Source: Caenorhabditis elegans (taxonomy: Eukaryota; Nematoda; Chromadorea; Rhabditida; Rhabditidae). From it: a stretch of DNA of 64,000 nt. Where the stretch lies: positions 8,742,001 to 8,806,000 of the forward strand of contig NC_003283.11 of the NCBI RefSeq assembly GCF_000002985.6. Direction: 5' to 3'. A program made the position numbers and the translations under genes. Under the pieces are notes generated by a model. It was not told where the DNA came from, did no database searches, and was given only the letters and a program-made list of their open reading frames with translations. Of this stretch, positions 1 through 64,000 are shown one piece after another. Numbering within the stretch: position 1 is the stretch's first letter; each line of letters starts with the position of its first letter.

Positions 1-187
1 ATTTTCATTTGAAAGAAAAGTAAAGTTGTTGCGTGGTTTGTTTTTAACTTTGAACGCCCAAGTTTTTTTACCGAATTTAAAATTTTAAGGTTTTTTATTG
101 AAAAAAAATCAATTTTCAATTTTGTATTCGAATAGAAACTTTAAAATTATTCAAGGGCCAGACCACCAAAAACATGCATTATTACAG

Positions 188-259
188 AGAGAATCAGACG
201 AATTGAGAACTATGGAGGAACAACTTGGCATAACGGAAAGAATCTTCTGGGCGAATTGA
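188..259 (+). CDS. Possible terminal exon of an upstream gene
   Basis: A tattacag acceptor at 180-187 opens a 24-codon frame ending in TGA at 257-259, encoding a charged, helical-looking tail (RESDELRTMEEQLG...FWAN). An AATAAA polyadenylation signal lies at 294-299, the right distance downstream. This looks like the last exon of a plus-strand gene that begins left of the window. It is too short for family assignment, although its Glu/Arg-rich character resembles the coiled-coil genes that follow. It could be chance. Confidence 0.4.
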   Translation, partial: RESDELRTMEEQLGITERIFWAN

Positions 260-803
260 TAAGAAATTACTGTTTTTTTTATTTACAAATTTTAATAAAA
301 TTTAGAACTTTTTGGAAGATTATAACAATTTAAACAATTGCCTTTTACATTTTCTCATATCAGGTGTAGATGACAACCGCATAAATGTTGGACAATGTGG
401 TAAGATTTTCGCGGGACTTTACGAGGACTTATAAATAGAACACACCTGTTAATTTGATTGTATTTAACTGTAGATTCTGATTTTTGGTATTGTACATATG
501 ATAGTTCTACCGTTTTGTTTGTTTTCCAGTGAATATTTGTTGCAGATAGAAGATAAACTTTCATTATTCATAGTTTAGACATAAGACATAAACCCCTCCC
601 AAATTTAATGAAAGTGTGAGATGATTGATTTTTCTTTCGGTATTTCTCACATTTTCAATAAATTCTTTCTCATACCTATTTCATGTACACAAACTCTTAT
701 CGAAAACACAATTTAGACGTAGCAATACATTTCACTGTTCTCTATCTCTCTTCAGTCACTAACTTCATTAGTTTCACTGCAAAACAAAAAGTATTCCAGA
801 AAA
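260..803. other. Intergenic; holds promoter copy A of a duplication
   Basis: No convincing gene. From about 611 the sequence closely matches 3966 onward, so this stretch contains the presumed 5' flank of the left duplicate gene, including a CT-rich tract (ctctatctctcttcag) near 740-755. The short minus-strand open frame at 355-564 has no splice context or recognisable motif and is disregarded. Confidence 0.5.
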
Positions 804-2165
804 ATGGTCCAATATTTTTGTTTTGATGCAGAAATGATTTCTTGTTTTAATGAATGCACTGAAACTGTAAGTTTTCAATATATTGTTTCATATTCTAAGT
901 ATCTAATAATTTCAGGGCTACTTTGATGAATTTCTAACAAAATATGACGCTTCTATAATAGAACTTGGTGATCAACTGAAATATGTTTATTTTCCAGCAG
1001 TAAGTAAATACATAAATGGCTAATCTATATTTCAGTTAAAGAGCACTGCCTGTAAACACTATTGTACGAATTTCAAGAAATTTTTCAATTACTTCCTACA
1101 CTCACTATCAGTGGTCAACAACTTTTCTCTAAACATGATGCCGGGATTGAAAATGAGAAGACTATTGTTTCTTTTCTAAACGATTTGAGACATGCAATTG
1201 ATTCAAAAGTTAGTCTATATTGATTTCTTAAGTTAGATAACAAGATTATGCTTCAGAACTGGGATGTTTTTTATTTCAAATACCGAGATGTTGCTGATTT
1301 GATAATAAAAAAAGCAAGACAACAAGGAAGAGTGGATGTTCAAATTGTTTCTAACAACGGAAAAGTGTTGGCGAATGTGAGTTTTCAAAAATAAAATATA
1401 TCATTAATGTGTCACTTTACAGTTGAAAGACAGGGATATTCATAGTTTCAAAAGAAGAGTATAAGCAAAAGCACATGAATTCGGTTAGTTCATAGTTTAT
1501 TTGTAAAATGGGAGGTTTGTAGTGAGATCCCATAAAAAGAACAGATTTATCAACGTTCATTGTTTTGTAATTCAGTGTGAAAATTTTGCAGTAAAATGTT
1601 GACTTGTGGGAGATTGAGAGGAATCAGAAAAACACTGAAGTTCTATTTTATTCTAGCCGATAAGTCAAACAAGAAATAATGGTCCTATTTTTAAAAAACG
1701 CCCACCCATAAGAGTCATAAAGCATCAAAGTGAATTAGCAAACATCGACTCTCCTCAATTACGGTAATTCTAATTTACTTTGGAGACAGATAACGGATAT
1801 CTACTCATTCAGAACCCCGGATCGAATTAAAAACGGAAACACTCCATCTGCAACAAATTCAGCGACCTCATCACAAAAAGATTATCTAAAAACTTCCATT
1901 CCTTCTGCGAACGTTACGTCTACTGAAAAGACAGAATTTGGATCAGCCAAAAGCAGTGTACCCCGAGTGACCTGCAATTCAACTAAATTGGAAACTGCTC
2001 AAGCGACTCATGAAAATATTGTATTGGATCCTAAGAAGAGCTCTCAAAATACATTACGATCAGATAGTTATCCTGATACCGAAAAGAAGAGAATCTTGCC
2101 AAGGAATACTTCAAATTCACATCACGAAATCTGTAATGATGTATTATCACATCAAGAAAAACACG
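611..2165 (+). repeat. Tandem duplication, left copy
   Basis: This segment aligns almost continuously with about 3966-6395, allowing for an 850-bp element inserted in the right copy. Similarity starts in the 5' flank, covers seven exons and their introns, and stops abruptly within exon 7. Introns are nearly as similar as exons, which points to a recent segmental duplication rather than coding constraint. Confidence 0.85.
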
Positions 2166-3045
2166 AAGAAGAAGGAAATAATGAGCCAAAAACTGTTAAT
2201 GAACCCATTGAAAAAGTAAACGAGAAATGGAATTCAAATGACACTGAAAAAATAGATGAAATTATTGAAAATCTTACGATTTCGATTGATGCAATGAAAA
2301 TGAATATATCACAAGAAATGGTAAGGAGATTAAAAAACATACACTACGTTTAATCAATTTGTTTTTAGGAAAAAAATAAGGTAAATAAATCAGAAATGAA
2401 TAATTTCGAAATAGAAATGATATCTTCAATGAGCGAGTTAAAACAAAATATGGACAATAAAATGCAAGAAATGATGCAACTTATGAAAAATTTTGTTCAG
2501 TACGTTTGTGAAAACATAATACTACAATTTTAGTAATTTTTCAGATCAGGAAAATCAGAAAATAGTATGAAGACAAATGCAATCTCGGAAAACACGATAA
2601 ATGATGTCCACCAAGAGCAGCCCGATGACAAGTTTGATCCATTTTAGAAAGAATATTTTGAGCTATAGTTGCAGACATTTCAGAAATTCAACTTCAACAT
2701 TTGAAAACGGTGAAACCAGCGATGATATCAGCGCCGTCGATTTTGAATTAGTTCAGAACATTCCACAGCAAGATCAATTAAATGTAAAAATTAAAAATTA
2801 GTTGCCTATTTCTTTCGTAAATTATTTTTAGATTACAAATGAAAACGATGACGATTCAGAATCAAGCATTTTTTATTCAATTGGCAGAACAAAATCGATT
2901 GTTTAGTTTCGTCTTGATCAAGTAAGAAATGACCGTGAAAATATGAACGTGAGTACATCAAGATGCTTCCTATAATCGACTATAATTCATTCAGCGTGAG
3001 GCAGAAAAAGAAATACAAGAGAGGCTGCGAAGAATTCGTAAATAA
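804..3045 (+). pseudogene. Decayed duplicate of the adjacent group 3 gene
   Basis: The start at 804 and exons 804-866, 916-999, about 1060-1210, 1256-1378 and onward match the intact gene at 4162-8177 exon for exon. The copy is broken. In exon 3 the frame shifts by one base between about 1085 and 1130, since the downstream homologous frame (QLFSKHDAGIENEK) is out of register. In exon 5 an extra T near 1449 turns the conserved SSKEEYKQ reading into a quick stop (FKRRV). Farther on, an in-frame TAG stands at about 2643-2645 and another follows at about 2907. The 3' half (after about 2165) does not resemble the sister gene; it encodes hydrophilic, Glu/Lys-rich sequence ending at 3045 with AATAAA at 3094-3099. 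What the sequence shows is multiple independent lesions. That it is non-functional is inference. Sequencing error or unannotated micro-exons are the alternatives. Confidence 0.7.
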
Positions 3046-3965
3046 CTTAATTTAGCGTGTTGTCGAAACGTTCACAAGTGTTTTAAATCATAAAATAAAA
3101 GTTGTAAATAAAAACGTTTTTTTGTATTCTTTATATTGCCTCACTTTTTTTTACAATGACGCAAACTTTAGTCTTCTATAGGCGAGTATTCATTGTACTC
3201 TTCACTTTGTGACAGCGCTGTGAGAAAGTTTAAAAATATAAATTTTCAAACAAAAAAAGCGGGAAATTTCGTTACGACTTCAGACAGCCGTGAACATCTT
3301 TTTTGGTGTATTTCGTTTACTGTGAAATTTTTTCCTAATCAAGACGTCACGGAGGCGGGTTTTCAATTCCCATTCCCTTGCCTTTCTTAACCCTGCTTGT
3401 GCTTAATTTGTCTTCACGTTGTTCACACGTAACTAAACACCTACTATATACATATATTTTTCTTTCTCAGTTTATTTCCATCATTACACATTTCGTGGTG
3501 TTTTAGAAAGGCAGAAGGGAGAAAAGACATCGAAAGGTGGAGCATGAATAAAAAACCATTTGACTGTAACATTGAAAAATGTGATCCAAAAATGTGAAGG
3601 AAAAATTTTACAATTATGATTCAAAGATATGCACATCTTTAACAACTGAATCATAAATTCCTTGACGGTGTTATATTTTTCCGTGTGATGATTGTTGTGA
3701 GGTGTCGTCCAACTACTTGTGAATAATATATTTGTTCGTTTGCCCATTGGTTTTTAATTGTGTCCCAAGCTCTATTTTTTTGCCAGCAAAACTTGCGAAA
3801 GTTCATACCCTTTAATTTATCTTTTATGTAAAGGTCGCGGAGTCGCTTCAACAAAATAAATATTAATTCCTATTTTTATGATATTTCACAACCTCTGTCA
3901 ATGATACTTAAACACTTTTTTGAACATTCCAACTTTTTATTAGACACAGTTTTTCACAACTGATA
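3046..3965. other. Intergenic between duplicates
   Basis: About 900 bp with no supported gene. Two overlapping minus-strand open frames (3484-3747 and 3651-3854) encode Lys/Arg/Trp-containing peptides that could be a relic of a mobile-element protein, but there is no start, splice structure or family motif I can defend. I see no terminal repeats here. Confidence 0.4.
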
Positions 3966-6395
3966 AAAGTGTGAGATATTTTATTATATTTTTCTTTCAG
4001 TATTCCTCACATTTTCAATAAATTCTTCCTCATACCTATTTCATGTACACAAACTCTTATCGAAAACACAATTTAGACGTAGCAATACATTTCACTGTTC
4101 TCTATCTCTCTTCAGTCACTAACTTCATGTTTGATTGCAAAACAAAAAGGATTTCAGAAAAATGGTCCTATATTTTTATGTTGATGCAGAAATGATTTCT
4201 TGTTTCAATGAATCCACTGAAATTGTAAGTTTCCCATACATTGTTTTGATTTGAATATTGCATTATTTGCAGGGCAATTTTGATGAATTTCTTACAAAAT
4301 ATAACACTTCTTTGATGGAACTCGGTGATCAACTAAAATATGTATTTTTTCCAGCAGTAAGTGAATACATACATACATATATGACTTATATAATATATAA
4401 TCACATTAAAGAGCACTGCCTGTAAGCACTACTGTACATACTTCAATCAATTTTTAAAGTGCTTTCCTGTTCGCAATCGTCAACGCTTGCTTTCTGAACG
4501 GGATGTTGGTTTTGAAAACGAGAAAGTTGTGTTTCTTTTTCAATCCGATTTCAGACATGCAATTGATATGAAAGTGAGTTTATATTTTTTTAATACGCTC
4601 GGCAATTCGGTGCCCCTTTCAAACCAACTATACCCACTTCTCAACCAACTTTGGCCACTTTTCAACTGCCATTCACAGAAGTGGGCAAAGTTGGTGAAAG
4701 TTGGTTAAATCTGAAAATTTTTTCACGCTGCCACACCATTTCTGTGAGCCGCCGCGCCTTGGAAGGATAACATCTGCCTCTTACAGGATTTGAACTTCCC
4801 TGCTTTCTATCGTTGGATTCGTATTCTATTGTCTTATCTGCGTAGCCATACCGCGCACGCGAAGCTTTGCAATAGTTTCAAAATAAGTAATGAGTAGCTC
4901 ATGCGCGTAGTTTTTTGCCTGATTAACGATTTCGTGACATGGAAAGCATTTCAAGTATTTTGGGTTTTTTGACAATCCGATGCCTAGGTATTTCTTGAAA
5001 TGTCGTAGGAACTGTTTCCTCTCTAAATTTTTTTAGTTGGAAAATGTGGCAAAAGTTGTATGGTATGTTATAGTGGGTCATAGAGATTATAATAAAAATA
5101 AAATAAGTGTTTTCTATATCAAACGTATCTAAAATGCTTGTTTTTGGCTAGGCTATTCTGAATATCTCTGAAACATTGAAAACAAGTGAACGCACGTTGG
5201 CTAAAGTTGGCCAAAGTTTGCTATACTTGGTTGAGAAGTGGCTAAAGTTGGCTGAAGATGGCCAAAATTGGCTAAAGATGGCCAGAGATGGCGAAACTGG
5301 GTTGCAAATTGACTGGTCGCTCAAAAGTGGTTGAAAAATGAGCAAAGTTGGTTAAGAAGTGGCCAAACATGGTTTGAAAGTGGTGGGAGGCTGAAGTTGG
5401 TTGAGAAGTGGGGAAAGTTGGTTTAAAAGTGGCGCCGAATTGCCGAGACGATAACAAGATGATTTTTCAGAACTGGAATAATTTTTATTTCAAATACCGA
5501 GATATTGCTGATTTGGTGATAACAAAAGCAAGAAAACAAGGGAAAGTTGATGTTCAAATTGTTTCTAACAACGGAAAAGTGTTTCCGAATGTGAGTTTTT
5601 AAAAATAAAAATAAATAATTAATGTATCACTTTACAGTTCAAAGAAAGGGATATTCATAGTTCAAAAGAAGAGTATAAGCAAAAGCACATGAATTCGGTT
5701 AGTTCATAGTTTATTTGTAAAATGTGAGGTTTGTAGTGAGATCCCATAAAAAGAACAGATTTTTCAACGTTTATTATTTAGTGAATCAGTGTAAAAATAT
5801 GGTAGTAAAATGTATGAAGTTGAGGTGTGGGAGGCATTGAGAAAACTGGGAAAAACACAAAAGACAAAACTTATTCCAGCCCATAAGCCAATCAAAAAAT
5901 CAGGGCACTATGTTGAAGAATCGCCCACCCAGATTAGTCAGAACTCATCAAAGTGACTTGGCAAACATCGACACTTCTCATTCACGGTAATTTAAATTTA
6001 CTTCAAAGACAGAAAACGGATATCTTCCTTTTCTCAGAAACCCGGCTGAAACCAAGAACGAAAACACTTCATCTCGCACAAATTCAGCGACTTCATCACG
6101 AAAAGATTATCTAAACACTTCCATTCCTTCTGCGAACGTTACGTGTACTGAAAAATACAGAAGTTCAGAATTTGGATCAGCCAAAAGCAGTGTACCCCGA
6201 GTGACCTGCAATTCAACTAAATTGGAAACTGCTCAAGCGACTCATGAAAATATTGTATTGGATCCTAAGAAGTGCACTCAAAATACATTACGATCAGATA
6301 GTTATCAAGATACCGAAAAGAAGATAATCTTGCCAAGGAATACTTCAAATTCCCATCACGAAATCTGTAATGATGTACAATCATATCCAGGAAAA
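3966..6395 (+). repeat. Tandem duplication, right copy
   Basis: Counterpart of 611-2165. The 130 bp at 4001-4128 are nearly identical to 641-772, upstream of the start codon. The right copy is longer because a terminal-inverted-repeat element occupies 4598-5447 in intron 3; the left copy has the uninterrupted site around 1215-1250. Confidence 0.85.
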
Positions 6396-8177
6396 CATTA
6401 TGACAAAAACACATCTAGTAATTTTGTTTTCAATTTTGAAATCGATGAGCATCCCGTTCCAATTACACCTACTTCACCGAAGCAAAACTATGAAAAAACA
6501 TACAAAGACGGAGATAGTAATCAAACAGTGAGTGTCATTTCCTGCGAAGTTGGATTATATTATCCTTTAAATCCATAACTTAGCTAGAAATTTGTATGAC
6601 CACCATCGTACATATATTAAAACGTCACAGTTTGCACTCCGAATACGTGAAATTGAACGTTTTTACTTTTAGGGTGGCATTTGCGAAATTGAGCATTCAG
6701 AAAACGTTGTTGAATCGTTCGAGGTTTTGGAGAACAATAAGAAAACTGAATATTTTTTTAATGTGATCAATGAATTGCGATGTGACTTACAACCAGAAGA
6801 TGTTCCTTGTTATAGATCAAGTAAGTGCTACGAAACCGAATGTTTTATTTTTTCATAGAGACTAATTTTATAAATAAACACCTGTGTAGATGTTGTATAA
6901 ATTTGTTTTATTTTAGGATCTAAAGAACATATTACAAATGGAATGGCAGATTTCAAGAATGATATGTATAGTTTGAAGCGAGAAACTGAGGTTGGTAATC
7001 TGAACACATTGCAAATAAAATTAAATTGAAAAAAATTTTCTCAAGTCAAACTTAAGTGAATTCATGGATACTTACAATTCGGACTTTAAAAATTTTACAA
7101 TAATGGGAACAGTTAGAATTTTGGCAGTTTATTGTATAAGCATACATCCTACTTTAGATATTATGGAATATGAAATAACTTCCTATTGAAGTTTATTTTT
7201 GTAGGAGAGGGTCGAAGATGTTGAAAAAAGTGAACAACAAATTCGTATAAATGGAAAAGGACGTTTATCATCAATACAACATGATACTGAAGAAATTGAT
7301 GATAGTACCTTTAAGAAAAAGCTTCAAGAGCAGAGTGAGCGCAACAAAATTGAGTTAGAAAAGAAGAAACAAGAAAGAATGAACAAGAAACGAAAATTCG
7401 AAGATGAGATCAGAAAATTGAAAAATGAATTGATAGAACGATTCAATATGATAATGAGTTGCATTGCACTCAAACGCAAGTTCGATATTCAAGAGGATTA
7501 TTGGAAGGATTGGATTCATGGATGCAGGTAAAGATTTACCTTAAATAATTATTAATACCTTGTTGTCAGGCAAAATATCAGTAAACTTCTAAATCATTGT
7601 CATCAATTTGTGTATGATGTTAACAGTCACAGCTACGGATTACGAGAGAGTAAAAACGTGGATTTTAACGAGCTCGAGGTTTTTAACACTTGCGCCCATT
7701 CAACTCAATACAGTTTTTATTTCAGCTGGAAATAACGAATCTTCTTGGGTTTACAATGATGACATACAACGCAATGGAAGACAGTTTTGCAAAGCTCAAA
7801 GAGCTTGAGCGCATGTTTCCAGACGCCTCATTTGTTCGAGTATTTCAGGTAGAACATTTGAAATTTTCCTAGTTAGAAAATAAGATTTCAAGTATAGTGC
7901 TGGCTTATCCTTCATCTTTCAGAAATGCATTGCTGACACTGCAAAAATCATATTGGAAATTTATGATTCTTTCGGCGTACTTTCACTCAACCCAAATGAA
8001 AGCAACTATCAAATCCTCCAAGACAAGCTGCAATTTTTACAACCTTCAACGATTCACTCTACTTCAGATTTGCACAGAATTTGCAACGAACATGAGTTCT
8101 CCCCAGTTTATCAAAACATTGAATTTCCCTCAATCTCCAATAGCTCGCCTGTATATGTTTCTGAGATTTCAGAATAA
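4162..8177 (+). CDS. Nematode-specific hydrophilic/coiled-coil protein, group 3
   Basis: Thirteen exons join in phase: 4162-4224, 4273-4356, 4412-4573, 5471-5590, 5638-5697, 5880-5986, 6038-6527, 6673-6820, 6917-6990, 7205-7527, 7570-7678, 7726-7848 and 7923-8177, giving about 705 residues. I do not recognise the family. The N-terminal third is compact and Cys-containing (STACKHYCTYF). The middle (about 190-360) is Ser/Thr/Asn-rich and probably disordered. Exon 10 is a long Lys/Glu-rich segment (KKKLQEQSERNKIELEKKKQ) likely to form a coiled coil. The C-terminal exons, with FVRVFQ and a DLHRIC motif near the end, align with the last two exons of 11695-13759. There is no signal peptide or membrane segment. 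Exon 3 uses a poor acceptor (attaaag) where the left duplicate has ttcag. Intron 3 carries an 850-bp inserted element. This is the only group 3 member that reads through intact. Confidence 0.75.
4598..5447. mobile_element. 850-bp non-autonomous DNA element with terminal inverted repeats
   Basis: The left end begins CTCGGCAATTCGGTGCC and the right end is its complement, with the similarity running for some 50 bp (ctttcaaaccaact...cttctcaaccaac). A 3-bp direct repeat, acg, flanks it at 4595-4597 and 5448-5450. The homologous intron at about 1215-1250 lacks it, so the insertion postdates or accompanied divergence of the duplicates. The right third is made of degenerate copies of a ttggctaaagttggcc-like word on alternating strands. 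There is no transposase frame, so it must rely on an enzyme supplied elsewhere. A shorter relative lies at 9055-9388. Confidence 0.8.
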
Positions 8178-9883
8178 ACACAGTTTGATTTTGTGAAGTG
8201 ACATGTTATCTATGATTTATAATACAGTTATCGTAAATGTTTGTTTAAGGTGAAGTGTGGCCCATTTATTATATTTGTTATATTGTACATTATTCAAAAC
8301 AAATCGGGAAAATCATGAAAAAAACAACTTGACGAACTTCGATTGTTCGAGTCTTGCTCATCTTCTTATTCGAAATTCCACGAGTATGAGTATCCACGTC
8401 CTTTTGAACAAACTAGAGATTTTTAACTTGCCCACTTCATCTTATTGGTTGAAATAGGGCGGAGTATCGATGATTAATCTTGCTGTTTTCTCTTTGGAGA
8501 TAATTCAAATAGAGAAATTAGCAAGTGTTGGAAAATTGCTTCACTGAAAGTTGGGAGTGTGTTTTCATTCGATATCACTATGCCAAATACGTCATTTAAA
8601 AATTTGTGTTTAAGGGTGAGGAATGGTTTCATTCTGTGTCATGTATTGTGTCTTGTTTACCGTGATTGTTTCTTTATACAGAAGACTTTATACATATATT
8701 GATTTTAAAAAACTTGTATTTTTTTCTAATTTTATACAATGTCGACATATTGTTTCGATTTCACATAGTGTTTGAATGATTTTCATACGACAGAAACGAA
8801 TATTTTTTCTCACATTAACACTTGCTACCTGAAAGAAAATTTTCAAAATAGGTCAAAACTAAGAATTAGCGGCAGAGAGCACTCTGAACTAAGAAAAAAG
8901 TCGGATTGAAGTTTTAAAAGTTCATTTTTCACAACATTAGAGGCACTTAAAACTGGAGTTCTGTAATCGATCAAAAAACATGTTTTTCTGAAAAATATAA
9001 TATATCTTGAAACTATAGCAATGTGTTCCCAAACTCCGAACATATACTTAAAATCTCGGCAATTCGTCGCAACTTATCCACCAACTTTAGCAACTTAAGG
9101 CGCCAACTTTACCCTTCCGCAACTTATCCGCCAACATTAGCAACTTTTCTACCAATTTTATATTCTCGCAACTTTTAATCTGTCTTTAGCAACTTCTTCC
9201 CGACTTTAGAAACTTTTAACCAAGTTTAGCCAATTTTTAAAAAATGTTCAGTGCAAATTTTGAGGGTATCCCCAACTTTAACCTAATTTGCCCAACTTTA
9301 GCAACGTTTTACCAAATTTTAGCAACTTCTGCGCTTGGCATTTCTAAAGTTGCTAAAGTTGGTGGATAAGTTGCGGCGATTTGCCGAGATAATTTTAAAT
9401 CCTTTAAGCACTTGCTGAACCGCTAAAACTCCCATTTTAAAAAGTTTGAGAATTCTAAAAATATTCTCAATTGAAATATTCTTGAAAAACATTTTTTGTT
9501 TTTACTTCCCAGAACTAATCATTAGCAAAAGTTCAATTCAATTGTCATCATTCAATCAGTTTGTTCTCACACTCTATATTTTTCCACTTTCCTCTGTTAA
9601 TATCAACACCATATTTCTCATAATAAGTATTGCTCAGTGTAAACTTGAAGTGTGTTAAAACCTACTATAGAATTCCTTTTTTTTTGATAATTATTATATT
9701 ATACGATTTCCTCATACATATTTTGTAGTTGTTTATTCCTCACTCTTAAATGTGAATTATAAGCACTTTAACACTGAGAAAAACTTAGCTGTAAAAGTAA
9801 AGTTTCAATTTTCGAGGGACTCAGCTTAGAACTATTTGATGAAAAAGTCTTAAAAGTATGATATTAATTGTGAATTTTGCAGA
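8178..9883. other. Intergenic with one inverted-repeat element
   Basis: About 1.7 kb without a supported gene. It contains the 334-bp element at 9055-9388. Open frames at 8257-8457, 8843-9043 (minus) and 9446-9658 are AT-rich, lack splice context and show no motif. Confidence 0.5.
9055..9388. mobile_element. 334-bp MITE of the CTCGGCAATTCG family
   Basis: Starts CTCGGCAATTCGTCGCAACT and ends with the reverse complement (agttgcggcgatttgccgag). The inverted repeats continue for about 45 bp with one or two mismatches. The interior is a run of caacttt/agcaac words. The first 13 bases match the 850-bp element at 4598-5447, so both belong to one family although their interiors differ. A clean target duplication is not visible (aat on the left, ata on the right), suggesting an older insertion. 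Confidence 0.75.
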
Positions 9884-11066
9884 ATGGGCGAACTATTCGG
9901 AAAACCGAGTAGTGAGCAGGGTTGTCAATTTTTAATGCATAATATATTTTCTATGTTAAAAAGTTTTGATGCAAGTCTTGGGATAAAACTCCAACCATGC
10001 AGATTAAAGAATTGCGCTGAAACTTATAAATCGTGTTGATAAGTGTTTTTAAGGCAAATCCAAAAAAAGTCACAACGGAAGAGGTATTAAAAGCCGAGTC
10101 TGATCCACTGGAAGCCGAAAAAATTATTGATGAGTTAGTGTACATTAAATTTACTTTTATTGCAGCATCTTATTTCAGTTTCGAATCTCAAAAACGTTCG
10201 GAACAATTTGTCGAAATACAGAACATAGTTTGCAATCAGATTCAGGACTGCAAAAGAGAAGATCGGGAAAATAAAAAAAAGAGTGATGAATTGGTAATCT
10301 GAGTCTCCATTCAATCAACTAATTCTTCTTGTTTAGGACATTGCTCAAATTTCTCAGGATAAGACGGAAGCTATTGATTTTGTGGCATCACAACTTTTAC
10401 TTCAAAGTGGTGCAAAAGATCACAGCAATGCTCGTCAGATTAATGATGTGATTTCAAAGATCAACGAGTTTGCAACAAATCTTGACAATCATTTTGGCAA
10501 AGCTTACAAAGTGGTAAGTTTTTTTGGCAGTTCACGACTTAATCGGTTGCTTTTTAGAATGACTCCGGGAGAGGAATTTATCGATACTTCGCTCAAAAAT
10601 AAGATGTACACTTCATCACAACTAACTCAAGTTTCAGAAGTTCTCAATCAAATCATTTAAGCGATCAATAATTTAGACCGATCTTTAACCCAGTTCCAAT
10701 TAAAAAGTTTGGAAACAACTGTAAGCTTAGAATTATTTCATAGTTTGTTTTTATTGTGTCCATATTTCAGAAAAAAATCGTGAAATCAAAACTCAAATAT
10801 CAACACTAACGCCGTTTATTGCCACTTTCAAAAGGATTCTCGGAAATGAAAACTCTGAAATTGATTCGAAAAAAGTTGAACAGTTTTCGAACGAAAAAAC
10901 AAAGTTGTTTGAAACGGTGTGTAGATTTATATCTATCTTCAAATTATATCCTCTTTTTCAGATCAACAATTTGGAATACGTGAATGAAAATCGTGACAAG
11001 CTTGTAAATGCAATTCAAAATACCACAAAAGACCCAAAACTAGAAAATCTTCGAATTGAAAACTAA
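9884..11066 (+). pseudogene. Broken group 2 coiled-coil gene
   Basis: ATG at 9884 directly follows a ttgcag acceptor. Plausible exons are 9884 to about 10028, about 10050-10137, 10182-10293, 10337-10513, about 10559-10720, 10772-10917 and 10963-11066. Parts are clearly related to the minus-strand genes 18687-20936 and 22959-24038: the segment FKRILGNENSEID and the closing INNLEYVNENRDKL match FKRILNSENQEID and INNLQPIAENRRV there. The exons cannot be joined in one frame. A TGA follows KNCAETYKSC unless a base is skipped, exon 10559-10720 has a stop in every usable frame, and its phase does not fit the next exon. I call it a pseudogene, but an unusual splice pattern could rescue part of it. 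Confidence 0.6.
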
Positions 11067-11694
11067 CCAAGAAGTTTGGAAGTTTTCTAAAAGTTTCATA
11101 CTTCATCTTTTAACACTTGCAACTACAATTTACTCTATCAGACTGGTATACCTGGTCTACCTCATGAGTCATGACATTCCATTCATTCTTCATTCCCCTA
11201 TTGTATTTTATGTATCGTTATTTTTTTCAAGTATAAATCGGTACTGTAATATGTATATATTTTAATTTGTGTATGCTCTGCTCAATTTTATTCCACAATG
11301 CGTTGTCCACAACAAAAACTACCTTTGATACATTCTCTCAGATCTCTCAATCTCTCAGAACTTCACTTCATTTTATTATTTTACTGATAGTGAGCAAAAA
11401 TGTAATTGGACACAATAACGTATTTTACCCGTATTTTTAGTGATCAATGCTTTATTGAAAAAAACATTTAGAAATGTAAGCATAGTGGTTTTTGTTCTTG
11501 TGGTGAGCTGTTCTCAACTTTTGAAAGAATATCAAACGTTTATTGGTTTCTTGCTTATGGTTAAATGGAGTATTCGTAGATTTTTCTGAAAAATTTGATA
11601 GGAATATTAAATTCCTAATAAAACTTTAAATTTCTAATTTTGAATTCCTCAAACTTTTTATCACAGTTGTTGTTTTATATAAAGAACGGAAAAA
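11067..11694. other. Intergenic, nothing recognised
   Basis: About 630 bp of AT-rich sequence between two group members. One hydrophobic open frame (11056-11265) overlaps the preceding stop and has no start or splice support. No repeats or RNA genes are apparent. Confidence 0.4.
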
Positions 11695-13759
11695 ATGTTT
11701 CCTAGTGAATTATTACCAGTGTTTGTTATCTTTTTCTTGCCTGAGCTAGAAAAAACGTCAATTTTTGCAACTCTGTTTTTGCAACTGTTAGAGTCATTAT
11801 ATTACCAGTTCAATGAATTTGTTCAAACGGATTCAAACATTCTTTACATCTTCAAAAAAAATCCTACTGACCGATTTGTAAGTTTTCGTTTTTAACACAA
11901 AATTTAATCTTGAGCCCTTTTTTCAGGATACGAATTTCATTTTTTACTGGTTTTGGATACAATTTGAAACATTGTTAAATGCGAGATACTATGATCTTTC
12001 CCAAAAAATCAACGAAATTTTCAATCCATCTTTTCCAAAAAATTATGAAGAAGTGAGAGAATATTCACGTAAAATATGATTGATTCTATTCAAAATTTAA
12101 CAGAAATCCAATCAGTTAAAAGACGAGATATTTCCAATATTCCTTGATTTTTTCAATTTTTTAGAAATGGAGAATCATGCCACCATAACAAAAGACAAGT
12201 CCAGCAATGATGTAAGTGGTATATAAAAGCACCCAGGAAGCTCAATTGAATTATTTCAGAAATATCAAATTATTAACATTCCATTGAAATGCCCAATCAG
12301 TTTCATTAAAAATGATGTGAGTTGAAATAGGTGTTTTGTTAACTTTTCATTTTGATTTTTTTTAAAATATGCTTTTCCTTTTCCTTACAGTATAAATATA
12401 ACAAAATTTATATTTTGTTGTGGCAAACGAAATTGATGATCAACCCATTGAAAAAGGCATTGACGCGTTGAGTACACTGAATTCAAGTATTTGTGTCAGG
12501 GAAGAAACTCAGGATTTTACTTTTTTATCTGATACTAGAGTCGGATTAGAGAAACCCAAAACTGATATAAAATCGGCAGAGATAAATGATTTTTCTCGCG
12601 AGTATATTGCGAAAGTTGAAAACGAAGTAGCAGAGATTTCTAACTCTGCAATTGTAAGAAGACTTTTGGTTTTGTATTAATATTAAGTTCTTTATTGTTT
12701 AGGCAGCGATTGAGGAGTGCCGTCAAATTGAGCAAGAGGACGTCACACAAAAATACAGCAATTGCGCTTCGGACACAGAATCGGATTATGATGATAAGGA
12801 AGTTTTCGAAGCAAAATTAAAAGAACAAGAGAGACAAAACACGGAAGAATTGAGAGAAAAAATAGCACAGTAAAGTGTCGTAAAGTGAGATTTGAGATTT
12901 TTGTAATTTTTTTGAGAATTTCTAGAAAGAAAGGGACTTGAATGTAATATATCAGGAAAATTGCAGAATATGTTTGCTGAGGAAATCAAAGAACTTAAAA
13001 GACTCCACAAATTGAAACTTGCGGCATTTTTCGATTGCATTCGGTTGAAATATCGATTTGAAGAAAAAGCACACGAATGGTCCGATTGGATTGAAAACCA
13101 TCTTAGACAAATGATTATTAGAGTGCAAACAAAATTTATTGATTTTGAAACTATGGTACGGTTGTCAATGGCCTAATTATATTTTGAAATTTCAGGCAAA
13201 AAATTTCAAATATTTCAAATCAGTTTCGGAAGAAATGATGCCTGAAATAAATTCTGAAATATTTAATCTAAATGAAGAAATCACGATCTTGCTCAACAAT
13301 TTTTCTACCATTTTCAACAACTTTGAAATTATGTATATCGACCATCCAGAAGGACTTTTTATTCGCGTTATTCAAGTTAGTTTTTTTCAAAATTGGGATT
13401 CCTTTTTTATTGTGTTGATAATTTTTGTTTGTTTCCATTAACGATCAGTAAACAATATTGATTTACAATACTTTACTTCTATTTTTCAGAAAAGCTTGTG
13501 CATGATAGCTGTAAAACTCCTGGAAATCCGGAATTCTTTAGACAAAGCTGACATGTCAAATGACTGGTATGAAGAGACAAGGGCGCTTTTCTCAAACATC
13601 AAAATAAGTGACATTCCAACGGTTTCCCAATTGAGAAAAATTTGTAAAAATGAGAGTCATTCTGACTACGAAGAATTGAAATTTCCGGAGGTTTTGAGAG
13701 TAGCTACTGTAGTGATTGAAGAAGTTTCAAACAACAGTAAAGAATCAGAAGAATTATAG
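11695..13759 (+). pseudogene. Group 3 coiled-coil gene, probably frameshifted
   Basis: Exons read well locally: 11695-11878, about 11928-12052, 12103-12209, 12260-12316, about 12390-12654, 12703-12870, about 12965-13154, 13196-13375 and 13490-13759. The ends of the last two exons (FIRVIQ then KSLCMIAVKLLEIRNSLDKA) align with FVRVFQ and KCIADTAKIILEIYDSFG of the 4162-8177 gene, so they are paralogues. The Lys/Glu-rich part (KLKEQERQNTEELREK) is a likely coiled coil. Two junctions fail. After the strong ttacag acceptor near 12389 the first bases contain TAA in the frame required downstream. At about 12870 the exon runs into TAA and no donor gives the phase needed by the exon that follows. Either the gene is decayed by at least two small indels, or it is two shorter genes whose structure I cannot see. 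Confidence 0.55.
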
Positions 13760-13896
13760 CAAGAAATATGTGAATGAAATAAATGACATATTTTTTGACT
13801 TATTTATAAAATAAAAGTATCATTTTCAAATGTAAAAATATGTTTTTTACTGTTATTAATAAACTTAAACTTGTATTTTTCTTCGTATGACTTGCT

Positions 13897-14968
13897 TCAT
13901 AAATTGTCGTATCCTGGAGGTTTTTCAATAGCTCGATGAGAATTTTTTGACACTATTGTAAGATCCATTTGACGAGAAAGTGTCTCTTGTATATAATCAC
14001 GCTCAGCCACATCAAACTGCAAAAACTGTCTTTATTACAACATAAGTTTGGTTTTGTGCACCTTTTGAATAAGCTCACTTAACTGTTTCATCCTATCATC
14101 AACATAAATAAACTCTGATCCGATCCCTTGTTCAGTGGCAGTACAACCTTCTTCTTCAAACATTTCAAGCGTTGATATCAGTTCACTCATTTCTGTTCTT
14201 AATTCCTCAACGGTTCCGATAACTTCTCCAATTAGTTGTGTAAAAACTTGAACATCCGTTGATCCATCTGCATTGAATTCAGTAGCATGTTGGTAGAAAA
14301 CTCTCAAAGCGCTCAATAAATCGTCCATTTCAGTATCTAAGAGCGCTTCTCCTATCCTCATTCGCCTATGATTTTCTATAACCTGAAAACAAAATAGAAG
14401 TGTAAAATAAAATCGCTCAATTGCAATTTCAAGTCTTACAATTGGTTCTGTTGCACTGTATACAATAGATAACACTTTGTGAGCATCTCTCAATGTTTTG
14501 CATTGTCGTTTGAATTGTTCGGACCTATCTTCAATTGCCAGACTCTCATCAACTGAGCAGTGTTGAAGGCTGAACTTATTACATTTTTAGTATCGTTAAA
14601 CAGAACTCACTTGAAACAAAACAAGTGTCATCTTGCTTCTCTAATTGATTTTTTTGATCTTCAAATCTATCTTCATTGATGTGTCCAAGACGATTCTCTC
14701 CATCGAGGATTGTGTGATGAAGTTCTTGATTCAAATTGAGAATTTTTTGATTTTTATCCGCATATTTTGACAGCCCATTTGCCAGTTCGAGTTTGTGCTC
14801 AGTTTCATCCGTTATTTTTCGCAGTTTATTTATTTTATTTTTAAGATCTTTATCCATCTGACGTATGATGAATTTGTTTGGATCCTGTTTTTCTAACTTT
14901 TTTTTTTCTTGGCTATTCTTTTCTAATACAGTATTTTCGTTTGAGATGAAATGACTTTCTTGAATATT
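13897..14968 (-). pseudogene. Group 1 coiled-coil gene with one-base deletion
   Basis: Read on the minus strand, exons are 14968 to about 14618 (Lys/Glu-rich coiled coil), about 14580-14456, about 14397-14060 and 14019-13897, ending in TGA. The core block (EMDDLLSALRVFYQHATEFN) and tail (KPPGYDNL) match the intact gene at 17016-18491 (DMEDLLSDLRMF; GPPAYETT). Near 14545 the alignment NTAQLM versus NSAQLM is followed by a one-base deletion relative to the paralogue, which throws DESLAIED out of register, and no splice option restores it. The first exon has a good acceptor but no start upstream, so the 5' end is also missing or unseen. The C-terminus carries a PPGY (PPxY-type) motif. Function unknown. 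Confidence 0.6.
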
Positions 14969-15488
14969 CTAAACAATTAAAAATATTTGAATTCAAAATT
15001 TACAGAAAGCAAACCTCCTCGCGTATTACTTATATTTCTTGATTCTTTCCCTCCGTTTGTCTCAATTTATTCAATTTTTAGTAAATGGCAACTTTGATAT
15101 CTGAAAAATAACTTAAGCAATTTTAAGACTATCAAAAATAAATGAAGTTTGAAGAAACACAGAAAAATAAGTGACAATATATGTACTTATTATAAAATGA
15201 TATTGCTATGAACTCACGTTTTAGAACGTAAGGGAAAATAAAATGAGCAAGAATATATAAGATAAACATTATCGTGGACACGAACATGAACCGACATCAT
15301 TTTAAAAAAGTTACCATCAACTTCATTTTTAGTCCGGTTACAATTAAAAAATAAAAACCTTGAAAAAATACAACAAACATTCCTTTTATAAATACATTCC
15401 TTTTTGCAATATAATCATAAAATTAGTTAAAATATTAAACAGTGAAACAGTGTGAGTGAAAGTTTATAGCTGGATAATTTGCATTCCA
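14969..15488. other. Intergenic, nothing recognised
   Basis: About 520 bp of AT-rich sequence between two convergently similar minus-strand genes. It may hold a lost first exon of the left gene, but no start codon with a phase-compatible donor stands out. Confidence 0.35.
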
Positions 15489-16708
15489 TTAAATAATGAA
15501 TTTGAACTGAACTGATTTTTAATTAATTAAAATAAGTTTCTTCGAGCTTCTCTTACTTTTTTGATTAGATCACTCATCTCTGTCATGTAGTCATTTACCA
15601 GAATTAGTTCTTTCACTACTTCATGTTCTATATCACCATTGGAATCACTTTCATTCTCCATTCTTGATTGAATGCTGATCAACTCAGTTTTTATATTTTC
15701 AGTTATCGGTAATATTTGATTAACAAGACTGATAAATTCAGCGTCATTTCCAGATCCTTCTGCATTAAATTCTGTGTTATAATACGAAAAAACACGGAGG
15801 GAGCTCAATAAATCGTCCATATCTATCTCAGATTGGTTTCTCATTTTTACAGCTTGGAGAATCTGGAAGAAGCTAATGTTTTCATAAAGAGATTTAAAAC
15901 TGAAGCTTTGCCTAATTTGAAAGTATAAAAACAAACCAGTGTTTCTGAAATGTTGAATTCACATTCAAATAGTTTGTATTTGCTGCATAAAATGTTGCAT
16001 TGCTGCTTGAATAGGTTGAATTGATCATCTAACGACTGCTTGGCTCTCAACTTTGCAAGATTTGCAACTGCAACAAAATTAATTACTATAAGATTTCAAG
16101 AAATCTCCTTACTTCCGTTCAATATAGCTGTTTCAGTATTTTTCAGTTTCTCTTTTTGAGAATCATTTTGTTGTTTTTCCAACATTTGAAATTGAAGTTC
16201 TCCTTCAATTTCTGTTTTATCTAGGTTTCGTTTCAATTCCAAATATTCTTCATTGATTTCCTTTTGTTGCTTCAACTTTTCAGCGTTATTTTTATTTTTG
16301 ATTTGTCTGAAAATAATAATACAATTTTTCATACAGCTTTATTTGTTCATAAATCTTGAACTAAATGCTTATATCTAGATTATTCTCAGTTTTATCGATA
16401 AGTCTACAAAGGCGGAATATTTGTTCTATTCCAATTCTTAAACTTGTTTTTTATGAGAAATAATTGGACATTAACTAACTAATGGAATTTTCCAATTAGT
16501 GTCGGAAATGTAAAAAAATGTATTTAAATACACCTTATGCGTTAGGTTTTTTCAAGTAACCAAATATGTATAATAAAAACTGTCAAAAAGTTTCGATGAA
16601 CTCTAAAAGATTAAAATTACTTATTTTGACTTTAATTAGTTATTTTTCATCCCCAAATTAATATACTCACTGGTCACATGCGTCCGGCTTACAGGCAGGG
16701 AATGACAT
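15489..16708 (-). CDS. Group 1 coiled-coil protein, short-tailed
   Basis: Five exons on the minus strand join in phase: 16708-16671, 16306-16113, 16067-15937, 15862-15557 and 15506-15489, giving about 228 residues. Residues about 14-75 are Lys/Glu/Gln-rich and likely coiled coil. The fourth exon has the group block DMDDLLSSLRVFSYYNTEFN followed by acidic helices. Exon order, phases and the GGA-A|gtaag junction after exon 2 are identical to the gene at 17016-18491. That gene and 13897-14968 end in a roughly 40-50-residue tail containing PPxY. Here the last exon is only FKFII before the stop, or the frame reads through the donor to stop at 15527, so the tail is lost. No signal peptide or membrane helix. 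I do not recognise the family; paralogy to its neighbours is clear, function is not. Confidence 0.7.
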
Positions 16709-17015
16709 ATTTTGCTACCTGCAATTGATATATTGTAAGAAATAGTATAGTATGAAAAATCTTCTATACAGAGATATTGAATAAATACAAATTAGTACTT
16801 GTTATAATTTACGAAATTTGATTTGATATTCATTTATTGGAATAACAATTCATTTAATGTCATTTAAATTAATTTAAAACAAATTATCATGATGTTAAAC
16901 TGAAGGTCAGAAGAAAAATGTTTACAATGGAATGCAGAATGCATAGAATAGAAGAAAGTAAGAAAGGTGAGCAAAACCTTTACATTTCAAAAGTAGTTAA
17001 TTATTGAGAATACAT
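16709..17015. other. Intergenic, nothing recognised
   Basis: About 300 bp between two head-to-tail paralogues. It must contain the promoter of the left gene and the 3' flank of the right one. No repeat or RNA gene seen. Confidence 0.4.
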
Positions 17016-18491
17016 TTAGTTTTCGGTGATTGCTGCTGGCTTAACCTTCTTTGTGGTTTCATAGGCGGGTGGTCCTTCAAGAGCGTTACGTCCATTTCTA
17101 GTAGAATGAGCAATTCTCATTTGATCAGCCAATGTCTCTTGAATGTGGTCACGGCTGATGACGTTGAACTGAAACGTATTTGTTGTGAAAATATTTGTGA
17201 AAGGAAAATGTGATTACCAGCTGGATTTTGATACTGATTTCTTTCATTTTGTCACTAATGGCGATCATTTCTTTCAAAATCCCATTTTGATCAGTGACAA
17301 GTGGCTCCTCTTCGAAAACGCCAATCTTTGAATCAATTGTATTGATTTCAGTAGTCAATTCTCCAATTATTGCAATGACGTCAGCAATATGCCCAGTGAA
17401 TCTCTCTTCATCAGTAGATCCACCTGCATTAAATTCAGAAGCACAAATTCTGAACATTCTGAGATCACTCAAAAGATCTTCCATATCAAAGTCTATAAGC
17501 GGTCTTCCAGCTTTCATACGATTGTCAATATTCATAAGCTGAAAGAAAATCTTTGATAAGTTGTACTAGTACATTATGTTCCAACAATTCAAAATACAAA
17601 ACAAACCTGTGCTTCAATAGAATTGTATGAATTGCAAAAGGCTCTGTGGCGGTTGATAAGATTTCTGCAATGTTGACGAAATTGTTCGAAGTTATCCTCA
17701 ATTGCTAGACTTGTCATCAACTGTGCCGAATTAGCAACTGAATATCAATTTTTGGATTAACTAAATTTTAAAAACAAAGTTCTTACTTCCTGAGAAGGCC
17801 CTATTCTCTATCTTCTCCAATCGCTTCTTCTGTTCCTCAATTCGTTTTTCATCCATTTTTTGAAGTTTTTCTTCTTGGTTTATCTTGATTTCGTGAATCC
17901 CTTGATTCAATTTCAAAACTTCTTCATTAAACTTCTTTTGTTCCGCGTTCCTTTCTTCTCTGATTTTGTTGCACATTTCTTGCCGAATCTTTTCCCCGTT
18001 CTTAATGATTTCTGCCGAATCATTCAGTTGCTGACGACGAATTTGAAGTTTTTCTTCAAGTTCTTTTTGTAGCTTCTCAAGCTCAAATTTTCTCTTCTCA
18101 ACTTCCATTTTGTTTGAATCATTTCGAACATTCAACTTCTCTCTGGTAATAGCATTGAGGCGTTCTTGCAATGCTTCCATTTCTTCGATTTGTCTGAAAA
18201 TGTCCCATTTTGAAAAATAAATTATGGTCGAAAATGATTGAAACATACTTTGCTCTTTGGTTCAAGATTTCCTTTTTCTTTTCCTCCGCACCTTTCTTCA
18301 ATTTTTCTCTCGTCTCGTCTAATTCTCTTTCATGGGCAGCATGCAGACCGGCAGATTTTTGTTGAACTTGCTAAATAATGTTTCAAATTATGTATGAAAA
18401 TTGTATCCATGCTCACTCTATTTATTTTGTCGCGTTCTTCTTTCAACTCATTTTCTCTGGCAACTTTTCGTTCCTCATATTTTGAAGACAT
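17016..18491 (-). CDS. Group 1 coiled-coil protein with PPxY tail (intact)
   Basis: Six exons join without any phase conflict: 18491-18417, 18370-18249, 18193-17787, 17737-17607, 17538-17218 and 17168-17016, for about 402 residues. The start MSSKYEERK is the only ATG preceding a consensus donor. Residues 1-200 are almost continuous Lys/Glu/Gln/Arg heptads, a long predicted coiled coil. Then comes the group core (SLAIEDNFEQFRQHC, DMEDLLSDLRMF, an acidic helix) and a tail DHIQETLADQM...GPPAYETT, where PPAY fits the PPxY consensus bound by WW domains. It is cytosolic or cytoskeletal by composition, with no signal peptide. This is the best reference model for group 1. I cannot name the family. 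Nematode intermediate-filament or kinetochore proteins have similar composition but no diagnostic motif is present. Confidence 0.8.
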
Positions 18492-18686
18492 GGTGCAATG
18501 GATGCAGAAATGGCCTGAATTAAAGTATTAATAAGATACAAAATATATAAATAAACAAAATAGGAGGCAGATAAAGTATTGGCTTAAAACCAACTGTAAA
18601 ATAATGAAAATGAAAGGCAAACATTAAAGGAAAATATTTTTAAAGAATAATGACATGGCTTTAAAAAAAACATTAGATTAATAAAA

Positions 18687-20936
18687 TTAATTTTTGATTT
18701 CCAGTTTCTGGCTAACATCGGAAATCGCTTCGATTGGCATCGACACGTTATGTCTTTGTTGGATACTCTCAGTAATTACACGACGGTTTTCGGCAATTGG
18801 TTGAAGATTATTAATCTAAAAGTGAAACTTTTTACTCATAACCCTTTTGAAGAGTTGAAATTTTAGGAAATTGCCGATATGGCCACCACATCGGACGGGT
18901 TTTGTGAACTTACGATATTAAAGAGATCATCTTTCAAGTCACTAAAACGTTTGTTGTTCTCTTCTTCAATTGCAATCTTGAGCTCAAGATTACGTCTCAA
19001 GCCAGCAATGACTGGTTGAAAATCCGAAACCTTAGATTTGATCTTCCGGAGCTCATCCTGAAAGATGTTCCATTTAGTTGTCTCATTTTGATAACATATT
19101 TTCTACTCACACTCATTGAAACATCTTCCAACTCCAAAAATGCTAAGTTTTGTTCAATTGCCCCAACTTTGTCGTTAATGGCACGAAGGCATTCGGAAAG
19201 GCGAGTGACATATTGTTTGGTTGACCTTATTTGTCTTTCGCTTAACCTTGCGAAATGGTCTTCAGTTGCTCCAAGCTGAAAATTAAGATTATGAACTTTA
19301 TTAATAGCCTTGAAAAAATAAGGAAAAATGAGTTGTTTAATATATATATCCAAATATATATATATATATATATATATCCATATTTCTCCTAGGTTTGTTG
19401 GCTGCCAACTCTTTTAACATCTTCATTAACGAAGTCAAAGTGTAACATTTATTTAACTCACCACAACAGCTGCTCTACCGAAGAATCCATCAAAATCTGC
19501 CATCGGCCCATTTTTCAGCTCTGCCATTTTGCCGTTAACTTGTCTTCGATTCTTTTGGTCGTCAACACATCGCTGAATAGCCAGATCTTGCATTCCCATT
19601 GACTGCACGTCAACCAAATCACTTCGAATATCATTAATTGCCTAGAAAGTTAATTTGAAATATAGTTTCCAAACAGACATGACTTACCATAACTTGGTTT
19701 TCCTTGCGTTCCTCTCGCTCACTCGACGCTGCTTCTCTTTGTGCTTCGTGAATTTCATTTCTCTTATCCATTAAAACTTCTGTTTTTTTCTGAGCCAAAA
19801 GTCTACAAATTAAAATTTAAAAATTAGAAAAATAACAAACATTACACTTACTCTTCCATATCTTTTTTGTTATCAACTTCGTCAAAGATTTGTCTTCCCA
19901 CTTCAGATTCCATAATCATGCTTCTAGCTTTTCCTTCAGCAATTTCCTTATCCAAGTGCAGATTTTTCTAAACTTAAATTAATGTCATAGGTAGTAACAG
20001 ATTAATGCAGCAAGTTATCTTTCCTTACTAGAAAAAATGTTATTTGATTTTTTAACACTTCTTAATATACCGTATTTCTTCTATTTGTAAGACATGCAAT
20101 ATTCATTTTTGGACCTACTTAGATGCAATACTATTAGAGTGTGCAATACTAATTTTCGAGCACATTTTTGTGATATTTTCCATCAAGTAATAACACAATT
20201 TCATCAATTTCAACAACAAAAATCGGATCAAAGTAGCGAATTTTACGTCTGATACGCAAAAATGACCGAGTTGTTTTCATATCTTAAAAATGTTGGCTTG
20301 TTATAGCAATTCTGTAAAAGTTTTCCTGAGAACGATTTTCTATTGCAAACTTTGAAATCTCTAAAAAATAGAACAAAAATAAAATGTTGCAAAGTAATAG
20401 ACGTGCCAAATAATTAGACGCGCGTTACAAATAAAGGAATAATGGTAAGTAACATTTTCCATCTTAAAATATTGAATGTGTACAAAACTAACCTCGTTGA
20501 ACTTAGACGTAGCGTCTTCAAAATGGTTCAGTGCAATTGATGTTAAAACATCAATTTTCTTCGAATTTTGTTCAACCTCAATTTGTGCATTTCTTATGCT
20601 TTCCTCCTTTTTTTGTTCGTGTTCAGCTTGTTCTTTTAGTATTCTTTGGTCAACTTCTTTAAAAAAAAATGGTTCAGAAAGAATATTAATGAATTAAATT
20701 CTATTTACCCACCTTTCTTAAATCGATCCGCTTCATCTGCGAGCATTTTCATGTTTCTCAGGTGCTGATGATCACTACGAGAGAGTTCTTGTTGTAACCG
20801 TGTGGGACCACTATCTTGTATTTCTCTAAACATGTTCAAAACGTTCTTGTAAAATTGTTATTGCAACATACCGAATTGCATCCTGGTGTTTTACTTCGTC
20901 GCGTGCGTTTTGCTCGTCGCGCTGAGCTGTGGACAT
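18687..20936 (-). CDS. Group 2 coiled-coil protein (intact)
   Basis: Nine minus-strand exons join in phase, giving about 395 residues: start MSTAQRDEQNARDEV at 20936, second exon about 20827-20711, third about 20658-20493, then about 19975-19856, 19803-19689, 19642-19463, 19275-19111, 19059-18915 and 18815-18687. Nearly the whole protein is charged and helical, rich in Glu, Lys, Arg and Gln. Useful landmarks are RSDLVDVQSMGMQDLAIQR, GRAAVVLGATEDHFARL and INNLQPIAENRRV. These align with RNDLSQVMKMGMVNLSMQ, QRAISVLGAPPGY and VNCLHLISEKRG in 22959-24038. Intron 3 is about 520 bp, unusually long for this cluster. An AT microsatellite sits in intron 6. No signal peptide or transmembrane segment. 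Function unknown; a structural or scaffold role is only an inference from the coiled coil. Confidence 0.8.
19354..19377. repeat. TA microsatellite
   Basis: Simple (TA)n run inside an intron of the 18687-20936 gene, followed by a short tatatcca repeat edge. Likely length-variable between strains. Confidence 0.9.
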
Positions 20937-22958
20937 TTTGAAACGGGAACTTTCTGAAACTGAGTATTAGAATAAAAACAACTTTTAAGAAAACATATTA
21001 CACGATTGAGCCAAATGATATCAGAGCGAGGAGATCAGAATTCAGGATATACATGGAAGATAATAGTTAATAAAAAATAACCCTAATAGTTAATACATAT
21101 ATAATTCCAAAAACCTTAAATGTGTTTACCATTTGTAATGCCTGGTTTCAATATGAAATTGACAACTAAAACAATCTACAGCAGTTTTACTAATGTTGAA
21201 CAGAACAGTGATAAAAAGAGAATCGAAAGACAGAAACTCCGCCTCCAGTTTAGACGTAGGAAGAAAATAAAAGTTAGCAATAGGTTCAATCACAATAAAT
21301 TTTATTGTGGAGAAAAACAGTTTTATTATTAGCAATGGTCATTTTTAAACTGAGGAAGAACACGATTCACACTACACTTTTCGATTTTCACGTACAATTT
21401 AAAAAAGTGATCTCAGGTGGTAAACATATCTAAAATTGATACTCAGAATTTAGTTGTCAAACAAATTAAAAACAGATAATGAAAGATGTAACATGTGTTA
21501 TTGTGAAATTTGAATTTTCTATGTAATTTTTATCAACTAAAGTTTATTTGTTTTATTCATATCAGCAAAAAACCAGAAAAAGTTCAAGAAACTTTGGTTA
21601 AAAACTGTTAAAATTGAGACAAAAGGGGGTTTCTTAAAATAGTTTTGTGATTAACAATTTTTTTCAATTCCCTCTAGATACTTGGAATTTAGTTTTAAAT
21701 TTAATTTTGGTACGTTTGAAATTTAAATTAAATATGGAATTTAGTTGCAACTAAACAATGAAATACCAAATGGTTTCAGTCAATATTTACAGGAAAAGTT
21801 TGATGAGACTGCAAAGTCAGCAGAAAGTTTCAAAATCCTACGGAGAAAAGTTTCCAGAATTGTTTTAGGGTACTTACTTATAATACCTGTACCTCAGTTC
21901 ATAATACCTGTACGAACAGTTCCGTATTTTTAACGCAAAACTAATGTTTTGAAGCCCTTATTTTCTATGGCTAAAAACGTTAAAGAGTTTGAGTAAATAT
22001 TTTAAAAAACATTTTTAAACATATCTACAACACTAATATAAATTATAAATACAGGATTGACATACCAAAATGAAGAAATACAGAATTAGATGAAGAACCT
22101 CTTACAGAGCCGAATATAAAAAATTTTTGACAAGTTCTTGCTGTTGACCGCTAGTCTTTTATACTATTTCAACCTGTTGTTCTTAATTTAACACTTAGCA
22201 AACAAAAGATAACGTAATGGAGAAGGTGTCAGTTCTGTGGAAATGTGTGTTTCCTCAGTTTATTTTCCACTGAGGAAGATCAAACGTATGACTAGGAATT
22301 TTGTGATATTGAACTGGTCAATACTTGCGAAGTTCGTTTTACACCTAATACAATAATGTATAACACACGGACCATTGTTTATTTTACAGCAAGACCCGAA
22401 TTGGAATCACGGATTTATATGATACGATATCAAACTAAATCACAATTTGGAAGTGCGTAGCTGTGAACATTTACTGAAACTTGAATCTATAGGGTATAAT
22501 ATCGGACACCGTAAAAAACGTGACAAAACAAACTTTCAAGAATGGATCTTCATTCAACTACAAAATATAATTATTCCTCAGAACTTTGTGTTCTTTCTCA
22601 CTGAAATCATGTGAACTGTTGAAATATTCCTCATTAAATTTCCATAAACTTTTAAATTTGCATTTCTTCATGGTTAACTTTTCACAATATAAGGAAGATC
22701 GAGGTAACGTCTGTATGACATGTGCAATTCTCGTGAAATGTTTTTCAGGAATTGGTATAGAAATCTTAGGAAGTTCTACAAAATTTCAATCATACACATG
22801 TGTTAAATATCATTGATAAGAAGATGTTTGATGATGTATCAGCAATTATTTCTATGTCGAAATATAATTTAAACTTAAAATACGCTTAGGAATAAAACAA
22901 TTTATTCATACATTGTAGATAGTATACATAAAATTGAAAAAAGAACAGTTTAAAATAA
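20937..22958. other. Intergenic, about 2 kb
   Basis: No supported gene. A plus-strand frame at 21745-21933 begins with a charged peptide (QYLQEKFDETAKSAESFK) that looks more protein-like than its surroundings and might be a fragment of a cluster paralogue, but no splice partner is found. The remaining frames (21120-21332, 22586-22816) look like noise. The segment must include the upstream region of the 18687-20936 gene. Confidence 0.4.
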
Positions 22959-24038
22959 TCAAGTCCCATTGCTGATTTGGAGATTTTGAAATTGTGGCAT
23001 TGACAGATTCATTTTTTCTTCAATCAATCGGTTCATTTCTCCGCGTTTTTCGGAAATCAAATGCAAACAATTAACCTAAAAAATCAAAATTTAATTTTTA
23101 AATTCGTATCCAAAAATTTACCATTGCGAATAATCGTTTTTTCATATCCACAAATTTTTCATAATTATCTGGATCAATTTCCTGATTTTCACTGTTTAGG
23201 ATCCGTTTGAAATTCGGAATCACTTTGTTGAAATCGGATATTTGAGTTCGGATTTGGCTGATCATGCCCTGTAACTTGGGATAACGTTTTGTGTTAGCAC
23301 ACGGATTTCGAGCTTACATTCATCAAAACCTCTTTTAGTTCGTAACAAGCCAAGCTTTGCTCCAGATTAGTGACCATCGTACTAATTGAAAGAAGAACTT
23401 CTCCAAACTGGATCAAATAGTTCTTAGTTTTCGCTTTTTCTTCCTTTTTCGCAGGATAGCCTGGCGGTGCACCAAGCTGAAACGAGCAGAAAATAACTTT
23501 TTAAAAATCATATTATTCGAAACAGTTAGTGAAAACGCAGTAAGATAAAATTTTTCTAGACGTGGCAATTTTACAAATGATACTAACCACAGAAATTGCT
23601 CGCTGGAAAAACTTGTCAATTTCTTCTGTCTTCGATTTTATGTTGATAATATGCTGATTAACTTTTCTGCGGTTGTTTCTCTCTTGAGCAATAATTTGCA
23701 TTGAAAGATTCACCATTCCCATTTTCATGACTTGGCTCAAATCATTGCGAAGCTCACATAACATCTGTAAGATACACTGCTAACTTAGCAATTGTTAACA
23801 AACGAATACCTCTTCATGATCGGCGCTTGCCTCTTTTCTGATATCAATAACACTGTCCTTTTCAGCATTTTGAATTTTCAAGTAAAGCTCAAATAGATCT
23901 TCAGCATGCTGTTGAGCAATAATTCTGGAATTTCAATAATAATAGAAATTCATAATACGACCATACTGTGTAACATATTTGCACTCACTCATTGTTGTCT
24001 ATTCTGGTTTCAACATCATCAAAAATTGATGTCTCCAT
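22959..24038 (-). CDS. Group 2 coiled-coil protein, N-terminally short
   Basis: Six minus-strand exons join in phase: from METSIFDDVETRID at 24038, through about 23925-23810, 23764-23588, 23477-23319, 23267-23123 and 23075-22959, giving about 254 residues. The sequence lines up with residues about 130-395 of the 18687-20936 product, whose internal MESEVGRQIFDEVD corresponds to this start. It therefore lacks the first third of its paralogue, either through loss or because the start moved inward. Helical, charged composition throughout; APPGYP at the fourth exon start is another PPxY-like string. The C-terminal FKRILNSENQEID block is shared with the broken gene at 9884-11066. No targeting signal. 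Family not recognised. Confidence 0.75.
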
Positions 24039-26918
24039 TGCGACTGTTCGTTTGTCAAATTATTGTAGGGATAATAAACTTACAGAAATCAAATATTCAA
24101 TAAAAAACGACATGAACTTGAAAAGTGGTTCTTTCTTCCTCATATTTATTTTGTTTGTCTCATGGAGAAAGATAACGTACACTTTCAACTACAACTAGCA
24201 AGTGTTGTTGGTGTTGTTTGAAACAAAGGGAGGGAATGGCTGGGGAGTGATGAAATCCAGCATTTTGGACACTCGGCAATTCAGGTAACTGTTGGTTTCT
24301 GAAAGTTTTGGCAATTGCTCAAACCTTTGAAGACTTTACTTGAAATTAATTACTGAAAAACTCTGAATAGTTTGATTGTGAGAGACATTTTTTTTAATGT
24401 GAAATTTTTGCCACAAATTATTAAAATCTATATGCTGTATTTCCTCGAATAGTATTACAACTTATTTGTTAGCTTTGACAACACGTATCTTAGTTTTTGT
24501 TTGTTAGAAAAACTGTCAATTAGCAAAATATTTCAAACTCTTTTTCTACCATTTCTTTATTGGTTGATTTAGAAATTATTGGAAATCAAGTAAGGAGATT
24601 GCCGGTTGCCGAAAACTGTTGAAAGCTGTGCACCGCTAGGTTTTGCATTCGATAAGTTATCGTTGAACCCAGTGAAACCATGATGGTATTTTGGGAGAAT
24701 TCAGAAAACGTTTTAATGGAGTTTTTTAGATCGTAATCATGAACAGAGGTTACAACTTATTGTTTTAAAGTGCTTTGCTGAATAAATTGAGTCAATTTAA
24801 ACGGAAAACAAATCTAAAGAATATTGCACATTATACGTTGGCATGACAAGGACGCTACATTTGCAAAAAAACAGTTGAATGACTTTCACGGATCGGTTAC
24901 AGACAGTCATTTCTGGATAATTCAATTCAAGTGATTAATCGCAATGAATGTTGTATGTTTTTGCCACTGGAACGTTGACATATCAATGACGCCGGCTGAA
25001 CGTTTCTGTAATTTTCAGATTTTATCCAAATATATAATATGCACCATAATAGTAATATTTATTTGTAAAGTGTTATTCTACCAAATTCAATCAAAATTAA
25101 TCAATCGTCGATCTGTATTCCTCCTACAAATATTGGAGTATTAGTTCCTGGAAATTCAGTGTATTTATTCCACGCTATTTTAATATTGTTTCCCAATCCG
25201 ACAACATTCATCACAACAAATGGACGATTCCATTATATATTAACGGCCCAAACAGAAGTACCAACATCATCTCACCTACTGCTAATAATTTTTGAGCAGC
25301 TCACAAAAAAACAAGAGCTGAATGAAATTCGATTCATTCTAAATGCGCACTAGCTCATATTTTATGTATCAATTCCCCTGGCCCGACCTCATACATTTTT
25401 TATCGGCCGATCGTCGTCGGTTCATCTCAATTGCACACATACACTAACCAAACCTACAGCTTCACACACATACACTAACCAAACCTACACAAACAACACA
25501 ATTTAAATTATTTTTTCTTACTTTTTTTATAGAACGAGTTTGACTTTTTAGTGCTCCTCTTGAAAAACTTTCTCTTTGTTTTATAATAATTTGTGGAACA
25601 ATCAGGTAGGTGGCGTCGGTAAGGAATTATTTTGGTTCAGGATGATGAAAACAATTTGATAAGAGCATTCAAAGTATTCAATACATTCAATGTTTACCTG
25701 AAGAGTCAAGTGATAGTCATAAAGATGAACAAGTTTTTGGTGATAAGAGAATAGAGTATCAACGACAGATTCAATACATTTTGAAAGTGGAAATGATTTG
25801 AACAGAACAATAAAAATTCTAGAATTTATGAATACATATCGCGTGCGGAATAATTTCATATGTTAATTCGTTCAATTCTTTTTTATTTCAATCGCATTAT
25901 TTTCAAATCAAAAATGTTTGAATGCTCACACATCCAGCAATTGTGGAATACAAGTTAATTAAATTCTCAGTTGTGCCTATGAATGAAGTTGAAATTGTTG
26001 ACTAACTTAAAATTTTTCTCACTTTTTTCATACATCAGGATACAAAAGTTTTTAGCAAACTTTTCACAAGACACAAGACAATATCGTAACCTCAACAAAA
26101 TTTCAATCAGCTTATCGCTGAGCATGTTCACTTTTTTCTGTCTCTTTTTTAATCACCCAGAAAACTTTTGACGCGGAAAGAATATTAATGTCATCGTTTG
26201 AGAACTGAAAGGTTAACTTGATAACAACATGGTATTTCGTTTTAAACCGTTGTGTACTGGCTTTTCGAAAAAATCTGTAAAATTTAAATAATTTCTGCAC
26301 GAAAAATGATTTTTTTTTGTTTCATCTTCAACAAAGTAAAAGGAAATATTTTGAACAGCTTGAAATCCCTCACTTATATGTCTGGAGGAAAAACTTTTTT
26401 ATTTTAAGACTTTTAAATTATGTCTCATGTTTTCAATTTATGATATATTATTTAAATTTACACCATGGCGCAGAAATAAGAGGTAACTCTCCAGTTTGAA
26501 AATTTTCACTTTTTACTGCAAACAAACACAGTTTCTGTCACATTGTGTTGCTCGGTTCGATTCTGTTCCATTTACACTCTGCACCAGAGTTTCGCTGTGA
26601 TAAGAACATGATTTTGATGTTGACAGCAACGCCAATTTTTCTTATCACTAGTCAAGATTTTTAGAGCCCTGAGGCTATCTACAATCAGTTGACAACGGTC
26701 TACAACAACTGATATAGTCTTATCAGTTTCCAAATCAGTCAATCATACCCAGAGACTGCCTTAAATTTTTGTATATACCAGCATTTTATGGACACAATCA
26801 TAAGGTTTTCCGGTTCCACCTCATTTTGAATCTAGTCATACTTATTTTTTCTTTCATATTTTGTGCGCAATTTTTCACATTCTTAAATTTCAACATTTTT
26901 AATTTCAGTGGTTCAAAA
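24039..26918. other. Intergenic, about 2.9 kb
   Basis: No gene that I can defend. Near 24272 a CTCGGCAATTCAGG string resembles the tip of the inverted-repeat family found at 4598 and 9055, but no matching right end is clear. Two plus-strand frames (24944-25144, with a hydrophobic stretch, and 25159-25353) could be exons of a small membrane protein, without supporting splice sites. A short tandem repeat lies at about 25433-25497. Coding resumes after the acceptor at 26908. Confidence 0.4.
25433..25497. repeat. Two-copy 31-33-bp direct repeat
   Basis: The words cacacatacactaaccaaac and cctaca occur twice in succession, separated by gcttca. A minor minisatellite in intergenic DNA. Confidence 0.7.
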
Positions 26919-28742
26919 ATGGATTTAGCCACTCGCAAAAGGCTACTTTCCGCCAGCGTGGATGTGCCCGCTATGAAAATTTCAGCTCCACCAACTCTAG
27001 GTTTGTTGTTTGAGTTGATTTTCGAAAATTGAATTTCTAATTTCAGAGCCACCTGCCAGTTTTATGGATGTCCTTTTTCTAAATCTATTAAACGCGTTGA
27101 ATTGCACGGAACCTTCGCAACGCATTTCGTTCCTTGATGAAATGATCTCTAGACTTCAGCGATTGAAAGTAAGTTCCGGAAATATTTTATTTCTTATCAC
27201 ATGATATGACATTATCAAACAATTTCTTGCATTAAAATATTCTTTCGCACGGAGTGACACCTTGCTAGAATTTCACGGAATTCACAAAAAGTGTCCGTGA
27301 AACTGTTTGATTATGATCGATTTTCAGTGATTATGAATATGATCAAAGCACACACAGATATCATGCTCTGCACAATGTTTCGAAAGAGCCACGTTGCATA
27401 TGCAACATTGCAGTGTCAGCGGTTTTCTTATCAGTTTCTGGCGTAGTGCCAAGATTTGGAAACATGTTGAAAAAGTACTGAATACAGTATAACGTAGTTA
27501 ACTGCCGAAACTTGTAATCTCGATAAAATATTCAAAAAACTAACTGCTGGATACAATATTTTAGATTTTTTCTTGGAGATGACTTTATTGAGATATTTTC
27601 AGCAATACCATCAACGAATCGAGTCACTCATAAGCAAACCAGTAGTTTCTGAAAAGACATCAACAGGATCACCATGTCCAACTGAACATAAACCATTGGA
27701 CCACCAACAAATAAAACGATGCATTCAAGAAGATCAGCAAATGCTTCTGAACATGTCAAAGCTGATAACTTTAAATCAAGCTCACAGTCATCCAACTTCA
27801 ATAGCACCTTCTTCATTTCAAGTTCCAGTTATTCCTCCACCTCCAACTCTGGTTACGGGGCCTTTAAAAGTTGCACCGGCTTCACTTGCTCCAGTACCAA
27901 TGGAAATTCAATCACAAGAGCAACCGATAAAAAAGTCTCCAGCTCCTACTCCGTCTTTAGACGCATCAAATAAACCGGTCGCTGCACTTGCATCGACTCC
28001 ACAGCAAAAAGAATCCACGAAAAAAACAGAAAAGGAACAAAAAGAAAAAGCTGCTCCAAGTGTAACTGCACAGCCCCGTATTCCACATGTTCCAAATACA
28101 ATTCCATCGAAACAGTTTGCACAATCAGCGGAAGTAATGATGAATGATTTACAAGACAAACAGAGGAAACTTCTTTCCTACATATCATCCGCTCACAACG
28201 GAAGTGTCACTGATGAAGTACTTCATGATTACTTACGTCATCCATTTGTCTTATTGAAGGAGAAAGGTGTTATCCGCCAACAACCTAATCCATTTTTCCA
28301 TCTGATGAGTACTCCACAAGTACTAGCAGGTACTCCATCAGTCATCCCTACACCAGCAATGATGTCACCAAATCCTGCAATGGTTCAAAAATCATCGAAG
28401 CCATCTACTCCGATTCCAGCCCCACCAGTGCTCGTACCACAAGTGGAGCTCCCTGCCAAAACAAGTTCTGTCTCACAGAAAACAACGGTATCCCCACCCG
28501 TGGAGAAAGTAAGATCAACTTCTACAATATAGAAAATAACTATAATTTTTAAGGTTACACCGCCTCCTCAGCATCCTCCCCAACTCTCACTTCAAGTTCC
28601 ACTCAATGGACCTCAAATGGATCCTACCAAACAATTTCTAGTTCCAATGACTCGTGCTTGCAATCAATGGTCCGTAGTTTCAATGGCTTTACCCCTGAGA
28701 CTTGTATGTCGTTGCGGTCAGATGCCATGCAGATGTCAATGA
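26919..28742 (+). CDS. Proline-rich protein of unknown function
   Basis: Four exons join in phase: 26919-27000, 27047-27168, 27603-28508 and 28554-28742, for about 432 residues. The ATG lies 10 bases after an aatttcag acceptor, compatible with a trans-splice (SL) site or an upstream exon. Residues 1-70 (MDLATRKRLLSASVDVP, then a short helical part SFMDVLFLNLLNALN) look folded. Residues about 70-110 are helical. The middle (about 115-370) is dominated by Pro, Ser, Thr, Lys and Gln with a Lys/Glu patch (KKTEKEQKEKA), so probably disordered. A small helical island lies at about 195-235 (DLQDKQRKLLSYISSAHNG). The C-terminus ends in a Cys cluster, CRCGQMPCRCQ, at the very last residues. No signal peptide. 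A nuclear regulatory or scaffold protein would fit, but no family is recognised. Confidence 0.8.
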
Positions 28743-29898
28743 TAACTAGCCTTTAATTCTGAGGATGTATATTTTATTTTCTAATCAAACATCATTTTTT
28801 CCAAAATTGTGATCTCGTTTTTATTATTGTTGATATTGCTGTAAAAGACTGTGAGATAAAGTTATCTGTGATAGTTAATAATAATTTTTCCAGGAGATAT
28901 TATTTTAGTGAAACTGTCTGCCCGTCTTCTCTTTTTTTTTGCCCTGCGTGGACTGCCAATTAAGCAAAAAGGGTTAAAGGTTAAATGAAGTTAAACACAA
29001 TGGTGAATTAGTGGTGAATTTTGATTACTTCTGTCAAGTTTTCTGTAAACATGTTGTGTTTTGTCGTGAAATGAAACTGATTACTGCTTTATTTCCAGAA
29101 AAACCCTAACGCCCAATTTTCCAAAAAATCCTAATTTTCTCAAAACAATGATTTGTTATTTTGTATTGTTTTTCCACGTATTCAATAAAGCGTAATGAAT
29201 GGAATTTAATTGTCACTGCAGTTTGACAATTCAACTAACGTTGTCTAACGCTCAAGATTTTATGTTATTTTTCTATAAAATCGTATTTCTGGTGGCCCTA
29301 GAGCCACTTTTCCATAAAATCGTATTTCTGGTGGCCCTAGAGCCACTTTTCCAGAAGTAGTAGAAGGTTGAATTCGATAGTTTCCGGTTTTCTTTTAACT
29401 ATGTTTCAAACTGTTCAACAGAAAAGCAAGAGAAAATCAAGTAAAAGTTCTCGAAACCTTTCAATATCTCTATTGACACGTACATCTTTTTTCTGAAAAA
29501 AAACGAACTTCAAAAAGCTCAATTCATAATTTAAATTTTCACGTATCTAGGTCAATATTAGTTTGACTCTCCCATTTAGCTACTCAAAGCACAGATAAAT
29601 TCCAAAATATTTTAGATAAATAACATTGAGTTCGGCGATGCTTGAAGACCAACTAGGTACAACTTTTTTTTTGCTATACTTTTATACCTCCCACCTTCAC
29701 AGAGAATTCGATTTTCATGTATCAGCAGAATGAACTGATCTTTCTGTGAAAAATTTCAGCCGTCTCGCATAACTTCCTAAAAAATAATAAATTTCATTGA
29801 AAAAGATAATTGTGAGAACCAACGTTAGACCGAAATATGCATTTTTCAGATCATTATTTCTCATTTCTATAATTTTCAGTGGCAGGCTATAGTCGATC
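28743..29898. other. Intergenic with a two-copy 39-bp repeat
   Basis: About 1.15 kb. Contains the 3' flank of the preceding gene, the tandem repeat at about 29274-29352 and the upstream region of the receptor gene. An aattttcag acceptor at about 29871-29879 just precedes the receptor ATG and may be a trans-splice site. No other gene seen. Confidence 0.5.
29274..29352. repeat. 39-bp tandem repeat, two copies
   Basis: Two nearly identical copies of a unit containing ataaaatcgtatttct and the small palindrome gtggccctagagccac. Confidence 0.85.
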
Positions 29899-31781
29899 AT
29901 GATAGAATTCCGGTATATTGCAGCAACGATTATGGTGCTGGTAAGTATTGCAAAACGAGAAAACGTTCTTTATCTATTATGACACACGAATTAAAATTTC
30001 TCCAAGAAGTTCTCAATCAGAGGTGGGCGGATATTTTTTCGGATATTTTCTAATAATGAATTTATCAATAAGTATTGATGCAATTATTCTGGAAGAAATG
30101 TATCCGAACAAAAGAGTAACTATTAAGCAACATTTTAATATGATAAAACCTAGAAAAATTCTACAAGTTTTCTGTATAAACGATATGCAAGTCCATTATC
30201 CGATATCCGTAATATCCGTAATATCCGATATCCGATGTTGCTCGGCTAATAAGTTTTAAGGTCTCGGTAAGGAAAACTTGTAGAATTTTTCTAGGTTTTA
30301 TCATATTAAAATGTTGCTTAATAGTTACTCTTTGGTTCGGATACATTTCTTCCAGAATAACTGCATCAATACTTATTGATAAATTCATTATTAGAAAATA
30401 TCCGAAAAAATATTCGCCCACCTCTGTTCTCAATAGATAAGATTACTTAAAAACTTATTTTTATGAATAACTTTTCAGTTAAGCCTTGGAGACATAACTC
30501 TCAATGGAATGGTGATTTCCAGAATGTTTCGCGAAAGAGAAGGATTCAATAAGATATGTGTGAATAAATCTGTTGCAAATGTGCACATCGCTACGGCATT
30601 CCTCATATGGGCTGCTCCCTGTGCTTACCTGTGAGTGTTCGCAATATATGTACTTTCGAACAAACTTTCACAATTTAGAAATGATTATTATCTCCCACAA
30701 CAATTTAACGTATTCTTCGGCCAAATAGTTGGATGGGCCCCATATTTAATGTCAGGCCCATTTACTCAAATAAGCCTAGCAGTTAACAGAGCAGTTGCAA
30801 TTTCATTTCCTTATTCGTTTAATAAACAACACAGAGTTCCCTGGACAAATATACTATTAGGTGGATTATGGTGTATTGCAATTTTGATGTCACTTCCCGC
30901 AATGATAGGTATGCGGCCCAAAACTTTTTAAAAATTGAGTTAGAATTCCGAATAACGCTTTCAACTTTCTCAAACTTTTAGATGGCTGTAGTTACATATT
31001 CTTTGTTGATAGTGTATCATGGAGTCCGACAGACACAGTTTGCTCAAGAACTTTGTCGGAATATGTGACCAACCTAGTCCTAGTAATGGCTATAATTTCA
31101 TTCTCAATAAATGTTTCGAGTATTGTAAAAATAGTAAGATCCGCGATTGGATTGAGTGCAGTTATGGATCAAAACGTGTCAGAGTCAAGAAAACGGAAAA
31201 GAAGAAAGATGTTCATTCAGTGTGTAATACAAGATTGTACTCATACTACCGATTGTATGTTGAATACATATGTCTACACGTTCTATGCTGCTCAATGGTT
31301 TCAGTTTATTTGTGGAGCGGTATCCGCGTTGTCTGTAACAACGCTTGACGGGTAAGCTAATTGACAAAATGAACTATTTTTGATCATAGAAAACTTTTGC
31401 CTACAGTAATCTAAATGAAAGATGCCTAATTTTTATATGCTAATACTGTTCTGTACATCGAATTAAGAAAAGAGAAATCCTTACAGATAAAAATGAAACT
31501 TTAAAAATACCACGCTACATGAGACTATTAAAACCTTTTGGATCAAACTAACGTCAAATCAATACTGAAACGTTCTGTGACCACATAATTGTTTTCAATT
31601 ATCTCACACTTTTTCTTAATTATATTTTATTTTTAGATTATTGATGTCCATATTTCATCAAAAGTCGACTACTCCCAGCCAATCTCGCGATCCGCCATCG
31701 AAATCTCATACAATTAGTCAATTTCGAATTAGAGCAGTAAGCAGGGTTTCCACAACAATTATGACGACGACCACACTTTAA
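29899..31781 (+). CDS. Seven-transmembrane chemoreceptor-like GPCR, Srx type
   Basis: Five exons join in phase: 29899-29940, 30479-30630, 30679-30908, 30982-31351 and 31637-31781, giving about 312 residues. Hydrophobic segments appear in order: TM1 about 5-26 (IAATIMVLLSLGDITLNG), TM2 around HIATAFLIWAAPCAY, TM3 around WAPYLMSGPFTQISLAVNR, TM4 around ILLGGLWCIAILMSLPA, TM5 around LVLVMAIISFSINV, TM6 around TFYAAQWFQFICGAVSAL and a weak TM7 at LLMSIFH. The string SLAVNRAVAISFP after TM3 matches the NR...FP signature of nematode Srx receptors. A basic loop (ESRKRKRRK) lies between TM5 and TM6. Such receptors are usually expressed in sensory neurons. The exact family could be another in the Srx/Srt/Srw set. 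Intron 1 is enlarged by a hAT-type MITE. Confidence 0.8.
30018..30426. mobile_element. 409-bp hAT-type MITE (long palindrome)
   Basis: Near-perfect inverted arms of about 155 bp (30018-30172 and 30272-30426) flank a roughly 100-bp spacer containing repeated atatccg words. The ends are CAGAGGTGGGCGG and its complement, the CAGRGGTGGGC form characteristic of hAT transposons. An exact 8-bp target duplication, ttctcaat, lies at 30010-30017 and 30427-30434, also diagnostic of hAT. No coding capacity. It sits in intron 1 of the receptor gene. The arm differences are few, pointing to a fairly recent insertion. Confidence 0.93.
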
Positions 31782-32338
31782 AGAATTTGTCACATAATTC
31801 GTTATCATTGATATTATAAATTCACTGACTAACAACGAATCGTACTCTCATGATTCAACTTTTTTCTGATAATAAAACTTTCTTCGGTTGAAATGCATTT
31901 ACAATTTGAACAAGTATATTACGAAACATCTCACATAATTTTCAAGAGTTGTTTCGGTCGGGGGTATACTGGTCCTCCTCGACACAATGTGACCACTTTA
32001 TAAATAATATAGGAATGGGGCGCACTTGCATTTCTCTTTATCGAATTTTGTTTATTTTTGAGTTAGTCAACCCAGGTCCTTGTTTTTCTGTTTATACTTT
32101 TGACATTTTTTGATTTCATACTTGCCATTTGAGAAAGATATCAAATTAATTGTTTATCATTTTTGTATACATTACCGACTACGTAGCATATCGATTTTTC
32201 AATAGAATTACGAAATTTGAAAAGTGATTCATTGCAATATCTGTCTAAACATCACGTTATTCTTTTGAATGTTTTCCATTGTGGTTTCTTCTTTTTCCTT
32301 CATTTCTAAAAAAATATTTTTCCTGATTCAGGCGAAAA
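31782..32338. other. Intergenic, nothing recognised
   Basis: About 560 bp between the receptor stop and the next start. A tcctgattcag acceptor at 32321-32331 just upstream of the next ATG could be an SL trans-splice site or the end of a 5' UTR intron. Confidence 0.4.
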
Positions 32339-34361
32339 ATGTCTCATTGGTTTCATCGTAATCCAATAAAACCCACGGAATTTGTCAAATTCGATTTGAA
32401 AGGAGTACTCACAACTGACACATGCTCAAAAATTTGCGGGTATGTTTTTTTTAATTGATTTTTGTTAATCTCTTTATTTATATACTTTTTGAAAATGCAC
32501 ATATATATTTACAGAGAACTGCGTTTGCGTCGTGATAAATTAGTGAGCCAATTCAAAAATGCTTCAAACGATTTGGAAGAAGTGACAAAAGAATTCAATG
32601 AATATCTTCGACTTTTTGCCGGGTTTCTTATCGAAATTCAGTCATCTATGGTAGAATTGTGAGTTTTTTTCTCAAAAGTTTCTTATTAAAGACGAATTCA
32701 AATTTTTGAAAAGTCTGAAAAATTTAAAAGTATTCAAAAATTACTATACTTTTGGTTTACCAGTTTTGATTGATTTTTAACCATTCCTTTTTACAAACAA
32801 ATTTTTTAAAGAAAATACTTTCCAAATTAAACATTATTTAAAGTACGCTCTTTATCAGGGAAAACAAGGACGCAGGCAACAAAAACAGCAAACTAATTCC
32901 ACTGATCCGCTTCAAATGGGGTAACTCAATGCTTCCACAAGCCGCCACAGAAGTTTCGGATACTTGGTTTGAAGCTCTCAGTATGATTCAATGTATGGCA
33001 ATGTGGCTCACAAAGCATGCTGCGTCGATGGCTGGAAAGGATGAGGTACGAGAATCTGATGCAAAGGAATGTCTTCAGTGTTTGAGACAAGCAGGTGGAA
33101 TGTTCCAATATGTGAAAGATGAATCATCACGACTTTCCGGTGCCAATGAAGTTGAAGGCTCAGATTTTGATCCGAAAGTTATGGAAACGTATATTTTGAC
33201 TGCCACAGCAGAAGCACAAGAGGTCATTGTAGCTAGAGCTATTGAAATGAAACATGATGATGGATTAATCTCATCGCTTGCTGCTGTAACTGCATCGATA
33301 TTCTCAAAAGCTGATCAATGCCTGAATAATTTGCCTGATGAGAGTTTTGCGAGATGGAGAAGATATCTGCAATTGAAGCATCATTTCTATTTGGCGTATG
33401 CTTTTGCCTTCCTCGGACAGAAACAACTATCAGAGGATAAATGTGGAGAAGCTGTGAGAGCTTGTAAGCAAGGAATTGCTGAGTATGGAGTTGCTAAAGA
33501 AATGGCAGCAATGTATGCAACTGCAACTGGTCCTGGAACTCGTATCAAGCCTGAGCAACACTTGTTCTTCAGAAGAATCGAGCCATTGCTCAATCGACAT
33601 TTGGAAAAAGCGGAGCGAGAAAATGGATTCATCTATCATCAAAAAGTTCCAGATGAGATTCCTCAATTGGATGTAGAAGCAACATATGGATTGGCTAAAC
33701 TTGATTCGTTTACCTATCCTCCACCAGCGGAATCATGGAATACGGCAGTTTATTCCGCTTTTGATTTGTCCAAAGCAAATATGCCAGATTTTTCAAAAAT
33801 TAAAAAGGTAGGCGCGTCGATTTTTTAAAAACTAAATTAAACTAATTACATAACAAATATTTTGAGTTCTGGAAAAACGTGTTTCAATTTGAAACGCTCA
33901 ATTTTTATTTCCGTTCTTGCCTTCTAAAGTAAAAATTGGATATAAATTCAAAAACAGCAAATTCAAAAATTGAGCGTTTACCAAAAATACAATTTTGACA
34001 ATAAAATCCGTTCAAAAAAAGCGAAAACATGCAATTTCCGTTAGTTTGATCTAAAAAAAACAACAGATAATTTGAACAGTATACGGATTTATCAAATGTT
34101 AACACATTTACAAGGAAATTTTTTTTCATTTTTCATTTCCAAAAAATCTAGGAAACATTCGAATTTGTCATACTAAAACTCCTTTAAATTTCTTCCTTAA
34201 AACATTCGACTTAAAAAATGCATTTATTAAAAAGAATAAAGCATTTAAACTGTTGTAATCACTAATTTCAGAGCAAGTCAAAGCTTGATCCAGTTCACGA
34301 GGAGAAAATCTACCAAACAGAAAAGGATCCCAGCAATTCCAGTGGATGTGTGATTGCCTAA
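32339..34361 (+). CDS. BRO1-domain protein, BROX homologue, with CaaX box
   Basis: Four exons join in phase: 32339-32439, 32515-32658, 32859-33807 and 34272-34361, for about 427 residues, close to the about 411 of human BROX. The start MSHWFHRNPIKPTEFVKFD is the usual BROX beginning. The body is the all-helical BRO1 fold; conserved stretches include FKWGNSMLPQ, the block ending AYAFAFLGQKQLSEDKCGEA and DSFTYPPPAESW. The last exon ends SSGCVIA, a CaaX box predicted to be prenylated, which in BROX family members anchors the protein to membranes (BROX binds the ESCRT-III subunit CHMP4). A single BRO1 domain without the ALIX V-domain and proline-rich tail excludes the ALIX orthologue. The role in ESCRT-linked membrane repair is inferred from the family. 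Confidence 0.9.
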
Positions 34362-34659
34362 TAATTCGAGTCTTTGTACATTACTGTTCTTCACTATTTT
34401 ATTTTTAAACATTTCCATTTCCCCTTACAACCATGCCCATTTGTATGCAATGTTTCCAATTTTAGCTGCACGCGTTCTCATTGATGCTGGATGATATACA
34501 TAAAAATGTACATGTTGTTGACACGATTGAAGACAGTGACCAAATATAACGGTCAGTTGAGCATGCGGCTGAATCAACCAACAGGTGTGCCAACATTCAA
34601 AGGGCGGTCCTTTGGGGCAGATCGGATATAGCTGGAGATTTTAGTTTCAGTCAGTAGCA
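34362..34659. other. Intergenic gap with probable short UTRs
   Basis: Only 298 bp separate the BROX-like stop from the next start, in the same orientation. No trans-splice-like tract is obvious other than ttttagtttcag just before 34660. An operon arrangement is not evident. Confidence 0.35.
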
Positions 34660-37158
34660 ATGCGATCCCGTCGGCTAGTCATCCTGTCAATTTTGTTATT
34701 TCTCATTGGAGTTGTCAGCGCTAGAACAGCGTCTGGAAGAGGATGTACTCATTCAATGCAATGTGGTAGAGGATTCTTCTGTCAAGAAGGCGCTTGTAGG
34801 AAAGATTCGTGTTCCAATGATTTACAATGTGACGAGGTATCGTTTTTTTTTAACTTCTAAGTATTAAAATGCGCGGAGATTCATTTAAACGTATTCTAGG
34901 GTGAAGAGTGTCGCCCTGGCAATGTTAACGGACGACAGAAATCCGGATGCTTCAAGTCACTTGTCCCGAAATCGGCATTGGGAGGAACATCGGAAGATTT
35001 TTGTCCAGGAGGAGGTGCACTTGTCCTCTCTCCTACTGGAACTCTGACAATCTGCGATTTGACTGAAGACTGCCCATCAACTCACATCTGTAATCCAGTG
35101 CATGGAGTTTGTTGTACAAGTAAGAAATCGTATTGATTATAAAATTCTCGTTGGAAAAAAAAGGGACCACGTTTTCAATAAAACGTAAATATTTCAGGAC
35201 ATGGTTATTCATTTTGAAAAATTAAATGAGGATCCTCATTATCAAATTAACCGGTAAAATTTACATTCTTCAGAACTACCAACCTGTCCAAAAACTAAGA
35301 AAACCATGGTTAACTTCATAACTGGCAAACCTATTATGTGCCAATTCAAACAAGGAAGAGTAATGCCATGCCCTGAGAATGGTTTCTGTGAGACTACAAC
35401 TGGATTCTGCTGCGTCCCAGGTGTAGATGTTGAGCCCCCAGTCGTCGTTACCCGTGCACCAGCAATCATTGAAAATGAACGTCCGTGGCGAGGACAAGTG
35501 TGCTCTCCACAATCTGGATGTTCTGGTGGAGCAGCTTGTATCTGTGGAGCCCGTGGAAATTGTATGTGTGAGTGTGCCACAGACTTTGGATACACACTTG
35601 CTTCCGATGGAAAAACTTGTCAAAGAGTTAGAAGACGTCTGAAAGAAAAGTGTAAGACTGATATGGAATGCTCTGCTGCATTTTCAGAATGCTCTTCAGG
35701 AGGATGTAGATGTAAGAGAGGTTTCAAGAGAAATGGTGATGGAGGTTGTGAACCCCTTGGTGAGTTTTTTTCAGCACAAATGTTTTTATCAATTAGATAT
35801 CAATCAAACTTCATTGAAACTAGTTCATCTCAGAAAATTGCAGAGTACCGATGTGTCAACAAAGCAGCTCCCCTAAAACGAGATGAAAAGCTTATCACAT
35901 GCTCTCTCAAAAACTCTCTTCTTTCGAGTGTCTCCACCAGTTTCAGAAGCCTGAAAAAGTCAGAAAATGGAAGTGATATTAACGATGCCGAATTTGAACG
36001 TCTAATGAAAGGAATTCAAAATGGAACTCTTTTGGATTTTGGAAATGAAAGAGATGATTGTCCAGATGAGCATTATTGTGTTCCTGTGTTCGATGATGCA
36101 AGTAAACCCGGTTATTATAAGGGATTTTGTTGTCCGTCTCCATCCGAAATTCGCCCAACATGCCCTGTGGGAGAACCACATGAATCGTCATATCCTCCAG
36201 ACTATGGATGTAACAAATGTCCCGTAGATTATTACTGTCATAGGGATTCTGTAGCCACCGAGAAATCTGTATGGTTTTCAAAATCTCAAACCCCTTTGAA
36301 AGAATATCTAAAATTTCAGATTTGCTGTCCAAAGCCTTGTGTTTCACTCGAAGACATCTACCACGAAGGCCAGTGCTTTTCAATGGCGTACTATGGAGAC
36401 AGCTGTCACATTTCGTCGCAATGCGTCTACTCAAAGAGTCCCGACGCCGCCGAAGAGTACGCTGAAGTTGCAAAAATGGAATGTGCCAGAAGTATTTGTT
36501 CGTGTCCAGCAGGTTTCAGTTATGCTGACGGACAGTGCAAAAGAATTATGTGCTCAATTGGCCTAAGAGGAGAACCATCAGTAGACAAGTCAGGGCAATT
36601 AATTCGTTGTGAGAGATCCAGTGATTGTAGTATGGGTCATATGTGTGATCCAAATACCCATGTTTGCTGCAAGGGAACTAACAGTAAGTGACTTCCAAGG
36701 AAATTTTATTTTGAAAAATTGTTCAATGCATTCCTTCTTGAAATCAGTATATGAATATCTGTTTCAGTTATCACAAGATTAACTAGCTTTGCAAAAGTGC
36801 AAACAATAATTAGAGTTATTTTATAATTCTGCTGCCACAACACCCTTATCAAATTACAAACTATAATCATAGAAAGCAGAAAACTAATGACATATTTTTG
36901 GGATTTTTCTGTAAATCCATAAATTGTTCTACCAATGTCTAAATTTTTAGAGATCTTCATTTTTATTGAATTATTACTTCAGGATGTCCAAAGGATTATG
37001 TTGAGACCGGAGAGCAATGCACAGATGACAATTGTCGTGGAATAAACCAAATCTGTCACCGAACCAAAAATGGCAAAGCCAAAATCTGTTGCACTTATGA
37101 TGATGTGACAATGTCTGCCATGCGGGATGCCCTGAATTCAACAACAATGAATCTGTAA
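34660..37158 (+). CDS. Secreted cysteine-rich (EB-module-like) protein
   Basis: Six exons join in phase: 34660-34836, 34900-35119, 35274-35759, 35844-36268, 36320-36683 and 36983-37158, for about 615 residues. The product begins with a signal peptide (RRLVILSILLFLIGVVSA, cleavage around residue 22). The mature part has dozens of cysteines in repeated small modules. Examples are CTHSMQCGRGFFCQEGAC, CKTDMECSAAFSECSSGGC and CERSSDCSMGHMCDP, spaced as in nematode EB and related disulfide modules, plus several CC pairs closing each module (GFCCV, ICCPKPC, VCCKG). A Ser/Asn-rich linker lies around 250-290. No transmembrane helix or GPI signal is visible, so it is probably extracellular matrix, cuticle or a ligand-binding secreted protein. 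The particular function is unknown. Confidence 0.85.
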
Positions 37159-40100
37159 ACTACATTCGCTTTGTAAAATCCCTTCTCTATATTGTTCACC
37201 CCTCGTTTTCCAACTCTTCTTGTTTGTACATTTTGGACGTGCTTCCCTTTTCTTTTTCCTCTTTTCACCAGTAGCCACCAACACCACCACCTCTTTAATA
37301 AATCCTTACATGACTCTCTTCTCGTCGTGTGCCATCCTCCACATTTGCTTCTTGTATCCTGTTGCTCTTCCTCATCGTCGTCATAGCGACTGGAGAGGAT
37401 TCTGGAGAGAGGAAGCTGAAAAGGAGAGCGGACACACTTGGAAAATACGGATGAATGAGTAATCAGGGATGAATAGTGGATGAATGGCCAAGGGGAAGGC
37501 CAAAATGTCCTCTGTCTTTATCATGAATTCTTCTGAAGAAACCTGAAAAGCAGTGCTTCTAATAAACGGACCAATTCGTGACATGACCCTTAAAAATATT
37601 TTTCTGATGTTGTCGGTGGTGACATCTTCTCGGAACCCCCTGTGGCCGAGAGTGAATAAATTAGAGAAGAAGAAGACGAAGATGGCTTGTTGGAAGACGG
37701 GACGAAAACGAAAAAAAAAGAAGCGGAGGAGAGGAGGGCTTTTCGAATTCTGGAGCTCTTTTTCGCCTTCTCAACTACACACTCGTCATTTAGTGGTGAG
37801 GAGATGGAAATAGGGGGAATGAAGTCATCGTTTTGGTGGTCGTCGAGATGGAAGAAGAAGGCCATCTTTCCTGGAATGGACGAAAGTGAGCTAAAGTGAA
37901 AGAGCTCGGCTTTCAGTTTTTTTGTTGAACGATGGTGAAGCCATTCTGTGAGAAATACCTTCTGCCATTTTTAAAGTTTACATGAACGCTTACATTTTGA
38001 ATATTTCAATCTTCAAACAGTTCAAACAAAACTTCAATCTTAGAGTCGCTAATGATAGTTATCTTATAAACAATTTGGACGTCCAAGGAATTTTTGATTC
38101 CCAAATATAAGTTATAACCGTGTTATAAGAGTAAATTTTCCTTCTGATATCATCGTTCCCTTTTGTGCCTAACACTACAAACTATAGTAGTCTAAACTCT
38201 GCTGACAAGAATTTATACAAGAGTGTCATCTCAACTTCCGCATCCGCTTCATCTTCAACCTGAGAGCCCAACTCCTCCCGGCTCAGGAGCCCGTGGTCCT
38301 GCGTCTCCACTCATCTTCATCTTCTTCTCAAGTTTTGTGTTGTAAACCGACTGACTCTCCTTCTTCATCTTCATGTCGGTCAAGTCAAGAACGGACGCTT
38401 TCTGGAGGAGATGTGTGTATGAGAAGAGCGCTTCTCTCTGTGTTTCTTTATTCCGCATAGCAACCAGAAAGCTTCTTCTTCTTCATCTTCATCATCTCAG
38501 TAGAAGATGAAGAGAAGAAGTGCTCCGCCTTTCACAAAATCTTCTTCTCAGTCACCTGAGCTCCTGAGAGCCGTTTGAGCATGTAAAGGAGCATGTCCTC
38601 TTTTCAAAGAATCCTACACTTTTTAGACTTTGTCGTGTGAGCTTCTAAGAACATTTGTATGTTGAGATCACACAGAAACTCAGTTTCTGCTTTGAAAATT
38701 TCTAGTTTGAATTAGAAATTCTCAATTTCCGAAAACAATGGTACGAATTTTGGCATGTTAAATATTATACGAATAACTTCGAGAAATCTGACCAATACGA
38801 TTGAATTGAAGTTTTAAACGAGCAATTTTATAACCCTCCAATTCCAGCCAAGGACTAAACTTTACAATTATTTTTTGAGATTTCAATAGCTTTCGTATGT
38901 AGTAGCTCAAATTTACCAAAAAGTTCGAAACGTTTTTCTCCTCTTCAATATTTCATTAGACCAACCTATTTCTATCGATGACACTACCATATTCCCAAAC
39001 TCCAATCAATCAGTCCATGAAATTCTTCTCTTTTTCCGCGCCGGTATTGCCTCCACGTCAGGCTTCTCACCACTTATTTTCTTCTTTCTCCCAATCTTCA
39101 TCGTTCATGCTTCGTTTTTTCTCGACAACACTTCTGATAAAGCGGTGTTTCATCTTTTTTTTTCTCTTGTAGAATTATTTTTCTGGTGGGCAAAACGCTA
39201 CTGGAGAACGACAGATGAAATATTGAATTGAGCTTGATCCAATAGAGGGAGGAATAAAGAATTCCACGTCACTAGAATTGTGCTTCTATCTGTTCTTCTC
39301 TTCATTCTCTTTTTCTCTTATCTACCTCCCATATCATCCTGAATAACCTGGAGAGTGGCTGTGATAACAGAGACAACATAAATTCTCCTACTTATTTTTC
39401 TCGTTTTGAGCAAACACTACAGGTGACCTCATACGTTTTGTGTTCCTATCACTATAAATTGGTAATTGTTTGGTAATTGCGTTAATTTGGGTTTTAGTGT
39501 AGATTTCTCTTTCTAGATTTCAAACAATAAATAAAAAACTGACTTCAAAAATATCTAAACTTTTATAACCTGAATTAGTACATGTTAAGTTGTACCACCA
39601 TGCATTATTTTATATCTGGAAATAGTTTTCCACTATATAAAATGAACTAAAAATTTTTTCCACTACAATTTGCCATTTTGGTCAGAAGCTAGCTGGAAGC
39701 TCTGCAGAAATTTCCAAGAGAAAGCCGTCCAATGACGGAAGTGGGAAAATACTTTGCAGTGACGTGCTTATCAAATACTCTCCTCTTCTACCAATGACCA
39801 TCACGGAGCCGAAACCGGTGTGCCACGCATCATTTTGATTTTTTGATGTCAATGTCCAAGGACGTCCATTTCAATCCACATCGACAGATGGCTTCTTTCC
39901 GTTTTGAGTCTAGAGAGAATTTATTAGAACATTCCTCGAATCTGCTTCACTTCTGAATTTTTGTTTATTTGTATCTTCTGAAAACTAGGAAGCACAAGAA
40001 AAGGGGCACAAATGCTGAGGGAGTGAAGCTATAATCTTCTCATAATACTTTGAGCTTCTCCTCCCATTTCTTCTATTCCGTCTATTCTCTGAGATCCACA

Positions 40101-43100
40101 CTCCATCTTTATCCGTGTCACGTCTCCTGGAGAGCAGACCTTTTAGAAGCCCTTTTTGAAAAGTGTGCTTCAATGTTAGGTCGGGTCACCAGAAACACAT
40201 ATGTATTGTCTTTAGGCACCCAGTTAAATGTACGTCATCTCTCCGTTAGACGCACTATCTGCCCCAACCCTCACTCTCCATATAACCTCTCTGTCTCTTG
40301 TTCTGAGTGTCTGTACACCGCACCACACTGTGTTTGTGCTGGTCTTCTTCTTCTCCATATTCATTTCATTCGTCGTCTTCAAAGACGGCGACGTCGTCCA
40401 TCTTGACTTGAGATTGAGAAGACATGTACGTCTGTGTCAAGATGGAGACCGGGCCTCTAACAGGGAAAAAGATGAAGAAAAAGGAGATGAAGACTTGTGG
40501 AAATGGTGGTGACCTCTTTCACAGTTTTTCTTTCTGTAGTGATTCTAAACGAGTTCCATAATGAAACATACAGTACTCTCAGTGGTACTGTATTTTTCCA
40601 AAAATGTTCATACGGCACAGTTTTAGAGAATTGTGTCTATTGATAATTTTAGGTACTTTAATTGGATATAAAGTTTGTAAACCTAGTTTTCCACAACTCT
40701 AACCCCTTAACAAATATCATAGGAGTCTTAGTATATACAGAACACTATAGCCCATCGTCTCTATTATCTCAATCCCAATGAGTAAAGCGAGAACAGCTCC
40801 GTGAGCTCGTGCACCTCCGCCGTTGTTTGCTTCCAGTGGACTCGGGAGCTTGACGGAGCTGCGGTCGGAATCACACAACTCCGCCATCATCACCGCCTCA
40901 CTTTACCAAAAACCTCACCGCCGTCGTTCTTCTCTTCGCCTCTTTCATCTGTTTATTCACCTTTATGTGTCACTGTCAGCAGGAGCAACCACTACCTCAA
41001 CTGCCTCAAAAGCAGCCGAGTGGTGGTTGTGCTCCAATATTCCCTCCCCCGTTTACCTTTAACACTTTTGTGCGAGTGTTCACTTGTTTGCCACGTGTCG
41101 TCTGTCAACATCTTCCGAATCATTTGACATCGTGGTCGTCTCCTTCTTCATTCTGTTAGTCAGTCTCCTTGAATCCTTCAGAGACCCGACTCTCTTTTCC
41201 GTCAAGTTTAATGTCTCTTTGTCTGCTGGCCCGGAGACACCACCAGAATGTTGTCAACAAAGAGGAAGAGTGGAGGAAAAACGAAGAGCGGGTCGTTTTG
41301 GAGCCCTCTCTTGTGCTCCAGGGCGCTCCAGAATCTGCGTTGAGCATCTTGAGGAAGAAAAGAGAAGACATGTGTGGGTGAGTGTCTCCGGGGGGATGCG
41401 TCTCCTTCTTCTTCTCCTTCGTCATCGTCGTCCAGAGTCTTCTTTTTCGTTTCTGTTTCCTCCGGTCTCCCATCTAATCCCCATTTTGAAGAGAAGAAGA
41501 GCTCCTCCTTTCTCACTTTTCATAGTCATCTGAATCGCTATCTTATCAGCTTTATCACAACATGTTTTGGTGCCGTGTGAGAAGTGAGCTCTTTGGATGA
41601 TTCTATGAATTCTCGCGGCGAGGAGAATCCCTTGAATAGAAGGCGATTAGTGAGAATGAGGCATGGAAACCAGGGAGCCGTCGCACCACTTTGACGTCTT
41701 CTTTCTATTCTGATTTTTTAAAAGAAATACGCCATCCAATTATGTTACTACTGTAGATGTTATTTTTGTAGCTATTTGCTCTCAAGTATGTTATGATTCG
41801 AAAAGTACAAAATACAGTTATAGTTCTCTCTAGTTATCTAGGTAATTCCCATCTCAAAATGAGAAATCACTTATCAGACCAAACAATTGCAAAACTAGAA
41901 GGTGATATGACTTCTAAATTTTTTCTAGAAGAAGAATTGGAAATGAAAGGTATAATAATAAACATTCCAACATACCCCAATTCGACACAAAATTAAAATG
42001 TTGGATTGTGGTTATGCAACTTTTATTTCTTGTAGTCTGAATAATAATTTCGGTCAACAAAAGAAGACACCATTTTAGATACACGATAACTTCCACCCAC
42101 TCATCTATCTCCTGTTTTTTTCTAAAAATTTTGGTGACAACCTTCACCACATCATTCATCCACATCTCAATATGTATCACTTTTCCGTATATTCTGCTGG
42201 TTTTTCTGTCCTTACCATCGACGCTCTTTTTTCTTTTTCTGTTCCCTTTACTCTTCCCCTTCCTCGTCACCATCGTCCTCGCCTTCTTCTCCATTCGTCT
42301 TCTTCTTCTTCACTGACTTCTCCAACAGTATGTGTCTGTATGTTGCGCGACCTCCCGCTATCCTTCTGTACACTCAACGTTCCCGTCTTTCCCGTCAAGT
42401 CAGTCAATCCCAATCGGCCGAGAATCTTTGAAGAAGAAGACGAAGACGATGAAAAGAGGACAGACGTTGGAATGTTTATTTTGCTCTCCTCGATACTGAC
42501 TGACTAGCTGCAAGAAGAATAAGAAGAAGGAGAAGAAGCGGGGTGGGAGAAGAAGAGAGAAGAAGTTGACTCTTTGCTTCTCGCGCGGGAATGAAGAGAT
42601 GGAGCACATACACCGGCTCTCTTGCTCTTCCGCCCGCGTGCGAGAGAGGCACTTTCCTCCTCACTGTGCTTTTTCTGTGTATTCTCTACAAAGACACTTG
42701 ACAAATGGAGCGCACCAACTCCGCTTCGAGAAAATCCTACTCCATCTCCGAATAGCTCTGAACCCCCCTCTCAATGGATGTTAGTCTATGTGTGTTCTTC
42801 TCGAAGTTGTCATCATCAACGACGAGAAGAACGATTCGTCGACATAACGAAAGAGTGTCTGTTATCATATCAGTGTTGAGGGCATGTTGCACGACTCGTC
42901 TCTCGTCCTCCACGATGGCTGGCGGCTGCATCAGAAGTATGTATCAATGAATCGATACCAAAACGAAATAGTGTGCAGCAGGCAGTTTCCTATGTGCATC
43001 TGCATCAGGCATCCCACAGCCCCACCATGGAGGGCAGAGGCGCGTGGGGTCTCCGACGCGACGCCGCACATTTGAATATATTCACCTTTGCACCACGTCA

Positions 43101-44847
43101 TTCATCTGTACATGTATTCAACTATATCCTAACTATAAGTTAGATGAAAAAGGCACATAACCGATGTACATTTAACTACGAAACAACACAATTGTTTTGA
43201 CATTACCTGCTGATACTCTTTGTGATTTTCGATTTGACACTAGTAATAACAGGAAAAATGCCCCAAAAATTGGATCTGAAAACACTGCTCAAGCGAAGCA
43301 GTTTAAAAGCAAGAAACTTTTGAAGGATTACTGTAGAAATGTAGTGTTCTAATTATTTATCATCATCCTCCCTCCTCTTCTACTTCTTCTAACTATAAAC
43401 GTTCATTTGCCTAGCTCTATTCTCATTGACCGTAAACGTACTCAACTCCATTCCGGGACAGTGTCTTTCACTGCGTCTCACCGCTCTGCACACTCTTTAT
43501 CTCTTGTCTCAAAGCCTCCCGTGTGTGTCTCCATCATCGGCGTCGTCGTTGTTGCCTCCCGCATACATACCCCGACACAAAGCCAACGGCGACGACCGCG
43601 ATCACTCCGAGACGACTGAGAGGAGGGGGCCCGCCTTCTTCTCCCGGGCGTTTGCCTCTCCTCGGATCGACGTCCAGCTTGTGTCTCCATATTTCTGCGT
43701 CTCTCCGCATCTCGCTTTCCGATCGCGCCGTCATCGTCATCAACCGTCGTCGCCGTCTTCTGTGGACACTGTGTGCAGTCTCCACCCGCTCTGTGTGTGC
43801 CTGTGTGCGGTCGATCGGTCGTCGTGTGTGTGTCAGTATGTGTGCTTGTGTGTGTGTGCGCTGTATTGTGATGATGGCGGTGGGCTCGGTGCCCCCAATG
43901 TCCTCTTCTTCCTCTTCTTCTCGTTGGGACGGCTGCTGCCAACAGACGCAGCCATCTCTTCGAGTCAGAGCGTCAGATGTCTCCTCCGGTTTCTTTCTCT
44001 TCTTCTTATTTTCTTCATCCCGGTGATCATCATCATCATAATCACCTCATCACGTCAATACATGTAAAAATCTAGGTTGCTTTTTTCGATTACTGTAGAT
44101 GTTGTATTCATCTAATAAACAAGAAGTTCCGAAAATGTGAGCTGGTAATTGCTATGAATTGTTTTCTAACTTCTTTTTTTGCCTTCTTCCATCATCGTTT
44201 GAAATTTTAAATTGTTCCTCAAGAAAATTTTTATTAGAATATTTCCATTGCAAATTGAATACTGTTATCCTATGCATTTTATCAATTTTGTTTTTAAAAA
44301 AAGTTCAACCACTTGCTAAAAAATTTTTTGTATTCAGAAGTGTATCGGCGTGCCGTTTCGCAATTTTGCCGGCTCATAAAACCTCGTCAACCGGGGCGAC
44401 GCCACTTTCTTTCCTCGTCACCTCCTCTTCTCCGTCATCATCACCCCGTTATCAATTTCTTCTTCTTCTTCTTCCTGACGCTTTGTACGAGCATTCTTTC
44501 ATTCATCTTCTCCTCTTCCGAATTCTCTCATTTTCTCATTTTTCTTTCAGCGTACCTACACTTCTCATCGTTGCTTTCCTTCTCCACGAGACTCGTCGTG
44601 TGATCGTCAACACCAGGTAAGAGGCGCTGCTTCATTTTCTGTTTTTGAAGAATAAGAAGAAGAAGACAGCTCTCCGCGCCGCAAATATCTGTCGCTTTTT
44701 CGCTGTCGTTTCGTTCGTTTCGGCGTAGATATTCTCAAAAAAAAAATCGGCGAATCAACATTGAGGAGCAGCAGTGCTCTCTGTCACTGTGCAAACTGTG
44801 TGAAGGAAGCTGCGAGCTCTCAACAACTATGTTTTCCAGATCACCTG
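37159..44847. other. Long pyrimidine-skewed gene-free region
   Basis: About 7.7 kb with no supported protein gene. Much of it is composed of tcttcttc / gaagaaga tracts, CT- and GT-rich simple sequence (for example about 43810-43862) and a locally GC-rich block at about 43,500-44,000. Many long open frames exist on both strands (for example 43426-44067 and its complement), but their translations are Ser/Arg/His/Leu low-complexity and overlap each other, which is what base skew produces. A strong donor, caccag|gtaaga, occurs at 44616/44617 and a gttttccag acceptor ends at 44839, 8 bases before the zinc-finger ATG. A noncoding 5' exon in this region is therefore plausible, with the rest as promoter or long 5' intron. 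Confidence 0.6.
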
Positions 44848-47800
44848 ATGAGCATCAGCGGAGAGGACAACGAGATTATACTGAACGCAAGTCTATCAAA
44901 TTCTCCCGACCAGTTAGACGTTTTTGAGGAAAGTCGTCGAAATTTTCTCGAGAGTATCAACGCAACAGGTTGGTTTTTTATATTAAAATTATAATACGTC
45001 TTCTGGAACAATCTGTTGGAAATGTTTAAATTTGAAAACTATTATACTTTTTCATCACGTTTTTGGGAAAAGTTTCAATTTTTATCAGAATCTTCGGAGA
45101 ATCTATATTGAAATTAGAAAACAAAAACAACGAGAAACTATTATTATCAATTTACTTCTGGAGAAAACTCTGTATAAATCTTTTTCAGTCTCAATGACCT
45201 CCAATGGCTCAAAAAATGGAATCGAGGATATTGCAAATCGTCTGAAACAGAATGGGAACACTACTTCAACATCCTTAACATCCAACAGTGGACTTTATCC
45301 AACCGATCCAACCATCATCTCCAACCATACTCCTTCGATGCAATTGAGTTGTGTTGAATGTGGAGTCACAAAAGCTAATTCAGAAGAAATGGAGATTCAC
45401 ATTAAGACAGAACATCTCAAATGGCTTCCATTTCAATGTCCAATGTGTCTCGTAGAACGAGCTTCTGATGCACAAATGAGAGAGCATCTTCATTCATCAC
45501 ATCAGAAAAATATGAGCAAGTTCATTTATGTGGACAATGTGAAAGCAAAACGGAGATTACAAATTCTGATGGACAGTGCATTCTCACTGAATGTCTCGGA
45601 ACGAGTGAATGCAAAAAATCATCCATCTTCTTCTACATCTGCATCTCCATACTCACCGACAAGTTATCACCGTGGAATGAACTCTTCACCATCTTCCGGA
45701 AGAAACACCTCAACTTCGAATGGTAGTGCCACGTCAGCTGCAACTGCGTCGGCTCAAGCTGCTGCTACTGCAATTGTAAATCATCACAAAGAAAAAGAGA
45801 AGCAAACGGCTCAAGCTACTGCAGACTTTCTCAAGCTTCTCGATTTTACTGGAATTAATGGAGAAATTGGTGAACATAAAGCACAAAGTTCTTCCACAAG
45901 AAGCTCCAGTGGCAGAAAACGTCCCTATGTGCCCACATCTGCCACCGAAGCCATAACAACTATGGAATTGGCTGCTCCGAGTGCGGAATCGTTTTTGGCC
46001 AGCTTGAACTCTTTCAGCCATGCCCAGACACCTGAAAATGAGGAAAATGATCACCGTGAGTTTTCAAAAATTGAAGTTTCAAAGTTTCGCTAGTTGATTA
46101 CTTTCTTGAAAATTACATGACGGTTTTTGAAAAAAAAACAACAAAAAACTCGCATCTTGCTTCGAGAATTTCCAAATTAAAGATTTTTGTTAGTTGCAGC
46201 TACATTGTTCTCTGTCGACGATCTCAACATTGACAGCACTTCCACACTCGCAACGCTTTTCGGTGGAGGCGCCCGAAAAACAAAGTATGATGACGGTGAG
46301 ATGCCACACGATGAAGATCCCTTGTTGGACTCGTTGAATCCAATCTCTGTTCTCGATAACGTCGCCGCTCTCTTTGGCTCCACTCCCGATAGAAGTGTTG
46401 AAACGGAAACAAAGAAGACGTCAAGCATTTCGAAAAAGCGTGTGCTCGGAGAATGCTCTAAATGTCAGAAGCCCGTGACTGCTGGAGCCCGACAAATGCA
46501 CATGTTCTTCCACTTGGCGAAGGATGAACTGATTTTCCGTTTCCGCTGCAAGCATGAGGGATGTAGTGTCGAGCATTACCGTAAAGATCAAATGGAGAAT
46601 CATCAGTCGAAAGCCCATGGCAGAATTGATCCAGATATGATGGAGGATCGTTCGCTGGAATTGTTTCAAAAGTGTCAGGTTAGTTTGGAATACTCGCATC
46701 TGCGCTCTCACCCAATCACTTATCAGTCACTTATTATTTGGTCAATGTTGTAAAACTATATGTTGTAAGCCGTAATTTTATAGTTTTGAATTAGTATTTT
46801 ATCGAGCTATTACTAGAAGCACATTTTTCAGATTTTTCAGAATGTTAAACATATACATATATCGTTCTTTAAAAGCTTCACACTAATAGAAAACCAAAAG
46901 AAATGAGCGCATTTGTGTTGTTATCGTACTAGTAACCAAAAACCAACTCAACCATTCAACTACATTCGAATCAACTTCAACTGAACAAACACACCATCTC
47001 TCTATCTCTTCCAGGAGTTAAATCACGAGCTTTTCGTTGCACATCGTCACGGACATCGCGCGAGCCCGCAGTGGACGGGTGGTTCGGCTGATTTGGCCGG
47101 CTACCAGGTTGGTGTCGTTTGGTGTTGGTCTCACTTATCTCTATCTTGTAACTATCAATCCTTCGTCTAACCACTCCATCTACTTCTACGTTTGGTGATA
47201 TGTTCTAATATCTGCATGGTTTTGTGATTTGTGAATGTGTCTGTGAATAAAAATTGGTGGTGAATTAAGTTGACTTTCCATATCAGCCAACTTAATTTAT
47301 TCCCAATTTAAGTTGCATTTTTTGCTTGGCATGCATCTGTAATTCTTCCACCCTCTCACAAAATGAATATCTTTCAAAAAATACTAGAAAAACAACCATA
47401 AACAAAACCTCCCTCCCCAACCTCACTAACCGAGTGAAATCTATGTGCCCGGGTTTTGCAGGATCTCTCCATGGAACTGCTCGGAACTAAAAATGGAACG
47501 ATACCCGGACCGACTGCCGCAAAAGCTGAAATCGCCTATGCAGCACAACAAGCAGCCAACGCTCAACGGGTAAGATCCAGAGGTCACGGAATATCATCTA
47601 CTACGTCACAATCTTCAAATCCTGCAAATTCTTTACTTGCTGTGTGATTAATTTTTTCCTCCCGCTCTCTGAAAACTTTCAAAAGTTTTGGGAAGTAATT
47701 AGAACTCTAATCTATCCAAACTTTCTAAACAACCTATTGCCTGAGTGTGATATCCTTGTGTTTTCCTATCCATCTTTCCTCCTCCTATTCCTCCTACCTT

Positions 47801-50364
47801 CTCATCTCTCTATTCTCATTTCCACCTCCACAAATTTCAGAATTCACAAAAGTCGAAACTTCCCGGATTGTCAAGTCTTTGCTCTTCAACCGCAGGCACT
47901 GCTGGTAGCACTTCAAACGGTACAGATTTCAAGATAACCATCGGACCGTTGTTGTCTCCGTAAACCGATGTTGTTGTAGTTGTCATGTCAGGAAATGTTC
48001 ATTAGGAACCTTCTATTTTGTTTGCTTCTCCAATCAGAAAATGGGTGATGAGAAGAAGAGCGCGCCGGTTGTTTCCTCCGATTTGAGTTTTAAAAGTTTG
48101 CAAAATTAGTTTTTGCGGTAAAAAATCTTTTGAAAATTGTCTAAAAATCAGTTATGAAAAGTTTGCACAAAATGTGACCGTTACACACCGAAGTTGAGTT
48201 CTTATTACCTGTCTGCCCCGTTTTCTTTCTGCTTCATTCATTAACTTTTTTATTTATTTTTCTATACTTTCCCCATGAACTTTCCTGTTATGACAAAAAA
48301 CGGCGCCCTTCTCCATCTGATCTCCCATTTTTACTAGTGTTCTCTTTAAATCAATATTGTGTAATCGTTGTGGTGAGCCCGGTTATTTTTCTATTTTTCG
48401 TTCCGTTTTTTTATCGTGTTGTGACCTGACCCTCCACTTTTTTACCTCATTCTTCATTTTTTTTTCTATTCTCAAAATTTCTCTTCTTCAACTTCTACCC
48501 ATTTTCATATTTATCATAGTTTCATTCTAGGTTACCCATTTGTGATTTTTCTCAATTTTTCTTGATATTATGGTTTCCCCTATCCCCCCCTAGAGCACAA
48601 CAAATCCCAGCGATCTTTGAATTTTCGTCTCATTTATTTTTTTTTATTCACAATTCATCTCCTCATTTGGTTGTTACTTTTACAATGTAATTTTTTTATG
48701 TGTCCCCTGATTTTTAGATTACTTTGACCAATACCATTGACTTCCTCAATCTCTCTCCCCAACAAATCGGTTGTGAAACAAATCACCAACGCAATAATAA
48801 AATATGATACTGAATTTCACAAATTCTCTGAAACAAAAAATTGAGGGAAAATGATCGGCGTTGCTCTAAAATAATCGAATACAACAAGCAGACAACACGA
48901 ATATTTATAAAATAAATTTTAATTTAGGTTTCGGACCTCTGAAGCTTGTACCAGATGAAGATCATCCACTTCAATGCAGACTTTGTGGAAAAACCATGCA
49001 GAATAGAGTGAGTTTTCGGTTGTACTGTTTCAAAAAATACAAAATAAACACTTTTAAAACTGCATTTTAACGCAAATTAATATACCTTTCATATCAACAA
49101 ATCATAGTAAAAGTTGCACCTTTAACAAATAGACCGGATGTCTTACTAAAAACTTTCGTTTCAGATCCGTGGCTTCCACATTCTGTGGCATATGGCCAAA
49201 GATAAAGGAATCAATCGCTACACTTGTAAATACTGCAACTTTGGGCATGATCGCTCCCAATCTGTGCAAGTCCATGGAAAGAAAGAGCATGGAACTGACG
49301 ATTGTGTCGAGGATCGTATTGGAGAGTATCAAGACGATGTCAAGGAAATGTCCGCGTCCTGTTTCGGAATCTCCTCGCTTTTTGCTCAGGAGAGCAAACG
49401 GAAGAACAAATTCCCGGCGGCAGCCCCTCGTGAACACAAAGATCTGGTTTCAATGGTGAGTAGTAGTCACGAAGCTTCACCGGCTGTGCCAGTTGATGAG
49501 GAAGCGTCGAATGATAGTGCTATCAAAGAAGAGGAGAAGCCTCTGATTCTTAATGATGAGGAAATGGAAGAGTTGGGAGAAGACGATGAAGTGGAACATG
49601 AGCAGGAGCATGAGGACGAAGATGGAGAAGGAGATGAAGATGATGATGGTGAAGGAGAAGAAACAACTCCTATCACTAGCTCAAAGAGCTCCAAGAAAAA
49701 ATGGCGAAGAGCTTTCAATATTCGATCAAAAAAGTCAAAAAAGCAGAAGGAAGACGCAGTAGTTGCTCGTTCCGTTTCGATTCTTATCGGTGGAGCTCAG
49801 TTTTACAAAAAGAAGGTTAATGAATTCTGCTACTGCGAAAAGTGCGGAAAACAGACAAATAGTCGCCTTCCCGAGCACGCTTACACTCATATGGATGGTG
49901 TTGAGCTGTACTCTTGCTCGGCGTGTTCTTTTGGAAACCAATGCAAGGAGACTGTAATGAAGCATATGCGCGAGAGTCATCCTTTGTGTGCTGAACGGTG
50001 TGTAGACAATCGATTGGGGCATATCAAGGAGATCAAGAAACAGCTCGGCCAATGCTTCCCTGCTTTTTTCATCGATCATCCGTTGCCAACGAGATCTGAT
50101 ATCGAAAAATTGTGAGTTATATTCCACAGAAACATTGATGTTTCAATTTGGAAACATTTACAAGATTAACATTTTTTAAAAACAAACGCAACAATTCAAT
50201 TTCAACAAATCACAATTTTCAGGCAAATCCTTGCATCCGGTGGAGATCTCAAAATTGGTGGAATTGAGAAATATCTGAAAGAGGAATGTGAAGATGGTGA
50301 ACCATCTGAAGCTCCTGAAGATGAGGAGATGGAAGAAGATGATGATGGTGTCTCTTCTGATTAA
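44848..50364 (+). CDS. C2H2 zinc-finger protein with four finger pairs
   Basis: Nine exons join in phase: 44848-44968, 45189-46055, 46200-46678, 47015-47107, 47462-47569, 47841-47919, 48928-49007, 49165-50111 and 50223-50364, for about 971 residues. The chosen ATG (MSISGEDNEIIL) follows a good acceptor at 44839. Fingers occur in pairs: CVECG...HIKTEH with CPMC...HLHSSH (about residues 90-150); CSKCQ...HMFFH with the wider-spaced CKHEGC...HQSKAH (about 410-470); CRLCG...HILWH with CKYC...HGKKEH; and CEKCG...HAYTH with CSAC...HMRESH. Three pairs are followed by an acidic-basic helix beginning V/EDxR. Between pairs lie Ser/Ala-rich linkers and one long Asp/Glu tract (about 790-830); the C-terminus is also acidic. 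This is consistent with a nuclear DNA- or chromatin-binding factor. I believe a predicted zinc-finger gene lies near magu-2 in C. elegans, but I give no symbol. Confidence 0.85.
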
Positions 50365-51016
50365 ACATGTCAAATAAAATTAGAATTTTTTAGTTTACAA
50401 GAAAACCTCCACATAAAAAAATTAGTTAAAAATAGTTTTTATTTCTCCAATAACCTTTTGTTTTTTTTTAAATAATTTATACATTTTCACAACGTCCCAA
50501 AAATTAAAAATTCGTGTATATCCGAGGCCTTTAAATTTTCGATTCGATTTCGGTTTCTTTTCTCATTTTTCTTATAATCAATCCTTTGTTTTCAAACATT
50601 TCTCATCCCATTGCAATATCTGCTCATACAGTGCCTTTTTACCTGCATTTTCTGGTTTTACTTGTTCATTTCAACAGTGCCTTTTGCAATAATCATCTTT
50701 TTCGGATTACCTCATATCTTTTGGATGTAATCAAAAAAAAAACAATTCATCAAAATAAACATTTGCAAACTTGTTTTTAATTATTCATGATTATTCAAAG
50801 AAAACAAAATCACAGCTCATAAAATACCCATAGGGGAATGTGTAGAATTAAAAAATCCAAAACAATAAAAGCGTCATAATGGGAATGATCTGATCAATGG
50901 GAATTTTAAGAATACAAAGACCGGGGAGAGATGATGACAATTGAAGACTAGATATCGATTTTTATGATTTTGGGAGTACTCGACGAACCGATAATTATGA
51001 TTTTTTCGATTACAAA
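50365..51016. other. Intergenic between convergent genes
   Basis: About 650 bp between the stop of the zinc-finger gene (plus) and the stop of the MAGUK (minus). It should contain both 3' UTRs. AATAAA-like and TTTATT-like words are present. No gene. Confidence 0.5.
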
Positions 51017-54000
51017 TTAGCACGCTGTCCATGTAGCCGGCACCCACATTGGCTCCGTATTCACTTTCATTAGAATTTGCTTCAGCTCACGGAATGATTT
51101 TTCAAAATCGATGTTGACTATGATTCCATCGAAAAGGTGCCCGTATTTCTGGAAACAGATATTGAATTAATTTCCCTAGATGTGTATTGCCTAAAGTTTA
51201 CAAACCTGTTCAATACTTTTGCTTTGTGTCAAAATTGCTTTCAACTCATCATCTTTCACTCCAAAAGTTCCTTCAACTTCTCGTTGTCTTCGAAGAATAT
51301 AAAGTGATGGTGCAGCAATAAATATTATGTATGGTTGAATATCTGGAGATCGAATCGCTCCGAGACTCTGAAATTTGTGATAAAGAATGATAAATGAAAA
51401 TTAATTTTACCTCAGCTTTCAATGTCATGACACATGTTTTTCCACGTTCAATTACATTAACAACATCCTTCTTGGCTGTTCCGTACCAAAACTTTTGATA
51501 TTCACCAAATTCGACAAACTTTCCAGATTTGGCATCTTCGTGGAATTTTTGTTTTGATACAAAATGATAGTGAACTCCGTTGAATTCGCCTTCTTTTGGG
51601 GTTCGAGAAGTATCTGAAAGTAAGGATCTTCCTAGAAAATTGTCTTACAGAGTTTATATGTATCTTGTGTAACTTGTTTCACAACTCACATGGAACTGGG
51701 CAAGCTAACGTTATCCGATCTGATTCCAGAAGACGGTCTCTCAGCTTCAAACATCCAACTCCTTCAGCTCCACAGAGAACAATCGGTCTTCGATGTGTGG
51801 CTTTTGGTAGTTCAAGCACAACTTCTTCATAAGTCAGGAAGTCAGAATATACTCCGATTGCTGGAAGATTTTCCTCGTCAGCCCCTTTTTTGACCTCGAG
51901 CTTCTTCTTTTTCTTTCCTTTGCATTCTTTTCGTTTTTGCTCTTGCTCTCGTTCAACTTCATCAGCGTATAGGACTACTCTGGAAATAGGAAAAAAAAAA
52001 TTAGAAATCACTCAAAAATGAGTTACTCCGTTTACAAAAAATCTTAACTCTTTGTTTCAAACTCACTGTTGTCTAAACGAGGAACTAGGAATTAATCCTG
52101 CCAATGAATGTTGAATATCTTCTCCATCTCTATATGCTTGCCACCAGTTATCATCTTTTGTGTTTAACACGTGTAGAATATCTCCTCTTTGAAATTTCAT
52201 TGCCAACTCTTTACAAGGTACATACACGTCATCTTCTGGATCGTAATCAAAAAGGGCTCGAAGATGTTGGACATGCTGTTGAGACTTCTTTGCTGTGACA
52301 GTATTTGTAGCCGTATCAGTTGGTTGTTCGGTGTCTTGTTCTTCTTTTGGTGCAACTACAAAAGTAATTGGCCCCGAAAGATTTCGAAGGATGTCACAGA
52401 TCTCGTTCACTTGCTTTCCTTTCAATGAAGATCCATTCAATTCAAGTAGTTCATCACCTTCTTGGAATAAGTTCATCTTTTCTACAATTCCTCCTTTCAC
52501 AACTCTTCCGACTATTATTTTATTATTTTCATTTCGAACCGTTGCGCCAAGATAACTATCCTCATCCTTCACAACTTCAACTACTTTAACATTTGGAGCA
52601 TTTCTTGGAGATACAGAAGATGAAGATGATGTTGATGGGCATCTCTCTGATTTTCCATTCCCATTCATTATAACTGGTGGGATGGGGGAAGATGTACACG
52701 ACGAAGAATCACCGCCAGAATCGGTTCCAATTCCAGATGATGTTGTTCCGCATTTCCCGTTCTGCTTAACTGTTTGTTCAATAGCAGCTTGAATTGGTGG
52801 AGCTGCGAAGAAATCTCGAAGCATTGCGACGTCACTTTCGCGCCCTTGCATTGAAGAGAGCTTTGATGCAATTCGTTCAACAGATATAATTACTTCGTCA
52901 AGCTCTGAAAATATAATCTTGATAAATTTTGTTTCTGTAAAAGAAAAAAAAACTAATTTTGAGAATATTGATTTTTGAGTGTGTTTAAAGTTCTAGCATT
53001 CCAGAATGTTTTAGTTCTGCTGTACTCAGCCAAAAATTAATTTGATTTTAAAGATCAGAAAAATGCTTCTCTCACAATCATTTGTCAAAAATAAATTACT
53101 CACGCCTAGAATCCTTATTTTCCTCGTCAATAAGAACTTCTGAACTTTCTAGAACTTCCTCTCCAACAGTTATCCTTGTTGCTCCATTTTCCGTCTTTCT
53201 CGATGGAGTTTCTTCAACTTCAGCGAGTGGATTAGCAAATGACGTCACTTTCATGGGTTCATCTAAATAAAACAAAAATCAAACACTCAAAGGCAATTTA
53301 TCAAAAATCAACTCACTAGTAAGTGGATCTACATTTCGTGCCAGAGCTTGAAGCTTCTTGGATTTTCGCAATGAACTTCTCAAAAATGTATTTTCTTGTT
53401 CTTTCCTTTTCTTTTCTTGCATTTCAAATTGTTCAGGTGGACGACGGAGAGATCCTCTTTCGATCCCAAATCCATTTGTGTGAACTGAACCCCGTGGAGC
53501 AACTGATGGTGGTCCAGATGTTGCAGCAATGTACTCCATGTCATATGTGTGAATTTCGGGGTATTCTCTGCAAAACGATTTTGAATTAGTACTAGCAATA
53601 ATTATGATTCATTGGGCAACGGTACGACAACAGCAAAACACCTTTGAAACGAAGAGTGTGAATGCAACAAAACTCACAATCACTAGAGTTGATAACATGC
53701 GTAGGAGGATGTGAAATATGCGATAAGAAATAGAAACATGGAAATATGGAATAACAGATGATTCAGAACTATCAGTATTTGCATAACCTCGAAACTTAGA
53801 AATAAGTGTATTTCTGGGTTTATTAAAAACACATCTTTCTAAAATTTCTTGATCTTGCAAAAATAATCAGAAATTTAAACAATGGTGACGTATGTATTGT
53901 CACGCCAGAGCAACCACTCCGTGCCAACTAATTAATTGAATATAAATTGGGGTTTTAATGTATAAGAGAGGCAGACATATGAAAGTCAACTGGCAAATGC

Positions 54001-57000
54001 TTACAATGACATCAAAAGAAATCGAAAAATGGCAACAAACAAACGAATACGTGTCAAATATTTTCAAAAGGGTTACTTATAAGTTATGGTTTTTTTCCAT
54101 ATTTCAAACAAAAGGTGAAAAAATATTGTGCGGATGATTGGGCGTATGAGTCAATAATTCAAATAAAGTGAAGTATTTCTAGGACTGTTATTGAAAAAGG
54201 CATTCGGTTATTGAAAAATCGACACCAGGGCATAGTTAATTTCTAGCTGCAAATTTTGAGCGCCAAAAAGAATATGCAGGTAACTTTTTATAAAATTTTT
54301 CTAATACGAAACTTTCACCTATGCTCCCACTTTTAGTGAACTGACCTTTTCCCAGAATGATATGAATTTTATGAGGTTTCATAAAACCATCAAAAAGACC
54401 GTTCTCTCATCATCATCATTGGGAGTTTAGTTGTCGGGAAATCAAAGGAGACCACCGTTAAACCTTCTCTCTCTCACCCACACTCGGCTAGTTTTGACCG
54501 ATAAGCATCTCAATCGGTTTGGGTCGGGGGCTAATGTGAACGTTGTTTCTTCAGTTGTTCAGTCTCAAACCCGAACACCTGCCGGTCCGGAAGCGTGAAG
54601 CCTATTGACGACACCTGCTTTTTCTCCTTTTTTGGTACAAGCTTTGTCGGGCAGAGATGATGGATTTGATCTATATTTGATGGGGGAATAGGTCCAGGTA
54701 TATATGAAAAGGATGACAATAACAATGAATGATGATGTGTTCGTGTCGGAATGATGGGTCGGTGGAATGATGGGATGGAACGATGGGTGGAAAGGCACGG
54801 AAAAAAAAACGCACCCACCACCACGAAACCCACCAACGGAAGTAAAAAACGAAAGAATAAGGGAAAATGAAAAGAGATGGGATTATGTGTGTATTTTCTC
54901 TATTTTGTATGTATCTCTTTTCTATCCAACTGGTTATTTTCAATATTTTTGGTGAAAATGTGAAAATGAAATAAATACATCGACTGTCAAAAAGAGAGTA
55001 TTATACCTCGGTATTGTGACCTTTTTGCACATTGTATTGTCAATAAAGGTGAAGAGGAGGTAGAGAAAAAGAGTGCCCGTGCATATATGTATGCCAATTA
55101 TCCTGACAATCAGGGCGTTTCACGATATGGCAGGCAAAGAGCGGGAAAAGGGGATTGGGGAGTCTAATTAGACAAGGTTATATACTCTGTGGATAGGTGA
55201 GGTAAAGGATGCGGATTATTAATGAGGTATGACAGAGGATATATGACTACATAGGTTCTAATTAAGAATACGTTAGATATTTTCTCAAACTTCAGTCTAA
55301 AAAATCTATAGTTTGATATTAGTACGGGTGTATATTTAAATATAATGTCCCAACGATCTGTTTTTAAATTGAACAGCAAGTTGCAAATATATGTAAAAGA
55401 TACCAAAAGCTATTATATAATCTGACATCTAAAAAACAACAAAAAATCCAAAACCTAAATATTTGCTCCACACCATTTTTCCCGTTCGCTAAAGTTCGAA
55501 TGTTCTCAGATTTCAAAAGAGATCAATAAATTAGTTTTTGTATCGGAGTGCTTCTCACTAACATGTTTATTGGAATAAAATACAAAAAAGTAAAGTCTCA
55601 TTTTTCCAACAAGAGCTGACGTATTTTAAACCAAACGAAATATAAATTGTTAAATCCCAAGTTATATTTATTGAATGCATTCCACTTATGGAGTGAATCT
55701 AATTAGAGGCTCAATTCATTTTCAAAAGAGTGGTCTAATAAGAAAAAAAAAAATGTAGTTGAGTTTCAATTTTTTGAAAATCAAAAAGTTTAAAAGTAAA
55801 ATTTGAGGAGAACCCAGACTTTGTAAAAAATCAAAACTGAATGTTTGCAGTTTGGATTGAAAAATTGACATACTCGGTTTTGTGACTAAACAACTTGACA
55901 CGTACTTATTATTATTACGAAGTGTGGTAAGAGGTGTTACCAAAACAATTTGAAGAACATTCGATCATAATGTTGGTTTTGATTTTCTCTTCCAAAAATC
56001 ATTATGAAGATGAAAATGTGGAAAACCATGCTGGTCACCCAACATCAACCAAATCTAGTCCTAGAATAATTCCCCATTCAGCCTGACTCTCTTCATGACA
56101 ATTGTATACAAAGTGGTGCAGGTTGAGGGAAAAGAGGAAGGTGAGAGTGAGTGAGGGTCGAAACAATAGACGGTATTGTAGTTGTTCACACACAGTCCGT
56201 ATTGCATCTTCATCATCTTTCGTGCGCGCTTCTTCTACTTTTATGTTTGCTCATCACCAGCTTTACATTTGAGGTCCCGTTTGCGCATCCCTTCCTATTG
56301 GGGAAAAGATGTATACAAATACATATTTATGAAAACCACGATTTAGAAGGTGGTGGCTATGATGTATAAATATTTTTAAGCAATGATGAGACATATCGGG
56401 AAAGTAGCAAAACACTAAGAAAATGAAAGGTTCTAAAAATGAATATTACATATAGTAGCTGAAAAAATAATTTTTGAATCAACAATATTTAAATTATACA
56501 GACTAATTTCTAGAATTCGAACCCAATATATTTCCAAAAATTGCAAATTATTCCTATACTCCTTGAAATTTTCGAAACATTAGAAAAGTAATAAAATATC
56601 TTCTGCTCCACTGATAATGATAACTTAAAATAATTTGCCACTTGATAACAAATATAAAAGCAAAATTTTGTTAAAGTCGCGATAACTGTGTCCATCACCA
56701 AACAGTTAACCGATCCACAACTACACAAAAACCGTACCGTCCTCAAAAATTTATGATGCATGAAATTTGCACAATGATGACAAAAAGAGGAACGGTTAGG
56801 GTTGAATGGAAAAAAAGAAAGTGTAAACGGATTCAATAATTATTTGTTAAATTTTTGGGTTTGGAAAGAACGGTGCAATTGACAATTGTCGACAAGGAAA
56901 AGTGAGGAGACGAATGGAAAGCAATAAATGGTTTATGTCAATAAATAACAATGTGTGTCTAATGTGTTGGAGTTTGATGTATTCGTTATGACCTTTCACC

Positions 57001-58996
57001 CATTTTTGGAAAGGTATTCCCCCGAAAATAAAATTCTGTGACTCTTTGTAATTTGAGAGAACGGCAGTCGTTGCTCCTTATTCAATTTTTGACGATTGAA
57101 TTAAAGTTTTGCAGAACATTTCCTTTGAAAAAGTGTGTTGAAATTTTAGCTGCAGCTGTATAAAATCTTTTTCTGATAGTTTCAGTCGTGCTAAAAGGGT
57201 GCTAAAAGTCATTGCTTTTCAAAACATACAAGAATCAATAAATTGAAAGTAACATGTTATTCCAAAGCTAGGCAAGAGTTTAGCTAACTGTGAACATACA
57301 AAAAATCTCAAAAGCGTAGTAAATTGTAATAAAGAACTGTAACGTTCTGAAACCCTAACAACCTGCAATTATCACAAGTCAGACAACCTTCGAAACGAAG
57401 AGAACACAGAATTTGAGTGATGATAGTTTTTTGATAAATAGTGTAATGAGACAGAAACATTTAAAAAGTTGATGAAAGAATAAGAAAAAAGGAATGAGAA
57501 AGAGAGAATGAGTGTGATAAGCGCAATGGGAGGTTCTATTACTTGAAAATGCCACTGACTGTGAAATAGAATATCAGGGAGACATAAAAAAGAATCGCCA
57601 GGTTGACTGATTAATCACTAGATTTATTGATATATTTGACGACGGAACTCTCCGTTTTTTCTCTTTTTTTTTCTCCATTTTTTGTCTTCACCTTGACAGA
57701 TTATTGGTTTGTGACATACTAGACGTGCCGACTAACTGTGTGAAATACTAGAATGTGACCTATATAGTTGTGAAGACTGGACGAACGAGAATTCCAAATT
57801 AGCTCACATTCATAATCTCAGTGTTTTTGTGTTTCCCTGCCCGTCAGAAAGTTTCGAGGCCATTAATTAATTTCTAGAAAGCAGGTCGACGAGTGAACAA
57901 CAAAGATTTTAAAGAAAATGAAGAGAGATGAATTTTTTAAGTGAAATGAAATAAATATGAGAACTTTTCAAGAACATTGATTTGCCAAAAACCAAATCTT
58001 AGTGGTATTTGCACTATTTGTCATATATTCACTGTTTATGCATATACCATAAATAGAGAGCACTTAAGAACTCTTCTTTCCGTTCTTTACACGTTCCGCT
58101 TCTCACAGATAGTATCGCAGAGAAGAAAATCTCTCTCAAAAAAAGATTACTCACTTTTTCAGCCGTTTAGTAACTTCCTTGATATGATCCTTATCCACGG
58201 AAACTAGATATGCATCCGTTATCATACGATTCGAATTTGTGCCTGAAATTAAACAAAAACTAAGTATTAAAAAGGAAAAAGTATAAACTTTTTTTTACTC
58301 ACAGTTAAAAACAGAAGCTTCATTTTCTGCTGGAATTTCTAATGCACGACGTCTAACTTTCAGCTGAATGATTTTTCGACGAATACACTGAAATTTGAAA
58401 TTTTGCAAGAAAGTATCATAAATTTTATCAAACTTCTTGAATATAAGTTGTGACTTCCTCATAACTTTTTCCTTCTATTTTCATGTCATTTACCCCAACG
58501 ATTTCATCTCCAATGCTCAATCCTGCTCTTTCCGCAGCAGTTCCTGTAATGGAAATCGATTATTTTTTCAGAAGTCTGCATAAAATTTGTAAAGCACTTT
58601 ATATCTGATTTCCAGACACCTTGAAAAAAGCGAAAAAAATTGCGATATAGGTTAAAAAAACGCCCACTTTGCCGATGCCATCAACGATTTGGAGAATCGC
58701 ATTAGTACAAATGTTCGTTGACAAAATTTCAGTAAAAATTCATCAAAATTGCAAATTATTTCAATAAAAATACTTCAAAATGTTTTTATAAATTAGTCAA
58801 ATAAAATTATCTTTTACTTACCGTACAGCCGAACAACCTTCTCTTCTCGTTCAACCAAAATTACAAAACCACTCAACGGCGTCGAAGTGCTCACAACGGT
58901 CTTCTTATTTCCAACACCACGTGCACTGCTCAACCGTCTCAAGGATGTCCTTTTCAAGTCGGACAGTGCCTGTGGTATCGACACCGACTTGGACAT
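51017..58996 (-). CDS. magu-2: PALS1/MPP5-like membrane-associated guanylate kinase
   Basis: Minus-strand exons include: start about 58996-58822, about 58545-58440, 58388-58304, 58241-58148, then after a 4.5-kb intron 53575-53315, about 53263-53104, about 52903-52074, about 51980-51691, 51614-51414, 51368-51208 and 51149-51017 (stop). Phases agree at the junctions checked. Domains in order: an N-terminal PDZ-like fold split over exons 1-3 (GFVILVE, RAGLSIGDEIVGVND, IQLKVRR); a Lys/Arg-rich linker; an L27-type helix pair near LDEVIISVERIASKL; a PDZ domain (YLGATVRNENNKIIVGRVVKGG); an SH3 domain (LRALFDYDPEDDVYVP, DNWWQAYRDG); a basic hook; and a guanylate-kinase domain (VLCGAEGVG, FWYGTAKKDVVNVI). 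The P-loop lacks the catalytic Lys, as in scaffold MAGUKs. It acts at the membrane cortex as a binding scaffold. The symbol rests on family order and neighbouring rpm-1. Confidence 0.85.
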
Positions 58997-61900
58997 TTGA
59001 TACTCGAGCCACTAGATGAAGGCTGAAAATTTTTTGGGAATATTATTTCCAACGAAAGCGAAAATAAGAAAATGAGAATCCAAATTTCTGAAAATAAAGC
59101 AATAACTGAATCGGAATGGAATTTATGAGTAGGTGAAATGAAAAAAGTTGTTTTGAAATCTCGTGGTTTTCATTTTGAATGATGAATGCTAGGATTCCGG
59201 GATCTGCTCAAAACTTGGATCTAAAAATAATCATAAACTTGAAACAAATGAATAGAAATGTCAGAATCACTCGAAAAACTGCTACTTCATGTAAGCGTTG
59301 TTGCGTGAATAATTGAGACAGAAAAAGAACCGAGAAGAAGAGTTGTGATGAGTGCACTTTCTTAGTTAATTGCTTTTTTTCTTTTCTTCTGCAATTGTTT
59401 TTTGTGTTTCAAGAGCTTAAAGAGGAATGGGGGATAAGAACTAAAAGACTTGAAGCGCTTTTGATGAGATGGACTTTTTGGGGTAAATTGGAAAAAGACC
59501 GACAAAAATGGGAATAGTTGAAGAGAAAATTCAAAATAACAAAAAAAGGGAGCTGTGTATAAGGGGTACTGTATGTCTTAAAGTTGAGAACAGAGGTTAT
59601 GGACAAAAAAATAATCTTAAAGTTATCTGAGAAAGTTACGGTATCATAGAACATATTTGCCAGATAACAAATTTCTAAATTGTTGCCAAATTAAAAATGC
59701 AATCTTAATTATTGACTCACGAAAAGCACAATTAAAAGACTCCACATATCAATACAATATTTTTATCTGTAGTGACATTTTCTAGATTGATAAAAACAGC
59801 TACTTTAAAGATTTTGAAAGTAAATTTTAAGTTTTTCCTTTGAATTTCAAAAATACACTTCTAAAATTAGGCATATCAGTGAAAGTTTGCGTATTTCAAG
59901 GAAAACAGTAAGTGCAGCTGTCAAGCATGCTGCAAGCAATTAAAATTACACACACTCTCTAAGAATTCATAAAATTGTCTTGTCACGTTTGTTCAATCAA
60001 AAAAGATGAGGTCTTCAAAGTATCCATGAGCTCAAGACACACGGAATGAAGCACTAAATAATAGCTTTTCCCGGGGATAAAAAATTGAACGAGACAGATG
60101 AAAACAGTGGTCCAGATTGATGATATTGACATTCATTCCACTAGTTCAGTGTGACAGGGAGATGGATAGATTGGGAATGAAAACTGGATGAGAGAGCTTG
60201 AGATTTAGAGTGACAAATAATTATGGGGGATCCTCTTGAGAGAATCGCACCGAAACTATGTGCATCGTGTCCGGCAGAGGGAAACTAAAAAAAAAGATTT
60301 TTGACGCCATTGGTGTGTCTTCTGTGTCTTTTTCCACAGAGTCTCGAGTATAAAAAGTGAGAACGAAGAAGATACAGATAGTCGAGGATGGGGCAAAGAG
60401 AGAAAGGAAGATGGCGGTGTGGGTGGGAGAGCACAAGAAGGTCCAGTCTGGGGACAGAAAGAAGCACATGGAGCAAGAAAGAGAAAAGGAGATGGTGAAT
60501 TGTGACATTCGACCCGCAGGGATTTGAAGAGACGCAGGCCGCATAGAAAGAACAAGCTATAAGATAGAGAATAGCCAGCTGATTAGTGCTGATTTCATTG
60601 ATCAGCTCATCTATCTTCAACATGTCGTCTTGTAATTTTCTCTGAGACAAATTACGCCGATCTTCTATTGTGACTCTCGTAGCTTTGAAAAAAAACCAAG
60701 ACAAATAACACTACTATTATGGTTAAAGTTCGTAACTTAAAAAAAAAAAACTTTTTTCACCCGCCTCTCGGATCTCAGTCATTTTTAGGCTAGTTTCGAG
60801 TTTGATGGGCATATTTTATTTTGTATAGAATGCAAAAAACAAATATGGATTTTGAGAATAAGTTGTGAGAAGATATTGTGAAAAACATAAACGTCCATCG
60901 TTGATAATCTTCACAAAACGTTTGTCGAGAAACTATGATTTTATGCGGAAATTATGCAAACAGTTTTTTGAAATTCTAAAACATATTAAAATTTCAAAAT
61001 ATAACCATTTAAACTAAATAGGAAAACTAATTCGCTTAATCAATTTTGAAAAAATTTTGAACCGTACGCATTTTGTTCAATCTCTAGAGAACTAGCGACA
61101 CTTTTAAAAACTTACCGAATTTCTTGTATTTCTCTTGAAATACTTTTGGTTTAAAATTTTGTGTGGAAAATACTTTGAGATTGTAAGGATTTTATGTTTG
61201 AAAATAATAACGTTCATAGAATGTATATGAGTCAATGGAAGAAAACTTTTTTACAGTATCAAAATTTATAGTCAACCTGCTGCAATTTTATATTCAGCAA
61301 GTTTTACAGGAAGTCAAAATAGCAATAAGAAAGTCAAACTCAAACAAAAGTGTTTTTACATAAATGAAATATTCACATGAAAATTATTTTTGGCAGTTAT
61401 CCTAGAGAAATTGCATAGATTAGATTAAATTAAGAAAAGTAAAGTCAACGAGACCTTCAAATAACTTTCCTCCGCCGTCAAAGCGTGTTTAACTGGCATT
61501 CGAGAACAAATCTAGATAGATATGATCTCCTTTTCTGTGGAACCAACCATCTCCCTTTCTCACTTTTCTTCACTCGTTCATCAACGTCGCCGTGAGAAAC
61601 GTTTCCAATTTCCGGCTTTTTGGTTTTTAGAAGTATGGCTTTAGAGATCTCCACACTTCTATTTTTCTGATTCCAAACACTTTCAAAAATGAGCGAAGAA
61701 ATTTGGAGAAAAGAACCAAAAAGAAGGGAATTGAAGGGGTTCCTAGAAGTCCCAAACGAGTGGTTTTAGAAAACGAAAAGCAGCTGATGAGAGGCCCCGT
61801 GTGCGTACTCACACTTTCATTCAAAAAAAAAGGAAAATAGTGCTCAAAGAGTTGCCAGCTGGTTATAAAGTTGACGGATTTGGAAAAGAGTTGTTGGAAC

Positions 61901-62381
61901 GGCGTTTGCAAAGAAAAACGGACATTTGGTGGAGAAATGGCACGCAATAACAAACAAAATAAAGACGACTTTTGAATGTTTGTGAATAGAAGCAAAAAAG
62001 GATCAATTGGTTTGTTTTTTCCTCAAACGTTTTTACATGATTTGAAAAATTGAAAAAGAGTCAACTTTTAAAACAATTTGTGTTAAAGAGCAAAATTTGT
62101 GGAGAATCTCTTCGGGTAAACCTCCAACAATAAAATAATTCCAGTAGATTCTGTTTTCAAATTCTTAGGTTCCATAAATTATTTTTACCGTAATCACATG
62201 ACACAACTTTGAAACAAATGGAAAACTATACACTTTGCAACGATTTGCCTCAATTCGATTTCCGTTCCCATAACAGTATTGCTTCTCGAACCGTAATTCA
62301 ATTATAATCATAAGTTTTTTTTTAGTTTTTTCCACATTTCCGCCCACATAAAACACAGATACACCTCCATTTGTATTCAAT
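58997..62381. other. Intergenic, about 3.4 kb
   Basis: Upstream region of the MAGUK and of the small secreted gene. One minus-strand stretch near 60590-60683 has protein-like codon use (EDRRNLSQRKLQDDMLKID) but only a poor acceptor (ttcaaag) and no donor. Other frames (60221-60555, 61627-61995) are low-complexity. No RNA gene or transposon end was recognised. Confidence 0.45.
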
Positions 62382-62594
62382 ATGCGGTTCCAATTCAATC
62401 TTCTTCTACTCTCTATTGTTCTATTTTCGCTTTTCACTGTTCCAGTGGATGCTTGCCGTAAAAGGAACAGAAAAGCTCAGTGTGAGACACTTTTGGATTG
62501 TGAGCAGTTTTCAAATGGATTCAGAAAAGTTTATTGCGTCGACGGAGTTTGTAACTACGCGAGAAAGTTTCGAAGAGTTTCGTTCATAATATGA
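62382..62594 (+). CDS. Small secreted cysteine-containing peptide
   Basis: Single-exon frame of 70 residues. MRFQFNLLLLSIVLFSLFTV forms a strong signal peptide, with likely cleavage after VDA at about residue 24. The mature part is about 46 residues, basic, with five cysteines (A-C-R, Q-C-E, D-C-E, Y-C-V, V-C-N); the CETLLDCEQF...YCVDGVC arrangement resembles one module of the nematode EB type seen in 34660-37158. An odd number of cysteines suggests dimerisation or one free thiol. Function unknown; similar peptides are common and mostly uncharacterised. It lies between the MAGUK and rpm-1 on the opposite strand to both. Confidence 0.7.
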   Translation: MRFQFNLLLLSIVLFSLFTVPVDACRKRNRKAQCETLLDCEQFSNGFRKVYCVDGVCNYARKFRRVSFII

Positions 62595-63671
62595 TTTTAT
62601 TGTCAAAAGCTTGAATGAACAGTTTGATATATGTTTTCTTTTACCTTCAACCTAGCGTTTTTTTTAATTAGATTCATGATTAAACAAATAGGATTAACAA
62701 AAAAAATTGTTTTCACTCTAAAAATTTTAGAACATTTTTTAGGATAGTCATTAAATTATTATTATTATAAACCTTATTTACTCCGTGTTTTGAATAGTCT
62801 TACAACCCTTATTGTTCTATTAGTCAGTTTTTGATTTTCTTGCTTTCTTGCAAAACAAGTTAAATTATTATCAAAACCTTTATTATATCTTTACGTATAG
62901 TTGTTGAAACACTTAAAATAGAGATAAAAGCTGCTATAGCAGGGTGCAACACTAATAGGAACTGCAATTTATGTGTTTTTTCCCAAAATATTCTAGATTC
63001 AAAGTAAATACATAATTTTCAGTCAAAAAGTTTGGAATTTAAAAATTGCACTAAATTCATTGTAATACTAAAATATAGACTATGTAATAAAAATGACCAA
63101 GCAATTTTTACAATTTCTTTATTGCTTTTTTTAAATGAATTTAGTGTAAATCTAGATGATCAATTGAGTGTACATTCCCAGATAACTCATTCTCCTCCTC
63201 TCTTCAGATGCTTTGAAGGTCCAACGTTTTTGTTTCAATGTGATTATCGCCACAAATAATGGGAAACAGCGAGAAACTCCATCTTTTCTTTTTCCCTCGT
63301 GAGTTGTTAGCTAATTCGATTTGTTTTTGAAAAGAAGAGCACAATTACTGTGTGGGTTGAATCTATAATAGCCGCGTCTGGCCAGTGATCACAAGGAGTA
63401 CTATTTGTTTAAAGAAATTTATTCAATAGATCTATTTAATGTGTAAGTATCAATAAAAATATAATTTTCTTTATAGAAATCAAAACAACACTAAAAGCAA
63501 CCCGTGGTCAATTTTTAAAAAATAAATTTTTGGAAATGGTAAGACAGAGAGATCAATTTGTACTGAACAGAGGCAATAGGGAATAATTTCTATTTGAACA
63601 TTTGATACAATTCAGAAAGACTGACTGCTATAAGAGGCTTTACCGGATAGATTTAAAAATAAAATTATGAA
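62595..63671. other. Intergenic with rpm-1 3' flank
   Basis: About 1.1 kb of AT-rich sequence. The minus-strand word aataaa (tttatt at about 63417-63422) is a candidate polyadenylation signal about 250 bp after the rpm-1 stop. The plus-strand frame at 63032-63259 has no supporting context. Confidence 0.4.
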
Positions 63672-64000
63672 TCAAAAAGTACTAATATTTCTACAAATTC
63701 CACAACCCATTGCAAATTCATCACCAGTTGGAGGATGCTTCATCTTCAGGGGGCATGTTTGTTCTTCCATTGGTGTTGATCGAGGGCCAACTGGACATGT
63801 TGGAAGAAGATGTTTTGGAAGAGACATTAAACGCTGGAAGTCATCATGGCAAGGTGCGCAGAAATGAGTTGTACCAAAACTGAAATGTTTAATTTACAGA
63901 TTTGTGAAATCATTTTTTCTATTAATTTATTTTTTGAATAAAGTTCGTTATCTCACCAGAAATAAACAGCAATAGAGCAACAGAATCGGCATTTGTACTC
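63672..64000 (-). CDS. rpm-1: E3 ubiquitin ligase RPM-1/Highwire/MYCBP2, C-terminal exons (partial)
   Basis: Two exons are visible on the minus strand: 64000-63957 (continuing beyond the window) and 63879-63672 with stop TGA. They join in phase across a 77-bp intron. The encoded end reads [14 protein letters not shown], then [17 protein letters not shown], then [34 protein letters not shown] and STF at the stop. This Cys/His-rich tandem-cysteine region is the nearly invariant C-terminus of the PHR protein family. PHR proteins are giant presynaptic ubiquitin ligases; RPM-1 restrains the DLK-1 MAP kinase pathway in synapse formation and axon termination. In MYCBP2 this region carries the cysteines that relay ubiquitin to Thr/Ser. 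More than 95 percent of the gene lies outside the window. Confidence 0.95.

What the first reader, a model, noticed from the sequence alone, without database searches (positions are those of the whole stretch)
1..24100. A nine-member cluster of unrecognised coiled-coil genes in three related groups, half decayed
Nine genes on both strands within 24 kb share motifs within groups (FKRIL..EN..EID and NNL...ENR in group 2; MDDLLS.LR.F..Y...EFN in group 1; F.RV.Q plus a DLxxIC-like end in group 3). Five read through; four carry frameshifts or stops. I know no named family with these motifs. Such rapidly turning-over clusters often reflect conflict, germline or species-specific roles. This is the best candidate for something undescribed here.
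Basis: partly seen in the sequence, partly recalled or inferred. Interest (0 to 1): 0.7.

Follow-up and report, generated by a model that had tools for sequence, protein, structure and literature searches.

The report
Known worm infection-response gene cluster
This stretch of the roundworm C. elegans genome holds a cluster of already catalogued genes (the B0507 genes) that worms switch on when viruses or microsporidia infect their cells; the genes are real and change fast, but they are not undiscovered, although what their proteins do is still unclear.

Summary
The nine genes are there, but they are not unrecognised. The window is C. elegans chromosome V:8,742,001-8,806,000. Group 3 (the 'F.RV.Q / DLxxIC' genes) is Pfam DUF713 (PF05218), matched at about 198 bits against a 24.5-bit cut-off; three more copies lie just left of the window. 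Group 1's 17016-18491 gene is B0507.10: published B0507.10 qPCR primers match its spliced transcript, the forward one only across an exon junction. Its neighbour at 15527-16708 fits B0507.7 by position, and 18687-20936 is by inference B0507.8. Papers rank B0507.8 and B0507.10 high among Orsay-virus-induced genes (log2 fold change about 6) and place B0507.8 in the intracellular pathogen and oomycete recognition responses. DUF713 genes are described as Caenorhabditis-specific pathogen-response genes with induced C. briggsae orthologues. Groups 1 and 2 gave no Pfam family and matched only this cluster. The groups are not detectably related to each other. I read five of nine genes as intact, two as damaged and two as uncertain. 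Most likely role: infection-induced cytosolic helical adaptors or effectors (inferred). Biochemical function remains open.

The parts
804..3050 (+). group 3, damaged: duplicate of the 5' half (upstream region included) of the 4162-8177 gene, joined to an unrelated 3' half; no DUF713 match
   Evidence: DNA 608-1221 vs 3963-4586 at 81% and 1236-2163 vs 5450-6397 at 86% identity; homologous frame broken; 3' half scanned
4162..8177 (+). group 3: hand-chosen 13-exon model in frame: N-terminal module + linker + coiled coil + DUF713
   Evidence: not returned whole by my gene finder; skips open stretch 5987-6160; DUF713 197.8 bits, E 1.8e-58
4598..5447 (.). terminal-inverted-repeat element inside an intron of the 4162-8177 gene
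   Evidence: 59-nt arms, 88% complementary
10054..11066 (+). group 2, probably damaged (frame change and in-frame stop in the homology-guided reading)
   Evidence: three frames, profile hits; a finder model of 227 aa stays open with other splices
12970..13759 (+). group 3: intact DUF713 reading frame; upstream exons about 12403-12869 did not join in frame
   Evidence: DUF713 198.3 bits, E 1.3e-58
14035..14968 (-). group 1: core exon intact; readable with an alternative acceptor; no start codon found
15527..16708 (-). group 1, intact, 232 aa, 4 exons; by position B0507.7
   Evidence: B0507.7 listed at V:8758179 = window 16179 (2009 paper, coordinate offset to this assembly unknown)
17016..18491 (-). 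group 1, intact, 402 aa, 6 exons = B0507.10
   Evidence: both published B0507.10 qPCR primers match the spliced CDS, the forward one only across an exon junction
18687..20936 (-). group 2, intact, 396 aa, 9 exons; B0507.8 by inference; 195 bp upstream of B0507.10, same strand (candidate operon)
   Evidence: acceptor-like sites before both ATGs (weights from memory)
22959..24038 (-). group 2, intact, 254 aa, 6 exons

Best explanation
This is the B0507 cluster of C. elegans chromosome V: clustered, fast-changing pathogen-response genes made of DUF713 genes (group 3) and two small local families without a Pfam model (group 1: B0507.7/B0507.10; group 2: B0507.8 and relatives). Shown by sequence or literature: identity of B0507.10 and of DUF713; induction of B0507.8/.10 by Orsay virus; B0507.8 transcripts in intestine after a heat trigger of the intracellular pathogen response (IPR), in epidermis after oomycete extract, and in both after proteasome block; DUF713 genes induced by virus and microsporidia. 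Inferred: the proteins stay in the cytosol or nucleus (no signal peptide or membrane helix by hydropathy), self-associate through helical/coiled-coil regions, and act inside infected intestinal or epidermal cells as adaptors or effectors against the pathogen or the protein damage it causes. Duplication and loss of copies then reflect changing pathogen pressure.
For: Genome of 100,286,401 bases in 7 contigs, contig 5 20,924,180 long, the size of C. elegans N2 and its chromosome V (recalled). B0507.10 primers match the gene at 17016-18491. Pfam DUF713. Literature passages: B0507.8 and B0507.10 rank first and fourth by p-value in a table of 17 uncharacterised Orsay-response genes; log2 change 6.45 and 5.8 in N2 on Orsay infection; smFISH tissue data for B0507.8; 10 DUF713 genes of which 5-9 are induced, four with induced C. 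briggsae orthologues; DUF713 the lowest-p Pfam enrichment at 8 h of N. parisii infection, 1.04e-15. No membrane or signal stretch (highest 19-residue Kyte-Doolittle mean 0.71-1.16 in 4 of 4 proteins tested) and helical periodicity beyond shuffles in much of B0507.8 and part of B0507.10.
Against: No functional experiment on any of these proteins appeared in the passages I read, so the protective role is inferred. B0507.8 is assigned to 18687-20936 by adjacency only. B0507.8 also changes on HSF-1 depletion, and B0507.8/.10 rise in lin-35 and lin-15b mutants, so induction is not infection-specific. Helical periodicity is weak in the middle of B0507.8 and in most windows of g1B and g2C, and the only finished fold prediction is low-confidence (mean pLDDT 62.9).
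Confidence: 0.7

Rival explanations
1. They are regulators rather than effectors: paralogues that switch the response on or off, as pals-22/pals-25 do.
For: pals genes are an infection-induced, expanded Caenorhabditis family with antagonistic regulatory paralogues (abstract starts of PMC6347328 and PMC10353827 in the listing; passage of PMC8748929).
Against: No B0507 mutant that alters the response appeared in the passages read; analogy only.
Confidence: 0.2
2. They are proteostasis factors: helical proteins that bind misfolded or aggregated host protein, with infection only one trigger.
For: B0507.8 is induced by proteasome block and prolonged heat and linked to HSF-1.
Against: No chaperone family among the Pfam matches.
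Confidence: 0.2
3. Mostly drifting paralogues with little fitness role, carried along by an infection-inducible chromatin domain or promoter.
For: Two of nine damaged and two uncertain; the damaged 804-3050 gene keeps a duplicated upstream region.
Against: Five intact multi-exon frames; induced C. briggsae orthologues or neighbours.
Confidence: 0.1
4. A selfish toxin-antidote element of the kind known from C. elegans (recalled).
For: Fast-evolving local genes of unknown function.
Against: Infection-linked expression in intestine and epidermis, induced C. briggsae relatives, DUF713 copies at several places on the chromosome.
Confidence: 0.02

Closest known systems
DUF713 (Pfam PF05218, InterPro IPR007883), Caenorhabditis-specific pathogen-response family
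   Same: Two group 3 genes in the window match far above the curated cut-off; membership is direct.
   Different: The 804-3050 copy keeps only the 5' half and its 3' half has no DUF713 match.
B0507.8 / B0507.10 / B0507.7, infection-response genes
   Same: B0507.10 is the same gene as 17016-18491; B0507.7 by position and B0507.8 by adjacency.
   Different: Not different; 22959-24038, 14035-14968 and the DUF713 genes are members whose published names (including which is B0507.6) I could not tie down.
pals family (ALS2CR12 signature), expanded Caenorhabditis immune gene family
   Same: Works like: expanded, infection-induced, unknown biochemistry.
   Different: No family over cut-off was found in groups 1 or 2; the ALS2CR12 signature itself was not tested.
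Human cingulin-like 1 (named as orthologue of B0507.8 in PMC4975890)
   Same: Coiled-coil character.
   Different: No family match supporting orthology; probably a coiled-coil resemblance. Not tested directly.

Membership tests
DUF713 (PF05218) | full-length profile match above the curated 24.5-bit cut-off | tested here: met
   197.8 and 198.3 bits for 4162-8177 and 12970-13759; 3 of 14 control genomes rang, 0 over the cut-off
DUF713 (PF05218) | same, for groups 1 and 2 | tested here: not met
   no DUF713 match at E up to 1 in 5 of 5 scanned (B0507.8, B0507.10, g2C, g1B, g1C; the 10054-11066 gene was not scanned); my group-3 profile hit two group-2 frames at only E 0.04 and 0.48
C. elegans infection-response (IPR) genes | identity with a named response gene | tested here: met
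   B0507.10 primers match 17016-18491; B0507.8 by adjacency only
C. elegans infection-response (IPR) genes | transcript induction by Orsay virus and microsporidia | not testable with these tools
   literature only: B0507.8/.10, virus; DUF713, virus and microsporidia
pals (ALS2CR12 signature) | IPR026674 signature | not tested
   signature model not run; only Pfam was scanned
CorA-like transporter (PF01544) | score over 27 bits and membrane helices | tested here: not met
   20.9 bits; highest 19-residue hydropathy 0.79

The most novel reading that the evidence does not exclude
Groups 1 and 2, which have no Pfam family and matched only this cluster in this genome, are two undescribed protein families that work with the neighbouring DUF713 proteins as one physically linked, co-induced defence module (B0507.8 and B0507.10 perhaps from one operon), a coiled-coil assembly that forms on intracellular pathogens.
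Probability: 0.12. Interest if true: 0.6.

Novelty: already known. Interest (0 to 1): 0.25.

Why it matters
The value is mainly clarifying: a cluster that looks undescribed from sequence alone is a published infection-response locus. What stays open is what these proteins do. B0507.8 and B0507.10 are top-ranked virus-response genes of a model animal (by p-value in one meta-analysis) and, in the passages I read, have no demonstrated biochemical function. The compact arrangement (five intact genes within 20 kb, two of them 195 bp apart) would allow one deletion to test most of the cluster at once.

Tried and rejected
Common ancestry of the three groups: hhalign between group alignments gave probabilities of 0.1% (A1/A2), 2.7% (A1/A3) and 1.2% (A2/A3). 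A profile search on held sequence gave only weak cross-hits between groups 2 and 3 (E 0.04, 0.42, 0.48). I do not claim a relation.

Relatives of groups 1 and 2 elsewhere: four protein queries of the window's own genome (B0507.8 and B0507.10 at E up to 0.1; g2C and the g1C core at E up to 10) matched only C5:8,752,779-8,766,038; the tool scores only its best candidates. In held sequence (V:8,702,001 to the window's end, plus 19 kb around two other DUF713 places, L044 and L045), profile A2 hit only the cluster and profile A1 hit the cluster plus one chance-level frame at -19728 (E 0.7); neither hit L044 or L045 at E up to 1. Solved structures by sequence: 0 matches for A1 and for A2, one doubtful match (E 0.077) for A3. 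Phage records: no match for B0507.10 at E up to 0.01. The prokaryote-genome, viral-contig and plasmid collections were not scanned.

Fold: one exon of B0507.10 folded without an alignment gave helices at mean pLDDT 62.9, pTM 0.28, too poor for a fold search, so none was run. A second job with three aligned exons was not finished at any of ten collecting calls, so it is not used.

My own gene finder uses splice weights from memory and codon counts from two genes; it over-joins neighbouring genes and breaks up 4162-8177, so the reported exon chains are hand-chosen.

CorA, DUF3819, SpoOE-like, PMC2NT, Hus1, MAS20, ApoC-I and the other non-DUF713 Pfam matches were all below their cut-offs and are taken as noise.

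Paper searches that gave nothing direct: 0 papers; listings; one of these papers, PMC8748929, read in passages, no B0507 in its text by the count.
Full report
What the window is. The window is contig 5, bases 8,742,001-8,806,000, of a genome of 100,286,401 bases in 7 contigs, with contig 5 20,924,180 bases long; I recognise these as C. elegans N2 and chromosome V (recalled). A test from the literature agrees: the RT-qPCR primers printed for B0507.10 in PMC4671695 (passage read) both match the spliced coding sequence of the gene I built at 17016-18491. The forward primer is absent from the unspliced 66 kb stretch searched and present only across an exon junction. So that gene is B0507.10. PMC2746318 (passage) lists B0507.7 at V:8758179, which falls at window 16179, inside the 15527-16708 gene; the offset between that release and this assembly is unknown, so this is a positional fit. 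The 18687-20936 gene is called B0507.8 only because it adjoins B0507.10.

Gene models. B0507.10: 402 aa, 6 exons. 18687-20936: 396 aa, 9 exons. 15527-16708: 232 aa, 4 exons, and 22959-24038: 254 aa, 6 exons. 4162-8177: 13 exons, in frame, all 12 introns GT..AG; this chain is hand-chosen, one acceptor is unusual, it skips an open stretch at 5987-6160, and my gene finder returned the region only in pieces. I count these five as intact. Of the other four, 804-3050 is a duplicate of the first half of 4162-8177 (81% and 86% DNA identity over two blocks, upstream region included), its homologous frame is broken, and its 3' half has no DUF713 match. 10054-11066 needs a frame change and crosses a stop in the homology-guided reading, though a finder model with other splices stays open. 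14035-14968 reads through if another acceptor is used, but I found no start. 12970-13759 has an intact DUF713 frame whose upstream exons did not join. So of nine, five are intact, two damaged and two uncertain; whether the last four are expressed cannot be told from sequence.

Families. Group 3 is Pfam DUF713: 197.8 and 198.3 bits against a 24.5 cut-off. A search of this genome gave 26 matches, 23 over the cut-off, which I group into nine places, all on contig 5: five in this cluster (three left of the window at 8,732,004-8,738,344) and four near 13.448, 15.712, 15.717 and 20.392 Mb; 3 of 14 control genomes rang, none over the cut-off. PMC5392922 (passages) counts 10 DUF713 genes and calls them specific to Caenorhabditis. 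Groups 1 and 2 had no Pfam family over cut-off (5 of 6 members scanned). The groups are not detectably related to each other, with only faint cross-hits between groups 2 and 3.

What is known. All papers were seen as passages. PMC6416287: B0507.8 and B0507.10 rank first and fourth by p-value of 17 uncharacterised Orsay-response genes. PMC11778786: log2 changes of 6.45 and 5.8 in N2 on Orsay infection, and induction in lin-35 and lin-15b mutants. PMC10957088: B0507.8 transcripts in epidermis after oomycete extract, in intestine after prolonged heat (the trigger used for the IPR), and in both after bortezomib. PMC13039024 treats B0507.7 and B0507.8 as IPR components. PMC11195985: DUF713 genes such as B0507.6 and C. 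[quoted passage not shown] PMC5392922: 5-9 of 10 DUF713 genes induced, four with induced C. briggsae orthologues. PMC4063957: DUF713 the lowest-p Pfam enrichment 8 h after N. parisii infection. PMC9762603: some related DUF713 genes induced in both species by Nematocida. PMC4975890 calls B0507.8 an orthologue of human cingulin-like 1 and lists it among genes changed by HSF-1 depletion. Text searches for B0507 names found 12 papers and 1, already among them; I read passages of eight of the 12, and none demonstrated a biochemical function.

How it probably works. Four intact proteins (B0507.8, B0507.10, g1B at 15527-16708, g2C at 22959-24038) have no hydrophobic stretch long enough for a membrane helix or signal peptide, so they are probably cytosolic or nuclear. 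Much of B0507.8 and part of B0507.10 have helical periodicity beyond shuffles; most windows of g1B and g2C do not. The one finished fold prediction is helical but poor. B0507.8 and B0507.10 lie 195 bp apart on one strand, each with an acceptor-like site before its ATG (scores 6.6 and 5.1; 22959-24038 has none, -0.5; weights from memory), and are induced to similar degrees, which suggests but does not show co-transcription. My preferred reading is infection-induced, self-associating helical adaptors or effectors in intestinal and epidermal cells. The identity is near certain (about 0.95); the mechanism is inferred (about 0.35). Regulators of the response and proteostasis factors are live rivals.

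Verdict. Already known; interest low to moderate because the proteins' function is still open.

Noticed in passing
window 4598-5447 and 9053-9390: Two different elements with terminal inverted repeats (59 nt at 88% and 47 nt at 94%), whose left arms share CTCGGCAATTCG; the first sits in an intron of the DUF713 gene.
   Followed up: partly
L023 (V:8702001-8712000), 1-961 and 3478-7903: Long tandem arrays with periods divisible by three (60 bp x16; 114 bp, about 10 and 29 copies in adjoining arrays); the first reads as a 20-residue repeat protein.
   Followed up: no
V:8739653-8741010 (window -2347 to -990): Two pairs of inverted repeats, 215 bp at 98% and 240 bp at 95% identity, just left of the window.
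   Followed up: no
window 2157-2925: The 3' half of the damaged 804-3050 gene gives a match to PMC2NT just under the cut-off (22.4 vs 23.3 bits; query had two mistyped letters); probably coiled-coil noise.
   Followed up: no
window about 27-38 kb and 52-53.5 kb: Right flank: a BRO1-domain gene (112 bits) and a PDZ-domain gene (35 bits), from rough, over-joined gene models.
   Followed up: partly
window about 9890-10040: A short relic that by eye resembles the N-terminal module of the DUF713 genes lies just upstream of the group-2 gene at 10054 (frames), so pieces of groups 2 and 3 may be interleaved.
   Followed up: no
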